Source of the DNA: Spirochaetaceae bacterium
Lineage (GTDB): Bacteria > Spirochaetota > Spirochaetia > Treponematales > Rectinemataceae
Direction: 5' to 3'
Assembly (NCBI GenBank): GCA_025355995.1
Contig: JANXYQ010000134.1
Coordinates: 1-58,441, forward strand
DNA length: 58,441 bases
Under the pieces are notes generated by a model. The model worked only from the letters and a program-made list of their open reading frames with translations. It did not search any database and had not been told where the DNA came from. Both the position numbers and the translations under genes were made by a program. Of this stretch, positions 1-58,441 are shown piece after piece; the stretch's first letter is position 1; each line of letters begins with the position of its first letter.

Positions 1-3
1 TGG

Positions 4-1014
4 ATGACCGCGCTGGCCTATGTCGCCGGGGGCTTCCTCGTCGGACTCGCCTCCTCGTGGATCTTCAAGAACTTCCTTCGGAGGATCTTCGCGAGGACCA
101 AGACCCGGGTCGACGACATAATCCTCGACTCCATCGCCAAGCCGACCGTCGCGATCCTGGTCTTCCTCGGCTTCAAGGCCGGCATCGACGCCCTGACCCT
201 CGAGCCGGGCGTGACGCCCTGGGTCGGCAAGGCCATCGCCGTGCTCATCGCGGGCGCCGTGGCCTGGGCCGTCGCGAGGCTCCTCGACGGGATCGTCCAG
301 GAATACCTCGTGCCCTTCGTCGCGAAGACCGAGAGCAACCTGGACGACCAGCTCCTCCCGATCCTCCGCAAGGCGCTCAAGCTCGTCGTCTGGGCGATAG
401 CCGCCCTCTTCGCGATCAAGGAGGCGGGCTACGACATAGGCGCCTTGCTCGCCGGCCTCGGCATCGGTGGGGTGGCCATCGCCCTCGCCGCGAAGGATAC
501 GCTGTCCAATTTCTTCGGCAGCGTCGCGATATTCATCGACAAGCCCTTCATGATAAACGACCGCGTCAAGGTCGCCGGCTTCGACGGTACGATCGTCGAT
601 ATAGGCATCAGGACCTCCCGCCTCAGGACCCTGGACAACAGGATCGTCACCCTGCCCAACTCGGTCTTCGCCGCGGGCGCCATCGAGAACGTCAGCTCCG
701 AGCCCTCGACCAGGGTCCCGTACGCGCTGGAGCTCGACCGCGCGATCGGCCGCGAGGGCGCGGAGCGGGCGATCGCGGTCCTGTTGGATATCGCCGCCGA
801 CGCCGACGGCCTGGATACGGGCACGATCGCCGCGCTTACCGGCTTCGGCGAAAGCTCCTTCAAGCTGACCTTCGTCGTATTCGTACGCAAGGGAGCGGAC
901 TATTTCGCCGCGCTCAACGCGCTCAACCTCGAGATGCTGAGGCGTTTCTCGGAAGCCGGCATAGAATTCGCGAGGCCGACGAGGGTCATCGTAGACGAGC
1001 GCGGGAAGGGCTGA
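4..1014 (+). CDS. MscS-family mechanosensitive ion channel
   Basis: Small-conductance mechanosensitive channel of the inner membrane, which opens under membrane tension to release osmolytes. The 336-residue protein begins with about four hydrophobic segments (roughly residues 4-20, 47-62, 76-92 and 123-160). The MscS pore helix and beta domain follow: the Gly/Ala-rich stretch GLGIGGVAIALAAKDTLSNF (about 151-170), then DKPFMINDRVKV and the LPNS motif typical of the family. The length fits the short MscS class. The ATG is four bases into the window and the upstream codon is open, so a longer N-terminus cannot be excluded. It converges on the small gene at 1018-1317 with a 3-bp gap. The family call is secure; the physiological stimulus is inferred from the family. 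Confidence 0.9.
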   Translation: MTALAYVAGGFLVGLASSWIFKNFLRRIFARTKTRVDDIILDSIAKPTVAILVFLGFKAGIDALTLEPGVTPWVGKAIAVLIAGAVAWAVARLLDGIVQEYLVPFVAKTESNLDDQLLPILRKALKLVVWAIAALFAIKEAGYDIGALLAGLGIGGVAIALAAKDTLSNFFGSVAIFIDKPFMINDRVKVAGFDGTIVDIGIRTSRLRTLDNRIVTLPNSVFAAGAIENVSSEPSTRVPYALELDRAIGREGAERAIAVLLDIAADADGLDTGTIAALTGFGESSFKLTFVVFVRKGADYFAALNALNLEMLRRFSEAGIEFARPTRVIVDERGKG

Positions 1015-1017
1015 GGG

Positions 1018-1317
1018 CTAGATCGCCGTCTTGACGTAGCCGAGGGCGCCGATGGCCTCGTAGGTTCCGTACATCTGCTCGCGGCTCGCCATCGTGAGCC
1101 GCACGCCGAAGCGGCCGTACTTCGCGCCGGGCTTGGCGTCGCCCTGCATCAGGGTCCAGTCCACGCCGCGCTCGGCGAGTATCCGCTCCAGGTCCTCGCG
1201 TATCGCGCTGCCCTCCGCGAGGACGTAGATCAGCCTGAGGTCGAAGCTGATGGGGTAGGCGAGCTCGGCCTTCTCGAAAGGAAGGCCGCCCGGCCGCGTA
1301 GGATCCTCATTGTCCAT
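1018..1317 (-). CDS. DUF493-like small protein
   Basis: A 99-residue cytosolic protein with no signal peptide. Residues 20-99 follow the pattern of the DUF493 (YbeD-like) family, a ferredoxin-like, possibly regulatory fold: a YPISFDLRLIYV strand near the start, a KYGRFGVRLTMASREQMYGTYEAI stretch in the second half, and a final VKTAI. Function is unknown in the family. The start lacks a convincing Shine-Dalgarno, and the initiation region (1311-1318) can pair with an 8-base complement at 1374-1381 in its own leader. It is convergent with the channel gene and divergent from the chemotaxis receptor. The DUF493 assignment is by pattern memory only. Confidence 0.6.
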   Translation of the reverse strand: MDNEDPTRPGGLPFEKAELAYPISFDLRLIYVLAEGSAIREDLERILAERGVDWTLMQGDAKPGAKYGRFGVRLTMASREQMYGTYEAIGALGYVKTAI

Positions 1318-1381
1318 CCGCGAGAGGATGGCATGAGCCGGGCGGCATTGTCGAGCCCGGCGGCTGCCGGGGCGATGGACA
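1311..1381 (-). promoter_or_regulatory. Inverted repeat in the DUF493-like leader
   Basis: TGTCCATC at 1311-1318, which covers the start codon of the small gene, is the exact complement of GATGGACA at 1374-1381. A smaller GCCGGGC/GCCCGGC hairpin lies between them. In the minus-strand transcript this could fold over the initiation codon. No T-run follows, so it does not look like a terminator. A regulatory role is speculative. Confidence 0.3.
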
Positions 1382-1475
1382 CGGCCTTCGCTTGATGCTA
1401 AAATCGTATAAATAACTAACCCTAACTGCAGTCGCTTCCCTCTTCCGCCCGGACTCTAGGAGCCTAGGAGCAGTC

Positions 1476-3314
1476 ATGACCATCAGGTTGAAAATTTCCT
1501 CCCTGCTATTCGCCCTCGTCGCCGCCTTCGTCGCCTCCGGCGGCGCATATTTCGCCATCCTGGCGCCGGTCGCCGTGATGGAAGCCGAGCGGCAGACCCT
1601 GGCCGACCTCCGAAACGCCATGCAGGGGCAGATGACGAGGGCCAACCTCCTCCTCTCCTCCCCCTCCCTCGCGAAGGCGGCGGCCAACCTGGCCAAGAGC
1701 GCCGACGAGACGAGCGCTCGCTTTCTCGCGGTCAAGGGCCTGAAGGCCCTCCCCAAGTCCAGCACCTCCATCCGCTCCTCGCTCGAATCGATCGAGAGGC
1801 TGAGGTCGATGGTAGATACCTACTCGTCCTCCCTCGCGGCCTCCATAGCCGACGCGCAGGCCCTGATCGGGAAGCAGGGGTGGAAGGCCGATAGCCAGCT
1901 CTACCGGCTCGGAACCGCGGCAGCCAACGATAAGGCGGTCGCTGAACGGCTCCAGGCGGCCGTGGGCAAGCTCCTCGAGGATGCCGCGAACCTGACCGAT
2001 ACGCTCTCCACCTCGGCCCTGACCATCGACCGGCAGAACCTCGAGATCAGCCGGGGGATCGGGAAGATACGGGAGAGGAGCGTCCTGATCGCAGCCGGAG
2101 CCGCCGCCCTGCTGATCGGCTCGGTCTTGGTCCTGACCCTGCTTTCCTCCGGGAGGATAGCCAAGTCCATCCTCAGGATAGAGGGAGGGATCGTCGGCCT
2201 GAAGGAACGCGACCTGACTCATCGCTTCGCGGCGACGAGCAAGGACGAGATAGGCTCCCTCAGCGCGGACCTGGGCGTCTTCGTAGACGCCTTGCGCGGA
2301 TCGATCGCGGGTATCCAGGCGGTCTCCGCCGAGAACGTCAAGATGAAGGAGAGCCTGGTCGGGACCGCCGAGAGGAGCTCCGCCTCGGCGCGGCAGATCG
2401 AGGCGAACGGCGATTCGATCGAGGGCCGGATCTCGGTGCTGAACGAGAACGTGAGCGGCGCCTCGTCGTCCGTCGAGGCCATCCTGGGCAGCATCGCGGG
2501 CCTTCGCGGCCGGATCGAGGAACAGATGTCCATGGTCGAGGAGTCGACCGCCTCGGTCACCCAGATGATCGCATCCATCGACAGCGTGACGAAGATCACC
2601 GACAAGAGGCGCGACGCGACGGATCGCCTCGTGTCCACGGTTTCCACGGGCGGGGAAAAGATGCGCGCGGCCTTCGACCTCGTCGCCGCGATCAACGAGA
2701 GCGTCGACAGCATCATGGAGATAACGGGCATCATCTCGGGCATATCCACGAAGACGAACATGCTTGCGATGAACGCGGCGATCGAGGCCGCCCACGCCGG
2801 GGACGCGGGGAAGGGCTTCTCCGTAGTAGCGGACGAGATACGCAACCTGGCCGAGGCCTCGGCGGTCAATTCCAAGGAGATCAGCGTCCTGCTCAAGGGC
2901 ATCGTCGACCGCATCAGCGAGGCCAATCAGGCCGGCGACGAGACGAGCGCCGCTTTCGGCGCGATCGACTCCGAAGTGCGGGAGCTCCGATCCTCGCTCG
3001 GCGAGATCTTCGCCAACATGAGCGAGCTGCGCACGGGTGGGGAGCAGATACTCTCGGCCATGACGGTCTTGCGGGAAGCCTCCGCCCAGGTCGACGACGA
3101 GTCCTCGTCGATAAACGAGAATACCGGAAGCATCCGCCAGGCGATGGCCAACCTCAAGGGGATAAGCGACGAGGTCGAGGGCGGGATGCGCGAGATAACG
3201 GCGGGCATCAAGGAAATCTCCGCCGCGGCGGGAGTCGTGCTGTCGAGCGCCTCGCGCCTCGGGGAGATCGGCGAGACGCTCGACAGCGAACTGTCCGGCT
3301 TCAGGACCTCGTAA
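1476..3314 (+). CDS. Methyl-accepting chemotaxis protein
   Basis: Transmembrane chemoreceptor that signals to CheA/CheW and so to the flagellar motor. The 612 residues comprise an N-terminal membrane segment (about 8-30), a periplasmic sensor region of about 175 residues with no recognised Cache or PAS signature, a second membrane segment (about 205-228), HAMP (about 228-282) and a coiled-coil signalling domain. The highly conserved hairpin tip contains [20 protein letters not shown] near residues 420-440. There is no C-terminal CheR/CheB-binding pentapeptide. The ATG has AGGAG five bases upstream, and a TATAAA box lies at 1407-1412 without a clear -35. The stop is two bases before the stop of the convergent cellobiose phosphorylase gene. 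Sensing of a sugar is possible from the neighbourhood but unproven. Confidence 0.95.
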
Positions 3315-3315
3315 C

Positions 3316-5829
3316 CTACGCTAGGGCTTCGCCGAGGATGATCTCCACCTTATGGCTGGTGCCCGCGGGGAAGATCGGCAGTAGGGCCGCCTTCGATACC
3401 GGTTCGACGGCCTTTCCGTCCACCTTCACCGAGACGACTCCCTTGCAGACGCCCTCGGGGTTCTTCACCTCGATCGCATACTCGGCGCCGCGGAACTTTC
3501 GGGTAGCCGAGAAGCCCTTCCATTTTCGGGCGATGCAGGGATCGACGACCAGGCCCTCGTAGTCCGGCTTGATGCCTAGTATTCCCTGGGTCAGCGCGAC
3601 GAGGGTCCAGGCGGCGGTGCCCGTGAGCCAGGAGTTCTTGGCCTCGCCGAAGCAGGGAGCGTCCCTGCCCGCGATCATCTGCGCGTAGACGTAGGGCTCG
3701 GAGCGGTAGAGGTCTATCTCGCCCTGCTTGGCGCTCGGGCAGATCGAGAGGTAGTACTCGAGGGCCCGGTCGCCGTCGCCGAGTTGGCACCAGGCGAGGT
3801 GGATCCAGGTATTGTTGTGGCTGAAGATGCCCGCGTTCTCCTTGACCCCGGGCGGGTAACTCGACACTTCGCCGAGCTCCACGTGATAGGTCGAGTAGGC
3901 GGGCTGTTGAAGCACCGCTCCCTTGGGCGTATAGAGGAGCTCGTGCACGCTCTCCATCGCCTTGCGCGCGCGGCCCCTCGTCGCCGGGGGCGCGTCGTCC
4001 GCGCCGGCCCCGCCCAGGACGCACCAGCCCTGGCTCTCGATGTAGATCTTGCCCTCTTCGTTCTCCTTAGAGCCGACGGGCTTCCCGGCGGCGTCGTAGG
4101 CGCGGCGGTACCACTCCCCGTCCCAGCCCGCGCCCTCGACCGCCGCGAGCATCTCATCGCGAGCGGCGAGCATTCGCTTGGCGTCCGCCGGCCGCTTCAT
4201 GAAGCCGTACAAGGCGGCCATTTCGCGCGAGGCGTGGAGGAAGAGGCCGGCTATCATCACCGACTCGGCTTGGGAGCCCTCGACGTCGCCCGCGGTCTGG
4301 AAACTCTCGTTGGCCTCGGTCGAGAAGCAGTTGAGGTTGAGGCAGTCGTTCCAGTCGGCGTGGCCGATGAGGGGCAGCTTGCGGGGGCCCCGCTTCTTCA
4401 TCGTGTAGGCGATCGAGAGCTCGAGGTGGTGGAGGAGGTCCGTAGCGGGAGTCCCTCCCGCCCCGCTTTCCTTGTCCGCGTAGCCGCAACGCTCGCCCAG
4501 GATGGAGAGGTCGCCGGTCTCCTTCACGTAGGCGCAGGTCGAGAGTACGAGCCAGAGGTGGTCGTCGTAGAAGTCGCCGCCCACCTCGGCGTTGCCCTTC
4601 TTCGTCAGGGGCTGGTACTGGTGGTAGCAGGTCCCGTCGGAGAGCTGGGTCGAGGCTATGTCGAGGATGCGCTCGCGGGCGCGCACGGGGATCATGTGCA
4701 CGAAGCCGAGGATGTCCTGGTTCGAGTCGCGGAAGCCCATGCCTCGGCCTATGCCCGTCTCGTACATCGATGTCGACCGCGAGAGGTTGAAGGTCGCCAT
4801 GCACTGGTATTGGTTCCAGGCGTTGAGCATGCGCGCGGCGTGCTCGTCGGGCAGGGCCGCCTGGAAGTTGGACAGGAGGTCCTGCCAGAATTCGCCCAGG
4901 CGCGCGAAGGCCGCGTCGACGGCCACCGGCTTCGCGTAGCGCGCGACGATCTCGCGACCGAGCGCCTTGTTCATCACGAAGGGCGCGTCGAACTTGGGCA
5001 AGTTCCCCTGCTCCACGTAGGCGAGCACGAAGGCGAAGCTCTCCTCGGCCCCGGGAGCGAGGTCGAGGTCCACCTGATGGGCGCCTATGGGATTCCACCC
5101 GAAGGCCTTCGAGTTCGTGCACTTCCCGGCGAAGGGCGCGCGCGCCTCGTGGAGGCCCTCATGGACGCCCACGAATTTATCGCGGTCAGTGTCGAAGCCG
5201 GAGACGGGCCTCGTGCACGCGAAGAGGGCGTAGTGGTTCCGACGCTCGCGGTACTCGGTCTTGTGGTAGATGGCGCTGCCGGCGTCGCCCCCGGCGAAGC
5301 CGTCGACCTCGACCTCGCCGATCGAATACGTGCGCTGGTAGTTGGTCATGTCGTTGAGCGCCTCGTAGAAGCAGAACTCCTGGTAGGAGAAGAGGCGCGG
5401 GGACTTGCGGGCCTTCGACTTGTTGCGGACCGTGACCTTCCAGACTTCCTCGTTTCGGCCGGGCGGCACGAAGAACAGGAGCTCCACCTCGAGGCCGTCC
5501 TTGGCGCCTATTATGCGCGAGTAGCCGAGGCCGTGGCGGCACTCGTAGGAGTCGAGCTCGGCCTTGACCGGCTTCCATCCGGGATTCCAAACCGAGCCGC
5601 CGTCGTTCACGTAGATATAGCGGCCGCCGAGGTCGTAGGGAACGTTGTTGTAGCGGTAGCGGGTCAGGCGCCGAAGGCGCGAGTCCTTCCAGAAGCTGTA
5701 GCCGCCGGCCGTGTTCGTGCATAGGCCGAAGAAGTCGTCCTGGCCGATGTAGTTGAGCCAGGGGAGCGGCGTGTCGGGCCTCGTGATGACGTACTCCCGG
5801 CGAGCGTCGTCGAAATGGCCGTATTTCAT
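3316..5829 (-). CDS. Cellobiose phosphorylase (GH94)
   Basis: Cytosolic phosphorolysis of cellobiose to glucose 1-phosphate and glucose, which saves ATP compared with hydrolysis. The 837 residues align end to end with clostridial cellobiose phosphorylases: MKYGHFDDARREYVITRPDT at the start, NTAGGYSFWKDSRLRRLTRY, GRGMGFRDSNQDILGFVH, and the DWND motif carrying the general acid at residues 492-495 (GHADWNDCLNLN). The start is taken at 5829, not the longer ATG at 5844, because GGAGG lies eight bases before it and the family begins MK(Y/F)G. It follows the second GH94 gene by 23 bp and is probably cotranscribed from the promoter at 8316-8344. Specificity for cellobiose is likely but rests on recalled similarity. 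Confidence 0.92.
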   Translation of the reverse strand: MKYGHFDDARREYVITRPDTPLPWLNYIGQDDFFGLCTNTAGGYSFWKDSRLRRLTRYRYNNVPYDLGGRYIYVNDGGSVWNPGWKPVKAELDSYECRHGLGYSRIIGAKDGLEVELLFFVPPGRNEEVWKVTVRNKSKARKSPRLFSYQEFCFYEALNDMTNYQRTYSIGEVEVDGFAGGDAGSAIYHKTEYRERRNHYALFACTRPVSGFDTDRDKFVGVHEGLHEARAPFAGKCTNSKAFGWNPIGAHQVDLDLAPGAEESFAFVLAYVEQGNLPKFDAPFVMNKALGREIVARYAKPVAVDAAFARLGEFWQDLLSNFQAALPDEHAARMLNAWNQYQCMATFNLSRSTSMYETGIGRGMGFRDSNQDILGFVHMIPVRARERILDIASTQLSDGTCYHQYQPLTKKGNAEVGGDFYDDHLWLVLSTCAYVKETGDLSILGERCGYADKESGAGGTPATDLLHHLELSIAYTMKKRGPRKLPLIGHADWNDCLNLNCFSTEANESFQTAGDVEGSQAESVMIAGLFLHASREMAALYGFMKRPADAKRMLAARDEMLAAVEGAGWDGEWYRRAYDAAGKPVGSKENEEGKIYIESQGWCVLGGAGADDAPPATRGRARKAMESVHELLYTPKGAVLQQPAYSTYHVELGEVSSYPPGVKENAGIFSHNNTWIHLAWCQLGDGDRALEYYLSICPSAKQGEIDLYRSEPYVYAQMIAGRDAPCFGEAKNSWLTGTAAWTLVALTQGILGIKPDYEGLVVDPCIARKWKGFSATRKFRGAEYAIEVKNPEGVCKGVVSVKVDGKAVEPVSKAALLPIFPAGTSHKVEIILGEALA

Positions 5830-5852
5830 TTCAGGAGCCTCCATATGTTATT

Positions 5853-8309
5853 TCAACCGAGCTCGACTTCGATCTCGTGAGCCGTGCCGGGAGGCATTAT
5901 CGGTATCGACGCCACGCCGCCGGCGACCTCGATCCGCCTGCCGTCGATCGTCGCCGAGCTCACGCCCTTCCCCGCGCCCCGGGGATTGCGGACGCGGATG
6001 CGGAAGGTCGCGCCCCGGAAGCGCCGGATAGCCTGGAATCCCTTCCATGCCCCGGGGATCCGCGGATCGACGACGAGGCCCGAGTAATCGGCCCTGATGC
6101 CGAGTATGCGCTGGGTGGCGGACTGGTACGCCCAGCTCGCCGTGCCGGAGAGCCAGGAATTGCGGCCGAGGCCGAACTGGGGGTGCTCGTCGCCGAGGAT
6201 GTTCTGCGGATAGACATACGGCTCGACCTCGAAGGAATCGAGGTCGTCGTTGCGCGCGGCAGGGTTTATCTGTTGGTAATAGCGCCAGGCGCGGTCGCCG
6301 TCCCCGCGCACGCACTCGGCGATGACCGCCCAGGGGTTCGCGTGGAGGAAGATGCCGCCGTTCTCCTTGGCCCCGGGCGGATAGGTGGTGACGCCTCCGA
6401 CGGCCGGGTCGTAGCCGTCGTAGCCCGGCCAGGAGAGCTTCAGGCCGCGGTCGGTGTTGAGGAGGCGGAAGACCGAGTCCATGCACTCGGTCGCGCGGTC
6501 GCCCTCCGCGAATTGCGAGATCACCGCCCAGGTCTGCGAGTTTATCCAGATGCGCGCCTTGTCCGCGGAGCGCGTGCCGATCGCGGCGCCGTCCGCGTCG
6601 AAGTAGCGCAGCCACCACTCGCCGTCCCAGGCGACCGCGTTCACGGTCGCCTTCATCTCGGCGTGCCAGGATCTCCAGCTGACGGCCGACTCGGGCAAGC
6701 CCGCCGCGTCGGCGAGGGCCGAGAGCTCCAGGAGGGCGGCGCCGTAGAGGCAGGCGGTGAACACGCTCTCGGCGCCCGTCGGGAGGTTGACCGTGTCGTT
6801 CCAGTCGGCGTAGCCGAGGAGGGGGAGGCCGTGCCCGCCGAGGTCTCCGCGCGTGAAGGCGGCCGCTCGCGCGAGGTGCTCCAGCACCGGCGCGACCTCG
6901 GCCGGCATGGGGCGACCCTGATCGTCCTTGGAGTAGAACGGCACGTCTGAGCGGAGGAAGGCCAGGTCGCCGGTCTCTTTTAAGTAGGAGCAGACCGCGA
7001 GGATTATCCACAGGTGATCGTCGGAGTAGTACTGGGGCCTGTCCTCCTGCTCGGCGCTCCCGCCCACCGACCCCAGCATCGTGAGCGGGTTGAACTGGTG
7101 CATGGCGGAGCCGTCGGGGCGCTGTACCGAGAGGAGCTTCTCGATCAGGCTGCGCGCCTCGTCGGGCATGTGCGCCATCACACCCATCGCGTCCTGCGAG
7201 GAATCGCGGAAGCCTATGCCGCGGTCCGCGCCGAAGCCGAGCTGGTAGAGCGAGAGGTACCGGCTCCAGTTCTTCGTGACGAAGCACTGCCTCGGGTTGT
7301 GCACGTTGACCATCGAGTCGAAGGAAGGCACCGGGCTCTCGACCTGGAAGGCCGAGAGGTAGTCCACCCATCCGGAGGCGAGCTCGGAGAAGGCGCGGTC
7401 CACCACGGCGAAGTCGCGCCACTTCTCGATTTCGCCCAGCGCGGACTCGGTCGACGGAGCCTGGCCGAGCTGGGTGACGAGTCTAGCCGAGGCGCCGCTC
7501 TCGAGGGCGCCCATCCGGTGCATCAGGGCTCCTATATTGTCGCCCCTTCGGGCCTCGCGGCATCCGAGCTCGTCGGAGTCGAGGGCCAGGGGATGGGCCC
7601 AGGTCCCGTACTCGTTGGCGCCCAGGAAGAGCTTGCGGTCGGTCTCGAAACTCGAGGCCGGGGAGCTCGAGGCGAAGAAGTTCTCGGCTATGCCGCGCTT
7701 CATGTACGCGCATTGGCCGAGGACGATCCGCCCCTCGCCGTCTCGGAGGGCGCGGCTCTGCATCGTCTGGGGCACCCAGTCGGCGTTGGTCAGCTGCTTG
7801 AGCGCGTCGAAGTGCGTGTACTCGACGACGGGAACGAGGTCCAGCTCGACCCTCCTATCCGTCGAGTTCCGTACGCGGATATCGCGGATTTCCCTGTCGC
7901 CCCCGATGGGGACGAAGATCCTGATATCGAAATCCAGGCCGTAGAAGCGCGTCACGAACCTTGTGTAGCCCAAGCCCACTCGGCATTCCCAGGCTTCCCA
8001 GGGATCGAGGGTGGGCACGTAGAAGGGCGAAACGACGCGCCAGGCCTCGCGAGCCCCGGTCCTCAAGCCGTCCGCCGGCCGGAAGCGCGCGTACAGGGTC
8101 TGTCCCTTGAAGTCGCCGGCGGGCAGCTGGGCGATGTATTTGACTATGCGGTTGAGGGAGGGGTCTCCCTTGCAGAGTATTCCGCCCCCCGTCGAATCGA
8201 CGAACCCGCCGAAATCCAGGGTACCGACGTAGTTGATCCACTTAACCGGAGTCCGTGGCGTCGTGATTACATACTCTTTTGCGCCATCGTCGAAGTACCC
8301 ATAGTCCAT
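5853..8309 (-). CDS. GH94 disaccharide phosphorylase, not cellobiose type
   Basis: A second GH94 inverting phosphorylase of 818 residues, cytosolic, releasing a sugar 1-phosphate from a beta-linked disaccharide. Family marks are the start MDYGYFDDGAKEYVITTPRT, GADRGIGFRDSSQDAMGVMA, a DWND general-acid motif at about 502-505 and a YPPGAKENGGIF loop. The substrate-facing N-terminal segment (VGTLDFGGFVDSTGGGILCK) differs from the cellobiose enzyme next door and resembles what I recall of laminaribiose phosphorylases, so a beta-1,3-linked substrate is a candidate, not a conclusion. It is the first gene of the two-gene operon. The ATG has no Shine-Dalgarno, and a -10-like box ends six bases before it, suggesting a leaderless mRNA. 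A ROK-type operator overlaps this promoter. Confidence 0.85.
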   Translation of the reverse strand: MDYGYFDDGAKEYVITTPRTPVKWINYVGTLDFGGFVDSTGGGILCKGDPSLNRIVKYIAQLPAGDFKGQTLYARFRPADGLRTGAREAWRVVSPFYVPTLDPWEAWECRVGLGYTRFVTRFYGLDFDIRIFVPIGGDREIRDIRVRNSTDRRVELDLVPVVEYTHFDALKQLTNADWVPQTMQSRALRDGEGRIVLGQCAYMKRGIAENFFASSSPASSFETDRKLFLGANEYGTWAHPLALDSDELGCREARRGDNIGALMHRMGALESGASARLVTQLGQAPSTESALGEIEKWRDFAVVDRAFSELASGWVDYLSAFQVESPVPSFDSMVNVHNPRQCFVTKNWSRYLSLYQLGFGADRGIGFRDSSQDAMGVMAHMPDEARSLIEKLLSVQRPDGSAMHQFNPLTMLGSVGGSAEQEDRPQYYSDDHLWIILAVCSYLKETGDLAFLRSDVPFYSKDDQGRPMPAEVAPVLEHLARAAAFTRGDLGGHGLPLLGYADWNDTVNLPTGAESVFTACLYGAALLELSALADAAGLPESAVSWRSWHAEMKATVNAVAWDGEWWLRYFDADGAAIGTRSADKARIWINSQTWAVISQFAEGDRATECMDSVFRLLNTDRGLKLSWPGYDGYDPAVGGVTTYPPGAKENGGIFLHANPWAVIAECVRGDGDRAWRYYQQINPAARNDDLDSFEVEPYVYPQNILGDEHPQFGLGRNSWLSGTASWAYQSATQRILGIRADYSGLVVDPRIPGAWKGFQAIRRFRGATFRIRVRNPRGAGKGVSSATIDGRRIEVAGGVASIPIMPPGTAHEIEVELG

Positions 8310-8315
8310 TTTTTG

Positions 8316-8344
8316 ACTGTACTGTGGTTAGTTGAATGCGTCAA
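8316..8344 (-). promoter_or_regulatory. Promoter of the GH94 operon
   Basis: Read on the minus strand, TTGACG (8344-8339) and TACAGT (8321-8316) are separated by exactly 17 bases. The -10 box ends six bases before the ATG at 8309, which puts the expected transcript start on the A of the start codon. The gene has no Shine-Dalgarno, consistent with leaderless translation. Confidence 0.5.
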
Positions 8345-8352
8345 GCAACTTA
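8328..8352. promoter_or_regulatory. Putative ROK operator, GH94 copy
   Basis: A 25-bp element of form TTAGTTG-N7-CAA-N-CAAC, with an AGTTG/CAACT inverted repeat. It overlaps the -35 box and spacer of the GH94 promoter. The same pattern and spacing recur at 20707-20731 in the GH2/ROK divergent promoter. TTAGTT half-sites are known for XylR-class ROK repressors. Repression of the GH94 genes by the ROK protein at 20758 is inferred. Confidence 0.5.
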
Positions 8353-8417
8353 TTTGGGTAAATCGATTCTCCCCAAGTGATGTTACACTCCACGAGCTCA
8401 GAACTGGAGGAGACTGG

Positions 8418-9533
8418 ATGACCGACCCGAGGATCCGCAAGCTCGCCGACCTGCTCGTCAATTTTTCGATCAAGGCCCAAAAAGGCGAGAAAGTGCTGAT
8501 ACAGGACAACAACCTGGAGCTCGACTTCGTGAAGGCGATCGTCGAAGCCGTGCACGATGCCGGAGCCCTGCCCTTCGTCGCGCTCCGCGACAGGAGCCTG
8601 GACCGCGCCCTCTACCGGCGGGCGTCTCCGGAGCAGATGGAGCTGCAGGCGCGCTTCGAGGCCGACCGGATGCGGGAGATGGACTGTTACATCGGCTTCA
8701 CCTCGCTGCGCAACCAGTCCGCCTGGTCCGATATGCCCGCCGACCAGCTCGACCTTTACAACAGGACGATCAGCAAGAAGGTGCATATGGAGGTCCGCCT
8801 CCCCGATACGCGCTGGGTAGTGCTCCGCTACCCCTCGCCGGCCTTCGCCCAGCTCGCCTCGATGAGCGAGGAAGCCTTCGAGGACTGGTATTTTGAGGTC
8901 TGCACGATGGACTACGCCAAGATGTCGAGGGCTATGGATCCCCTCGTCGAGCTGATGGCGAGGACCGACGACGTCCATATCCTGGGGCCCGGCACCGACC
9001 TCTCGTTTTCCATCAAAGGCTTGCCGCCGATAAAATGCGACGGGTCGATGAACATACCCGACGGGGAGGTGTACACCGCTCCGGTCCGCGACTCGGTGAA
9101 TGGCGTGATCTCCTACAACGCGCCGGCCGAGCATGAGAATTTCGTCTATGAGGGGATCCGCTTCGAGTTCAAGCGCGGAAAGATAATCGGCGCCTCCTCC
9201 AACGACAACGAGCGGATCAACAGGATACTCGACATCGACGAGGGGGCGCGCTATGTAGGCGAGTTCGCCCTGGGCTTGAATCCGCACATCAACCGGGTGA
9301 TGAAGGAGTCCCTCTTCGACGAGAAGATCGCCGGTTCCCTGCATTTCACGCCGGGCAACTCCTATGACGACTGTTTCAACGGCAACCGCAGTTCCCTGCA
9401 CTGGGACCTCGTGCTCGTGCAGACACCGGAATGGGGCGGCGGCGAGATCTGGTTCGACGGCGTCCTCGTGCGCAAGGACGGGCTCTTCACGCTTCCGGAG
9501 CTCGAGGGCCTGAATCCGGGCAGCCTGACGTAG
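8418..9533 (+). CDS. Aminopeptidase, M29 family
   Basis: Metal-dependent cytosolic aminopeptidase of the thermophilic M29 (AmpS/AmpT/PepS) family, removing N-terminal residues from peptides. The 371-residue protein shows the family sequence throughout: GEKVLIQDNNLE near residue 20, GPGTDLSFSIKG around 195, the metal-site segment PDGEVYTAPVRDSVNGVISY around 213-232, and SLHWDLV near 330 carrying a His-x-Asp pair. The start at 8418 is set by GGAGGAG five bases upstream; the reading frame runs open far upstream through antisense of GH94 but has no coding character there. It is divergent from the GH94 operon across a 108-bp spacer. Its link to sugar metabolism, if any, is unclear. Confidence 0.92.
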   Translation: MTDPRIRKLADLLVNFSIKAQKGEKVLIQDNNLELDFVKAIVEAVHDAGALPFVALRDRSLDRALYRRASPEQMELQARFEADRMREMDCYIGFTSLRNQSAWSDMPADQLDLYNRTISKKVHMEVRLPDTRWVVLRYPSPAFAQLASMSEEAFEDWYFEVCTMDYAKMSRAMDPLVELMARTDDVHILGPGTDLSFSIKGLPPIKCDGSMNIPDGEVYTAPVRDSVNGVISYNAPAEHENFVYEGIRFEFKRGKIIGASSNDNERINRILDIDEGARYVGEFALGLNPHINRVMKESLFDEKIAGSLHFTPGNSYDDCFNGNRSSLHWDLVLVQTPEWGGGEIWFDGVLVRKDGLFTLPELEGLNPGSLT

Positions 9534-9599
9534 CCACAGGGCCTTCGCCTCCCCCATCGCGCAGGAGCCAGCGAACCCTGGGAAGAAGCAGGCTGCATC

Positions 9600-9628
9600 T
9601 CGACCGCGCCTTATTGCAAGGATATAAT
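9600..9628 (+). promoter_or_regulatory. Promoter of the CsgG-BMP fusion gene
   Basis: TCGACC (9600-9605) and a perfect TATAAT (9623-9628) with a 17-base spacer, about 65 bases upstream of the ATG at 9694. The gap from 9534 to 9693 otherwise holds only this promoter and the leader hairpin. Confidence 0.55.
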
Positions 9629-9653
9629 GACCCCGATTTCGACCGTTGCGCGC

Positions 9654-9676
9654 AGGCCTCGGTCAGCCCGAGGCCT
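9654..9676 (+). promoter_or_regulatory. Leader hairpin before the CsgG-BMP fusion gene
   Basis: AGGCCTCGG (9654-9662) and its exact complement CCGAGGCCT (9668-9676) form a 9-bp stem with a five-base loop. The stem ends three bases before the GGGAGG ribosome-binding site (9680-9685). No T-run follows. It may stabilise the mRNA or affect ribosome access. Confidence 0.45.
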
Positions 9677-9693
9677 CACGGGAGGCTACGAGT

Positions 9694-11325
9694 ATGAAGC
9701 GTCTTCTCGCCTTCACGCTTATCCTGTTCTGCCTTCCCTTCGCCATCGCCGCAATCCCCAAAGTCGCGGTCCTCGACTTGATCGTCCAGAAGGACGTGGA
9801 CCAGTCCATGGTCGCGCCCGTCACCGAGACAGTCATGGGGGAGATCGTCGCCTCCAAGGCTTACACCGTGCTGGACCGCGCCTACATCGACCAGGTGCTC
9901 AAGGAAAAGGAATTCCAGCTTTCCGGGATCGCCAGCGACCAGCAGGTAATCCAGGCGGGGCAGTACCTCGGGGCGGACTATGTCGTCGCGGGCAAGGCTC
10001 TCCTAGCGGGCGGCGCCTACTTCCTCGTAGCCAAGATGATAGACGTAAAAACGGGGGCCATTACCGCACAGTCTTCCGAACAGGCCGAGGGGAAGGCTCT
10101 CGTCCTGCTCGATATGGCGAAGACCGTCGGCAAGGCCCTAGCGGCGGGAGGCTCGGCGCCCGAGGCCGCCGCCTCTGCCGCGCCGGCGCCGGCCACGACG
10201 CAAGCGAGCGCCCCCACCGCCCCGGCAACGGCGCCTTCCGGCCCGCGGGTGAAGGCCGGGTTCCTGATACAAGGCAACGGGACTTTCGCCGGCGGTCCGC
10301 CCTGGCAACTCGAAGCGGCTCGCCGGGACCTGCAGGATAGGTTCGGCGCCTGGCTCGATACCGTTCCGGCCTACAAGACCGAGGGGGATAATCTTAGGCC
10401 TTCCGTCGATCGCCTTGTAGGGAAGGAAGGCTGCTCGATCATCTTCTCGTATGGCGGGGACTTCAAGAAGCTGGCGGATGCCGCGGCGAAGTACCCCAAG
10501 GTCGTCTTCGTGGGGAACAACATCCCCTGGTTTGGCGGGATGGATAAGCTGCCCAACCTCAGGGCCTACGGGAACGAGGATTCGGGCGCCTACTATATCC
10601 TTGGAATGATCTCCGGCGTCCTCTCCAAGACCGGGAAGATCGCTTGCATGTCATTGGTGGACCGTTCCTGGATAAGGCTGGTCGACTACTTCGCCCTGGG
10701 AGTCAAGGCGACCAGTCCAAAGGCAGCGGTGTTCCTGAAAGCCTATAAGCAGTGGGATCCGAGCCAGGGTGAAAAAGACGCCAAGGCCCTCGTGGCTCAG
10801 GGCTGCGACATTTTTGCCCCCGTGCTGGACTATGGCAACGTCGTGGAGTATTTCAAGAAGACCGCGGGCTCGGGCAAGCGGATTTTCACCTTCGGCGACG
10901 ACATGCCCCGCGAGGCCTACCCCGGCATACTGATCGCGGGCAGGATCAGGGATTGGAGTCTGCCCCTCGAACGGATACTCGTGCCCTTCCGCGAGGGGAA
11001 GGAGATTCAGCCGTATACGAACCTGGGCTTCGGGGACGGGACATCGCGCTTCGACGGGCCTGCGCAGTCGATAGGCCCCATGTACGCGGATCTCCTTCGC
11101 GCGATAAAAGTCCAGACACCCGATATGGGCGAGCTCCCCGCCTTCGATTTCGTGATGCGCCGCGTCGATCAGATGCGCAAGGGCGAGTTCGATCCTTTTG
11201 TCGGCCCGATTACGGACCAGAAGGGAATTCTCCGCCTTATGCCCGGCGAGGGGCCGGATGTTAACCTATGGAACTCCCTGGATTGGCTCATAGACAATGT
11301 CAAAGGAGATTTTCCGAAAATGTAG
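9694..11325 (+). CDS. CsgG-like domain fused to BMP-type binding protein
   Basis: Exported 543-residue fusion. After a signal peptide (about 1-20) comes a CsgG/LpoB-like domain (about 20-150) containing VLDRAYIDQVLKEKEFQLSG and AGQYLGADYVVAGK, then an Ala/Pro-rich linker (about 152-185). A BMP/PnrA-type solute-binding fold (about 186-530) follows, with the family signature SGAYYILGMISGVLSKTGKI. BMP proteins normally bind nucleosides as ABC receptors; no transporter is adjacent, and the CsgG-like half is usually a stand-alone periplasmic or lipoprotein component. The start at 9694 is chosen for its GGAGG and signal peptide. The N-terminal module is close to that of the protein at 13471. Ligand and location beyond the inner membrane are unknown. 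Confidence 0.85.
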   Translation: MKRLLAFTLILFCLPFAIAAIPKVAVLDLIVQKDVDQSMVAPVTETVMGEIVASKAYTVLDRAYIDQVLKEKEFQLSGIASDQQVIQAGQYLGADYVVAGKALLAGGAYFLVAKMIDVKTGAITAQSSEQAEGKALVLLDMAKTVGKALAAGGSAPEAAASAAPAPATTQASAPTAPATAPSGPRVKAGFLIQGNGTFAGGPPWQLEAARRDLQDRFGAWLDTVPAYKTEGDNLRPSVDRLVGKEGCSIIFSYGGDFKKLADAAAKYPKVVFVGNNIPWFGGMDKLPNLRAYGNEDSGAYYILGMISGVLSKTGKIACMSLVDRSWIRLVDYFALGVKATSPKAAVFLKAYKQWDPSQGEKDAKALVAQGCDIFAPVLDYGNVVEYFKKTAGSGKRIFTFGDDMPREAYPGILIAGRIRDWSLPLERILVPFREGKEIQPYTNLGFGDGTSRFDGPAQSIGPMYADLLRAIKVQTPDMGELPAFDFVMRRVDQMRKGEFDPFVGPITDQKGILRLMPGEGPDVNLWNSLDWLIDNVKGDFPKM

Positions 11326-11340
11326 TTGTAGCGGCTTTCA

Positions 11341-11628
11341 TTAGTAGGATCGCCGTTTCTGGCCCTTCCTGCTTCCGGGCGGCGTCCTATCCTCGCCGAA
11401 GTACTTCTCGCTGCGGTACCGCAGCCACACGCGGAGCGCCTGGGGGACCTTGTCCTTCTGCTCGTTCGTCAGCGAGCCGTAGAGCGCCAAGGCCCGCTCT
11501 CGCTCCCCGCGGCAGGCTGCGTTGTTGTGAGCGTCCCAATAGCCCCGCGCGAGGCGGATCCTGCGGCACACTTCCTTGAGCAGGGCTTCGCCGCGGAGCT
11601 CCCCGTCCTCGTCGCCAGCTTTCGCCAT
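11341..11628 (-). CDS. Small basic conserved-looking protein, unknown
   Basis: A 95-residue, charged, probably cytosolic protein that I cannot assign. Its centre (KDKVPQALRVWLRYRSEKYF) resembles a motif I associate with short uncharacterised bacterial proteins. The tail is Arg/Lys-rich, which could suit nucleic-acid contact. There is no signal peptide or membrane segment. It is convergent with the CsgG-BMP gene (15-bp gap). There is no Shine-Dalgarno, but TATACT (minus strand, 11640-11635) ends six bases before the ATG, as in two other leaderless candidates here. Coding is supported by that start context and by sharing the strand of the next genes. Confidence 0.6.
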   Translation of the reverse strand: MAKAGDEDGELRGEALLKEVCRRIRLARGYWDAHNNAACRGERERALALYGSLTNEQKDKVPQALRVWLRYRSEKYFGEDRTPPGSRKGQKRRSY

Positions 11629-11671
11629 CGCGCGAGTATAGCGAGGCTCCCGTCCGGGGGACAGTGCTTGC

Positions 11672-12505
11672 CTATAAGCTCCTTCGCGCGAGGATTCCGC
11701 CCTCGACGCCGACGGTTATCGCTTCGACGGCCGGCTTCCGGGTCGATGCCTCCCGCGCTTCAAGTACCAGCTTGAGCAGGCCCGAGCAGCAGGGAACCTC
11801 CATTATCGCAACGGTGGCCGAATTCGCGGCCTCCAGGAGGGCGGCGAGCTTCTCGACGTAGATATCCCGACCCGTATCGAGTTTGGGGCAGGCGATGACG
11901 AGGCTCTTGCCGGCGAGGAGCTCGGCGTGGAAGGCGCCGAGCGAGAAGGCAGTACAATCCGCCGCGACGAGGAGCTCCGTCCCAGCGAACTGGGGGGCTC
12001 GGGGGTTGATCAAGTGGAGCTGGATGGGCCAGTGGGTCAGGGCGGAGGGGGCGGCTGCGCTCGAGCTCGCCGGCTTGGCGGGAGCGCGGAGCGGGGTAAA
12101 GCGCTTCGAGGCCGAGCCGGGGCACCCGCCGGCGCCTGGACGGCAGCCGCTCTCCGGGGCCTCGATGCCATGGGCTTCCATATAGGCCAGGGCCTCTCGG
12201 ACATAGGCGTCCTGGCCGTGGTCGCGCAGGTGCTCGAGGTGGGCGGAGATCACCTTGGGTCCTAGCCTCGAGAGGCCGTCCATTACCCTGGCCTCGTCGT
12301 AAGCTTCGGCCTCGCGCCGGGTCACCTTGATGGCGCCCCGGGGGCACTCGCCGATGCAGGCGCCCAGCCCGTCGCAGAGGCTCTCGCCCACGAGCCTCGC
12401 CTTGCCGTCTATGACGCGAAGCGCGCCCTCGTGGCAGCCGCCCGCGCAGGCGCCGCAGCCGTCGCACCTGTCCTCGTCGATCTCGATGATCTCTCTCGTC
12501 GCCAT
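11672..12505 (-). CDS. 4Fe-4S binding protein, two-cluster ferredoxin type
   Basis: A 277-residue cytosolic iron-sulfur protein. The N-terminus has a complete first motif, CDGCGACAGGC (about residues 12-22), and a second motif, CDGLGACIGECP (about 41-52), in which the second cysteine is replaced by Leu. The C-terminal half (about 125-277) has further conserved-looking cysteines (ADCTAF, IACPKL, VPCCSG) in a domain found with this ferredoxin head in many anaerobes; its reaction is unknown. The ATG at 12505 has GAGGAG five bases upstream, so an 18-residue N-terminal extension was dropped. It lies downstream of hsp20 on the same strand but is separated from it by a strong terminator. Confidence 0.85.
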   Translation of the reverse strand: MATREIIEIDEDRCDGCGACAGGCHEGALRVIDGKARLVGESLCDGLGACIGECPRGAIKVTRREAEAYDEARVMDGLSRLGPKVISAHLEHLRDHGQDAYVREALAYMEAHGIEAPESGCRPGAGGCPGSASKRFTPLRAPAKPASSSAAAPSALTHWPIQLHLINPRAPQFAGTELLVAADCTAFSLGAFHAELLAGKSLVIACPKLDTGRDIYVEKLAALLEAANSATVAIMEVPCCSGLLKLVLEAREASTRKPAVEAITVGVEGGILARRSL

Positions 12506-12550
12506 AGCAGCTCCTCGATGTCGAGCATAGACGAAGGCGGGGCCGAGAGC

Positions 12551-12566
12551 CGTACCCAACGGTACG
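12551..12566. promoter_or_regulatory. Palindrome upstream of the 4Fe-4S gene
   Basis: CGTACC-CAAC-GGTACG, a perfect 6-bp inverted repeat about 45 bases upstream of the 4Fe-4S start. It could be an operator or a leader hairpin. I do not recognise a matching regulator. Confidence 0.3.
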
Positions 12567-12573
12567 CCCGGGC

Positions 12574-12605
12574 GAGAAAAGACGGCGGGCCGTCGCGGCC
12601 CGCCG
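12574..12605 (-). terminator. Rho-independent terminator of hsp20
   Basis: CGGCGGGCC (12583-12591) and GGCCCGCCG (12597-12605) form a perfect 9-bp stem with a five-base loop. On the minus strand the stem is followed by TCTTTTCTC, and on the plus strand by CTTTTTC, so it could work in both directions. It lies 31 bases after the hsp20 stop. Confidence 0.8.
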
Positions 12606-12635
12606 CTTTTTCGGGGCGTTTCCCGATCAGGGACA

Positions 12636-13088
12636 TCAGGCGGCTTTCACCGGGACGAGCCGCGGGCTGGCCTCGGGCTTCTTGGGCATCGCGATGGTCA
12701 GGAGCCCGTCCTTGAAGCTCGCCTCGATCCTCTCGCCGTCGGCGTCCTCGGGGAGCTCGAAGCTCCGGGAGAAGAAGCTCTCGCGCCTCTCGCGGCGGAT
12801 CCACTTCCCGCCCTCGTCCTTGCTCTCGCTCTCCTCTTTCTTCTCGGTGGAGAGAGTGAGGAGCCCGCTCTTCAGCTCGAGCTTCACGTCCTTCTCGGAG
12901 ACGCCGGGAAGCTCGGCCTCGATCAGGTAGGCTCCGTCCTTCTCCCGCACGTCCACGACCGGGCTGCGAGCCGAGACCGCGGGGAAGTACTCGTTGTCGA
13001 AGACCTTGTCCAGGATCTCGAAGGGGTCGGCCTTGAAAACGCCGCGGAACGCGGGAAGCAGCGAATCGTAAACGGTCATGCTTTTCAT
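12636..13088 (-). CDS. Hsp20 / small heat shock protein
   Basis: ATP-independent cytosolic chaperone that binds unfolding proteins and hands them to Hsp70-type systems. The 150 residues carry an alpha-crystallin domain (about 43-140) with the expected strands: SPVVDVREKDGAYLIEAELP, a RRESFFSRSFELPEDAD loop and KDGLLTIAMPK. The C-terminal PRLVPVKAA replaces the common I-x-I tail motif with a V-x-V-like version. The start at 13088 is fixed by GGAGG eight bases upstream; the longer frame to 13244 is AT-rich leader without coding character. A possible sigma-54 site lies at 13193-13208, and a terminator follows at 12583-12605. Confidence 0.95.
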   Translation of the reverse strand: MKSMTVYDSLLPAFRGVFKADPFEILDKVFDNEYFPAVSARSPVVDVREKDGAYLIEAELPGVSEKDVKLELKSGLLTLSTEKKEESESKDEGGKWIRRERRESFFSRSFELPEDADGERIEASFKDGLLTIAMPKKPEASPRLVPVKAA

Positions 13089-13449
13089 AGTGGTATCCTC
13101 CATCTGTCTAGTCGCCTTATTTTGGCTTCGCCTGCCGCAACGCGGTCCGGCGAAACCCTGGCGGAGCCCCTTTCGGCGCTCATTAGAAATAAAGCACGAT
13201 GCGTGCCAAGAAGAGAAAACCAGAGAACATTTTTCATTATTCAATCTAAATTTATACTGGGAAGCTAAATAATAGTGCCGGCTGATTTATAAATTGGTTT
13301 CAAAGTGGAGACTATTGAGGAGTGTATTCTTTTTACACGACTGACTGATTCATTATAACACATTGAGTAATTTAATTATGTATTTCCGTTCCCTCTCGGC
13401 TCATTATTGACCTTCCAATGCATGCGAGGCGAGATATAATCGAACAAAA
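13089..13449. other. AT-rich divergent intergenic region
   Basis: The 382-bp interval between hsp20 and the CsgG-SBP gene is markedly richer in A and T than its surroundings, especially from 13185 to 13460. I see no gene in it. It holds the sigma-54-like or palindromic site at 13193-13208 for hsp20 and a TATAAT box at 13435-13440 for the plus-strand gene, whose nearest TTGACC (13407-13412) is 22 bases away and too distant for a standard pair. Confidence 0.6.
13193..13208 (-). promoter_or_regulatory. Sigma-54-like promoter or palindrome before hsp20
   Basis: On the minus strand TGGCACGCATCGTGCT matches the sigma-54 -24/-12 consensus at 14 of 16 positions, with GG and GC correctly spaced. It would give a leader of about 90 bases. 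The same bases contain GCACG-CAT-CGTGC, so an operator palindrome is an equally simple reading. No CIRCE element is visible. Confidence 0.4.
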
Positions 13450-13470
13450 TTGCCATATATAAGGTACTAC

Positions 13471-15285
13471 ATGAGGAAATTCAGACCTCCGCTCGCCGTG
13501 TTTGTCCTCGCCCTCCTGCCTTTCGCCGCATGGACGCTTCCCAAGGTAGCCGTCCTGGACCTGACCCTCCAGAAGGGCATCGATGCCACCGTCATCGCGC
13601 CCGTGACCGAGTCGGTCATGGAGGAGGTCGTCGACGCTAGGGCCTATGTCGTCCTCGACAGGGCCTACATCGAGCAGATCCTGAAAGAAAAGGAATTCCA
13701 GCTTTCCGGGATGGTGAGCGACACCCAAGTCGCCCAGGCCGGACAATACCTCGGCGCTGACTACGTCGTCGCCGGAAAAATACAAATGGTCGGCGACACC
13801 TACTTCGTCGTCGCCAAGATGATCGAGGTCAAGACCGGAGTGATAGTCGCCCAGTCCTCCGATCAGGGCGAGGGCAAGTTGGCCGTCCTCCTCACGATGG
13901 CGCACGCGGTCGGGAAGAAGCTGGTCGCGGGAGCGCCTATCTCGGCCCTTTCTCCGTCGGCGGCGCCTGCCGCGCCTGCCGCGCCTGTCGCGCCTGTCGC
14001 GAAGGTCGAAGCGACCGAGCAGAAGGCTCCGGCGCCCGGACCCGCCATCGACCAAGGCCCCGTCGAGGACCGCCTCCCCTCCAAGCCGGTGAAGCTATCC
14101 GTGCTCGCGTTGCGCGATTCCAAGGGACCCGACGCCCCGGTCTGGAAGGCGGTAATGGACGCCTTCCGAGACAAATACCCGAACATCTCCATCGTCGAGG
14201 AGAGCGTCAAGGACTCGCCTTTGTATTTCCAGAAACTCGAGGGCTACGCGAAGGCGAAGAAGTTGCCCGATGTCTTCGTCATGAACAGCGGAAGCGCCCC
14301 CTATCCGGCCAAGGACCTTCGCCGATACCTGCGCAGCGGACAGGGCGAGTTCGTGGCGCCCACCCTGCGCCCCGCCGGTCCCGACGGAGCCATCCAGTAC
14401 CTGCCCGAGACCCTGACTGCGACCAACGTCCTCTACGCGAACGGCCAAGCCCTGGACAGGCTCGGCCTGAGCTTCCCGAAGACCCTGGACGAGCTCATCG
14501 AGCAGGTTCCGGCGATCCGCGCCGCGGGGCTCATCCCCATAGCGATGTCCGACAAGGACGGCTGGCCGATGCAGTCCTGCCTCCTCTCCACGCTCGTGGA
14601 GAGGACGGGCGGCCCGGGCTGGCTCGGGCGCGCTCTCCGGGGCGAGGGGACCTCGTTCGACAGCCCCGCCTTCATCGGCGCCCTCGAGGCCATCCAGCGC
14701 ATGTCCCAGGCGAAGCTATTCTCGTCCGACATCGCGGCGATAGACTACGGCGCCACCCCGGGCCTGCTCGCGCAGAAGGCCGTGTACAGCATCGATGGCT
14801 CGTGGCGGACCATCGAGCTAGCGCAAAATCTCGGCCCCGAGGGTGGTGACTCCATCGTCATCGGCGCCTTTCCCGACCTCCTCGGGCAGGCGGGCCCTTC
14901 GGGCTCGACCTCGGCCATATCCCAGGGCTACGCGATGAACGCCGCGCTCTCCGGGGACAAAGAAGCGGCCGCCTGGCTCTGGCTCTGGTTCTGCGACGGA
15001 CCCGAGGGGCAAAGGATCCGCTTCGAGCGAGTTAGTACCCAGGGCGGCATCGACCCGAGGAAGTGGAATCCCGACGTCGAGGCCTATTGGGCCAAGCTCT
15101 ACGACTTCTTCGGCTCGGCCCCCGAATCGGACATCATCGACCAGAGGCTGAACCCAACGACCAACCAGGCCCTCAATTCGGCCCTTCAAGGCCTGATCGC
15201 GGGGAGGAAGAAGCCCGAGGCGATAGCCAAGGACATCGAGGCCTCCGCGGCGCGCAACCAACCGGATCGGAAGAGAAAGCCCTAG
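13471..15285 (+). CDS. CsgG-like domain fused to family 1 solute-binding protein
   Basis: Exported 604-residue fusion. A signal peptide (about 1-22) precedes a CsgG/LpoB-like domain (about 22-155) with VLDRAYIEQILKEKEFQLSG and AGQYLGADYVVAGK. An Ala/Pro-rich linker with near-repeats of APAAP (about 156-185) leads to a SBP family 1 (maltose-binding-like) fold (about 205-580). That fold contains MSDKDGWPMQSCLLSTLVER, closely paralleling the sugar-binding protein at 21964 (LPDKDGWPAQSCLFSTISGR). The N-terminal module is a paralogue of that at 9694, down to short runs of identical DNA. The ATG at 13471 follows AAGG and is preferred over the TTG at 13450. No permease is adjacent. It probably binds a sugar without transport; its role is not established. 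Confidence 0.85.
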   Translation: MRKFRPPLAVFVLALLPFAAWTLPKVAVLDLTLQKGIDATVIAPVTESVMEEVVDARAYVVLDRAYIEQILKEKEFQLSGMVSDTQVAQAGQYLGADYVVAGKIQMVGDTYFVVAKMIEVKTGVIVAQSSDQGEGKLAVLLTMAHAVGKKLVAGAPISALSPSAAPAAPAAPVAPVAKVEATEQKAPAPGPAIDQGPVEDRLPSKPVKLSVLALRDSKGPDAPVWKAVMDAFRDKYPNISIVEESVKDSPLYFQKLEGYAKAKKLPDVFVMNSGSAPYPAKDLRRYLRSGQGEFVAPTLRPAGPDGAIQYLPETLTATNVLYANGQALDRLGLSFPKTLDELIEQVPAIRAAGLIPIAMSDKDGWPMQSCLLSTLVERTGGPGWLGRALRGEGTSFDSPAFIGALEAIQRMSQAKLFSSDIAAIDYGATPGLLAQKAVYSIDGSWRTIELAQNLGPEGGDSIVIGAFPDLLGQAGPSGSTSAISQGYAMNAALSGDKEAAAWLWLWFCDGPEGQRIRFERVSTQGGIDPRKWNPDVEAYWAKLYDFFGSAPESDIIDQRLNPTTNQALNSALQGLIAGRKKPEAIAKDIEASAARNQPDRKRKP

Positions 15286-15312
15286 ACGCCCGAGGGGCGG
15301 GGCCAGGTTCGC

Positions 15313-15355
15313 CGGGCCCGCCGGTTTCGCGCGTCGCGCGGAGCCGGCGGGCCCG
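15313..15355 (+). terminator. Long perfect hairpin after the CsgG-SBP gene
   Basis: Bases 15313-15332 and 15336-15355 form a continuous 20-bp stem (three G-T pairs included) with a three-base loop, 27 bases after the stop codon. It is followed only by AATATTT, not a full T-run, so it is terminator-like, possibly stabilising the 3' end. Confidence 0.6.
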
Positions 15356-15419
15356 AATATTTACCGTTACCTATCGCCTCCCGGCGCGTAGTCCTATACG
15401 AAAGGCGTGAGGGGAAAGC

Positions 15420-16007
15420 ATGGAAAACGACGACGAGGCGGAGAGACTGGCGGCGCACAGCCGGATGGGCGATCGGGAGGCCTTCGGCAGGCTCTACGAT
15501 CTCTACGCGAGGCGGATTTACGCCTATCTCTACTATAGGTGCCTCGACAGGGAATGCGCCGAGGACCTTTCCGGAGCGGTATTCCTGCGGGTCCTCGAGG
15601 GGCTGGACGGCTTCCGGCCGGAGCTGGGCTGCTTCTCGAAATGGATCTACGGGATAGCGCGCAACGCGCTGCGCGACCACTTCAGGTCGCGATCGCGGAC
15701 GGTGAGCCTGGACGAGGCTTCCGACCTCTGGGACCTCCCGGACGAGCGGGGGCACGAGATCGAGGCAGAGAACCGCGACCTGTGGGAGAGGCTCAAGCCG
15801 CACCTCGCCGGCCTATCCCCCGAGCAGCGCGAGATCATCATCCTCAGGACCTGGGACGAGCTGCCCTACAAGGACATCGCGACGATGCTCGGCAAGACCG
15901 AGAGCGCCTGCAAGATGGCCTATTCCAGGGCTCTCTCCCTCCTCCGGGAGGCTATGCCCCTCTCCCTCCTCCTCGCCTTTCTAGCGGCGCGACCGTACGT
16001 CGCGTAA
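15420..16007 (+). CDS. ECF-type RNA polymerase sigma factor
   Basis: A 195-residue sigma-70 family factor that directs RNA polymerase to a stress or envelope regulon. Region 2 (about 12-85) contains FGRLYDLYARRIYAYLYYRC and the FSKWIYGIARNALRDHFRSR core-binding helix; region 4 (about 118-172) has LSPEQREIIILRTWDELPYK followed by the helix-turn-helix YKDIATMLGKTESACKMAYS. The start has GAGGGG five bases upstream. The next gene begins 12 bases after its stop and encodes a membrane-anchored VWA protein with an anti-sigma-like N-terminus, a frequent pairing. I could not find a convincing autoregulatory ECF promoter upstream. Confidence 0.9.
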   Translation: MENDDEAERLAAHSRMGDREAFGRLYDLYARRIYAYLYYRCLDRECAEDLSGAVFLRVLEGLDGFRPELGCFSKWIYGIARNALRDHFRSRSRTVSLDEASDLWDLPDERGHEIEAENRDLWERLKPHLAGLSPEQREIIILRTWDELPYKDIATMLGKTESACKMAYSRALSLLREAMPLSLLLAFLAARPYVA

Positions 16008-16019
16008 GGGAGACTACGA

Positions 16020-18146
16020 ATGAACGCGAAAGTAGAAGACCTGCTCGAAGAGCTGTATCTCATCGACCCCGCCCTGCGGGGCGAGGAGGCGACCTTGAGG
16101 AAGACGATAGAGGACCTGCTCGGGTCCAGGCCGGACGGCAGGATGGACGCAGCCTTCGAGGCCGAGCTGAAAGAGAAGCTCCTCGCGGAATTCTCGAAGA
16201 AGGCGAAGCCGAGGCGAAGGCCTTCCTTCCTGCTCGCGAGGCCGGCCTTCAGGATCGGCCTCGGCGTCGCGGCGGCGGCATCGGTCCTCGTGGCCGTATA
16301 CGTCGGCATCGGCCCGAGGGCCGGCGCCATCAAGAGCTCGGGCGACGCGCCCGCTCCGATAGCCGCGCCCGCTCCGATAGCCGCGCCTTACCAGGTGCCG
16401 CCGCTCGCCGGCGCCAAGCCCGCTCCCGTCGCCAAGCAAAACAAGCCGAGGCCGGCGACGGTCAATGCCGCGCCTTACCCGGGCGCGCCTCAGGGCGGCC
16501 CTCAAGGAGAGGTCCTGCGAGAGAAGGACGACGAGGCGAGGATCGCCCTAGCGCCGGAAAAGGAGTCGAAGTCGGCGCTTGCCGGGGCCGCATCGATCGA
16601 CGAGGATCAAGCCGTCGCGCCGTCCCCGATCGCGCAGTCGGCCCTCGCCACGGCTCCCGCGGCGGCGAAGAAGGCTAAAGCGGCCTCGGCCGCGCAGTCG
16701 CCCACCGACGCGCTCCTCGACCGCGCTAGCCAAGACTTCAACACCGAGGGCTACGACCGCATCGTCGAAGCCTCCTTCGCGAAGGTGCTCGAGGAGCCGC
16801 TCTCGACCTTCTCGATCGACGTGGATACGGCGTCCTACGCCAACGTCAGGCGATTCCTTCGCGAGGGCTCGCTGCCTCCCCCCGACGCGGTGCGCATCGA
16901 GGAGCTCGTCAATTACTTCCCCTACGACTACGCGGAGCCGTCGGGGGACGAGCCCTTCGGCTTCGACGCCGAGCTCTCTCCCTGCCCTTGGAACGCGGCG
17001 CATTCCCTGCTGCGCGTAGCCCTCCAGGCCAAGCGCATAAGCGAGCGGGACATCCCGCCGAGCAACCTCGTCTTCCTCATCGACGTCTCCGGCTCGATGG
17101 AGGACGAGAACAAGCTTCCCCTCGTCAAAGAGTCGCTCAAGCTCCTCGCGAGGAGGATGAGGCAGCAGGACAGGATTTCGATAGTCGTCTACGCGGGCTC
17201 GGCGGGCATCGTCCTCGAGCCCACCGCGGGCTCGAGGACCGACAAGATACTGAAAGCCATCGACAGCCTCGAGTCCGGAGGATCTACCGCGGGCGGGGAG
17301 GGCATCCTCCTCGCCTACGACACGGCCAAGAAGGCCTTTATCCCCAAGGGATCCAACCGAGTGATCCTCGCGACCGACGGCGACTTCAACGTCGGCGCCT
17401 CCTCGGACGGGGAACTCGTGCGGATCATCGAGGAGGAGCGCAAGGCCGGCGTATTCCTCACCGTGCTGGGCTTCGGCATGGGCAACTACAAGGACTCCAA
17501 GATGCAGAAGCTCGCCGACTCCGGCAACGGCAACTACGCCTACATCGACACTCTCTCGGAGGCCGACAAGGTACTCGCGAAGCAGATGGCCGGCACGATC
17601 TTCACGGTGGCGAAGGACGTCAAGGTGCAGATCGAGTTCAACCCGGCGCGGGTCGGCGAGTACAGGCTGATCGGCTACGAGAAGCGGGCCCTCGCGGCCC
17701 GCGACTTCGCCGACGACGCCAAGGACGCGGGCGAGCTCGGCGCGGGCGCTAGCGTCACGGCGCTCTACGAGCTCACGCCGCCGACAGGGGCGGCCGCGCG
17801 AAGCGACCTCAAGTACCAGAGCGCCACCGTCACCGCCGCGGGGGCGGCCACCTCCGAGCTCATGACGCTGAAGTTCCGATATAAGAAGCCGGACGGCGAA
17901 ACCAGCAGCCTCGTGGAGAAGCCGGTCGAGATAGCCCAACGCGAGCTCGCGAAGGCCTCGGCCGATTTCCGCTTCGCGGCCGCGGTCGCCGAGTGGGGCC
18001 TCGTGCTGAGGGGCTCGGCGTACAAGGGAAGCGCGACCCTGGAACAGGCGGCGTCCCTCGCCCGCGGCTCGGCTTCAAAAGATCCGGGCGGCTATCGCGC
18101 GGAATTCCTCGGCCTCGTCGCCCTATCGGAGAAACTGAGCCGCTAG
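16020..18146 (+). CDS. Membrane-anchored VWA protein, YfbK type
   Basis: A 708-residue protein. The N-terminal ~70 residues are charged and probably cytosolic, followed by one membrane helix (about 75-98), a long Pro/Ala-rich periplasmic linker, the conserved segment before VWA (LSTFSIDVDTASYANVRRFL, about 262-281), a VWA domain with a complete MIDAS motif DVSGS (about 355-359), and the YfbK-type C-terminal domain (about 530-705). VWA domains bind metal and mediate protein contacts; the reaction, if any, is unknown. Adjacency to the sigma gene and the cytosolic head suggest it holds the sigma factor as an anti-sigma. GGGAG lies seven bases before the ATG. It converges on the GH2 gene with an 8-bp gap. 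Confidence 0.88.
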   Translation: MNAKVEDLLEELYLIDPALRGEEATLRKTIEDLLGSRPDGRMDAAFEAELKEKLLAEFSKKAKPRRRPSFLLARPAFRIGLGVAAAASVLVAVYVGIGPRAGAIKSSGDAPAPIAAPAPIAAPYQVPPLAGAKPAPVAKQNKPRPATVNAAPYPGAPQGGPQGEVLREKDDEARIALAPEKESKSALAGAASIDEDQAVAPSPIAQSALATAPAAAKKAKAASAAQSPTDALLDRASQDFNTEGYDRIVEASFAKVLEEPLSTFSIDVDTASYANVRRFLREGSLPPPDAVRIEELVNYFPYDYAEPSGDEPFGFDAELSPCPWNAAHSLLRVALQAKRISERDIPPSNLVFLIDVSGSMEDENKLPLVKESLKLLARRMRQQDRISIVVYAGSAGIVLEPTAGSRTDKILKAIDSLESGGSTAGGEGILLAYDTAKKAFIPKGSNRVILATDGDFNVGASSDGELVRIIEEERKAGVFLTVLGFGMGNYKDSKMQKLADSGNGNYAYIDTLSEADKVLAKQMAGTIFTVAKDVKVQIEFNPARVGEYRLIGYEKRALAARDFADDAKDAGELGAGASVTALYELTPPTGAAARSDLKYQSATVTAAGAATSELMTLKFRYKKPDGETSSLVEKPVEIAQRELAKASADFRFAAAVAEWGLVLRGSAYKGSATLEQAASLARGSASKDPGGYRAEFLGLVALSEKLSR

Positions 18147-18154
18147 GGCGGGCC

Positions 18155-20653
18155 TTACTCGTAGCTGGCGCGAAGGTGAAGGACCTTCAGGGCCGCTCCC
18201 AGCGCCTCGGCGCTCGGCGCGGCCTTTCCTTTCGTCGGGAGGAAGCGCAGGACGCGCTCCTCGCCGGGCATTAAGTGGAAGCCCGAGTCGTCGAAGCGCC
18301 CTCCCTCGACCGAAGGCGCGACGTAGAAGGCCGGCTTGTCGCAGCGGAGGACGAGCTCGGGGCCGCCCTTGCCCGCGACGACGCTGGCGACGAGGCGGGG
18401 GTCCGGAAGGGAGCAGCGCTTGGGCTCCGTCAGGAAGGCCAGGGCGCGCCTGACCTCGCGACCGACGGTCTTCCCGCGGTCGCCGGCGGGCCTCAGCTCC
18501 AGCTCGGCCTCGAGGAAGGCCTCCTCGGCCTTGCAGGGGAGTGCGGCGATCTCGAGGGAGAGCAGGGCGACCGAGGACTCGCCCGGGATCGCGGCCTCGG
18601 AGGCGAACTCGGCCACGACCGATCCGTCGAATTTCCGGAGCCGTAGGCTCAATTTCCCCGCCCAGGCCTCGATCCCGTCGTTCACCGCGACCGCCTCTAT
18701 CGCGCCGCCCTCGCCCGCGCCGTTGCGCGGGCCGATCAGGGCGAGGTGGAGGCTCTCGAAGAAACGGCGGGCCTCGAACTGGAGGAGCTTCCAGCTCCCG
18801 TCGTAGTCGAGGCTGGACCAGCTCGATACGGGCCAGACGTCGTTCAGCTGCCAGTATAGGGTCCCCATGCAGAGCGGCCGCAGGCTCCGCCAATACTCGA
18901 CCGCCGTTCCGATCGCCATGGCTTGCTGGATCTGGGACAGGTAGAGGGTCTCGCGCTGGCCCGAGGGCATGCGGAAATACCTGGACATCGTCTCCATGAT
19001 GATCGTGTTTCCCCTGTTGTGGCGCTGGTGGTGCTCCATGGACGGGCTCGTCACGTTGCGCTCTCCCTCCGGGGCGAAGGAGGCGACCGTCCCGGAATTG
19101 GGGAAGGACTGGAAACCGAACTCCGAGCAGAAGCGGGGCCTCACCTTGAGGTATTCCGAGAAGCTCTTGCCCTCGTGCCAGACGGACCAGAAGTGCATGT
19201 CCCCCCGGCCGTCGCCGTGCCAGTTGTCGGAGAAGTCCGAGGGGCCGCCGCAGGGAGAGGAGGGCCACCAGGTCCGCCCCGGGTCGAGCTCGCGCACCAG
19301 CCTGCCCAGCGTCCCCTCGTAGAGCCTGTCGTAGTCTACTATATATCTCATCGGCTGCCGCTTGGACTCGGCGTACCAGCCGAGGGCTCCCAGGGCCTCG
19401 TTGTTGCCGCACCAGAGCGCCAGGCTCGGATGGTCGGCCAGTCGGAGCACCTGGTGGCGGATCTCGGCTTCGACTCGGGCGAGGAAGGCGGGCTCGGAAG
19501 GGTAGAGGGCGCAGGAGAACATACAGTCCTGCCAGACGAGGAGCCCCTTCTCGTCGCAGAGCTCGTAGAAGTCGTCGGACTCGTAGCGGCCGCCGCCCCA
19601 TACTCGAAGGCAGTTCATGTTGGCTTCGGTCGCGGCGGTCAGGAGCTCGTCCAGCCTCTCCCTCGTCCAGCGCGAGGGAAGGGCGTCGGCCGGTATCCAA
19701 TTCGCGCCCTTGCAGAAGACGTCCCGGCCGTTCACGCGGAAGACCATGCACCTTCCGCCGGCGTCCTCCTCGGAGACTACCTCGAGCTCGCGGAAGCCGA
19801 CTCGCTTGCTCAGCTCGCTGTGCCCGACTTGGACACGCAATTCATATAATGGTTGAGCCCCATAGCCCGCCGGCCACCAGGCCTCGACGCCTTTCGCCTC
19901 GAGCTCGAGGGTGGCGCACGAGGCTCCCGCCGGCAGCTCGAGGACGCGGGTTTGACGGGAGCCGGCGACCGAGGCCTCTATCTCGACCGAGCGAGCGGAG
20001 GGGCTGTCGAACCAGGCGGTCACCGAAAGGCGCCAGGCCGAGCCCTCGCGCCGGACGCTCGTCTTCAGGTACTCGATTCGGGGGCCGTCGAGGGCGAGGA
20101 GGGAGGCGCCGTCGTAGATGCCGCCCGTCATCAGGCAGGGGCCCCAATCCCAGCCGGCCATGCACTGGGCCTTGCGGACCAGGTTGCGGTGCGGGGAGGT
20201 CACCGGGAAGATCGAGTGGGGAATCGGGTAAGGAAGGAGGGCGGCGGCTTCGGAGGCCGCCGCCTCGGGCGAGCGGATCAGCACGCTCACGACGTTCGTG
20301 CCGGCCTTGAGGAGGCGCTTGGCGTCTGCGCGGAAGGGCAGGAACATGTTGGAGCCGGTACCGAGGACCTCGCCGTTGACGCGGACCTCCGCGATCGTAT
20401 CGAGGACCTCGAATTGGACGAAGACGCGCTCATGGGCCAGGAATTCGGGTTCCAGCTCGATCTCGCGGACGAGCTCCCAGTCCTCGCGGCCAATCCACTG
20501 AAGATCCAGCTCGTTGCGGTCGTAATAGGGATCCAGAATCTCGCCCGCCGCCAATAAGGCGCTCATGATATCGCCCGGGACGGCCATGGGCCGCTCGCTT
20601 CCGTCGGAAAGGCGCTTTAGGGTCCAGGTCCCGCCTAGCATAAACTGGTCCAT
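18155..20653 (-). CDS. Beta-mannosidase (GH2)
   Basis: Cytosolic exo-hydrolase releasing mannose from beta-mannosides. The 832 residues show the GH2 order: sugar-binding domain, Ig-like domain, TIM barrel (about 300-600) and C-terminal beta domains. The acid/base Glu is at about 419 (WCGNNE) and the nucleophile Glu at about 511 (FCSEFGFQSFP). GWDWGPCLMTGGIY near 167-180 is typical of beta-mannosidases as opposed to beta-galactosidases. There is no signal peptide. GGAGG lies six bases before the ATG. It is divergent from the ROK regulator, and the shared operator overlaps its -35 box. It probably acts on mannan or glucomannan oligosaccharides imported by the neighbouring ABC system. Confidence 0.92.
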   Translation of the reverse strand: MDQFMLGGTWTLKRLSDGSERPMAVPGDIMSALLAAGEILDPYYDRNELDLQWIGREDWELVREIELEPEFLAHERVFVQFEVLDTIAEVRVNGEVLGTGSNMFLPFRADAKRLLKAGTNVVSVLIRSPEAAASEAAALLPYPIPHSIFPVTSPHRNLVRKAQCMAGWDWGPCLMTGGIYDGASLLALDGPRIEYLKTSVRREGSAWRLSVTAWFDSPSARSVEIEASVAGSRQTRVLELPAGASCATLELEAKGVEAWWPAGYGAQPLYELRVQVGHSELSKRVGFRELEVVSEEDAGGRCMVFRVNGRDVFCKGANWIPADALPSRWTRERLDELLTAATEANMNCLRVWGGGRYESDDFYELCDEKGLLVWQDCMFSCALYPSEPAFLARVEAEIRHQVLRLADHPSLALWCGNNEALGALGWYAESKRQPMRYIVDYDRLYEGTLGRLVRELDPGRTWWPSSPCGGPSDFSDNWHGDGRGDMHFWSVWHEGKSFSEYLKVRPRFCSEFGFQSFPNSGTVASFAPEGERNVTSPSMEHHQRHNRGNTIIMETMSRYFRMPSGQRETLYLSQIQQAMAIGTAVEYWRSLRPLCMGTLYWQLNDVWPVSSWSSLDYDGSWKLLQFEARRFFESLHLALIGPRNGAGEGGAIEAVAVNDGIEAWAGKLSLRLRKFDGSVVAEFASEAAIPGESSVALLSLEIAALPCKAEEAFLEAELELRPAGDRGKTVGREVRRALAFLTEPKRCSLPDPRLVASVVAGKGGPELVLRCDKPAFYVAPSVEGGRFDDSGFHLMPGEERVLRFLPTKGKAAPSAEALGAALKVLHLRASYE

Positions 20654-20673
20654 CCCCTGCCTCCATTTCTTCG

Positions 20674-20702
20674 TTGACGGTTCGTACGAGCCATGGTATA
20701 CC
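20674..20702 (+). promoter_or_regulatory. Promoter of the ROK regulator
   Basis: TTGACG (20674-20679) and TATACC (20697-20702), spacer 17 bases. The TTG of the -35 box is also the first possible start codon of the open frame, which is why the longest reading frame appears to begin here. The operator at 20707-20731 covers the expected transcript start. Confidence 0.6.
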
Positions 20703-20723
20703 TATCTTAGTTGGACTAATCAA
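20695..20723 (-). promoter_or_regulatory. Promoter of the GH2 gene
   Basis: On the minus strand TTGATT (20723-20718) and TATACC (20700-20695), spacer 17 bases. It shares the palindrome GGTATACC with the opposing ROK promoter, so the two promoters overlap at their -10 boxes. The operator covers its -35 box. Confidence 0.5.
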
Positions 20724-20731
20724 CCAACCAG
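20707..20731. promoter_or_regulatory. Putative ROK operator, GH2/ROK copy
   Basis: A 25-bp element of form TTAGTTG-N7-CAA-N-CAAC with the embedded palindrome TTAGT-TGG-ACTAA. It is placed to block both divergent promoters. The same pattern occurs at 8328-8352. Its position beside the ROK gene supports autoregulation. Confidence 0.6.
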
Positions 20732-20757
20732 CGAAGTATAGCCTAGAGGGGTGGATA

Positions 20758-21882
20758 GTGCCGAGAGGGACCGGGGCTGGGCCGAATACCGCGGCCCGGA
20801 TAGTCAGGACGATCTGGCAGAATCCTCGAATCAGTCGAGTGGGCATAGCTGAGCGTCTTGGCCTCGATAAGTCGACCGTCACCAATCAGGTCGCGCGCCT
20901 CATCGAGATCGGCCTTATAGAAGAGATCGCGGAGGGCACGGCCGGCACGCGCGGCGGCAGGAGGCCCATTCACCTCGCCATGAACCGCGCCTTCGGCAGG
21001 GTGATCGGAATCGAGATCCAGGTCGAGGCTTATGTGGCCGTCGTCGTCGATCTCGCGGGAGAGATCCTCGCCGAGACGAGGGGAAGCGTGCCCATCGGCG
21101 AGGGCGGCTGCTCGGAGATGATGCTCAGCGTCATCCACGAATGCACGGCGAAGCTCTGCCCCGGGGACGAGAAGCTGCTGGGCGTCGGGGTCGGGACGGG
21201 CGGCCTCGTGGACCTCAAGAAGGGCCGGATCCGCTATTCCGTGCCCCTCGGCATCCAGCTTCCGATAGATTTCGGCAAGACGGTCGCGGCCAAGCTGTCC
21301 GTGCCCTGCCTGATAGAGAACGACGCCAACTGCTGCGCCTGGGGCGAGCTGGCCTTCAATAGGGACGAGGCCTTGCGCGATTTCCTCTTCGCCCTCGTCG
21401 AGTTCCGCCGCGACCCCAAGTCCATCGGCCTGTCCGGGGGCATCGGCGTCGGCTTCGGCATCGTCCTGGGCGGCAAGGTCTACTCGGGGGCGCATGGCAA
21501 CGCGGGCGAGTTCCGCTCGGCCTTCTGCGACGGTTCGGGCGAGCTCCAGCTCTCCCTCACCAAGGCCAAGCTGTCCCGCCTCGACTCGGACCGCGAGGTC
21601 CTCCTCGAGGCAGCCGACGAGCTCGCGCGCAACGCGGCGATGCTGGTCAACACGATGGATTTCGAGCGGGTCTACGTCGGGGGGGATATCGAGGCGCTGG
21701 ACGTGGACTTCCCCTCCCTGCTCAGGCGCCGCCTCGAGGAGAACTGGATGTATCCCTTCCCTAAGGAGGTCGAGATACACTACTCGAGCCTCGGGGGGAA
21801 GGCGGTGGCCTACGGCGCCGCGGGAATGGTGCTCGACCGGCTGGTCTCGGAGCAGTCGCTCCCCGCGCTGGGCGGGCTTTAG
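20758..21882 (+). CDS. ROK-family transcriptional regulator
   Basis: Sugar-responsive repressor of the NagC/XylR class, 374 residues. An N-terminal winged helix (about 10-65, ARIVRTIWQNPRISRVGIAE and LDKSTVTNQVARL) is followed by an actin-like ROK domain with GVGTGGLVDLKKGRIRYSVP and IENDANCCAWGELAF. The zinc-binding CGCxGC cluster normally found after the GEFR-type motif is missing here (GNAGEFRSAFCDGSGE). The start is taken as GTG at 20758, seven bases after AGAGGGG; the upstream TTG at 20674 is the promoter's -35 box. Likely targets are its own gene, the GH2 gene and the GH94 operon through the 25-bp operators. Confidence 0.88.
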   Translation: MPRGTGAGPNTAARIVRTIWQNPRISRVGIAERLGLDKSTVTNQVARLIEIGLIEEIAEGTAGTRGGRRPIHLAMNRAFGRVIGIEIQVEAYVAVVVDLAGEILAETRGSVPIGEGGCSEMMLSVIHECTAKLCPGDEKLLGVGVGTGGLVDLKKGRIRYSVPLGIQLPIDFGKTVAAKLSVPCLIENDANCCAWGELAFNRDEALRDFLFALVEFRRDPKSIGLSGGIGVGFGIVLGGKVYSGAHGNAGEFRSAFCDGSGELQLSLTKAKLSRLDSDREVLLEAADELARNAAMLVNTMDFERVYVGGDIEALDVDFPSLLRRRLEENWMYPFPKEVEIHYSSLGGKAVAYGAAGMVLDRLVSEQSLPALGGL

Positions 21883-21891
21883 CCAGGGATT

Positions 21892-21908
21892 ATCCCCCGT
21901 CGGGGGAT
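21892..21908 (+). terminator. Hairpin after the ROK gene
   Basis: ATCCCCC-GTC-GGGGGAT, a perfect 7-bp stem ten bases after the ROK stop. No T-run follows, so it is a weak terminator or a processing site. Confidence 0.4.
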
Positions 21909-21932
21909 GGGTATAGGTTTCTTAGGGCATTT

Positions 21933-21949
21933 TCGGGCCTAGAGCCCGA
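21933..21949 (+). promoter_or_regulatory. Leader hairpin before the sugar-binding protein gene
   Basis: TCGGGC-CTAGA-GCCCGA stem ending two bases before the AGGAGG site (21952-21957) of the binding-protein gene. It may affect ribosome loading. I see no good -35/-10 pair between the ROK stop and this gene, so read-through from the ROK promoter is possible. Confidence 0.35.
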
Positions 21950-21963
21950 TCAGGAGGTACTAG

Positions 21964-23283
21964 ATGAAGAGACTGATCATCGCAACGCTGATGGTCGCGG
22001 TCGTCGCCTTAGGCGCCATGGCGCAGAAGACGACTCTCAACGTCCTTTACTACGTCGATGCCACGGTAGCGGGCTACGACGTGGACCAGGCGATCTGGGC
22101 GAAGTTCGAGGCGAGCAACCCGGACATCGATCTTCAGAAGGAGGAACTGTTCAGCGAGCCCTTCCACCAGAAGATGCAGGCGTACATCGCCGCCGGCACC
22201 CTGCCGGACGTCTTCTACATGTGGCCCTCCGGCCGCAGCGAGGCCGTTTACGAGAAGCACCTCGCCAAGGACCTCTCCAAGCTCCTCGGCGCCGACTTCC
22301 TCAAGAACTTTGCCCCGACCGCGACCAACCCCAAGGCCCTCGGCGACAGCATCATGCCCGCGTCGCAGTACCAGGCCATCATCCCCCAGGCCTTCACCCT
22401 CACGACGGCCGTCTACGTCAACACCAAGCTCCTGAAGGACAACGGTTTCGCCGTCCCCAAGACCTACGCCGACCTCAAGAAGATGGTGCCCAAGCTCAAG
22501 GCCAAGGGCATCTCCGTCATGATGCTGCCGGATAAGGACGGATGGCCCGCCCAGTCCTGCCTCTTCTCCACCATCTCCGGCCGCATGGTCGGCGACGCGT
22601 TCATCGACCAGGTCAAGGCCAGCAAGGCCAAGTTCACCGACAAGCCCTTCGTGGCCGCGCTCCAGGCATACGCCAACCTCTTCAAGGACGGGATCATCCC
22701 CGCCGAGGACATGAACGTAGGCTACAGCGAGGGCACCGGCCTCTTCGCCGCCGGCAAGGCCGCCATGTACATCGACGGCGACTGGCGCACCGGCGGATAC
22801 ATCACCGACAAGACCTCCAACACCGCCCTCATTTCCCCCGCGGACCAGGAGAGCTCCTTCGACATCATCAACTTCCCCTCCATCCCCGGCGAGAAGAACG
22901 CCGGCGTCGTCTCCGGCATCGCCGGCGTCGGCTACGGCATCAACAACGCCCTCCCCTCCGGCTCCGCCAAGGAGAAGGCCGCGGTAAGGCTCCTCAAGTA
23001 CCTCTACTCTCCCGAGGTCCAGAAGATCCGCTACGAGTCCGGCGCCTACGTCCCCACCCTCAAGGGCGTGACCGGCACGGTAGAGCCCATCATCAAGAAG
23101 ATGGCCGCCTACAAGAACGCCGTCGCGAAGACCACCTACGTCCTCGACGGCGTCCTCGACCCGAGCGTCTTCAACGTCCTCAACGCCGGCCTCCAGGGCA
23201 TGGGCCTCGGCAACGTCGAGCCCGCCAAGGTCGCGGCTGACATGCAGACTGCCATGGACGCATGGCTCGCCTCGAAGAAATAA
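21964..23283 (+). CDS. ABC sugar importer, solute-binding protein (family 1)
   Basis: Periplasmic receptor for an oligosaccharide ABC importer of the MsmE/MalE class, 439 residues. The signal peptide (about 1-20, ending AMAQ) has no lipobox cysteine, so it appears to be soluble or retained by other means. The family fold is clear from LNVLYYVDATVAGYDVDQAI, GTLPDVFYMWPSG, LPDKDGWPAQSCLFS and the C-terminal KAAVRLLKYLYSPEVQKIRY. AGGAGG lies seven bases before the ATG, and tandem TAA stops end the gene. A strong hairpin separates it from the permease genes and probably keeps its mRNA more abundant. Substrate is likely a beta-glucan, mannan or xyloglucan oligosaccharide, inferred from the linked hydrolases. 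Confidence 0.93.
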   Translation: MKRLIIATLMVAVVALGAMAQKTTLNVLYYVDATVAGYDVDQAIWAKFEASNPDIDLQKEELFSEPFHQKMQAYIAAGTLPDVFYMWPSGRSEAVYEKHLAKDLSKLLGADFLKNFAPTATNPKALGDSIMPASQYQAIIPQAFTLTTAVYVNTKLLKDNGFAVPKTYADLKKMVPKLKAKGISVMMLPDKDGWPAQSCLFSTISGRMVGDAFIDQVKASKAKFTDKPFVAALQAYANLFKDGIIPAEDMNVGYSEGTGLFAAGKAAMYIDGDWRTGGYITDKTSNTALISPADQESSFDIINFPSIPGEKNAGVVSGIAGVGYGINNALPSGSAKEKAAVRLLKYLYSPEVQKIRYESGAYVPTLKGVTGTVEPIIKKMAAYKNAVAKTTYVLDGVLDPSVFNVLNAGLQGMGLGNVEPAKVAADMQTAMDAWLASKK

Positions 23284-23297
23284 TAAAATAGCCTAGC

Positions 23298-23331
23298 GCC
23301 GCGCGGGCGACCCTCGGGTCGCTCGCGCGGC
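23298..23331 (+). repeat. Intercistronic hairpin, binding protein to permease
   Basis: Bases 23298-23313 pair with 23316-23331 along 16 bp with one G-T pair and a two-base turn. It sits between a binding-protein gene and its permeases, where such stems commonly stabilise the upstream mRNA or partly terminate transcription. Confidence 0.65.
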
Positions 23332-23353
23332 ATATTCTCCCTCGGAGGTCCCC

Positions 23354-24478
23354 ATGGCCCGGAAGAAGCGAATAGGACGCGAAGAAGGCCGCGCCTATTG
23401 GATGATGGTCCTGCCGGCCCTCATCGTATACATGCTGGTGCTGGCGTTCCCCATCGTGCTCTCGATCGTTCTTTCGGTGAGCAACTACAACGGCGGGAAG
23501 ATGTTCGGCGGCGAATCCTGGCAAATAACCGGATTCTCCAAATACGCCAAGCTCGTCGGCGATCCGTTGTTCTGGAATTCGCTCAAGAACAACCTGTACA
23601 TCGTCCTCATCTCGGTATTCGGCCAGCTGCCCCTCGGCTTCATCTTCGCATACATCATCTATCGAAAGACCGTGAAGTGGCCCAACTTCTGGCAGGGCGT
23701 CCTCTACGTGCCCAACATCATCTCCGTCATCGTGGTGGCCGTCCTGTGGTCGACCATCTTCTCCCCCAAGGGCCCGCTCGGCGAGGCGATCAATTCGGTC
23801 CGCTTCGACGCCTTCCATGTGAAGATCGCGGCGCTCTTCTCGGGCCAGTCGGGCTTCTCGATCACCGACGACCTGGTCAGGAAGATCCTGGACATCGCGG
23901 GCCCGAAGGCCTCTGCCATCTTCACCGACCCCCCGGCCGAGCTCAAGGACTTCCTCGCGAGCTATAGTCCCGATCAGCTCCAGCAGCTGATAACCGACAT
24001 GACGAACATGTTCGTCTCGAAATGGTCCCCCACCTTCCTCGGCATTCCCGACGTTGCGATGCTGCCGATCCTGTTCGTAACCCTATGGATGTGGACAGGT
24101 CTCTATATGATCATATTCCTCGCGAACATGCAGAAGATCGACGTGCAGATCATCGAGTCGGCCCGGATAGACGGCGCGAACGAGGGCCAGGTGATGCGCT
24201 ATATCGTCCTACCCGCCCTCTCCGGCACCCTCGTCAACACGGCGATACTCTGCATCGCCGGGTCGCTCTCCAGCTTCTCCCTCGTCTGGGCGATGACCGG
24301 CGGAGGCCCCAACCACGTCACCGAGATCCTGGCCATATACATGTTCAACAATGCGTTCCTGGGCCGGCCGGACTTCCCGCTTGCCAACGCTATAGCCCTC
24401 GTAATGGTAACCGTCAGCTTCATCCTCATCGGCCTCACCAAGGCCGTGGAGAATAAGTTCGGCGGGAAGGGGGAGTGA
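23354..24478 (+). CDS. ABC sugar importer permease (MalF/UgpA type)
   Basis: Inner-membrane permease, 374 residues, six or more hydrophobic segments beginning near residue 17. The cytosolic EAA loop that docks the ATPase reads ESARIDGANEGQVMRYIVLP (about 262-281). It is about 75 residues longer than a standard MalF/UgpA half because of an insertion between membrane segments (about 135-225), probably periplasmic. CGGAGG lies six bases before the ATG. It overlaps or abuts the partner permease gene. No ATPase gene is present in the locus, so a shared MsmK/MalK-type ATPase encoded elsewhere must drive it. Confidence 0.92.
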   Translation: MARKKRIGREEGRAYWMMVLPALIVYMLVLAFPIVLSIVLSVSNYNGGKMFGGESWQITGFSKYAKLVGDPLFWNSLKNNLYIVLISVFGQLPLGFIFAYIIYRKTVKWPNFWQGVLYVPNIISVIVVAVLWSTIFSPKGPLGEAINSVRFDAFHVKIAALFSGQSGFSITDDLVRKILDIAGPKASAIFTDPPAELKDFLASYSPDQLQQLITDMTNMFVSKWSPTFLGIPDVAMLPILFVTLWMWTGLYMIIFLANMQKIDVQIIESARIDGANEGQVMRYIVLPALSGTLVNTAILCIAGSLSSFSLVWAMTGGGPNHVTEILAIYMFNNAFLGRPDFPLANAIALVMVTVSFILIGLTKAVENKFGGKGE

Positions 24479-24483
24479 GGATT

Positions 24484-25353
24484 ATGTCCGAAGAAATCAA
24501 GACCACGGCCTTGGGGCGCTTCGGCGCCGCCTTCGCGAAGTTCCTCGCCTACTTCGTGATGGTGCTTTTCTCGCTGATGACGCTCTACCCGATCTTCTGG
24601 CTCATCATGAACTCCTTCAAGCCCACGCGAGAGTTCCAGGTGAGCCAGCTCGGCTTCCCCCATGTCCCGACCCTCAAGAACTACGGCGGCCCCTACGGCG
24701 CCTGGAAGCTCGGCGATTTCGACAAGCTGATACCCAACTCGGTCATCTATACCCTAGGCGCCACCTTCGGGATCATCATCCTCTCGGTGCTTGCGGGCTT
24801 CGCCTTCGCCAAGATCCCGCGCAAGGCGACCAAGCTGATCTACGCGAGCTTCGTCATCGGCCTCCTCCTGTCGGTCCAGTCCCTCCTCATCCCGCTCTTC
24901 CTCGAAGTCAACATAATGGGCATCTACAACACCCGCCTGGCCGTCCTCCTCGTGTACATAGGCGCGGGCCTGCCCATGGGCATCTATCTCTCGACCGAGT
25001 ACATCAGGGGCATACCGACCTCGCTCGTGGAGTCGGCGCGCATCGACGGCGCCAAGTACTTCAGGATCTTCAGGTCGATAATCCTCCCAATGACCATCCC
25101 GGTCGCGACCACCCTCGCGATCCTCAACATCACCGGGATCTGGAACGAGTTCGCCCTGATCAACATCCTCGTGAGCAAGACCGAGCTCAAGTCCCTGCCC
25201 CTGGGCATGTACCGATTCTCGGGCTCGCTCTCGAGCGACTGGGGCAAGCAGTTCGCGGCCCTCACCATCGGAACCCTGCCCATGCTCGTCTTCTACTTCA
25301 TCTTCCGCAAGCAGATCACGCAGGGCGTCGCCGCGGGAGCCGTTAAGGGCTGA
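24484..25353 (+). CDS. ABC sugar importer permease (MalG type)
   Basis: Second inner-membrane permease, 289 residues, with about six membrane segments and the EAA loop ESARIDGAKYFRIFRSIILP (about 180-199). It forms a heterodimer with the product of 23354. The ATG at 24484 has GGGGGAG seven bases upstream; the GTG at 24475, overlapping the previous stop as GTGA, is an alternative that adds three residues. The C-terminal end (QITQGVAAGAVKG) is the usual MalG-type tail. A separate promoter for GH31 follows within 20 bp of its stop. Confidence 0.92.
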   Translation: MSEEIKTTALGRFGAAFAKFLAYFVMVLFSLMTLYPIFWLIMNSFKPTREFQVSQLGFPHVPTLKNYGGPYGAWKLGDFDKLIPNSVIYTLGATFGIIILSVLAGFAFAKIPRKATKLIYASFVIGLLLSVQSLLIPLFLEVNIMGIYNTRLAVLLVYIGAGLPMGIYLSTEYIRGIPTSLVESARIDGAKYFRIFRSIILPMTIPVATTLAILNITGIWNEFALINILVSKTELKSLPLGMYRFSGSLSSDWGKQFAALTIGTLPMLVFYFIFRKQITQGVAAGAVKG

Positions 25354-25368
25354 CCTACTCGCCCCGGC

Positions 25369-25397
25369 TTGCATAGGGCGCGGGGCGCCGATATGCT
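25369..25397 (+). promoter_or_regulatory. Possible internal promoter of the GH31 gene
   Basis: TTGCAT (25369-25374) and TATGCT (25392-25397) with a 17-base spacer. The -10 box ends six bases before the ATG at 25404, and no Shine-Dalgarno is present, so the transcript would start at the initiation codon. Confidence 0.4.
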
Positions 25398-25403
25398 TCC
25401 GCT

Positions 25404-27428
25404 ATGGCGATTTACAAGGCGGAGGGCGGGCGCCTGACGAGGCGCTACGACTCCGAGCTCCTCGTCCTCGAGGCTTGGGGAGAGAACTCCCTGCGCGTGC
25501 GCGCGACGAGGCGTAAAGAGCTCACCGGCAACGATTGGGCGCTCATCCCGCGGGATGAGCGCCCCTCCGCCCTCGCTTCCGTGGCCGAGATCCAGATCGC
25601 CGAGGACGGCTCGGCGCGCGTCGCCAACGGCGATATCGAGGCGAGGATCAACCGGGAAGGCTGGCTCTCGTTCTATAACGGGAGGGGCGAGCTCCTCTTC
25701 GAGGAGTACTGGCGCAACCGCGCCGACCTCTCACGCTACACCAGCACCCTCAATCTCCCCGGCCGCGAGCTCAAGCCCATACTGGGCGGGGATTGGCGCA
25801 TAACGCTCCGCCTCGAGGCCCGCGAGGGCGAGAGGATATTCGGCCTCGGCCAATACGCCGAGCCCTTCCTCGACAAGAAGGGCTCCGTCCTCGAGCTCGC
25901 CCACCGCAACATGCAGAGCTCCGTGCCCTTCGCCCTCTCGAGCCTTGGCTACGGATTCCTCTGGAACAACCCCGCCGTGGGCCGCGTGAGCTTCGCCCGC
26001 AACCTCACCGAATGGGCGGTCGAGGACAGCCTCGAGCTGGACTACTGGGTGACCGCGGGCGACACACCAGCGCGCATCGAGGAGCAGTACGCGGCGGTCA
26101 CGGGCACGGTCCCGATGATGCCCGACTACGGCCTGGGCTTCATCCAGAGCAAGCTCCGCTACCGCACCCAGGGCGAGCTCCTCGAGGCGGCGAGGGAATA
26201 CAGGCGCCGCGGGCTGCCCCTAGACATGATCGTCGCGGACTTCTTCCATTGGACGCTGCAGGGCGAATGGAGCTTCGACCCCGTGGATTGGCCGGACGTC
26301 GACCTGATGGTGGCCGAGCTCAGGAGCCTGGGCGTCGAGCTCATGGTGTCGATCTGGCCCACGGTGGATTCCCGCGGCAAGTACTACCAGGAGATGATCG
26401 AGAAGGGCTACCTCGTCCAGGTCGATCGAGGCTACAGGCTCAACATGAACTGGATGGGCGAGACCCTCTTCATCGACCCGACCGACGCGGGAGCACGCGA
26501 GTTCGTCTGGTCGAAGGCTAAGGAGCACTATTTCGACAAGGGTATCCGCGCCTTCTGGCTCGACGAGGCCGAGCCCGAGTTCAGCCCCTACGACTTCGAC
26601 GTCTATCGCTACCGCATGGGCCCCGCCCTGCAGGTGACCAACGTTTACCCTCTCCTGTACGCGCGGGCCTTCTTCGACGGCCAGCGCGCCGAGGGCCAGG
26701 AGGAGATACTGAACCTCGTGCGGGCCGCCTGGGCGGGGAGCCAGCGCTACGGCGTCCTCGCATGGTCCGGCGACATCAACTCGAGCTTCCGCTCGATGAG
26801 GGAGCAGCTCGCGGCGGGGCTATCGATGGCGATAGCCGGGATTCCCTGGTGGACGACGGACATAGGCGGCTTCATCGGCGGCGACCCGGCCGATCCGGGT
26901 TTCCGGGAGCTGATGGTTCGATGGTTCCAATGGGGAGCCTTCTGCCCGGTGTTCCGCCTCCACGGCGAGAGGCTCCCGCCCAAGCCGCCCCTGGTCGAAT
27001 ACCGCGACGGGATACGGCAGTTCGGGTCGGGCGCGGACAACGAGGTCTGGTGGTACGGCGACGAGGCCTATCCGATACTCGAGCGGTACCTGCGCATGCG
27101 CGAGCGCCTCAAGCCCTATATCAAGCTGCAAATGCTCGCCGCCCATGAGCGGGGCACCCCCGTGATGCGGCCGCTCTTCTACGATTTTCCCGAGGACGCC
27201 CTGGCCTGGGAAATCGAGGACGAGTACATGTTCGGACCCCAGATCCTCGTCGCGCCGATATTGAGCGAGGGACGGCGCGAGCGCGAGGTCTACCTGCCCT
27301 CGGGCGCCCGCTGGAAGGACGCCTTCACGGGCCTCTCCCACGAGGGAGGCCGGCGCGTCGCCGTGCCCGCTCCCCTCGAGGTCATTCCTCTGTTCCTGCG
27401 GGACGGGGCCGAGCTTCCCATCGGCTAA
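25404..27428 (+). CDS. GH31 alpha-glycosidase, alpha-xylosidase-like
   Basis: Retaining alpha-glycosidase, 674 residues, cytosolic (no signal peptide). The N-terminal beta-sandwich runs to about 210, the TIM barrel from about 230 to 560, then C-terminal beta domains. The nucleophile Asp is at 387 in FWLDEAEPE and the acid/base Asp at 457 in WSGDINSSF. The WLDxxEPE version and the compact size resemble alpha-xylosidase-like GH31 members, so removal of xylose from xyloglucan oligosaccharides is plausible, but alpha-glucosidase activity cannot be excluded. It may be transcribed both from the importer operon and from the promoter directly upstream. Confidence 0.88.
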   Translation: MAIYKAEGGRLTRRYDSELLVLEAWGENSLRVRATRRKELTGNDWALIPRDERPSALASVAEIQIAEDGSARVANGDIEARINREGWLSFYNGRGELLFEEYWRNRADLSRYTSTLNLPGRELKPILGGDWRITLRLEAREGERIFGLGQYAEPFLDKKGSVLELAHRNMQSSVPFALSSLGYGFLWNNPAVGRVSFARNLTEWAVEDSLELDYWVTAGDTPARIEEQYAAVTGTVPMMPDYGLGFIQSKLRYRTQGELLEAAREYRRRGLPLDMIVADFFHWTLQGEWSFDPVDWPDVDLMVAELRSLGVELMVSIWPTVDSRGKYYQEMIEKGYLVQVDRGYRLNMNWMGETLFIDPTDAGAREFVWSKAKEHYFDKGIRAFWLDEAEPEFSPYDFDVYRYRMGPALQVTNVYPLLYARAFFDGQRAEGQEEILNLVRAAWAGSQRYGVLAWSGDINSSFRSMREQLAAGLSMAIAGIPWWTTDIGGFIGGDPADPGFRELMVRWFQWGAFCPVFRLHGERLPPKPPLVEYRDGIRQFGSGADNEVWWYGDEAYPILERYLRMRERLKPYIKLQMLAAHERGTPVMRPLFYDFPEDALAWEIEDEYMFGPQILVAPILSEGRREREVYLPSGARWKDAFTGLSHEGGRRVAVPAPLEVIPLFLRDGAELPIG

Positions 27429-27507
27429 GCCCTCGGCTTGAATACGCCCCCTCCTTTCGGGTATTTTCGACCTCGCGCCCTCGCGCGCGATAGGCAGGCG
27501 ATCGATC

Positions 27508-28851
27508 ATGAACGAGCGAAGAGAGCGCAGCGACGGCTTCCCCTCCGATTTCCTCTGGGGCTGCTCCACGGCGAGCTACCAGATCGAAGGCTCCACGACG
27601 GCGGACGGCCGCGGCGTTTCGATATGGGATACCTTTTCCAAGACTCCCGGTAAGGTGGCCGGGGGCATGACGGGCGACGTCGCCTGCGATTCCTACGTCA
27701 AATGGAAGGAGGACATCGCCCTCCTTAAGGGCCTCGGAGTCGATTCCTACCGGTACTCGATCGCCTGGCCGCGCATCCAGCCCCGAGGATCCGGCAAGCC
27801 CCTGCAAGCCGGCCTCGACCATTATAAGCGCTTTGCCGACGCCCTCGGGCAGGCGGGCATCGAGAGCGCGGTAACCCTCTACCATTGGGACCTTCCCCAG
27901 GCCCTCGAGGATGCCGGCGGCTGGCCTGTGCGCGACACCGCCCTGCGCTTCGCCGAATACGCCGACCTCGTCTACCGGGCGCTCGGGGACCGGGTGGGCC
28001 GCTGGTTCACCCTCAACGAGCCCTGGTGCGCGGCCTTCCTCGGCTACGAGCTGGGCTACCACGCCCCGGGGCGCGCGAGCCGGGCCGACGCTTATAAGGC
28101 CGTGCATCACCTCCTCCTGGCCCACGGCCTCGCGGTTAAGGCCCTTCGCGCGACGGGCCTCGCCGCGCCCATAGGCATCGTACTGAACGCGATGACGCCG
28201 AGGCCCGCCTCGCGCTCCGCTGCCGACCTCGAGGCGGCCGAGGGCGCCTCGGTCCAGGGCACCGCGCTCTGGCTCGACCCGATATACGCACGCGGCTACC
28301 CCGCGGCCCACCTAGCCGCCCAGGGCGCGACGATGCCGGTCCTTCCCGGCGACCTCGAGACGATCTCAGCGCCGATAGATTTCCTCGGCATCAACTACTA
28401 CAGCGAGCGGGCCGTGGCCGCCGATTCGGCGAGCCCCGATCCGGCGCTCGAGGCTGCGGGCTGGCACGACAAGACCGAGATGGGCTGGGACATCGTGCCT
28501 GAGGGCCTGTACCGAATGCTCCGGACTATAGCGAAGCGCTGGCCCGCTAAGGCCCTGTACGTCACCGAGAACGGGGCGGCCTTCCCCGACTCGATAGGCG
28601 AGGGCGGCCGCATCCGCGACCGCGAGCGCATCGACTACATCCGCTCCCACGTCGCGGCCTGCCGCCGGGCGATTGCGGAGGGCGTCCCGCTCAAGGGCTA
28701 CTATCTCTGGTCGCTGATGGACAACTTCGAGTGGGCGCACGGCTATTCGAAGCGCTTCGGCCTCGTCCACGTGGACCCCGCCACCGGCTCCCGCTCCATC
28801 AAGGACTCGTATTATTTCTATCGCGACCTCGCGGCGGGACACGAGCCGTGA
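27508..28851 (+). CDS. Beta-glucosidase (GH1)
   Basis: Retaining beta-glucosidase, 447 residues, a single TIM barrel of normal family length and cytosolic. The N-terminal signature reads FLWGCSTASYQIEG (about 15-28), the acid/base Glu is E171 in TLNEP, and the nucleophile is E354 in YVTENG; the late motif GYYLWSLMDNFEWAHGYSKR (about 397-416) forms the sugar subsite. GH1 also includes beta-galactosidase and 6-phospho-beta-glucosidase activities; an ABC importer, not a PTS, is linked, favouring unphosphorylated substrates. The upstream AGGCAGG is a weak ribosome-binding site. The stop overlaps the GTG of the GH20 gene (GTGA). Confidence 0.93.
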   Translation: MNERRERSDGFPSDFLWGCSTASYQIEGSTTADGRGVSIWDTFSKTPGKVAGGMTGDVACDSYVKWKEDIALLKGLGVDSYRYSIAWPRIQPRGSGKPLQAGLDHYKRFADALGQAGIESAVTLYHWDLPQALEDAGGWPVRDTALRFAEYADLVYRALGDRVGRWFTLNEPWCAAFLGYELGYHAPGRASRADAYKAVHHLLLAHGLAVKALRATGLAAPIGIVLNAMTPRPASRSAADLEAAEGASVQGTALWLDPIYARGYPAAHLAAQGATMPVLPGDLETISAPIDFLGINYYSERAVAADSASPDPALEAAGWHDKTEMGWDIVPEGLYRMLRTIAKRWPAKALYVTENGAAFPDSIGEGGRIRDRERIDYIRSHVAACRRAIAEGVPLKGYYLWSLMDNFEWAHGYSKRFGLVHVDPATGSRSIKDSYYFYRDLAAGHEP

Positions 28852-30398
28852 GCCTCGGCCTGATTCCCGAACCCCGGTCCGTCCTCGAGTTCGAGGGTTC
28901 CCTAGACCTGGGGGCCGGAGGCTTCGTACGCGGAACCGGCGGGCTGGAAGGCGCCGCCGCCCTCGCCGCCTCGTGGATGAACGAAGCCTTGGCCCTGCGC
29001 GGGTCCGCCGCGCGCCTGCGCGCCTCGGCCTCCGAGCGGGCCGGGGCGGTGCCTCTCCTCTCCTTCGTCGCGGATCCGAGTCTCCCGGCCGAGGACTACC
29101 GCCTCGAGATAGGGCCCGAGGGCGCAGTCGCGCGGGCCTCCTCCCGCGAGGGAGCGGTACACGCGGCCTCGACCCTGCGCCAGCTCGTCCTCTCGGAAGG
29201 CGCCGTCCTGCCCGCGCTCAGGATCGAGGACGGCCCGCGATTCGCCTGGCGCGGGGCCATGCTGGACTGCGCGCGCAACTTCTTCAGGCCGGAGTTCATC
29301 GAGCGCTTCATCGACCTCATGGCCCTGCACAAGCTCAACCGCTTCCACTGGCACCTGACCGACGACCAGGCCTGGAGGCTCGAGATCGCCTCCCACCCCG
29401 AGATAACGAAGCTCGGCTCGCGGCGCAGGGACCTTCGCTATCCGAGCTGGGTCCGCTACAACGAGGGGAGCTATAGCCGCGAGGACGCGCGCCGACTCGT
29501 AGCCTACGCGGCCGAGCGCGGGATCGTCGTCGTGCCGGAGATCGAGACTCCGGGCCACGTCCTGGCCCTCCTCGCCTCACACCCGGAGCTCTCCTGCCGC
29601 GGCGCCGCGGCCGAGGGAGGCGCCTTCGCGCCGGACGATCGTTACGGCATCTTCGAGGACATCCTCTGCGCAGGCAGCGACTCGGTCTTCGATCTCCTCG
29701 GCGAGGTCTACGACGAGGTCGCTTCTATCTTCCCGGGCCCCTGGGTCCACGCCGGCGGCGACGAGGCCCTGAAGGGCCGCTGGAACTCGTGCCCGCGCTG
29801 CCGTTCCCGCATGGAGGCGGAGGGCTTGGGAGACGCCGAGCTCCTCCAGGGTTGGTTTATGGACAAGGTAGCCGCGATGCTCGCCGCCCGCGGAAAGCGC
29901 ATGATCGGCTGGGACGAGATACTCGACGGCGCCCGCGAGGGCGCCCCAGCCAGCGCGGACGTGATTGTCATGTCCTGGCGCGGCGCGGCCGGCGGGATCG
30001 AGGCGGCGAGGGAGGGCTACGACGCGGTGATGTGCCCCCAGACCAAGGCCTGCTACCTCGATCACAAGCACCTCGACCTTGCGGAGGAGCCCGGCAATAT
30101 CGGCGTCTGTACCGTGGAGGATTCCTATGGCTTCGACCCAGTACCGGCCGAGCTTTCACGGGAGGAAGCCGCGCATATACTCGGGGGACAGGGGAATATC
30201 TGGACCGAGTTCATGTATTTCGGGCGCCAGGTCGAGTACATGGCCTTCCCCAGGCTATGCGCCCTTTCCGAAGTATTCTGGAGCCCCAGCGAGACGCGAG
30301 ATTTCGCCTCGTTTGAGCGGCGCATGGGGAAACACGGCCTTCGCTTGGACCAACTCGGCGTAAATCGTTATAGAGGGCCTTTCCGAGCCATTAATTAA
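28848..30398 (+). CDS. Beta-N-acetylhexosaminidase (GH20)
   Basis: Exo-hydrolase removing N-acetylglucosamine or N-acetylgalactosamine by substrate-assisted catalysis, 516 residues. A GH20b-like alpha/beta domain (about 1-130) precedes the catalytic barrel, which starts FAWRGAMLDCARNFF and has HKLNRFHWHLTDDQAWRLEI. The catalytic Asp-Glu pair is D305-E306 in HAGGDE, and GNIWTEFMYF follows near 450. There is no signal peptide, so it acts on imported oligosaccharides. The GTG at 28848 overlaps the GH1 stop, giving translational coupling and the expected N-terminus (SLGLIPEPRSV). With the mannosidase it hints that N-glycan-type or chitin-derived pieces may also be used. Confidence 0.92.
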   Translation: MSLGLIPEPRSVLEFEGSLDLGAGGFVRGTGGLEGAAALAASWMNEALALRGSAARLRASASERAGAVPLLSFVADPSLPAEDYRLEIGPEGAVARASSREGAVHAASTLRQLVLSEGAVLPALRIEDGPRFAWRGAMLDCARNFFRPEFIERFIDLMALHKLNRFHWHLTDDQAWRLEIASHPEITKLGSRRRDLRYPSWVRYNEGSYSREDARRLVAYAAERGIVVVPEIETPGHVLALLASHPELSCRGAAAEGGAFAPDDRYGIFEDILCAGSDSVFDLLGEVYDEVASIFPGPWVHAGGDEALKGRWNSCPRCRSRMEAEGLGDAELLQGWFMDKVAAMLAARGKRMIGWDEILDGAREGAPASADVIVMSWRGAAGGIEAAREGYDAVMCPQTKACYLDHKHLDLAEEPGNIGVCTVEDSYGFDPVPAELSREEAAHILGGQGNIWTEFMYFGRQVEYMAFPRLCALSEVFWSPSETRDFASFERRMGKHGLRLDQLGVNRYRGPFRAIN

Positions 30399-30425
30399 TA
30401 ATAATATATACGACATATATAATCC

Positions 30426-30454
30426 TTGTAATCACATAATTGAGGTATTATACT
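30426..30454 (+). promoter_or_regulatory. Promoter of the surface-protein operon
   Basis: TTGTAA (30426-30431) and TATACT (30449-30454) with a 17-base spacer in a 150-bp AT-rich gap, about 95 bases upstream of the ATG at 30550. A perfect TTGACA at 30509-30514 has no -10 partner. The operon that follows is about 20 kb long. Confidence 0.5.
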
Positions 30455-30549
30455 AACGTTATATCACGCCGATGTAATAATGCTGTGTCATATCACTATA
30501 CCTAAAAGTTGACATTTCCCAGGACTCATTGCCCCAGGAGGGTAACCCA

Positions 30550-33500
30550 ATGGCTAAAAACCGCCGATCGGTTTTTGCGCGTATAGTGATAGTAGTCTCC
30601 ATCGCGCTCGGCCTGACTACTTGCGATGCGTTTAAAGCGGGCTTGGGTCCGAAGATCGATATATCCGCGCCGACCGTCGACGTCAGCTCGATCGCGAACG
30701 GCGCCTACCTGAGAGGCACCGTCTCCATTTCCGGCGCCTGCGCCGACGACGTCGCCGTGCAATCGGTGTCGATCATAATCACCATCGACTCGGTGCAGGT
30801 GGCCACCCTGCCCACCACGATCAAGAGCGGCATCTGGACCGCGTCTATGGACACCAAAGCCCTCTCCGGCGGGAAGGAGGTCCAGGCGGACCTCGATATC
30901 CGCGTCACGGACGGAAGCGGCAAGAATACCGACAAGAAGCTTGTGGTATATTTTGATAACGTTGCTCCCGTGCTAACCGGATTGACTCCATCCTCGGCCA
31001 ACCTTTCGAGCTCCGACTATGCCCTGAGCGAGAAGACGACGATCACGGGCAGCGTGAAGGACGGCCTCGGGGTGGCGAAGACCGTGCTGACGGTCGGCGA
31101 CATATCGCTCAGCGATACGACGCATCCCGCCGCCTGGTCCCTCGTCCTCGATACGGCGCAGTTCTACGATACTGCCACGAAGGTGGAGAAGAACGGGGCG
31201 ACGCCTGTCTCCGGCCTCTATAAGGTGGGCTATTCCGTCATCTCCACGGACTACGCGGGCAACACCTCGGAGCCCCTGACCGGCGTCCTCTATATAAACC
31301 CCGACGGAGCGCCCACCGTAAACGTGAGCGACTTGACCGCGGGAGTGAACCCGAGTATCACCTATCCCCGCGCGAGCTCGACGGTCCCGCCCACGAGCTC
31401 GCTCCCGAGCATCGTCGTCCCGGGCTCGACTTTTAAACTCAGGGTATCGGACCTCGACGGCATCGATACCTCCCAGCTCTACGTGGTTCTGACGCGAGGC
31501 TCCGACCTCACGAGCGGCTCAACGGCGGCGCCAACCGCCCTGACGTCCTCCTCCATGGTGTATTGGTATAAAGCCAGCGACAAGACATTAAAGGAAGCTA
31601 TCCTGGATTCCACTACCCTCTCGGGCGGCGGGACCATCCCGACGAGGGCGGAATACAGCTTTACCCTGCCGACGAGCGTAGGCGAGTACCTGCTCCTGAT
31701 CCACGCTGCGGATTACGCCGCCAACAAGATCAGCGGCGTTTCGGTCGAGCGTTACCTGCCTTCCTCGCCTTCGAGCGGTAACTACGCGTACTCCTCGCTC
31801 TATATCACGAACAGTACGACGAACGTGACGATCGACAGTCCCTCCGAGGGCGGCTACAGCTCGGGCACGCTCTCGGCCGGAGGCACGGCCTCTTCCGACG
31901 ACGGGCTCGACAGCGTTACCCTAACGATCAGGAACACCGATACGGCGACTGTGCTGTCGACCGACACGGTGACGATAACCGGAACTCCGACGACCTATAC
32001 CTGGGCCTATCCTAAGTCCGGCCTCGCTGACGGCCATTACTCGATCGCGGCCGTGGCGATGAATCACATCGGCAAGCCCTCGAGCGCGGTGTCGCGCAAT
32101 TTCTCGGTCGATACCAGCAAGCCCTCGGCCACGATCAACGCGCTCGCGGGGAGCCAGAGCGGCAATATCGGCATCTCGGGCGCTTCAAGCGACACGGGCT
32201 CGGGCGTGGAGAAGATCGAGTACAGCCTCGATTCGATCGTCGGCCCCTGGACCGCCGCCGGCGGTACGAGCCCGTGGTCCGGCAGCCTGGACCTGTCCGT
32301 CGCGGCCGAGGGACCGCATACGCTCTACGCCCGCGCCACGGACTACGCGGGCAATGTCACCGCGCAGGCCAGCTACGGGAGCATGAGCTTCGACGTGGAC
32401 AAGGCGAATCCGCAGGCTACGGAAACGAGCCATGGCGCCGCGCTCGTTCAAAGCGCCGCCGCGGTGGGCTTCGCGGGCCAAGCGGACGACGCCGCGGTCA
32501 CGGCGGGAAGGCAGGCGACGAAGGCCGTCCTGAGCTATTCGAAGGACGGGGCGGCGGCCACCTCCCTGACTTTGACGGCCACCGGCTCGACCGGCGGTTT
32601 TGCATGGAATCAGACTACCGGCGCCTGGTCTTGGACTCTCCCGGCTCCGGGCGATCACAGCGGCGACGGCCTTTATACAATTACGCTCGCCGCTACGGAC
32701 TCCGCTAGCAAGACAGCCTCAGTCACACGGACCGCGCAGATCGATACGACGCCCCCGACGCTCGTCGTCTCGGCGCCGCTGGCCAATGAATCGACCACGT
32801 CCAGCGGATATACGATAAGCGGAACCTCCCGCGACACCGGCGGCGTCGGCTTCTCGGGAACGAACGACGTCGAGTACAACCTTAATGGCGTCGGTTGGAC
32901 CTCAGTCGCCCTTACCGGTACGAACTGGTCATCCTCCGTCGCGCTGGGCCCCTCGGAGGGCGCGCAGACCCTCGCCGTCCGCTCGACCGATAGGCTGGGC
33001 AACCAAGCCTCGAGCGGGACACTGAATTTCTTCTACGACCTTTCGCCGCCGACTATGGCCGAGACCTGGGTGGCCGGCGTCGGCAACCCCGCGACCTTCT
33101 CGATGTCGACCAACGCTACGATCGCCTTCGCCGGCACGGTGAGCGATACCGACGCTTTGGCCGCGATCCATGCCTTCCAGGTCAGCATCGACGGCGGCGG
33201 AGCAGTGGATGCGAGCTCGCTCGGAGCTCCGTATACCTATACCGGTCCTGAGTCGAATTGGCACCTCTCCGTCCTAGTGGGCGGCGCCCCCATGGCGGAC
33301 GGCACACATACTTTCGTCTTCACCGCGAAGGATATCGCCGGAAAGACGACGAGCGTGACGCGGACGGTAATCGTGGACACCACGAAACCGGTCGCCGTCA
33401 TCAATACTCCCTCGAGCCTCCCCTCGAGCAATCCGGCGTATTGGCTCTCGGGCCCGACGGCGAGTATCGGCGGCACGGCGAGCGACTCAGGATCCGGGGC

Positions 33501-36500
33501 GAGCGGCGTGGCGAACGTTTACTATACGACCGCGGCGAAGGGCGCCGGGCAGCCGGCCTTCTCCACCTCGACCTGGACCTTGGCGGCCGGCGCCGCCAAC
33601 TGGAATGGCACGATCAAGCTGACCGGAGCCGGGAGCATCGGCGAGGGAGAGTTCACGCTCTACGTGGCAGCGGTCGACGCGGTCGGGAATATACAAACGC
33701 CCACGAGCAGGGACTTCGGCGTGGACCAGAGCGATCCGACGGTGAGCGAGGGCCATTCGGCCTCCTCGGCGACGAAGTTGGCCTTCACTCTGTCCGGTTC
33801 GATAGGGGATACAAACGCCCTGGCCGCCCTGACAGTGACCGAGAAGAAAGGCGCGTCCGCGCCCGAAAGCGTGACGATCGCCGCTCCGGCGATCGTGAGC
33901 GGGACGGGCCCGACCGCCTGGTCGACGATCAGCCTGCCCATCCACGGATTGACGGACGGCTCCTATCTATACACGATAACCGTGACGGACGTCGCAGGAA
34001 AGACCAGTCAGCTGACGCGAACGGTCAAGATCGATTTGACTCCGCCTACCGTCGCGATCAACGCGATACCGGCATGGATAAGCGGCAGCGCATATACCGT
34101 CAGCGGCACCGGAGGCGATCCGATCGTCAGCCTCAACGCCTCGGGAGTCTCTGCGATAGCGAATAACCTCGACGGCGCGGGCTGGACGAACGCCGCCTGG
34201 GTCGATACGTCGGGCGGAGCCAACACTTCGGGCACATGGAGCGCGACGCTGACGGGCTTGACCGAAGGCAGTCACAGCATCCAGGTTCAGGCGACGGACG
34301 CGGCGGCGAATGCGTGTGCTCCTGTCCTGGCCAGCTTCGGCGTGGACTTCAGCCCGCCTAGCTTGAGCGAGACGGCGATCGGCGTTACCTCGATCGTATA
34401 CAAGAACTCTTCTTTCAGCCTCTCGGGCTCGGCCTCGGATACCAACGCCATGGCGGCGAGCAACTCGCTGCAGGTCTCGATCGACGGCCAGGCGGCGGTC
34501 AACGTGACCGCGCTCTCGGGGAAATACGCCGGTACCTTCGTCGGCACCGCTTGGACGATAAGCGCGGATACCTCGGGCGGTACCCTGGACGGCGTGCATA
34601 CCTACGTCATCACCGCGACCGACGTCGCGGGCAAGCAGACTGCGGTCACGCGCACGGCGTTCGTGGATACGGCGGCTCCGACCATGACCGTCAACGCCCC
34701 GGGCGCGTCGACCTGGATAGACGGCGTGGTCTACGCCGTGAAGGGCATAGCCGACGACGGAACCGGATCGGGCGTCGACAAGGTGTATTTCAGGATCGAT
34801 GACGCCGCCACCGACCATTCCACCGACGACCCGACGACCTGGACTCTGGCCGGCGGCACGGTGAGCTGGAGCAGCTCCGTGAATTTTTCGGCCCTAGCCG
34901 AAGGCAACAAGAAGCTCTGGGTCAAGTCCGTCGACAAGGCGGGCAACTGGAACGCGAGCGCGACGACCGTCCTCTTCGGCGTGGACAAGAATCCGCCGAG
35001 CCTCGGCGAGACGGCGATAAATACCACGACACAGGTGAACAGGGCGGCGAGTTTCGTCCTTTCGGGCCCGATCGGCGATTCCAATCCCGACGGCGCCGCC
35101 GGCCTTTCCTTGAGCCTGAGCGTGGACGGCGGAGCCGCCGCGGCGGTGACGTTCGCCGGCGCGACCTATTCCAAGACGGTGACCGTCGATACCGCCGGCC
35201 ATGCCGACGACGGCAACCATACGTATACGCTGGTCGCGACCGACATCGCCGGGAAGACGACGACGGTAGTCCGCAAAGTGCACATCGACACGACGGCCCC
35301 CGTTTCGGTCTTCGGTAATATCGCCTCGAACGGAAGCACGGTCATCCTCGACGGCGTGACGACGAAGATCACGGGCACCATATCCGACGCGACCGCGGTG
35401 GCGAGCGCGACGAGCACGATACAATTCAGCCCGGATTACGGCACGACATGGAATGCGGTCGAGTCCGGCGCGAGCCTCGGCTCGCCGAGCGGTACTTCGT
35501 GGAACTTCTCGAAGGACCTGACGGGCGCGGCCTTCTCCGCCGACGGCATGTACCGCAGCTCGATAACGGCGGCCGACAGCCTCGGCAACAGCCTCGCGAC
35601 GATGGCCATCAACTTCTACCTCGACCGGACGAATCCCGTCGTGTCGCTGGCCGCGCTCGCGAACGCCTTCTTGAACCAGGGCTTCACCGTGACCGGCAGC
35701 GCCTCGTCGGCGAACCTGTCGGGCGTGAGCTGGTGGATCGACGGCAATATCCCGACGGCCCTACCCGGTCCCTTCGTCCCGGGAAGTCCCTATGCGCTCA
35801 ACATTCCGATATCCGCGGCTGCGATAGCCGCCCTTTCCGAGGGAAGCCACAGCGTCACCGTCCAGGCGCAGAGCTCGGGCGGGCGGCAGGCGCAGGCGGT
35901 GCTGAACTTCACCGTCGACCGCACGGCCCCCGCGAATACCTTCAATAATATCTCGGCAGCCGGCGGCACCGTGATCCAGGCGGCAAGCCCGCAGGTCATC
36001 GGCACCGCGACGGACGCGACCGGGATCCTCGAGGTCGATCGGAGGATCGAGCATTACAACGGCGCCACCTGGGACCTGACGAGCGATTTCGCGGCGATGG
36101 GATCAGCCTCGGGGACCAACTATACCTGGACGGCCGACCTATCCAATACGGTCACTTATCCCGACGGCCAGTATCGCATAACGATTCGAACTATCGACCG
36201 CACCGCTCCGGCCAACTCCGCGACAGGCTCCTCGGTGATGTTCTATATCGACCGCGCCGCGCCGACCGCGGCGATCGCGAGCCCCGCCTCCGGCGGGGCC
36301 TATTACCAGGGCTTCGCCGTGAGCGGAACCGCGGCGGACGCGAACCTGACCTCAGTCGTAGCCAAGCTCGACGGCAGCACCGCCTTGACCGTCGCGGGAA
36401 CGGCGGCCTGGTCGACGAGCCTGACGACGCCGCAGGTACAGGCCCTCTCCGAAGGCCCGCACTCCATAACCGTCGTCGCGACGGACGTCGCGGGAAACAG

Positions 36501-39500
36501 CTCCGCGACCCAGACCCTCGCCTTCAGGATGGACCACAGCGCCCCGGCCATTACGTGGTCAAATATATCGGGCGGCGGCGGGACCGTCGTCCAGGACGCC
36601 GCGCCCAAGATCGGCGGCACCCTCTCCGACGCAAGCGGCATCGCGACCGGGACCGCGACGCTAGAGCGCTACGACTTCGCGACCGCGACCTGGAGCGTGC
36701 TGGCAGGCTGGAACGCGGCCTCCCTCGGCGTCGGCGGGAACCCGACGACATTCCCCTGGTCGGTGGACATCTCCAACTCGGTTACCTATCCCGACGGCAG
36801 GTATCGGATCACGATAGCCTCCTCCGATATCGCTTCGCCCGCGAATTCCGTGGGCGCGGGCCCAGTCGTCTTCATGCTGAGCAGAGCCAACCCGGTCGCG
36901 GCCGTGATAGGCCCGAGCATGGGGAGCTACCAGAACGCGACCCCGGTATTTTGGGGCTCGGCCTCCGATGCCAACGGCGTGACCGCGGTCATCGCCAAGG
37001 CCGCTACCGGGGGGACGGTGGACTTCGGCTCGGGTACGACGAACGCCATCGCCGGCCTCGGCGCCGCTCTCGATCCCGCTACCGACGTTTTCACCACGGC
37101 GACAACGAACGGCCTCGTCAACGGGGACCTCGTGTACCTGTCCTACGCCTCGGGCGGAGCCCTGCCCTCGGCGACGGGAACCGCCATTGCGAGCGCGACG
37201 GGCTACTACGCGGTCAGCGCCACGGCGACGACCTTCAAGCTCTCGCTGACCTCAGGCGGCGCGGCCATCGATTTCACCACCGCGGGCACCGGCCTCATCG
37301 CCGCCTCGTCCCGCTTCTCCTTTGGGGGCACGAGCGTGTATTGGATGGTCCCGGCGCTCAGCCTCGGCGGCGCGCCGGACGGTACGCTGACCGCGTACGC
37401 GCAGGTGACCGCGGGCTCGGCGAAGACCCAGGTAGCGAGCCGCGACTTCACCCTCGACAAGACTTCGCCTGCCATCGCCATAAGCACGCCCTCCGTTGGT
37501 ACCAGGAGCGTGGGCAACCTCGCCATAGTCGGGACGAGCACGGATCCGGGCTCGAGTCCCTCCGGCGTGACCGGCGGCATCCAGTACCAGATCGGGAAGA
37601 ACGCCAGCCTCGGGAATCCCGCGAGCTGGACCAACGCCAACGTATCGGGCGGAGCCTATAGCTGGACGATCAACCTCGGGACGATGTCGCCCTACGCGAA
37701 CGCCACCTACGCGACGCAGTGCGACGCGGCGGGGAACCCGTCGGGCGCCTTCAACCTCTGGAAGCTGCCGATCTATTTCCAGGCGACCGACAACGCCGGC
37801 AACGTGCAGCAGAAGACCGACTACTGGCTCATCCTCGATCCCGACGGGAACATCCCCGTCGTCACCCTGACACAGCCGACGCAGAACGGCCTGACCTACG
37901 GCGGTCAGCAGCGGATAACCGGAACGGCGAGTCAGCCGGTCTGGGTGCATGACGTCGAAGTCGCGGTCGATCCCGCCGGAGGAAGCAACTTCCCGGTAAA
38001 CCCCGTCGGGCTGAGCATCTCGTCCAGCACCCTGACCTCGGCCGGGCATCCCTTCACGAACGGCATGACCGTCTTCTTCGCCGGAACGACGATGCCGCAG
38101 ATCGGCGGGACGAACGTGAGCGCGACGACGCCGTACTTCATCGTGAACGCGGCGGCGAACACCTTCCAGGTGTCCGCCGCTTCCGGCGGCGCGCCGGTCG
38201 CCTTCAGCGCGAACGGCAGCGGCGTCACGGCGAGCGTCTGGGCGCCCGCGACGCTGATAAGCACCGGCAATAACGTGATGTGGTACTACGACATCAACCA
38301 GGGAAACTACTTCCCGCAGGGCGGGGCCTCCAACCAAACGGTGACGATCCAGGTCAGGGCGTGGAATTCCCCGACGGCGGGAGGCGCGCGCGGAACCATT
38401 TCCGGCCTCCTGTCCAGCTCACTGTCCATGAAGTTCGACTCGACCTTCCCGAAGATACAGGGCCTCGAGATAAGCCCCTCCAACAACTATTCCGATCCGC
38501 TCGCCAAGAGCTACTTCAGCCAGATTACGGTCGCGGGAAGCTTCTACGCCATGGGCTACGTCGTCTCCTCCAAGGGAATCGCCAAGATCGAGAAGGTCGA
38601 GGTCAATGTCGGCTCGGGATCGACAACGCTCTACGATACCTCGGTCGCATTCGGAACGACGAACACGGTGATACCCGACGGCACGGCCCATGTAACGCCG
38701 CCCGCCGCGGTCTCCGCGGGCGCCTTCCCCAACGGCGGCAGCTATCAGCTGATGATCACGAGCCTCGGCACGACCGACTGGAACAGCCTGGGCTTCATCG
38801 GGACGGCCGCCGTCGGCGCGGTCTTCAAGCCGAACGGCCTTGGCTCCGGCACGGGGCAAGGCATCCCCTCCGATTCCTCGGGCAATTTCGCCTATCTCGT
38901 CTCTATTCCGATCGCATCGTCGAGCATCTATAACGGCACGTCCGGGGTGTATGCCTTCGACATCCGGGCTACCGACATGACCACGCCCGCGCAAGTATCC
39001 GCCCAGACAGTAACGCTCGACGAGGACAACTACTACCCGAACGGGAGCATCGCCTCCTCGTCCAGCATCGTGGGAAGCCAATTCGTGGTCCAAGGATCCG
39101 CGAGCGACTCGGGCTCGGGCTCAGGTCCCATCTCGGGATTCTCCAAGGTAGTCGTTTACTTCGTCAGGGCGGGCTCCGTGCTCAATCTCGCGACCGGCGC
39201 AAATGGCGCGACCTCGTCGATGACCGCCAAGGACATGAATAACGGCGGTACCATCGGCTCCGTCGCCTATCCGGGGACGGGAGCGAACCTCAAGCTCAGC
39301 ATCGACTCCCTCGCGGAGAACAACGTTCTCCCGACCGCCGGCGGCACGGACTCGAACGGCGACGGCTTCATGGAAAGCCTGACGATCAACGGTTCCTCAT
39401 ACGCATGGGCGGGGCAGATAGATTCCACGAAGATCTCGGACGGCCCCGTCGAAGTGCATTACGTCAGCTTCGACGCGGCGGGCAACGCGACGCATTACGT

Positions 39501-42500
39501 CCAGAGCGCCGTGGTCTCGAATTTCGCGCCCAAGCTCAACATGATCGTCCTGGGGACCGACATGACCGGATCGGGAACCGTCAACACGACGACGAGCTTC
39601 AACAGCAACTTCAGCGCGACCAACTTCATAGTCCGAAATCGCCTCATGTCCTTCCAGATCAATAGCACCTACGGAGGGCAGAACGGAGCCCTGAGCTATT
39701 CGCTCACGAACGGCGGGAACCAGTATTGGGCCAACGCCCCGGCTTCGGGCGAGACGGTGAGCGGCGTGACGGCGAACAGCGCGACCCTGACCCTCGACTT
39801 CACCAAACTGAGCCCGCCCATCCCCGACGCGGCGGCAAACGGGGCGGCCTTTACGCTGACCGTGACCGCTTCGCCGACGGCGGGAGGAACGCAGACCTAT
39901 GTCCAGGTCGTCAACCTGACTATACAAAATACCGACACTACGCCGCCGACTATCGCGATCGCGCCCTTCGGCCAGCGATACAATACGCCGACGGACGCGG
40001 GGAACGGCGGGGTCTATACTGACACGGGGAAAGTCCTGGGGCCCGTTTCGGCCTATACGGACAACGTGGCGACGAGCGGCGCGACCCTCCTGGGCCATGT
40101 CGAGTACGCGACGGACTCCATATTCGCAGATTCCCAGCCGAACCTCTCGGGACAGGTCGTCTTCCGCGGCAAGGTCTACGATAACCAGCGCATCTCGCGG
40201 ATCACGGCTACCATACCCAATTTCGACGGAGGGGGCGGGGCCGGCATCGAGTTCGAAGTCGCGAAGTGGAGCGGAGCGGCCCTAGTGGCCGATACGGGCA
40301 CGAACTGGGCCTTCGCGACCGACTCGGGCTCGGAGGGCGTGAGCCTCCCCGACGGCCATGTCCTCAATTGGGGATTGACCGTGGACACGAGCAAGCTCTC
40401 GACCGTCGCGCAGAAGAGCCTGAACGTGACGTTCAAGGTCTACGACTTCATGACGACAGGAACCGGGGCTAGCCGCTCCGACACAACGCATATGACGAGC
40501 GCGCAGCTTGTGGGGATCGCGGGCATCGTCAACGGCAGCACGCCGGTGTACGTGTACGGCGGAACGACTCCGACCTGGACGATCATCAGCAGCTATACCA
40601 GCGGGACCGGAGCGATCGTCCTCGCGAGCGCCGTGCCGACCAATAATACGAGCTTCATCGTGGCGAACGTCGCGTCCGCCCCCATCGCGGTAGATGTCGT
40701 GCCATATATAGCGAATGTGACGACCGCCCTGTCCTCCGCGTATTCCTCCAAGCCCTCGGCCCTCAACCGCTCGGCGTCCGGCACCTACCCCGTCAGGGAG
40801 GGAGAGACGATCACGTTGAGCGGATTCAACTTCAACGGGACCTCGACGACGGTCTCGCTGAACGGCACGTCGATCACGCCCAGCGCGGGCAGCAGCACGA
40901 GCCTGACTCTTCCTTTGGGCACGACCGCGCTATCGGGAGTGATGGTGGTATCCGTAAGCGCGGTGAGCTCCGCGAACGACTGCAGCATGGCCGTCCTTTC
41001 CTCGGCCACTTCGACTCGGAGCTCGACCACCACGCTGACCAGCCCAGTCCTCGTAGGCATACCGACGGCGACCATCCCGAGCGGAACATCGATGGTCGTC
41101 GGGACGACGGCGGTAGTCATCTCGGCCTTCGACCCCGTGGCGGGAACCGTGACCTTCGCGCCGAGCGTGGCGGTGGGGACCCTGAGCTTCTCGCTATCGC
41201 CGGCAGCCCCCTCCCGCGCGGCGAGAGCATGGAATCAGCTGCCGAACGGTCTCAACAACAGCACCCTCGTGGACGACCTGAAATTCGCCGTATGGAAATT
41301 CAACTCGGTGCTGGCCTCTACCTCCGCAAGATATCCCAGGATGAGGGTTTCCCCCGACGCGGCGCAGCGCGTGGGCTTCTCCTACGACTCAGGGGCCCAG
41401 GAAGTCCACGTCAACAATAACGGCGCGGACGCCAAGGTCGACGGCTCATACACTCAATGGTACGACACCGGGTTCGCCTATGACGCGGCCGGCAACTATT
41501 ACGCGGTGGGCGTGAACGGCGATAGCGGCGGCGGCGGGAGCGGATCGTACAACGCGACCGCGAACAGCGGGTTCTACGCATGGCAGGCGGGAAACGCGAC
41601 CGCGGACGGAAACGGCGGGACGTATACGCAAGGAACCTATAAGGTCCTGTTCGAAAGCGCGTACAACGGGACTTCCTTCGACTCCAACCGCGTGCAGGAG
41701 CCCAAGATCGCGACCTCCGGCGCGGCTAGCCCCTTCGGCATCTACATGACCTACTGGGACAATCTCCAGAACCAGCTCCGCTTCAGGTACGGCACGGTCG
41801 CGACCGGCGGCGTATTCTCCGGCGCCTTAGGAAATCAGCCGAACAGCGGCGAAGGGTCGGCAACCGGCTACCAGACTATCGCCGACACGAGCACGACGGC
41901 CAACAGGGCCGGCGTGTATAGCGCGGTCGGAGTGACGAGCGGAGGCGTGGCGGTGATCGCCTGGTACGACGCCACGAATCGATCCCTCGTGTACAGCTAT
42001 AACGACAACCCGACCCAGACCGCCGGGGCCTCCGTCGCCGCCACCGCGATGGCCGCCGGCAAGCGCTACAGGATACTTACCCTCGGCACGACGAACTTCA
42101 CGACCTACGGCGCCTCGAGCAACACCGTCGGCAACGTCTTCACGGCGACCGGGCCCGGGTTGGGCACGGGAACGGTGACCTACGCGAACTGGCAGGACAA
42201 CGCGACGGTAGTGGATTCAGATTTCGCGGGTTGGTACGTGGATCTCGCGGTCGACGCCGCCGATCATATCCATCTCGCCTATTACAACGCGAGCAACGGC
42301 GACCTGCGCTATGCGTACATCGTGGACTACAAGTCCGCGGCGAGCGCTAAGGTCGCAGCGGTTGATTCCTGGCTGTCGACGGGATCGAGGATATCTATCG
42401 CCGTCAAGGCGAAAGTCATAGGCGGAACGACGTACTACGTTCCATATATTTCCTATTACATGGCCTCGTACACTTCGACGAGCTTCAGCGTACGCGTCGC

Positions 42501-42726
42501 CTGGAGGACCGACGCCGATCTGACGGCCAACGGACAGGGCAACCCGTCGAACGGCGCGTCGTCGGATCTGTTTACGGGAAGCTGGGAGGTAATGAGCATG
42601 CCATCCAGCAACGTGCCCAAGGATTTCACGGTCGGCATAGGTTTCAAGACGTTGGGAGCTGCCGTTAACTCGCCAATACTCGGATATGCGACCAACGCGG
42701 GCCTGGAAACGGCTCAGCTGAAATGA
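30550..42726 (+). CDS. Giant Ig-repeat surface lipoprotein
   Basis: A 4058-residue exported protein. The signal sequence ends LGLTTC, a relaxed lipobox with Cys25. About 24 bacterial Ig-like domains of 95-110 residues follow, joined by hinges of the form (V/I)D-x-x-x-P. They include five tandem copies of a two-domain unit (32107-35283) and three copies of another (35284 to about 37480). Late in the array are four inserted phage-type modules, an IPT/TIG-like domain (about 3412-3490) and a beta-rich C-terminal domain of about 500 residues, possibly a propeller, containing repeated DAAGNYYAVG and DAADHIHLAYYNASNG-type segments. AGGAGGG lies seven bases before the ATG; the frame-open TTG at 30529 is rejected. 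No enzyme motif is seen. A long adhesin or scaffold is inferred. Its stop is six bases from the next ATG. Confidence 0.85.
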   Translation: MAKNRRSVFARIVIVVSIALGLTTCDAFKAGLGPKIDISAPTVDVSSIANGAYLRGTVSISGACADDVAVQSVSIIITIDSVQVATLPTTIKSGIWTASMDTKALSGGKEVQADLDIRVTDGSGKNTDKKLVVYFDNVAPVLTGLTPSSANLSSSDYALSEKTTITGSVKDGLGVAKTVLTVGDISLSDTTHPAAWSLVLDTAQFYDTATKVEKNGATPVSGLYKVGYSVISTDYAGNTSEPLTGVLYINPDGAPTVNVSDLTAGVNPSITYPRASSTVPPTSSLPSIVVPGSTFKLRVSDLDGIDTSQLYVVLTRGSDLTSGSTAAPTALTSSSMVYWYKASDKTLKEAILDSTTLSGGGTIPTRAEYSFTLPTSVGEYLLLIHAADYAANKISGVSVERYLPSSPSSGNYAYSSLYITNSTTNVTIDSPSEGGYSSGTLSAGGTASSDDGLDSVTLTIRNTDTATVLSTDTVTITGTPTTYTWAYPKSGLADGHYSIAAVAMNHIGKPSSAVSRNFSVDTSKPSATINALAGSQSGNIGISGASSDTGSGVEKIEYSLDSIVGPWTAAGGTSPWSGSLDLSVAAEGPHTLYARATDYAGNVTAQASYGSMSFDVDKANPQATETSHGAALVQSAAAVGFAGQADDAAVTAGRQATKAVLSYSKDGAAATSLTLTATGSTGGFAWNQTTGAWSWTLPAPGDHSGDGLYTITLAATDSASKTASVTRTAQIDTTPPTLVVSAPLANESTTSSGYTISGTSRDTGGVGFSGTNDVEYNLNGVGWTSVALTGTNWSSSVALGPSEGAQTLAVRSTDRLGNQASSGTLNFFYDLSPPTMAETWVAGVGNPATFSMSTNATIAFAGTVSDTDALAAIHAFQVSIDGGGAVDASSLGAPYTYTGPESNWHLSVLVGGAPMADGTHTFVFTAKDIAGKTTSVTRTVIVDTTKPVAVINTPSSLPSSNPAYWLSGPTASIGGTASDSGSGASGVANVYYTTAAKGAGQPAFSTSTWTLAAGAANWNGTIKLTGAGSIGEGEFTLYVAAVDAVGNIQTPTSRDFGVDQSDPTVSEGHSASSATKLAFTLSGSIGDTNALAALTVTEKKGASAPESVTIAAPAIVSGTGPTAWSTISLPIHGLTDGSYLYTITVTDVAGKTSQLTRTVKIDLTPPTVAINAIPAWISGSAYTVSGTGGDPIVSLNASGVSAIANNLDGAGWTNAAWVDTSGGANTSGTWSATLTGLTEGSHSIQVQATDAAANACAPVLASFGVDFSPPSLSETAIGVTSIVYKNSSFSLSGSASDTNAMAASNSLQVSIDGQAAVNVTALSGKYAGTFVGTAWTISADTSGGTLDGVHTYVITATDVAGKQTAVTRTAFVDTAAPTMTVNAPGASTWIDGVVYAVKGIADDGTGSGVDKVYFRIDDAATDHSTDDPTTWTLAGGTVSWSSSVNFSALAEGNKKLWVKSVDKAGNWNASATTVLFGVDKNPPSLGETAINTTTQVNRAASFVLSGPIGDSNPDGAAGLSLSLSVDGGAAAAVTFAGATYSKTVTVDTAGHADDGNHTYTLVATDIAGKTTTVVRKVHIDTTAPVSVFGNIASNGSTVILDGVTTKITGTISDATAVASATSTIQFSPDYGTTWNAVESGASLGSPSGTSWNFSKDLTGAAFSADGMYRSSITAADSLGNSLATMAINFYLDRTNPVVSLAALANAFLNQGFTVTGSASSANLSGVSWWIDGNIPTALPGPFVPGSPYALNIPISAAAIAALSEGSHSVTVQAQSSGGRQAQAVLNFTVDRTAPANTFNNISAAGGTVIQAASPQVIGTATDATGILEVDRRIEHYNGATWDLTSDFAAMGSASGTNYTWTADLSNTVTYPDGQYRITIRTIDRTAPANSATGSSVMFYIDRAAPTAAIASPASGGAYYQGFAVSGTAADANLTSVVAKLDGSTALTVAGTAAWSTSLTTPQVQALSEGPHSITVVATDVAGNSSATQTLAFRMDHSAPAITWSNISGGGGTVVQDAAPKIGGTLSDASGIATGTATLERYDFATATWSVLAGWNAASLGVGGNPTTFPWSVDISNSVTYPDGRYRITIASSDIASPANSVGAGPVVFMLSRANPVAAVIGPSMGSYQNATPVFWGSASDANGVTAVIAKAATGGTVDFGSGTTNAIAGLGAALDPATDVFTTATTNGLVNGDLVYLSYASGGALPSATGTAIASATGYYAVSATATTFKLSLTSGGAAIDFTTAGTGLIAASSRFSFGGTSVYWMVPALSLGGAPDGTLTAYAQVTAGSAKTQVASRDFTLDKTSPAIAISTPSVGTRSVGNLAIVGTSTDPGSSPSGVTGGIQYQIGKNASLGNPASWTNANVSGGAYSWTINLGTMSPYANATYATQCDAAGNPSGAFNLWKLPIYFQATDNAGNVQQKTDYWLILDPDGNIPVVTLTQPTQNGLTYGGQQRITGTASQPVWVHDVEVAVDPAGGSNFPVNPVGLSISSSTLTSAGHPFTNGMTVFFAGTTMPQIGGTNVSATTPYFIVNAAANTFQVSAASGGAPVAFSANGSGVTASVWAPATLISTGNNVMWYYDINQGNYFPQGGASNQTVTIQVRAWNSPTAGGARGTISGLLSSSLSMKFDSTFPKIQGLEISPSNNYSDPLAKSYFSQITVAGSFYAMGYVVSSKGIAKIEKVEVNVGSGSTTLYDTSVAFGTTNTVIPDGTAHVTPPAAVSAGAFPNGGSYQLMITSLGTTDWNSLGFIGTAAVGAVFKPNGLGSGTGQGIPSDSSGNFAYLVSIPIASSSIYNGTSGVYAFDIRATDMTTPAQVSAQTVTLDEDNYYPNGSIASSSSIVGSQFVVQGSASDSGSGSGPISGFSKVVVYFVRAGSVLNLATGANGATSSMTAKDMNNGGTIGSVAYPGTGANLKLSIDSLAENNVLPTAGGTDSNGDGFMESLTINGSSYAWAGQIDSTKISDGPVEVHYVSFDAAGNATHYVQSAVVSNFAPKLNMIVLGTDMTGSGTVNTTTSFNSNFSATNFIVRNRLMSFQINSTYGGQNGALSYSLTNGGNQYWANAPASGETVSGVTANSATLTLDFTKLSPPIPDAAANGAAFTLTVTASPTAGGTQTYVQVVNLTIQNTDTTPPTIAIAPFGQRYNTPTDAGNGGVYTDTGKVLGPVSAYTDNVATSGATLLGHVEYATDSIFADSQPNLSGQVVFRGKVYDNQRISRITATIPNFDGGGGAGIEFEVAKWSGAALVADTGTNWAFATDSGSEGVSLPDGHVLNWGLTVDTSKLSTVAQKSLNVTFKVYDFMTTGTGASRSDTTHMTSAQLVGIAGIVNGSTPVYVYGGTTPTWTIISSYTSGTGAIVLASAVPTNNTSFIVANVASAPIAVDVVPYIANVTTALSSAYSSKPSALNRSASGTYPVREGETITLSGFNFNGTSTTVSLNGTSITPSAGSSTSLTLPLGTTALSGVMVVSVSAVSSANDCSMAVLSSATSTRSSTTTLTSPVLVGIPTATIPSGTSMVVGTTAVVISAFDPVAGTVTFAPSVAVGTLSFSLSPAAPSRAARAWNQLPNGLNNSTLVDDLKFAVWKFNSVLASTSARYPRMRVSPDAAQRVGFSYDSGAQEVHVNNNGADAKVDGSYTQWYDTGFAYDAAGNYYAVGVNGDSGGGGSGSYNATANSGFYAWQAGNATADGNGGTYTQGTYKVLFESAYNGTSFDSNRVQEPKIATSGAASPFGIYMTYWDNLQNQLRFRYGTVATGGVFSGALGNQPNSGEGSATGYQTIADTSTTANRAGVYSAVGVTSGGVAVIAWYDATNRSLVYSYNDNPTQTAGASVAATAMAAGKRYRILTLGTTNFTTYGASSNTVGNVFTATGPGLGTGTVTYANWQDNATVVDSDFAGWYVDLAVDAADHIHLAYYNASNGDLRYAYIVDYKSAASAKVAAVDSWLSTGSRISIAVKAKVIGGTTYYVPYISYYMASYTSTSFSVRVAWRTDADLTANGQGNPSNGASSDLFTGSWEVMSMPSSNVPKDFTVGIGFKTLGAAVNSPILGYATNAGLETAQLK
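32107..35283 (+). repeat. Five tandem two-domain Ig repeats (A-B)
   Basis: Coding superrepeat of about 640 bp. A-type domains begin at 32107, 32740, 33373, 34030 and 34663; B-type domains at 32395, 33034, 33721, 34342 and 34981. B domains start (V/Y)D-x-x-x-P and share the later (A/S)TDxAGKxTxVxR-type ending; A domains end DxAGNxxxxxxxFxVD. Spacing between B starts is 621-687 bp. Confidence 0.8.
35284..37480 (+). repeat. Three tandem two-domain Ig repeats (C-D)
   Basis: A second coding superrepeat. C-type domains begin at 35284, 35913 and 36529 and share a FxNIxxxGxTVI-type opening and a YPDGxYRI or ADGMYRS-type end; D-type domains begin at about 35620, 36247 and 36877. The period is about 620 bp. 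The third D domain is interrupted by an inserted module (about 37018-37320). Confidence 0.75.
37018..37320 (+). other. Inserted phage-type module 1 in the giant lipoprotein
   Basis: Encodes a segment with the order nGLxNGDlVyL, ALPSATGTAI, GYYAVSATATTFKLSLTSGG and AAIDFTTAGTG. This 'high/low transition' pattern is common in phage tail and structural proteins. It splits the third D-type Ig domain, which resumes at FSFGGTSVYWMV. Confidence 0.5.
38008..38238 (+). other. Inserted phage-type module 2 in the giant lipoprotein
   Basis: Same module type as at 37018: HPFTNGMTVFFAGTTMPQIG, then YFIVNAAANTFQVSAASGG, APVAFSANGSG. It lies within an Ig domain between VDPAGGSNFP and STGNNVMWYY. Confidence 0.5.
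38728..38866 (+). other. Inserted phage-type module 3 in the giant lipoprotein
   Basis: Encodes GGSYQLMITSLGTTDWNSLG followed by a GAVFKPNGLGSGTGQG end. This is the G-x-Y-x-I-T-x-x-G-T-T-D(W/F) module that recurs in phage structural proteins. It interrupts another Ig domain. Confidence 0.5.
42049..42183 (+). other. Inserted phage-type module 4 in the giant lipoprotein
   Basis: Same type as module 3: KRYRILTLGTTNFTTYGASS, then NTVGNVFTATGPGLGTGTV. It interrupts the C-terminal beta-rich domain between PTQTAGASVAA and YANWQDNATV. Confidence 0.55.
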
Positions 42727-42732
42727 CGGGTC

Positions 42733-43842
42733 ATGAATAATAGGATATTTCCCGGTTTCGTCGGAGCCGTGACCCTGCTGGCGGCATTATCCTCCTGCTC
42801 GCCGAAGGTCCAGCTTCGCTTCGAGGCGGGTTCGCCCGCGCTCAAGGCCGAGCTCGTCAGGCTGGCCTCGGTGTACTCGCGCGCGAAGGGCGCAGCCGTC
42901 GCGCTCGCCGATAAGGCCGCGTCGCCTAACGCGACGACGCTAGTCGTCGGATGGAGCCTGCTCCCAGCGGCGGGCGACCCATTGCCGCGGGGGGGCTATG
43001 CGACCGCCGCCGCGTTCGAGCGATGGGCGCGGGACGGCAAAGCCTTCCGCGAGGTGCCCCTTCTTTGGGACGCATGGGGAATTGCGGCTTCGCCCGAGAG
43101 GCTCGCCCCGCTCGGATCGGGGAAGACCTTCGCCTGGAAGGATCGCGGAGCGCTAGGGAAGGCGAGGGTCCCGTTCCTGACGGCCGGAGGAGAGCCAGGC
43201 GTTAGGCAGGCCCTCTTCTGGTCTTCGTGGAAGGACCTTCCCGCGCAGGGCGAGTTGGCAGGCATCGAGTCGGGGGGAGCCGAACGAACGGCGCCCGCGA
43301 GCCGGGCATCGTTCAAGTCCTTCGCGGCCATCGGGAAAGATCCCATCCTCGATCACAATGCCTTTCATTTTAAGTTAGCCGACGCGGACAATTTCGCCAG
43401 GAATTCCCCGGCGAGCCCGCTCTTCGGAAGCTACAGCTGGCAGCGTAGCGTCCCCGGGACGGGGCGCCGCGATTTCCGCGCGCTCGTATATCCGCTCCCC
43501 CAAGGATACGCCATGCCCGTCTCGATGCTTTGCGGCAGGGTGACGGGCACGGGCGCCTCGGCCGCCAAGGCGAGGGACTTCCTGTCCTGGCTCCTCTCGC
43601 CCGAAAACCAAAAGGCCTTGAGCGAGGCGACCGGATACATGGCGGTCAACTTCAACGCCGCCAACCTCGATCCGAACGCGCTCGCGGCGCGCGACGCGGC
43701 CCTCGGCGCCGCATTAGCCGTGCCGATCGATCCCGAGCCCCTGCCCGGGAGCACCGCGCTCTCGTGGGATTCCCTCCTCGCGAAGGTTCTCGCGGCGCCG
43801 TCCGAATGGGAACGAATCTTATCCGACAAGGAATACCGATGA
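42733..43842 (+). CDS. Solute-binding-protein-like lipoprotein
   Basis: A 369-residue protein with a clear lipoprotein signal (LSSC, Cys22). The C-terminal half has the look of a family 1 solute-binding protein: YPLPQGYAMPVSMLCGRVTG and ARDFLSWLLSPENQKALSEA, followed by YMAVNFN. The N-terminal lobe is shorter and more divergent than in transport receptors, so ligand binding may be altered or lost. It starts six bases after the giant lipoprotein stop and overlaps the next gene by ATGA. No permease or ATPase is nearby. It may be a receptor or an accessory subunit of the surface assembly; this is inference. Confidence 0.75.
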   Translation: MNNRIFPGFVGAVTLLAALSSCSPKVQLRFEAGSPALKAELVRLASVYSRAKGAAVALADKAASPNATTLVVGWSLLPAAGDPLPRGGYATAAAFERWARDGKAFREVPLLWDAWGIAASPERLAPLGSGKTFAWKDRGALGKARVPFLTAGGEPGVRQALFWSSWKDLPAQGELAGIESGGAERTAPASRASFKSFAAIGKDPILDHNAFHFKLADADNFARNSPASPLFGSYSWQRSVPGTGRRDFRALVYPLPQGYAMPVSMLCGRVTGTGASAAKARDFLSWLLSPENQKALSEATGYMAVNFNAANLDPNALAARDAALGAALAVPIDPEPLPGSTALSWDSLLAKVLAAPSEWERILSDKEYR

Positions 43843-46800
43843 AGAAATCCAGGTCCCTCGCGGCATCCTTCGCATTCCTCCTCGCGGGGCTGGGCCTCGC
43901 CGCCCAGAGTAGCACGCTCACCCCCGTCGACGGCCTGGATAACTGGAAGTACGGCCTCGACCTGAGCGGCTACAAGAGCGGCAAGTACAACCTCGTCGTC
44001 GAGGGAACGGACAAGGCCGGCAACGTGACGCGGGCGACGCCGATGAACATCTACATCGATCCCAAGGCCGGCATCCCCTTGATCTCCGTCATCAACCCCA
44101 GTCCCTTGATGCGCGTGGGCGGCGACCTCAATATCGTAGGGACCTGCGTTTCCAGCGAGAAGGTCGACAGGGTCGAGGTAAGCCTCGATGGAGGGGAATT
44201 CGTCAAGGCCGAGGGCGGCGAGTTCTGGTCGCTCTACCTGAAGACCGCGGATATTTCCGAAGGCAGGCGTACTATCGACGCGCGCGGCATCGACGCGAAG
44301 GGCAGGACCGGGCCCACGGTCCGCGTCAAATTCGACCTGGATCGCACGAAGCCCCTGTCGACGGTGGACTCGCCCGCGATGGGCAATCTCGTGTCGGGGC
44401 AGATCCGCCTCGCGGGCACGGTCTTCGACGCGAACGGCGTGCGTTCCCTCGAGATATCGCAGGACGGCGGCGTGAAATGGGCGTCCGTTCCCCTGAAGAA
44501 GGGGCGTGATCCGCTTCGGCCTTCCTTTTCTTGGCCCGTCGATACGAGGAAGATGAGCGATGGCCCGATGGTCTTCGCGCTCCGCAGCGTGGATATGGTG
44601 GGCTCTACCTCCTCGGCGGCATACCTGCTCTTCATCGTGAACACGAAGCCGACCATCGAGGTGGCCAGGCCGATGATCGGGCAGGCCATCCACGGCCGCT
44701 TCTCCGTAGTGGGAGCCGTACGCGATGTCGTGGGCGTGAAGCGCCTGTCCTACGAATTCGGCGCCCTCGATAAGGGCGAGATTCCGCTTACGAAGGGAGA
44801 CCCCTTCTTCGTCAAGGAGTTCGACGCCGGCGCGATCAAGGGCGACTCGGTTACGCTGGTCCTCATAGCCGAGGATCCGATAGGCAATATCACCCGCCTG
44901 TCCCGCGCCTTCAAGATCGACCATAAGGCGGACAAGCCCGTATTAAAGGTGCTCGGGCCCTCGGCGCAGCCCGCCGACGCGAAAGCGGCCAAGTCCGGAG
45001 CGGCGATCACCCTGCATGGGGGCGAGATCGTCTGGGGCTCCATCGTCGACTACGCCGGGGTCTCGGCCTTCCGCTGGTCCGTCGACGGCGGCGCGCAATC
45101 CGAAGTGCCCTGCTCGGAGACCTTCTTCCTCGCCTTGCCGCCCCAAGGCGCCGGCAGGCACGCCCTAAGCCTCACGCCCGTGAACGTGAACGGTCTCTCG
45201 GGCGACGCCGTGACCTTGAGCGTGAACATCGATAACGGGCCGGGGACCATCAGCTTCGATCGCATCGCTTCCGCGAAGTCCTCCCGCGACTTCGCGCAAG
45301 GCATCGAGGTGGCCGTGGACTCGAACGAGTCCCTGGAAGGCTCCATATCGGCGCGCAACGCCCCGGTCTCGGCGGAGTATGCCGTCGCCGGCGGCAAGCC
45401 CCGCCCGATCGTCCTCGCTAAGGGCGACGCGCCGGGCGCCTGGCGCTTCCGCATCGCCCTGGACCGTACCTTGCCGTACGGCTTCGCGCCTTTATCGGTC
45501 ATGACCAAGGACGCGATGGGGAACGAGTACCGCGCGAAGGCCCTCCTCTACGTGACGGATTACGCGGTCGCGCGCGAGGATGCGGGCTTCCGCTTCTCGG
45601 ATCCGCGCGTAGGCGAGGACTCTTTCGTCGCCCTAGGCGACAAGCCGCTGCTCGGGGCCTTCTACGGCGGGGAACTCGCCTCCCTCCGCTTCGATCCGCC
45701 TACCGACATCGTCACCGCGAGCTTCGACGGTCGGACCGTCTCGATAACCGCCGCTAAGGAAGGCAAGACCGCCTTGACCAAGATACTGGGCACGACGACG
45801 AAAGGACGCGAGTTCTCGGGCGGGTCCTTTACCTTTATTACGAATTCGACGCCGCCTAGCGTGCGGATCGACTCTCCCGAGGAAGGGACTTGGTTCAACG
45901 CAAGGATGACCGTATCGGGCAAGGCGGCGAACGCCGTAGGCCCCGTCTCCCTGACCTGGCGGCGGCTCCCCGACGGCGAGAGGACAAAGATCGAGCCCAA
46001 GCCGGACGGGTCGTTCGCCATCGAGATTCGAGCCGCCGACATGGGAAGCGGCCCCTTCTCCCTTGAGATAGAGGCCAAGAACGACGCGGGGCTGGCAGCC
46101 CATGCGTATCGCAGCCTCGGCGCGGACGCGAAGGGTCCCGCGCTTCGATTCCTCGCGCCGGAGAAGGGCGCGGCGGTATGGGGACCCGAGGACGTCGCCG
46201 CTATCGTCGATTCGGCCTCCGGCCTCAAGTCCGTGGAATTCGCGGCCGACGGCAAGGCCTTCTCTCCGATAGACGCCGCCGGGATCTATTTCACGCATCG
46301 CGCCGACTTCGCGGCCAATCCCAATGCCGCCTATCGCATCGTGGACAAGGCGGGGAATGTCGCGGTCGGGAGGCCCGAGGTCTCCATTGCTCCCGCGCCG
46401 GCGCGGGCCCCGGCATCGCCGGGGGTATCCATCGACCCGGCCTCGGGCGAGGCCAAGGTCGAGCTCGCGGGAACCGCGGGAGGCCTCAAGGCGAGCCTCC
46501 TCCTGCCGGGACTCGGCGAGGCGGACTACGTCGCCCTCGGCGATCAAGGCGCACCCGCTCCTGCGCGCTTCGCGACGAGGTTCCTCGCCCAGGGCGCCCT
46601 GTCCCTCAAGGGGCAGGCTACCATCGACGGCCAGGTCAAGGCGGTCTCGCTCAGCGTCGACGGGGACGCGACCTACCGCCTCCTCGCCTCGAATAAGGAC
46701 GCCAAGTCCGCGAAGTCCGTCCTGCCCTTCGCCTTTACCGTCGAGGCCGCGAAGCTGCCCGCGGGAGCCGCGCGCTGGACGATCAAGATCGAGGATTTCT

Positions 46801-49800
46801 CCGGCCAATCCTACCTATGCCCCCTCTACTGCCTCTTCGACGCGAAGGCGCCGGCCCTATCCGTAGTCTACCCCGAGCAGGGGATGGCCGCGCTTCCGGG
46901 GCCCTTCCCCCTCGTAATCAAGGCCGAGGACGATAACGGGGTGGCCGCGTGCGAGGTCGCCGTCGGGACCGCGCCAAAGGAAAGCGTCGACTTGTCGACG
47001 CTCTCACGCTATATCGTTCGCATGGTCGATCCATCCGCCGCGGCCAAGGGCGCGCCGATTCAGATCGCGGCTTCGGCGAAGGATGCCGCGGGAAACCAGG
47101 CCTCGCTCGCGCTAAAGTACGGCCGCGACGCCGCGGCCGCAGCGCCTAAGGTCAGCGTCGATTCCCTGGTCGCCGAGGCTGGCGGCCTAGTCTCGGGCTC
47201 GGGCTCGGGCTACGGGGGCGCGCCGGCCCTGAGGGCGAGCATAGACGGGGGCGAGGTCCTCGCGTTCCCCGCGGGCGCCTTCGCCTTCTACTTGCCGGTC
47301 CTGCCCGTCGGCAAGCACGTCCTCTCGATAGAGGCTGAGGGGCTCGCCGCTCCCGTGAAGAGGGAATTCGCGATCAAGGACGCCGTTCCCGCCTTGGGCG
47401 ATTTCAAGATAACCGAAGGAAAGAAATCCTCCCCCTGGACCCCCGGTGCCGATTTCGCCCTCGGGGCCGGAAGCGTATTCTCGGGAAGCGCGTCCTCGTC
47501 GAACGGCCTGGTCGGCGTGAGCCTGTCCTTCAATGGGGGGACTCCCGTGCTCGCCGGGCTCGACAAGGCCGCTCCCGGCGCCCCTCGGCGTTTCTCCGCG
47601 GCCATTCCGGCCGGCCTGCCCTACGGCCGCGTCGCGATCGAGCTGCAAGCCAAGGATTCGGCGGGCCAGGTTGCCCTTGAGCGGATCGAGCTCCATAAAG
47701 TCCTGCCCGCCGCCTCGGGGAGCGACGACGACGAGGGAATGCGCTTCTCCGACGAGAGGATCTCGGAGGCCGACGGGAAGACCGGCTTCCTCCTCGGCCC
47801 CGGGGACAAGCTCGTCGGCCGCTTCAACGGCAGGCCCATCCGCTCGGTATCGATTACGCCGGCTGCGCCTTGCCTCGAAGCCTCCTTCGACGGGAGCGCC
47901 GTCTCGATCCTAGGGAAGGCCGAGGGAGTGGCGCCCCAGGCCGTCCTCGAGCTGACGACCGTCGACGGCGATAAATTCCAATGGGGGCCCTTCTCGGCGG
48001 CGGTCGATTCCGCCGGCCCGAGCCTCGAGCTTAGCTCTCCCTCGGACAATGATTGGGTCAGGGCCGAGCTGAGGGTCGCGGGCAAGGCTTCCGATCCCCA
48101 GGGCATCAGCATCCTCCAGGTCTCGGTAAACGGGGCCGATCCCGTCACCATCGCGGAAGCGGCGGCGCCCGGCGCTAAAGGCGACCTAACCTTCGACAAG
48201 GTCATCCCGCTCGCGGCGGCGCCCGACGGATCTACGAGGATCGACTTCATGCTGCGCAACGGCGCGGGCCGCGAGACTCGTATCAGCCGTTTCATAAACA
48301 AGGACACCGTTCCGCCTATCCTGACCCAGCTCCTGCCCGCTACCGGCGAGAGCGTGAACGGCCTCACGACCTTCGTCGGGGAGGCTTCAGACGCCGGTCG
48401 GCTCGCGAGCGCGGTATTCGTCGTTCCCGTGGAGGCGAAGGTCGAGGCTCCCAAGCCCGAGCCAGCCAAGGTCGAGGCTCCCAAGAGCGCGTCTCCCAAG
48501 GCCGGGAGGCCCTACATCGACGGGCTCATGAGCGAGGCGGCGAAGTCGGCGGCGCCAAAGCCCGCTGATGTTAAGCCCGCCGAGCCAAAGCCCGTAGAGA
48601 CGAAGCCCGAGGAGGTCTCCGGCCTCTCCTTCTTCTCGCGCGACCTCGACCTGGCCAGGCTCGCCCTTCCCCTCCCCGAGGGCTGCGGCTTCGTGGTGAT
48701 CGACAAGGCGGGCAACAAGGCCGTGCTCGCGCCGACGGTCGTCGTCGATAAGGAGAAGGACAAGCCGGTCGCGGATATAGAGACTCCGGCCGAGGCAGAG
48801 ATACTGCGCGGCGATTTCGCGATCTCCGGCGTAGCTTACGATGACGACGGCCTGGCGGCCGCCTATTACAGGGTCGATGGAGGCGCCTGGACTCGGCTCG
48901 AGATTCAGGGCAATAGTTTCTCCGTTCCCGTGGCGCTCAAGGATACGACCGATAACGAGCACACCGTCGAGGTGAAGGCCGAGGATATCTATGGCGTGCA
49001 AGGCGATATCGTGGCCCGCAAGTATAGGATATCCAAGGAAGAACCCACTGCGACGATGACCTCCCCGTCAATCTCCAAGCCGGTCCACGGGATCGTGAAG
49101 CTCGAGGGAACGGCGACCGACGCCAACGGCATCAAGGAAGTCACCGTCTCGATCGACAATAGGACGAGCTACGATAGGCCCGTGGGTACCGATTCCTGGA
49201 GCCTCGGCCTCGATACGACGACCCTATCCGACGGCATCCATGCAGTGGCCGTGCGCCCGGTGGACGACTACGATACCGAAGGCTTCTACGCTTCGATGAT
49301 AACGGTGGACAATACCCCGCCCGAGGCGCACCTGGACCTCCCGCGGGACGGCGACGAGGTTGCCGGGTCCTTCCTGGCGAGCGGACGCGTCTCGGACAAC
49401 CTCGCCATCGCCTCGTCGCGCATCGAAGTGGCGCCGGTGGGCAGCACCGCTCCGCCCGCGATGGTAGTCGATCTGGGCGCCGACAAGATCGTGCAACGCG
49501 TGCTGGACGTCTCCTCGCTAAGGCCGGGGATCTATACGGTACGGCTGATCGTCCGCGACAGGGCCGACAACGAGGGCATCGCCTCGCGGAACGTGACGGT
49601 AACGGGATCCATGCCCCAGGATTCGGTGTCTATCCTATTCCCCGTGGAGGGCGCGCGGGCCTCGGGCAAGCTGCGCGCGCAGGGCCGGGCGATCGTGGCC
49701 TCGGGGGCGAGCACCGTCTCCCTCATGGCGGACGGAACGATACTCGGCACTGCCGAGCCCGACGCCCTCGGCTGGTATTCCATCGACGTCGCCTCCGGCT

Positions 49801-50852
49801 CATTGGCCGACGGGGCGCATGTCCTTAAGGCGAGTACGGGAACGAGGGACGGCCGCGTCTTGGAGAGCGCGGATACGAGGATCGAGTGGGCTTCCCTCGG
49901 CCCTTGGGTCTCGATCGACTCCTTCCCATCGGGCAAGTACCTGGCGTACAGGCCCTACCTGAGCGGCAAGGCGGGCTGGGCGGCCGAGGAGGCGCCGGCC
50001 GGCGACAAGAAGGCACTCGAGGAATACAAGAAGGCGGCGGAGGCCAGGAAGGTCGACGCGGTCGACGTGAGCCTCGACGACGGCCGATCCTTCGTCCCGG
50101 CCAAGGGCAAGGAATCCTGGAGCTTCAGGCTCGAGACCCAGGACTATAAGGAGGGCGCCCTCCATGTCATCGTCAGGGCGCGCTACAAGGACGGCACGAC
50201 CAGGGGCGTAAAGGGCCTGTACTTCCTCGACAAGACTCCGCCCGAAGTCCAGGTGCTCTCGCCCTCGGAGAGCGGCCGCTTCAACGGCGTCCTCCAGCTC
50301 GAGGGGAGGTCCTACGACCTTAACGGCATGGCTTCGGTCGGCGTCGCCCTGCGCAAGGGAGACAAGGCCAGCTACGAGGTGCCGTCCTTCATACAGGGGC
50401 TCTACCTGGACGGGCAGATGCTCGGAGGAACGCTCTGGGAAGCGGGAGTGGGGCTCACCTTCTTCAGCGACAACGTCAAGCTGCAGGGTCTCTACGGCAG
50501 CCAGCCGGACGCGGAGCAGAGCTTCTACGGCGACGTCTTCGGGGCCAAGCTGATCGCCAACCTGCTCTACCTGCCCTTCAATACGCTCCTCGGCCCCGAC
50601 TGGAGTTTCCTGTCGGCCTCGCTCGGCATCGGCGCGAACTTCACCTACTATACGAAGACCCAGAGCGGGAACGGCCTGCTCATCGGCTCGGTCTTCGGGC
50701 AATTCGAGTTCCCGAAGGTCACGCTGAGCGGTGCCGGGGCCTTCAAGAAGTTCTCGCTCTACGCCGAGTACCAGCTCTGGGTGCTAAGCTCGGTGGTCAA
50801 CGGCGGATTCATCCCCAAGGCCTCCTTCGGGGCCCGAATAGGAGTGTTCTAG
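43839..50852 (+). CDS. Ig-repeat protein with C-terminal outer-membrane barrel
   Basis: A 2337-residue exported protein with a signal peptide (about 1-22, GLGLAAQ). Roughly twenty Ig-like domains of 85-105 residues follow, with hinges such as DRTKP, DKTPP and DNTPP. A two-domain segment is duplicated about 715 residues apart (starting near 580 and 1295, each opening with (A/M)xFRFSD or MRFSDER). A Lys/Pro/Glu-rich linker spans about 1532-1595. The last ~150 residues alternate hydrophobic and polar positions (GLYLDGQMLGGTLWEAGVGL, SASLGIGANFTYYT) and end in phenylalanine (ARIGVF), as outer-membrane beta-barrels do. The start at 43839 overlaps the previous stop; the open frame to 43530 is antisense-free overlap with that gene and was dropped. 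An anchor for a surface or periplasm-spanning assembly is inferred. Confidence 0.82.
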   Translation: MKKSRSLAASFAFLLAGLGLAAQSSTLTPVDGLDNWKYGLDLSGYKSGKYNLVVEGTDKAGNVTRATPMNIYIDPKAGIPLISVINPSPLMRVGGDLNIVGTCVSSEKVDRVEVSLDGGEFVKAEGGEFWSLYLKTADISEGRRTIDARGIDAKGRTGPTVRVKFDLDRTKPLSTVDSPAMGNLVSGQIRLAGTVFDANGVRSLEISQDGGVKWASVPLKKGRDPLRPSFSWPVDTRKMSDGPMVFALRSVDMVGSTSSAAYLLFIVNTKPTIEVARPMIGQAIHGRFSVVGAVRDVVGVKRLSYEFGALDKGEIPLTKGDPFFVKEFDAGAIKGDSVTLVLIAEDPIGNITRLSRAFKIDHKADKPVLKVLGPSAQPADAKAAKSGAAITLHGGEIVWGSIVDYAGVSAFRWSVDGGAQSEVPCSETFFLALPPQGAGRHALSLTPVNVNGLSGDAVTLSVNIDNGPGTISFDRIASAKSSRDFAQGIEVAVDSNESLEGSISARNAPVSAEYAVAGGKPRPIVLAKGDAPGAWRFRIALDRTLPYGFAPLSVMTKDAMGNEYRAKALLYVTDYAVAREDAGFRFSDPRVGEDSFVALGDKPLLGAFYGGELASLRFDPPTDIVTASFDGRTVSITAAKEGKTALTKILGTTTKGREFSGGSFTFITNSTPPSVRIDSPEEGTWFNARMTVSGKAANAVGPVSLTWRRLPDGERTKIEPKPDGSFAIEIRAADMGSGPFSLEIEAKNDAGLAAHAYRSLGADAKGPALRFLAPEKGAAVWGPEDVAAIVDSASGLKSVEFAADGKAFSPIDAAGIYFTHRADFAANPNAAYRIVDKAGNVAVGRPEVSIAPAPARAPASPGVSIDPASGEAKVELAGTAGGLKASLLLPGLGEADYVALGDQGAPAPARFATRFLAQGALSLKGQATIDGQVKAVSLSVDGDATYRLLASNKDAKSAKSVLPFAFTVEAAKLPAGAARWTIKIEDFSGQSYLCPLYCLFDAKAPALSVVYPEQGMAALPGPFPLVIKAEDDNGVAACEVAVGTAPKESVDLSTLSRYIVRMVDPSAAAKGAPIQIAASAKDAAGNQASLALKYGRDAAAAAPKVSVDSLVAEAGGLVSGSGSGYGGAPALRASIDGGEVLAFPAGAFAFYLPVLPVGKHVLSIEAEGLAAPVKREFAIKDAVPALGDFKITEGKKSSPWTPGADFALGAGSVFSGSASSSNGLVGVSLSFNGGTPVLAGLDKAAPGAPRRFSAAIPAGLPYGRVAIELQAKDSAGQVALERIELHKVLPAASGSDDDEGMRFSDERISEADGKTGFLLGPGDKLVGRFNGRPIRSVSITPAAPCLEASFDGSAVSILGKAEGVAPQAVLELTTVDGDKFQWGPFSAAVDSAGPSLELSSPSDNDWVRAELRVAGKASDPQGISILQVSVNGADPVTIAEAAAPGAKGDLTFDKVIPLAAAPDGSTRIDFMLRNGAGRETRISRFINKDTVPPILTQLLPATGESVNGLTTFVGEASDAGRLASAVFVVPVEAKVEAPKPEPAKVEAPKSASPKAGRPYIDGLMSEAAKSAAPKPADVKPAEPKPVETKPEEVSGLSFFSRDLDLARLALPLPEGCGFVVIDKAGNKAVLAPTVVVDKEKDKPVADIETPAEAEILRGDFAISGVAYDDDGLAAAYYRVDGGAWTRLEIQGNSFSVPVALKDTTDNEHTVEVKAEDIYGVQGDIVARKYRISKEEPTATMTSPSISKPVHGIVKLEGTATDANGIKEVTVSIDNRTSYDRPVGTDSWSLGLDTTTLSDGIHAVAVRPVDDYDTEGFYASMITVDNTPPEAHLDLPRDGDEVAGSFLASGRVSDNLAIASSRIEVAPVGSTAPPAMVVDLGADKIVQRVLDVSSLRPGIYTVRLIVRDRADNEGIASRNVTVTGSMPQDSVSILFPVEGARASGKLRAQGRAIVASGASTVSLMADGTILGTAEPDALGWYSIDVASGSLADGAHVLKASTGTRDGRVLESADTRIEWASLGPWVSIDSFPSGKYLAYRPYLSGKAGWAAEEAPAGDKKALEEYKKAAEARKVDAVDVSLDDGRSFVPAKGKESWSFRLETQDYKEGALHVIVRARYKDGTTRGVKGLYFLDKTPPEVQVLSPSESGRFNGVLQLEGRSYDLNGMASVGVALRKGDKASYEVPSFIQGLYLDGQMLGGTLWEAGVGLTFFSDNVKLQGLYGSQPDAEQSFYGDVFGAKLIANLLYLPFNTLLGPDWSFLSASLGIGANFTYYTKTQSGNGLLIGSVFGQFEFPKVTLSGAGAFKKFSLYAEYQLWVLSSVVNGGFIPKASFGARIGVF
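48433..48620 (+). other. Lys/Pro/Glu-rich linker within the barrel protein
   Basis: Encodes near-repeats of KVEAPKPEPA and PKPADVKPAEPKPVETKP between Ig domains (about residues 1532-1595). Such linkers often cross or contact peptidoglycan, which would make this the point where the protein leaves or enters the cell-wall layer. Confidence 0.55.
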
Positions 50853-51610
50853 CGCTCGTCGCGCCAGCGGCAGAGCAGGGCCTCGGCCGCGTCCACCGCG
50901 AGGTAGCATAGCAGGCCGAAGGCCGAGAGCGCGATTATCGCGGCGTACATGTCCGGGTAATCGACTCTCGTCCAGGCGTCGACGATGTACCAGCCGAGGC
51001 CGGTCTCGGAGGCGAAGCTCTCGGCGATGAAGAGCACCGCTATGGCGGTGCCGAGCCCTACGCGGAGCGCCGAAAGAAGCGCCGGCAGGGCGTAGGGAAA
51101 GACGACATGGCGCGCCATCGCCGCCTTCGAAGCGCCCAGGGAGCGCATGGACTCGACGAGGGCTTCGGGGACCGCGCGCGCGGCGTCCCTCGCCGAGACG
51201 AGGAGCTGGCCGAAGATGATGAGGGCGATGAGAAAGACCTTGGCCGGGTCGCCCAGCCCGAGGAAGAGCATGATGACGGGCAGGAAGGCCACCTTCGGCA
51301 GCGGATGCAGGATATAGACGAAGGGCGATACGAGAGCGTTCAGCTTCTTCGACCTTCCCGAGGCCAGACCCAGGGCGGTAGCGGCGGGAGCGGCCACGAC
51401 GAGGGCTATGCCCACCCTCCTGGCGGAGGCGCCCAGGTGCAGGGCCAGGCTGCCGTCCCCCAGGCGCGCGGCGAGGCGGGCGGCGGAAGCCCAGGGCGAG
51501 GGCAGGAAGGGCCGGCCGACGAGGGCTGCCGCGAGGGCCCAGACCGCGACTATCGCGGCCAGCGCGGCCGCCAGGCTCGCCGCGCCCTTCCACCGTTCCC
51601 TGGCGCTCAC
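50849..51610 (-). CDS. ABC transporter permease, NitT/TauT type
   Basis: Inner-membrane permease of 253 residues with about six membrane segments, similar to SsuC/TauC. The EAA-type loop reads ESMRSLGASKAAMARHVVFP (about 153-172), and PLPKVAFLPVIMLFLGLGDP (about 103-122) is characteristic. The start is GTG at 51610, overlapping the ATPase stop as GTGA. The stop shares a CTAG with the stop of the convergent barrel gene, so the two genes overlap by four bases. It is the last gene of the nine-gene minus-strand operon. Confidence 0.92.
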   Translation of the reverse strand: MSARERWKGAASLAAALAAIVAVWALAAALVGRPFLPSPWASAARLAARLGDGSLALHLGASARRVGIALVVAAPAATALGLASGRSKKLNALVSPFVYILHPLPKVAFLPVIMLFLGLGDPAKVFLIALIIFGQLLVSARDAARAVPEALVESMRSLGASKAAMARHVVFPYALPALLSALRVGLGTAIAVLFIAESFASETGLGWYIVDAWTRVDYPDMYAAIIALSAFGLLCYLAVDAAEALLCRWRDER

Positions 51611-52416
51611 GATTCGCCTCCCGGGGCCGTCGCGCCCTCGAGCGCGCGCCTGATGCCGTTCATGTAGGCGAGGAAGTCGGCGGACGCGCGAAAGCCGGCC
51701 CTCTCCCCTGCCGCCCGGCCCGCCGATACCGGCGCGTCGACGCGCGCCACGACCCTGCCCGGATTCCTGTCCCTCATCACGTAGACCCTGTCGGCGAGAT
51801 AGGCGGCCTCCTCTATCGAGTGCGTGACGAGGAGGACCGTGGTCCCGCGGCGCCGCTGGAGCTCGAGGAGGGTTTCCTGCATGGACTCGCGCGTCAGCGC
51901 GTCGAGGCTGGAGAAGGGCTCGTCCATGAGGAGGAGTTCGGGGTCCTGGACGAGGGCGCGGGCGAGCGCCACGCGCTGTCGCATCCCACCCGATAGCCTG
52001 CCGGGAAAGAAGCCGGAGAATCCGGCGAGGCCGAGCTCGCCGATGACCGGGGCGGCGATCGCGCGCCGCTCCCTCGCCCCTCGCCCCGCGAGGAGGAGGG
52101 GAAGCTCCACGTTGGCCGACACCGTCTTCCAGGGCAAGAGTCCGTAGTCCTGCAGGATCACGGCGGTTCGCGCCTTCGCGGAGGCCTCCCCTAGGCCCCT
52201 GCCGGCCAGGGGCTTGCCGACGAGGGCGCGGCCCTCCGTCGGCTCGCGCAGGCCGGCGAGGACCCTGATCAGGCTCGTCTTCCCGCAGCCCGAGGGGCCC
52301 ACTACGGCGGCGATCCAGCCCTCCGGGACCTCGGCGTCCACTCCCTCGAAGGCGGCTACCCTCCCGTCGGGCGAGGGGTAGCTCAAGCCGAGGCCCTCGA
52401 GGCTCAGTCTCACCAT
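51607..52416 (-). CDS. ABC transporter ATPase, NitT/TauT type
   Basis: Cytosolic ATPase of 269 residues with Walker A GPSGCGKTS (about 40-48), signature LSGGMRQRVALARAL (about 135-149), Walker B LLLMDEPFSSLD (about 157-168) and the H-loop His in LLVTHS. It follows the SsuB/TauB pattern. The start at 52416 (MVRLSLEG) overlaps the binding-protein stop by seven bases (ATGGTGA), with AAGGG upstream; the longer frame adds 29 residues of unrelated sequence. It pairs with the permease downstream and the binding protein upstream. Confidence 0.94.
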   Translation of the reverse strand: MVRLSLEGLGLSYPSPDGRVAAFEGVDAEVPEGWIAAVVGPSGCGKTSLIRVLAGLREPTEGRALVGKPLAGRGLGEASAKARTAVILQDYGLLPWKTVSANVELPLLLAGRGARERRAIAAPVIGELGLAGFSGFFPGRLSGGMRQRVALARALVQDPELLLMDEPFSSLDALTRESMQETLLELQRRRGTTVLLVTHSIEEAAYLADRVYVMRDRNPGRVVARVDAPVSAGRAAGERAGFRASADFLAYMNGIRRALEGATAPGGES

Positions 52417-53345
52417 CCCTTCGACGCCTCGGCGAGGGCGCGCGGGTCGAGGAGGATGCCCGCTGCCAGCTCCCTCTTGAGCAGTCCCTTGGCCCTCATC
52501 CACGAGAGGACCGCGCCGACGTCGGCATCCGAGGGGAGCCGGGGCTTCTTGTAAAGGACGAAGGCGAAGGCGTCGCGGGCCTCGGGCGGGAAGCCGGCTT
52601 TATCTACGAGGAAGCTCCTGTACGATTCTGGCGCCGCGTCGATCTCCTCCGCCGCCCGCTTGTAGGCGCGGTAGAAGGCCGCGATCTCCCCGAGGCGGTC
52701 CTCGAGGGTCGCCAGGGAGAATACGATCACTCCCGCATGGAGGCCGGAGTCGTCGCTAGCCTCGAGGAGCCGCGCCCCTTTCGCTCGAGCCACGCTGAGC
52801 AGGGGCTCGGGGAGGCAGGCCGCGTCGAGCTTCCCCGCGAGGAGGAGCTCCATCCGCAGCTGGATGTTGGGCACGGCGAGGGGGCGGATATCGGCTGGCG
52901 CGAGGCCGGCCCGGGCCAGCATAGTCTCGGCCGCGAACTGGATGATCGTGTTGCTCGAGATGCCGACGGGCTTGCCGGCGAGGGAGGCCAGGGAGTCCGG
53001 GCCCGAGCCGGGGGAGGCCGCGATCCCGTAGCGCCCGTTTGTGAGGCTCGTCGCGCGGACGTCGAAGCCGCCCTGGACCGCGAGCGCGACCGCTAGGAGA
53101 TCGGATACCGCCCCTTCGATGGCGCCCGACTGCAGGGCGGCATCGCGCTCCATCGCGGTCTTGAAGGGTACGAGGGACACCGTCGCCCCCGAGGCCGCGA
53201 AGAGGCCCTCGGCCTCGGCGACAAGGAGGGGTAGGGAGTCGGCGTCGGGCAGCACGCCCACTCGCAGGGGCGCAGCGGCAGCGGAATCGGCGAAGGCGGC
53301 AGGCGCGGCGAGCGCCCCCATGAGCAGCGCCAAGGCTATCTTCAT
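52410..53345 (-). CDS. ABC solute-binding protein, NMT1/SsuA-like
   Basis: Exported binding protein of 311 residues with a cleavable signal peptide (about 1-20, AAFADS). The fold is the NMT1/SsuA/ThiY type: RVGVLPDADSLPLLVAEAEG near the start, GAIEGAVSDLLAVAL and LAGKPVGISSNT later. The family transports sulfonates, taurine, pyrimidine precursors or aromatic compounds, and its fold also gave rise to the menaquinone enzymes MqnA and MqnD, although those are not exported. The start at 53345 has GGGGAG five bases upstream and overlaps the ubiX stop as ATGA. Overlap with ubiX suggests that the ligand is an aromatic acid or prenyl-quinone precursor; this is inference. Confidence 0.88.
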   Translation of the reverse strand: MKIALALLMGALAAPAAFADSAAAAPLRVGVLPDADSLPLLVAEAEGLFAASGATVSLVPFKTAMERDAALQSGAIEGAVSDLLAVALAVQGGFDVRATSLTNGRYGIAASPGSGPDSLASLAGKPVGISSNTIIQFAAETMLARAGLAPADIRPLAVPNIQLRMELLLAGKLDAACLPEPLLSVARAKGARLLEASDDSGLHAGVIVFSLATLEDRLGEIAAFYRAYKRAAEEIDAAPESYRSFLVDKAGFPPEARDAFAFVLYKKPRLPSDADVGAVLSWMRAKGLLKRELAAGILLDPRALAEASKGW

Positions 53346-53938
53346 TCTTCTCCCCTTTCTTCCCAGCGCCTCGCGCCGGGCATGGACAGGCCCAATCGGT
53401 CCAGTATCCTCGCGACGATCTGGTCGACCAGCTCGTCCACGCTCGCGGGTCGGGCGTAGAAGCCCGGGCTGGCCGGCAGTATGGTCGCGCCCGCCTCCTT
53501 GAGCGCGACGAGGGCCCGGAGGGAGACCAGCGAGAGGGGGCTCTCGCGGGGCACAAGGACGAGGGGCCAGCCCTCCTTGAGCGCGACGGCGCCCGCTCGC
53601 TGGACGAGGTTGGCGGAAATGCCCGAGGCGATGGCCCCGGCGGTGCCCATCGAGCAGGGGACGATGGCCGTCCCGTCCAGCCTGAACGAGCCCGACGAGA
53701 GGGGCGAGGCGAGGTCCCCGCTCTGGTGCAGCTCGATCCGCCCGGGACCGAGCGCCTCGACCTGGCCGTCCAGGGGGAAGCCCGTCTCCTCGAGCACGAC
53801 GCGCCGCGCCCACTCGGAGGCAACGAGATGGAGCTCGGCGTCGGGACAGGGGCCCTCGGCGGAGGCTAGGGCCTTGAGGAGGCGGATTCCGTAGGCGGCA
53901 CCCGAGGCGCCGGTCATGCATATTAGGTAGCGGGCCAT
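53342..53938 (-). CDS. ubiX: UbiX flavin prenyltransferase
   Basis: Transfers a dimethylallyl group to FMN to make prenylated FMN, the cofactor of UbiD-family decarboxylases. The 198-residue flavoprotein begins MARYLICMTGASGAAYGIRL and has the conserved VPCSMGTAGAIASGISANLV (about 93-112) and PLVLVPRESPLSLVSLRALV (about 125-144) segments. It is in the same operon as ubiD and ubiA, which fits its role. Upstream, TATACT (minus strand, 53950-53945) ends six bases before the ATG within a TGATATACT extended -10, though AGGCGG could also serve as a tight ribosome site. Confidence 0.96.
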   Translation of the reverse strand: MARYLICMTGASGAAYGIRLLKALASAEGPCPDAELHLVASEWARRVVLEETGFPLDGQVEALGPGRIELHQSGDLASPLSSGSFRLDGTAIVPCSMGTAGAIASGISANLVQRAGAVALKEGWPLVLVPRESPLSLVSLRALVALKEAGATILPASPGFYARPASVDELVDQIVARILDRLGLSMPGARRWEERGEE

Positions 53939-53965
53939 CCGCCTAGTATATCAATACATTCGATT

Positions 53966-54838
53966 TTACAGCAGGTACAGGTTGACCGCGACCGCGGCCA
54001 ATATCACCAGGGGCACTATCTCGTTGATGCCGTAAGCGGCCATGCGGATATGCCTCTCGGTGCCGCCCAGGGCGACGAGGTGCTCGGCCGCGATGAGGGC
54101 GGCCGCCGCGCCCGTCCCTACGAGATAGGCCGGGCCCAGCCTCCAGAAGAGCGGCGCGGAGGCGAGGAGGGCGACGGTCGCGCAATGGGTTCCCGCCGCG
54201 ATAAGCCTCGCCCAGAGGGGGCCGAAGCGCTCCGGGATCGAATGCAGTCCCTGGGCGCGGTCGACCTCGATATCCTGGAGCGCGTAGATGATGTCGAAGC
54301 CGGCGACCCAGGAGGCCACGGCGGCGGAGAGGACGAAGTAGCGCAGCTCGAATACCCTGCCCGATACGGCGATGAGGGAGCCCATGGTGGCGATCGCGCA
54401 GGTGGCGCCGAGCCAATAATGGCAGAGCCAGGTGAAGCGTTTCGTGTACGAGTAGCCGAAGATCGCGACGCCGGGCACCCAGATGAAGGCGACGCAGACG
54501 GGCCCGAGCATCGCCGCCGACAGCGCGAGGAGCGCGAACATCGCCGCGGCGAAAAAGGCTAGGTCTCGTACGCGGAGGGTGCCGGCCGGCAGGTGGCGGG
54601 TTGCCGTGCGCGGATTGGCCGCGTCTATGTCCCTGTCGACGATCCTGTTGATCGCGTTCGCGGCGTTCCTGCCCGCTACCGCGGCCACGACGATCCAGGC
54701 GAGCTTCCAGGCCGAGGGTTTCCCTCCCGTCTCGAGGAGGACGGCGGAGAGGGCGAAGGGCAGCGAGAAAAGGGTGTGCCTGAAAATCACCGCTTGGCTT
54801 ATGGCCGCTATTTTACTTGGCCCGCGATTGGATCCCAT
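53966..54838 (-). CDS. ubiA: UbiA-family prenyltransferase
   Basis: Membrane enzyme that attaches a polyprenyl chain to an aromatic acid such as 4-hydroxybenzoate or a 6-naphthoate. The 290 residues contain eight to nine hydrophobic segments and both Asp-rich motifs, NAINRIVDRDID (about 60-71) and YALQDIEVDRAQG (about 186-198), which bind the prenyl diphosphate through magnesium. The start at 54838 overlaps the ubiD stop by 26 bases. In organisms with the futalosine pathway the equivalent protein is MqnP. Which quinone is made cannot be told from this window. Confidence 0.94.
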   Translation of the reverse strand: MGSNRGPSKIAAISQAVIFRHTLFSLPFALSAVLLETGGKPSAWKLAWIVVAAVAGRNAANAINRIVDRDIDAANPRTATRHLPAGTLRVRDLAFFAAAMFALLALSAAMLGPVCVAFIWVPGVAIFGYSYTKRFTWLCHYWLGATCAIATMGSLIAVSGRVFELRYFVLSAAVASWVAGFDIIYALQDIEVDRAQGLHSIPERFGPLWARLIAAGTHCATVALLASAPLFWRLGPAYLVGTGAAAALIAAEHLVALGGTERHIRMAAYGINEIVPLVILAAVAVNLYLL

Positions 54839-56294
54839 ACTCCCGCCAGCGGCCGTCGACGAGGGCCTTCACGCGCTCGTCCATTTTCAGGGGATCGGGC
54901 CAGGGGCGGTCGTGGCCCTCCCCGGGGAGCTTGCGCGTCGCGTCGACGCCGAGCCTGGTGCCGTAGCGCGGCTTCGGCGAGGAGTGGTCGAGGGCGTCGA
55001 GCGGCCCCTCGGAGAGCACCAGGTCGGTGCCCGCGTCGATGTTGTTGAAGGCCCTCCACGCGACCATGGAGAGGTCTCGTAGGGAGATGTCGTCGTCCAC
55101 GACGACGATGAGCTTCGTGTACATCATCTGCCCCATGCCCCAGATGAAATTCATGACCTTGCGCGCCTGGCCCGGATAGCGCTTCTTGATCGACACGATC
55201 GCGCAGTTGTGGAAGACCCCCTCGAGGGGCATAGCCAGGTCCGAGATCTCCGGGCAGAGTCTCCTGAGGAAGGGCAGGAAGAGCCGCTCGGTGGCCTTGG
55301 CCATCCAGCAGTCCTCCTTGGGGGGAATCCCAACGATGGTCGCGGGGTAGATCGGGTCCCTGCGGCGCGTTATGCGCTCGAGGTGGAACACGGGATACTC
55401 GTCCTGCAGCGAGTAGAAGCCAGTGTGGTCCCCGAAGGGGCCCTCGGTCCTGCGCTCCTCGGGGTCGACGTAGCCCTCGAGGACGAATTCCGCGTCGGCG
55501 GGCACGTCGATGTCGCTCAGGGTTGCCTTCGCGATCTGGGCGCCCTTCCCTCGCAGGAAACCGGCGAAGATCATCTCCCAGAGGCCCTCGGGCAGGGGCG
55601 CCGTCGAGGCGTAGGTGACCGCGGGGTCCGAGCCGAGGGACACCGCCACGGGCATGCGCTTCCCGAGAGCGGCGTACTTGTCGAAGATGCGCGCCCCGTC
55701 CTTGTGGAGGTGCCAGTGCATGCCGGCGGTCCGGTCGTCGTAGACCTGCATCCGGTACATGCCCATGTTCTGCTCGCCCGTGTCGGGGTCGCGCGCGCAG
55801 ACTACTGGCAGGGTGAGGAAGCGGCCGCCGTCCCCGGGCCAGCACTTGAGGACGGGCAGGGTAGAGAACCCCTCGGTATCCGAGATCACTGCGCGGCAGG
55901 CCGGCCTCGCCGCGCGCCTGGGGAGCAGGGACAGGGCGGCGGGAAGGCGGGGCAGGGCGCCGGGCACGGCCCCGACCAGGGCGCCGAGGCCCTTGAGGTC
56001 GCGGGCCTGGCTCCAGGCCCAGTCCAGCAGCTCCTCGATCTCCGCGGCCTTGGCGTCGAGGCTCTCGGCCCCGAGGGCGAGGGCCATCCTCGACTCGCTG
56101 CCCATCGCGTTTATGAGGAGAGGATAGGCGGAGCCCTTGACCGTCTCGAAGAGCAGGGCCGGCCCGCCCTCGCGCATCACGCGGTCTGCGATCTCCGTGA
56201 TCTCGAGCTCGGGGTCGACCTCGACCCCGATGCGGGCGAGCTCGCCGCGCGCCTCGATGGCGGCGACGAAGTCCCCGAGTCCCTTGTAGGCCAT
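54813..56294 (-). CDS. ubiD: UbiD-family prenyl-FMN decarboxylase
   Basis: Removes the carboxyl group from a prenylated aromatic acid, using the prenyl-FMN made by UbiX. The 493-residue length equals that of E. coli UbiD. Conserved segments include GMYRMQVYDDRTAGMHWHLH (about 197-216) and EGPFGDHTGFYSL (about 286-298) with the catalytic glutamates around them, and the C-terminal GTRLGVDATRK. The start at 56294 (MAYKGLGDFV) follows family alignment; the open frame extends to 57044 through antisense of ugpE but that is not coding. The ribosome site is weak, so coupling to the upstream DUF4359-like gene is likely. In the futalosine pathway the equivalent is MqnL. Confidence 0.94.
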   Translation of the reverse strand: MAYKGLGDFVAAIEARGELARIGVEVDPELEITEIADRVMREGGPALLFETVKGSAYPLLINAMGSESRMALALGAESLDAKAAEIEELLDWAWSQARDLKGLGALVGAVPGALPRLPAALSLLPRRAARPACRAVISDTEGFSTLPVLKCWPGDGGRFLTLPVVCARDPDTGEQNMGMYRMQVYDDRTAGMHWHLHKDGARIFDKYAALGKRMPVAVSLGSDPAVTYASTAPLPEGLWEMIFAGFLRGKGAQIAKATLSDIDVPADAEFVLEGYVDPEERRTEGPFGDHTGFYSLQDEYPVFHLERITRRRDPIYPATIVGIPPKEDCWMAKATERLFLPFLRRLCPEISDLAMPLEGVFHNCAIVSIKKRYPGQARKVMNFIWGMGQMMYTKLIVVVDDDISLRDLSMVAWRAFNNIDAGTDLVLSEGPLDALDHSSPKPRYGTRLGVDATRKLPGEGHDRPWPDPLKMDERVKALVDGRWREYGIQSRAK

Positions 56295-56308
56295 GCCGGG
56301 CTCGGCCC

Positions 56309-56620
56309 TTACTTCAGCTTGATGAAGAGCCGGGCGACGCCCAGGTACGTGTCGCTTCCCAGCGAATAGCTGCTGCAGATAAGGTAGTCGCTGCGCTTGT
56401 ATCCGCCCGCGACCAGGCCCGTCATGGCGCCGGCGATCTTGCCCGCGCCGCTCTTCAGCGTGCCGACTAGGCCGCTCGCGGAGCCGCCCGAGGCCTGTCG
56501 CTGGGCCTGGCCCGAGCGCCAGGCCTGGAAGTCGGCGGTCGTCGGATTCAGCGCGTAGAGGAGCACGAGGAGGAGGGCGATGATGATCGCGGTAGCGATG
56601 GGACTCTTGGCTCTGGCCAC
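56309..56620 (-). CDS. DUF4359-like membrane protein
   Basis: A 103-residue protein with one N-terminal membrane helix (about 8-24), then LNPTTADFQAW, a Gly/Ser-rich middle and a C-terminal strand region RSDYLICSSYSL...LGVARLFIKL. The pattern of NPT-x(3)-F after the helix and a closing YLG-type motif resembles DUF4359, a family of unknown function. The start is GTG at 56620, with AAGGAG eight bases upstream. It sits between ugpE and ubiD with gaps of 12 and 14 bp, so it belongs to the operon, but its role is unknown. Confidence 0.65.
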   Translation of the reverse strand: MARAKSPIATAIIIALLLVLLYALNPTTADFQAWRSGQAQRQASGGSASGLVGTLKSGAGKIAGAMTGLVAGGYKRSDYLICSSYSLGSDTYLGVARLFIKLK

Positions 56621-56632
56621 GTTGGGGTCTCC

Positions 56633-57478
56633 TTATTTCTCGGTGTCCGTCATGCCGGCCACGAACTGCTTCTGCATGACGATGACGATGATGACCGGCG
56701 GGAGCATCGCGAGCATGACGGTAGCCATCACGATCTGCCACTCGATCTGGTTGTCGGAACCCGCCAGCATGCGGTTGATCCCGATGAGGAGAGTATAGTA
56801 CTTCTCCTTCGTCGTGATGAGGAGGGGCCAGAGGTATTGGTTCCAGCCATAGATGAACTGGATGACGAACAGGGCGGCTATCGGGGTCCGCGTCATGGGC
56901 ACGAGGATCCGGGCGAAGAAGGTCATGGGACCGGCCCCGTCGATCTGCGAGGCCTCCGCGATCTCCCGCGGGAGTATCATGAAGAATTGCCTGAAAAGGA
57001 AGACCGCCGTGGCGGACACGATCATCGGGAGGATCAGGCCCCAATAGCTGTTGAGCATCCCCAGGTCCGAGATGACCTTGTAGGTGGGCATGATGCGGAC
57101 CTCGACGGGTAGCATTAGGGTGACGAAGATCGCCCAGAAGCAGAGCTTGCGGAGCCTGAAATCGAAGAAGACGATCGCGAAGGCCGCGAGGAGGGAGATG
57201 ACGATCTTCCCGATCGATATGCCGAGGGCCATGATGAGGGAGTTCTCCATCATGACGAAGGCGTTGGTGCCGAGGGTCTTGGCGCCGCCCCTGAGGGAGG
57301 CGGCGTAGTTCTCGATGAAGTGCGAGCCGAGGGTTATCGGCATCGGCGCCTGGAGGATGTCCTGGACCGTCCGCGTCGAGGCCGCGAACACGAGCCAGAT
57401 CGGGAAGACGATGATCAGGATGGCGAGCAGCAGGAAGGCGTGGGGCAGCGCTCGCCTGATTACGGATTTCTCTACCAC
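56633..57478 (-). CDS. ugpE: Glycerol-3-phosphate ABC permease UgpE
   Basis: Inner-membrane permease, 281 residues, nearly colinear with E. coli UgpE: NSLIMALGISIGKIVISLLA, FVTLMLPVEVRIMPTYKVIS, SATAVFLFRQFFMILPREI and the EAA loop EASQIDGAGPMTFF, then FIYGWNQYLWPLL and a matching end. The family imports sn-glycerol 3-phosphate or its diesters. The start is GTG at 57478 with AGGAG seven bases upstream. No ugpC-type ATPase follows it in the window, so an ATPase elsewhere is needed. Confidence 0.95.
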   Translation of the reverse strand: MVEKSVIRRALPHAFLLLAILIIVFPIWLVFAASTRTVQDILQAPMPITLGSHFIENYAASLRGGAKTLGTNAFVMMENSLIMALGISIGKIVISLLAAFAIVFFDFRLRKLCFWAIFVTLMLPVEVRIMPTYKVISDLGMLNSYWGLILPMIVSATAVFLFRQFFMILPREIAEASQIDGAGPMTFFARILVPMTRTPIAALFVIQFIYGWNQYLWPLLITTKEKYYTLLIGINRMLAGSDNQIEWQIVMATVMLAMLPPVIIVIVMQKQFVAGMTDTEK

Positions 57479-57488
57479 GGCGCGGCTC

Positions 57489-58373
57489 CTAATAGGTCAC
57501 TTTCCGCTCGATGAAGCGGAACTGGAAGACGGTGAGGGCGACGACGATGATCATGAGGATCACCGACTGGGCGGAGGAGCCCCCAAGGTCGAGGTTGATC
57601 ACGCCGTCCTTCCAGACTTTGTACACGAGTATGCTCGTAGCCTGCCCGGGGCCGCCGGACGTGGCTTGGTGGATTATCGGGAAGGTCTCGAAGAAGCCGT
57701 ACACGAGGTTCATCACGAGGAGGTAGAAGGTGGTCGGTGACAGGAGGGGGAACACTATGGACCAAAAGCGCTTGGTCGGGCTCGCCCCGTCTATGGCCGC
57801 CGCCTCTATGAGGGTCGCGGGGACGCTCTGCAGCCCCGCGAGGAAGAAGACGAAGTTGTACGATATCTGCTTCCACGAGGCCGAGATGGTCACGAGGAGG
57901 AAGGCTTGCCCCGCCTTGACGAGGTGGTTCCACTCCACTCCGAAGAGATGCTTTAGGTAGTAGGCCACCACGCCGACGTTCGGGTTGAACATGAAGAGCC
58001 ACAGCACGCCGGCAATCATCGTCGCCACCGCGTAGGGCCATATCATCATGGTCTTATAGAAGGTCTGGCCCTTGATCCTCTTGTTCGCCTGCACCGCGAG
58101 GAAGAGGGCTATCGTCATCGCCGTGAAGGCCACGAGGATGGCGTACTCGAAGGAGACGCGGAGGGAGGCGAAATAGGCCGGGTCCCTCAAGAGCTTCGCG
58201 TAGTTCTCGAGGCCCGAGAAGCGCATGGACAGGCCGAAGGGATCCTGGACGAAGAAGGACTGCCAGACGGACAAGGCCGCCGGCCAGAAAAAAAACACGG
58301 CAACTATCGCCATCTGCGGGAGGACGAGGAGATAGGGCAGACCTTTCGAGGAAAATTCGTACTGCTTCGTCAT
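57489..58373 (-). CDS. ugpA: Glycerol-3-phosphate ABC permease UgpA
   Basis: Inner-membrane permease, 294 residues, colinear with E. coli UgpA: LPYLLVLPQMAIVAVFFFWP, VDPFG-type QDPFGLSM, MIWPYAVATMIAGVLWLFMF, SWKQISYNFVFFLAGLQSVP, the EAA loop EAAAIDGASPTKRF and ATSGGPGQATSILVYK. It partners UgpE, ten bases downstream. The binding protein UgpB would be expected upstream, beyond the end of the window at 58441. A hairpin at 58410-58425 lies just before it. Confidence 0.95.
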   Translation of the reverse strand: MTKQYEFSSKGLPYLLVLPQMAIVAVFFFWPAALSVWQSFFVQDPFGLSMRFSGLENYAKLLRDPAYFASLRVSFEYAILVAFTAMTIALFLAVQANKRIKGQTFYKTMMIWPYAVATMIAGVLWLFMFNPNVGVVAYYLKHLFGVEWNHLVKAGQAFLLVTISASWKQISYNFVFFLAGLQSVPATLIEAAAIDGASPTKRFWSIVFPLLSPTTFYLLVMNLVYGFFETFPIIHQATSGGPGQATSILVYKVWKDGVINLDLGGSSAQSVILMIIVVALTVFQFRFIERKVTY

Positions 58374-58409
58374 GGGCTTTTCCCGGGGTTATGCTCTCGA
58401 CTGGCGCGG

Positions 58410-58425
58410 GGCCGCTCGGGCGGCC
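58410..58425 (-). repeat. Hairpin upstream of ugpA
   Basis: GGCCGC-TCGG-GCGGCC, a perfect 6-bp stem 37 bases before the ugpA start. No T-run follows. It may be the intercistronic stem between an upstream ugpB and ugpA, like that at 23298 in the other sugar importer. The gene upstream lies outside the window. Confidence 0.4.
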
Positions 58426-58441
58426 GGCCTGACGGTCGGCG

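Follow-up and report, generated by a model that had tools for sequence, protein, structure and literature searches.

Two giant Ig-repeat proteins and a tethered solute-binding-like partner as a candidate cell-envelope system of spirochaetes

Three adjoining genes (P1, P2 and P3) in a 58,441-nucleotide stretch of a Spirochaetaceae genome (contig JANXYQ010000134.1; the whole stretch analysed is referred to as the window) encode two giant Ig-repeat proteins and, between them, a solute-binding-like lipoprotein, and by sequence comparison the set looks like a phylum-wide, conserved system and no one-off surface fibre. We tentatively read it as a conserved system of three parts in the envelope of flagellated spirochaetes, in which P3 would serve as a strut, P2 as a periplasmic partner and P1 as a ligand-binding stalk, an interpretation that we regard as plausible, if somewhat short of probable. 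The spirochaete outer membrane is loose and is held round flagella that turn in the periplasm, and how this is achieved is, to our knowledge, poorly understood. A linked, phylum-wide giant pair with a clear predicted outer-membrane anchor, present in Treponema species and in other families, offers testable genes for that question and shifts the picture from a surface curiosity of a single genome to a conserved system.

Gene layout and domain make-up

The earlier note on this DNA had described three tightly coupled genes, and the frames, the lengths, the 6-bp gap between P1 and P2 and the ATGA overlap at the P2-P3 junction all proved exact. The ATG start codon of P1 has an SD-like AGGAGG 5' of it, and a minus-strand ABC gene converges on the 3' end of P3; the apparent operon therefore comprises exactly three genes, with the following features.

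30550..42726, plus strand: P1, giant Ig-repeat lipoprotein of 4058 aa (ORF, junctions, Big_13 at E 2e-42)
30622..30624, plus strand: P1 lipobox LTTC, Cys25 (sequence; a lipobox-like motif is retained in P1 homologues)
30682..40395, plus strand: P1 Ig-like array, regular to about 37020 and less so beyond (iterated Ig profile)
41275..42723, plus strand: predicted P1 C-terminal beta-propeller, start approximate, with an IPT-like domain before it (homology to the modelled L103 region, Foldseek, alignments)
42733..43842, plus strand: P2, tethered family-1 SBP-like lipoprotein of 369 aa, lipobox LSSC with Cys22 at 42796-42798 (SBP_bac_8, profile links to other P2 groups)
43839..50852, plus strand: P3, Ig array and predicted C-terminal outer-membrane barrel, 2337 aa (ORF, Big_7, orthologue family)
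About 43839-43907, plus strand: P3 SPase-I-type signal peptide (sequence)
43905..50366, plus strand: P3 Ig-like array, 21 profile matches, initial 230 aa strongly conserved (iterated Ig profile, orthologue alignment)
50391..50849, plus strand: predicted P3 eight-strand OmpA/OprF-type beta-barrel (AlphaFold2, structural comparison, loop variability)

Upstream of P1, window positions 21964-30398 hold a sugar ABC transporter and GH31, GH1 and GH20 genes, and a comparable run of gene sizes lies upstream of P1 at loci L046 and L048. Downstream of P3, positions 50849-54838 on the minus strand encode an NMT1-type ABC transporter (permease, ATPase and binding protein) and a UbiA prenyltransferase.

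Both giants were confirmed as Ig-repeat proteins by Pfam scan, with Big_13 in P1 and Big_7 in P3 (E 6e-53). An iterated Ig profile gave about 20 matches in P1 before aa 2160 and a less regular stretch beyond. Alignment of P1 proteins shows conservation over the last 600 residues, and the C-terminal region of one homologue (L103), modelled from ten sequences with the window P1 in the alignment, yielded a moderate model (pLDDT 69.7, pTM 0.60) whose best Foldseek matches were beta-propellers, namely CV39L lectin, GH145 enzymes and sialidases (E about 1e-8). With moderate confidence we assign to the P1 C-terminus a lectin/sialidase-like beta-propeller fold, which had been overlooked in the earlier note. 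C-terminal identity in the same genomes was 28% for P1 versus 48% for P3, and on these alignments P1 is the faster-evolving protein. P1 length ranged from 1803 to 6178 aa, and a test for a fixed relation between P1 and P3 lengths found none (rho 0.27, p 0.12).

Short inserted modules were observed within P1 at window positions 42010-42160, 38700-38880 and 37060-37270. They are of two types, YxIxxxGTTxFxxxGAxxNxxGxxFTATGxGxGTGT and 'YYAVSATATTFKLSLTSGG', and one of them shares about 60% identity with phage virion proteins. In the close relative G001 (L039/L079), four copies lie in the C-terminal part of P1. Contig C1 of G041 holds five P1-type genes (2132397, 2154060, 2242576, 2629923 and 2851001) of up to about 6180 aa, and several of these copies each have their own P2 adjoining.

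P3 consists of about 20 Ig domains (21 matches of the iterated profile over aa 23-2176) followed by the C-terminal region. For the latter, the last 330 aa were aligned with 50 orthologues and modelled with AlphaFold2. The model contains eight consecutive strands at model residues 178-328 (window 50391-50843), with a mean pLDDT of 84.5 and values of mostly about 85-96 in the strands, and its closest known structures over 127-141 residues were OprF (Z 15.1), NspA (Z 14.5) and OmpA (Z 13.6). Nearly all P3 orthologues retain an aromatic-terminated last strand (e.g., FGLRVNVF), and because the P3 C-terminus recurs across the phylum at up to E 1e-160, the barrel is not a chance product. The earlier note had predicted an outer-membrane barrel here and had named the last 150 residues as the place where that prediction could fail; judged by the model, the predicted barrel is correct, and it is small.

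Loop lengths of the modelled barrel varied unevenly among orthologues. Loop 3-4 spans 4-25 residues (sd 5.9) and loop 5-6 spans 4-14 (sd 3.3), the length of turns 2-3 and 4-5 never varies and that of turn 6-7 hardly does, and loops 1-2 and 7-8 are seemingly fixed in the model frame, with variation in the residues right after 7-8. An even strand number places both ends of a barrel on the same side, and outer-membrane barrels keep both ends periplasmic. The Ig array of P3 should therefore sit in the periplasm, because an eight-strand C-terminal barrel would put both termini there and the length-variable loops would be the extracellular ones.

Pfam scans of P3 found Ig-type domains only, with no SLH domain or coiled coil and no match to PF00691 (OmpA-like peptidoglycan-binding), and no known peptidoglycan-binding domain was found in the protein. 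Taken together, the aligned P3 N-termini were too diverse for a pattern search, which worked on a subset of sequences. Matches of P1 and P3 to sulfite dehydrogenase models were set aside, as they reflect a shared Ig-like fold only, and TDE2508 of T. denticola (455 aa, porin-like) was ruled out as a known P3. In family f4 (L064, L066, L069 and L070), a lone P3 has as its neighbours, on the other strand, genes for a response regulator and a hybrid histidine kinase.

Distribution, linkage and the middle gene

Two genome sets, drafts among them, were surveyed: 99 relatives and a phylum sample of 296 genomes (family and genus labels are anonymous codes). Among the relatives, P3 was present in 62 and the P1 C-terminus in 55; 52 genomes had both, 10 had P3 only, 3 had P1 only and 34 had neither. 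The 13 discordant genomes are mostly fragmented drafts, and the 14 genomes with four or fewer contigs were fully concordant (12 both, 2 neither). P1 and P3 lie 25 kb or less apart in 28 of the 52 genomes having both. P3 is usually single copy, and P1 is sometimes multi-copy.

In the phylum sample, strong P3 matches (E < 1e-50) occurred in 66 genomes, including other families of the class and deep branches; named carriers include Treponema ruminis, T. porcinum, T. berlinense, T. zioleckii and Brucepastera. P3 was absent from Borrelia-sized genomes, from the 1.1-Mb genome G039 and from most other families. A P1-type gene adjoins or lies near P3, upstream or downstream and on either strand, in G104, G216, G276, G321, G324, G227, G113 and G149, and the two genes were found adjacent or near each other, in both orders, in the distant families f6, f9, f12, f15, f31 and f44.

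P2 behaved differently in searches. The match to SBP_bac_8 (E 9e-7, 29.3 bits against a Pfam cut-off of 27) and the lipobox bear out its description as a solute-binding-like lipoprotein, yet the window P2 has few direct homologues, and a search for related loci with P2 alone found none because P2 diverges too fast, so that profiles are needed; Pfam alone fails to recognise it in most relatives. By profile, the window P2 matches proteins of similar size whose genes, in other families, lie next to P1 and P3 or between the two. In hhalign comparisons among three P2 groups, the window P2 matched the two others at 97% (E 4e-11) and 92% (E 5e-7) and those two matched each other at 97% (E 2e-10), as against 0.1% for a control of P2 with P3, and one group matches PDB sugar-binding proteins at 4e-19 by profile. 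Of the 22 P2-bearing loci counted below, 13 supplied the profiles and the other nine are independent of them (G276, G032, G089, G061, G098, G060, G059, G035 and G044).

Of 45 loci, 22 have a P2-like gene no more than 600 bases from P1 or P3; for points placed at random in these loci the figure is 2.5%. P2 is on the opposite strand in G002, G003, G104 and G227. The earlier note's proposal that the three proteins belong together thus stands for P1 and P3, whose linkage and co-occurrence extend far beyond this genome in variable gene order; for P2 it stands in part, since about half of the loci lack it beside the other two. A PF10023 putative aminopeptidase lipoprotein adjoins P1 at some loci where P2 is missing (L075:8822-9787, L076:395-1390, L210:18922-19881 and L223:10447-11427), and the middle genes of G009 (L075), L210 and L223 were rejected as P2 for this family membership.

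Most P2 relatives have an N-terminal membrane helix in place of the lipobox. Because of these anchors P2 is unlikely to be the surface cap that had been suggested for it. No permease or ATPase of its own was found at the locus, where the flanking transporters have their own binding proteins.

Interpretation and rival readings

In the reading that we tentatively favour, P3 would be planted in the outer membrane by its C-terminal barrel. Its Ig array would extend from there through the periplasm as a long strut, and the conserved N-terminal tip would bind a deeper-lying target (peptidoglycan, the bundle of flagella, P1 or P2). P2, held by a lipid or a membrane helix and thus facing the periplasm, would be a degenerate sugar-binding protein with a role as partner or sensor and not as a transporter component. 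P1 would be an Ig stalk anchored by lipid and tipped by the lectin/sialidase-like propeller; it would face outward, or at any rate bind a ligand, which its fast evolution fits. The trio would in this way couple the outer membrane, and whatever P1 binds, to the periplasm. The presence of flagellin in all P3-bearing genomes, detailed below, speaks for this reading as well. Several observations run counter to it: P3 has no recognised peptidoglycan-binding domain, five OmpA-type domains elsewhere in the genome could do the tethering, the 20-domain array is much longer than the periplasm is wide, half of the loci are without P2 beside P1 or P3, and the flagellar link has the limits given below. OmpA peptidoglycan-binding domains of G000 were seen in unusually long frames (C71:39400, C30:618 and C62:9858; 1380, 1086 and 1034 aa).

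An unlikely alternative as a whole is a surface adhesin or receptor fibre, in which P1 (by lipid) and P3 (by barrel) both project outward for adhesion or glycan capture and P2 is a binding module. Ig arrays, like lectin/sialidase-like propellers, are characteristic of adhesins, P1 evolves fast, is multi-copy in some genomes and shares modules with phage virion proteins, and a glycosidase and sugar-transporter cluster lies upstream in the window; that cluster, however, is not general among relatives, and P2 relatives are membrane-anchored. An eight-strand barrel, moreover, has no channel for a 2100-residue N-terminal passenger and would leave it in the periplasm. The placing of P1 on the surface is also part of the reading we favour. 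The earlier label of a surface assembly is accordingly doubtful for P3 (barrel topology) and P2 (anchored relatives), which suit its other suggestion, an envelope-spanning receptor, better than a surface fibre.

It is rather improbable that the system is a purely periplasmic scaffold round the flagella, with nothing exposed, in which P1, its lipid inserted in either membrane, and P3 extend along the periplasm and keep the outer membrane attached to the cell body and the bundle of flagella. The topology of P3 and the anchors of P2 agree with such a scaffold, as does the distribution of flagellin: all P3-bearing genomes have it (62 relatives and 66 in the phylum sample), P3 occurred in none of the 19 flagellin-less relatives or the 15 flagellin-less genomes of the phylum sample, and P1 is likewise missing from the flagellin-less relatives. 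This P3-flagella link is a hint only, because the independent flagellin losses are few (one group within family f1, plus families f10/f13) and because many flagellated spirochaetes lack P3, among them Borrelia-sized genomes, G039 and many deep families. Against the scaffold, too, the length of P1 differs by a factor of more than three without following that of P3, and the propeller and fast divergence are more in line with a protein that faces outward. With a similarly low probability, the set may be an ancient, spirochaete-specific trans-envelope machine in which the Ig cables of P3 and P1 and the tethered P2 keep a periplasmic space for the flagella and couple it to surface ligand binding.

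Quite improbable is an assembly or display machine in which P3 and P2 help, from the periplasm, to bring the giant P1 to the outer membrane or to keep it there; the linkage of the three genes and the usually single P3 beside a P1 that can be multi-copy would fit, but the modelled barrel is too small for a translocon and no known chaperone or translocon domain was found. Chance or local synteny of unrelated neighbours, to which the absence of P2 and P1 beside P3 in part of the genomes could point, is very hard to reconcile with linkage in both orders and on both strands across families and with co-occurrence even when the genes are unlinked.

Relation to known envelope proteins

In keeping with the earlier note, no known system of this make-up was found in the open-access literature on treponemal surface structures, Ig giants and propellers. 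By analogy, the nearest known arrangement is the Deinococcus envelope with SlpA and HPI, whose family-defining sequence features the spirochaete proteins lack. SlpA of Deinococcus radiodurans connects outer membrane and peptidoglycan as a trimer of 30-strand barrels with a coiled-coil stalk and an SLH domain (PMC9388160). P3 resembles it in having a C-terminal outer-membrane barrel and a very long N-terminal stalk, periplasmic if its topology is as argued above, and differs in its single eight-strand barrel, its Ig array and the absence of a detected SLH domain. HPI, a Deinococcus S-layer lipoprotein, carries about seven Ig domains; an N-terminal lipid anchor is predicted for it, and no propeller is described (PMC10120038). 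It resembles P1 in that an Ig-like array follows a predicted lipid anchor and in that the same cell also makes a barrel-type tether, whereas P1 is built of tens of domains and has in addition a predicted propeller and, as partner, an SBP-like protein. Like P3 as placed here, OmpM of diderm Firmicutes combines a barrel with an extended periplasmic stalk and so tethers the outer membrane; it is, however, a trimeric porin, and its peptidoglycan-binding stalk is of another type (PMC10628300).

OmpA and OprF share the eight-strand barrel fold with P3 (Z 13.5-15.1), but in them the barrel comes first and a globular peptidoglycan-binding domain follows, whereas in P3 a 2100-residue Ig array precedes the barrel. 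Intimin/invasin (inverse autotransporters) and RTX/Ca2+ Ig-array adhesins likewise join Ig arrays to an outer-membrane anchor; their arrays are exported, which the predicted topology argues against for P3. Intimin has a 12-strand N-terminal barrel, and an autotransporter-type barrel able to export a passenger has about 12 strands, compared with the eight modelled for P3. P2 belongs by profile to the same fold family as the family-1 sugar-binding proteins of ABC transporters, from which it differs in being an orphan beside P1 and P3; among its relatives, moreover, a membrane helix is frequently the anchor.
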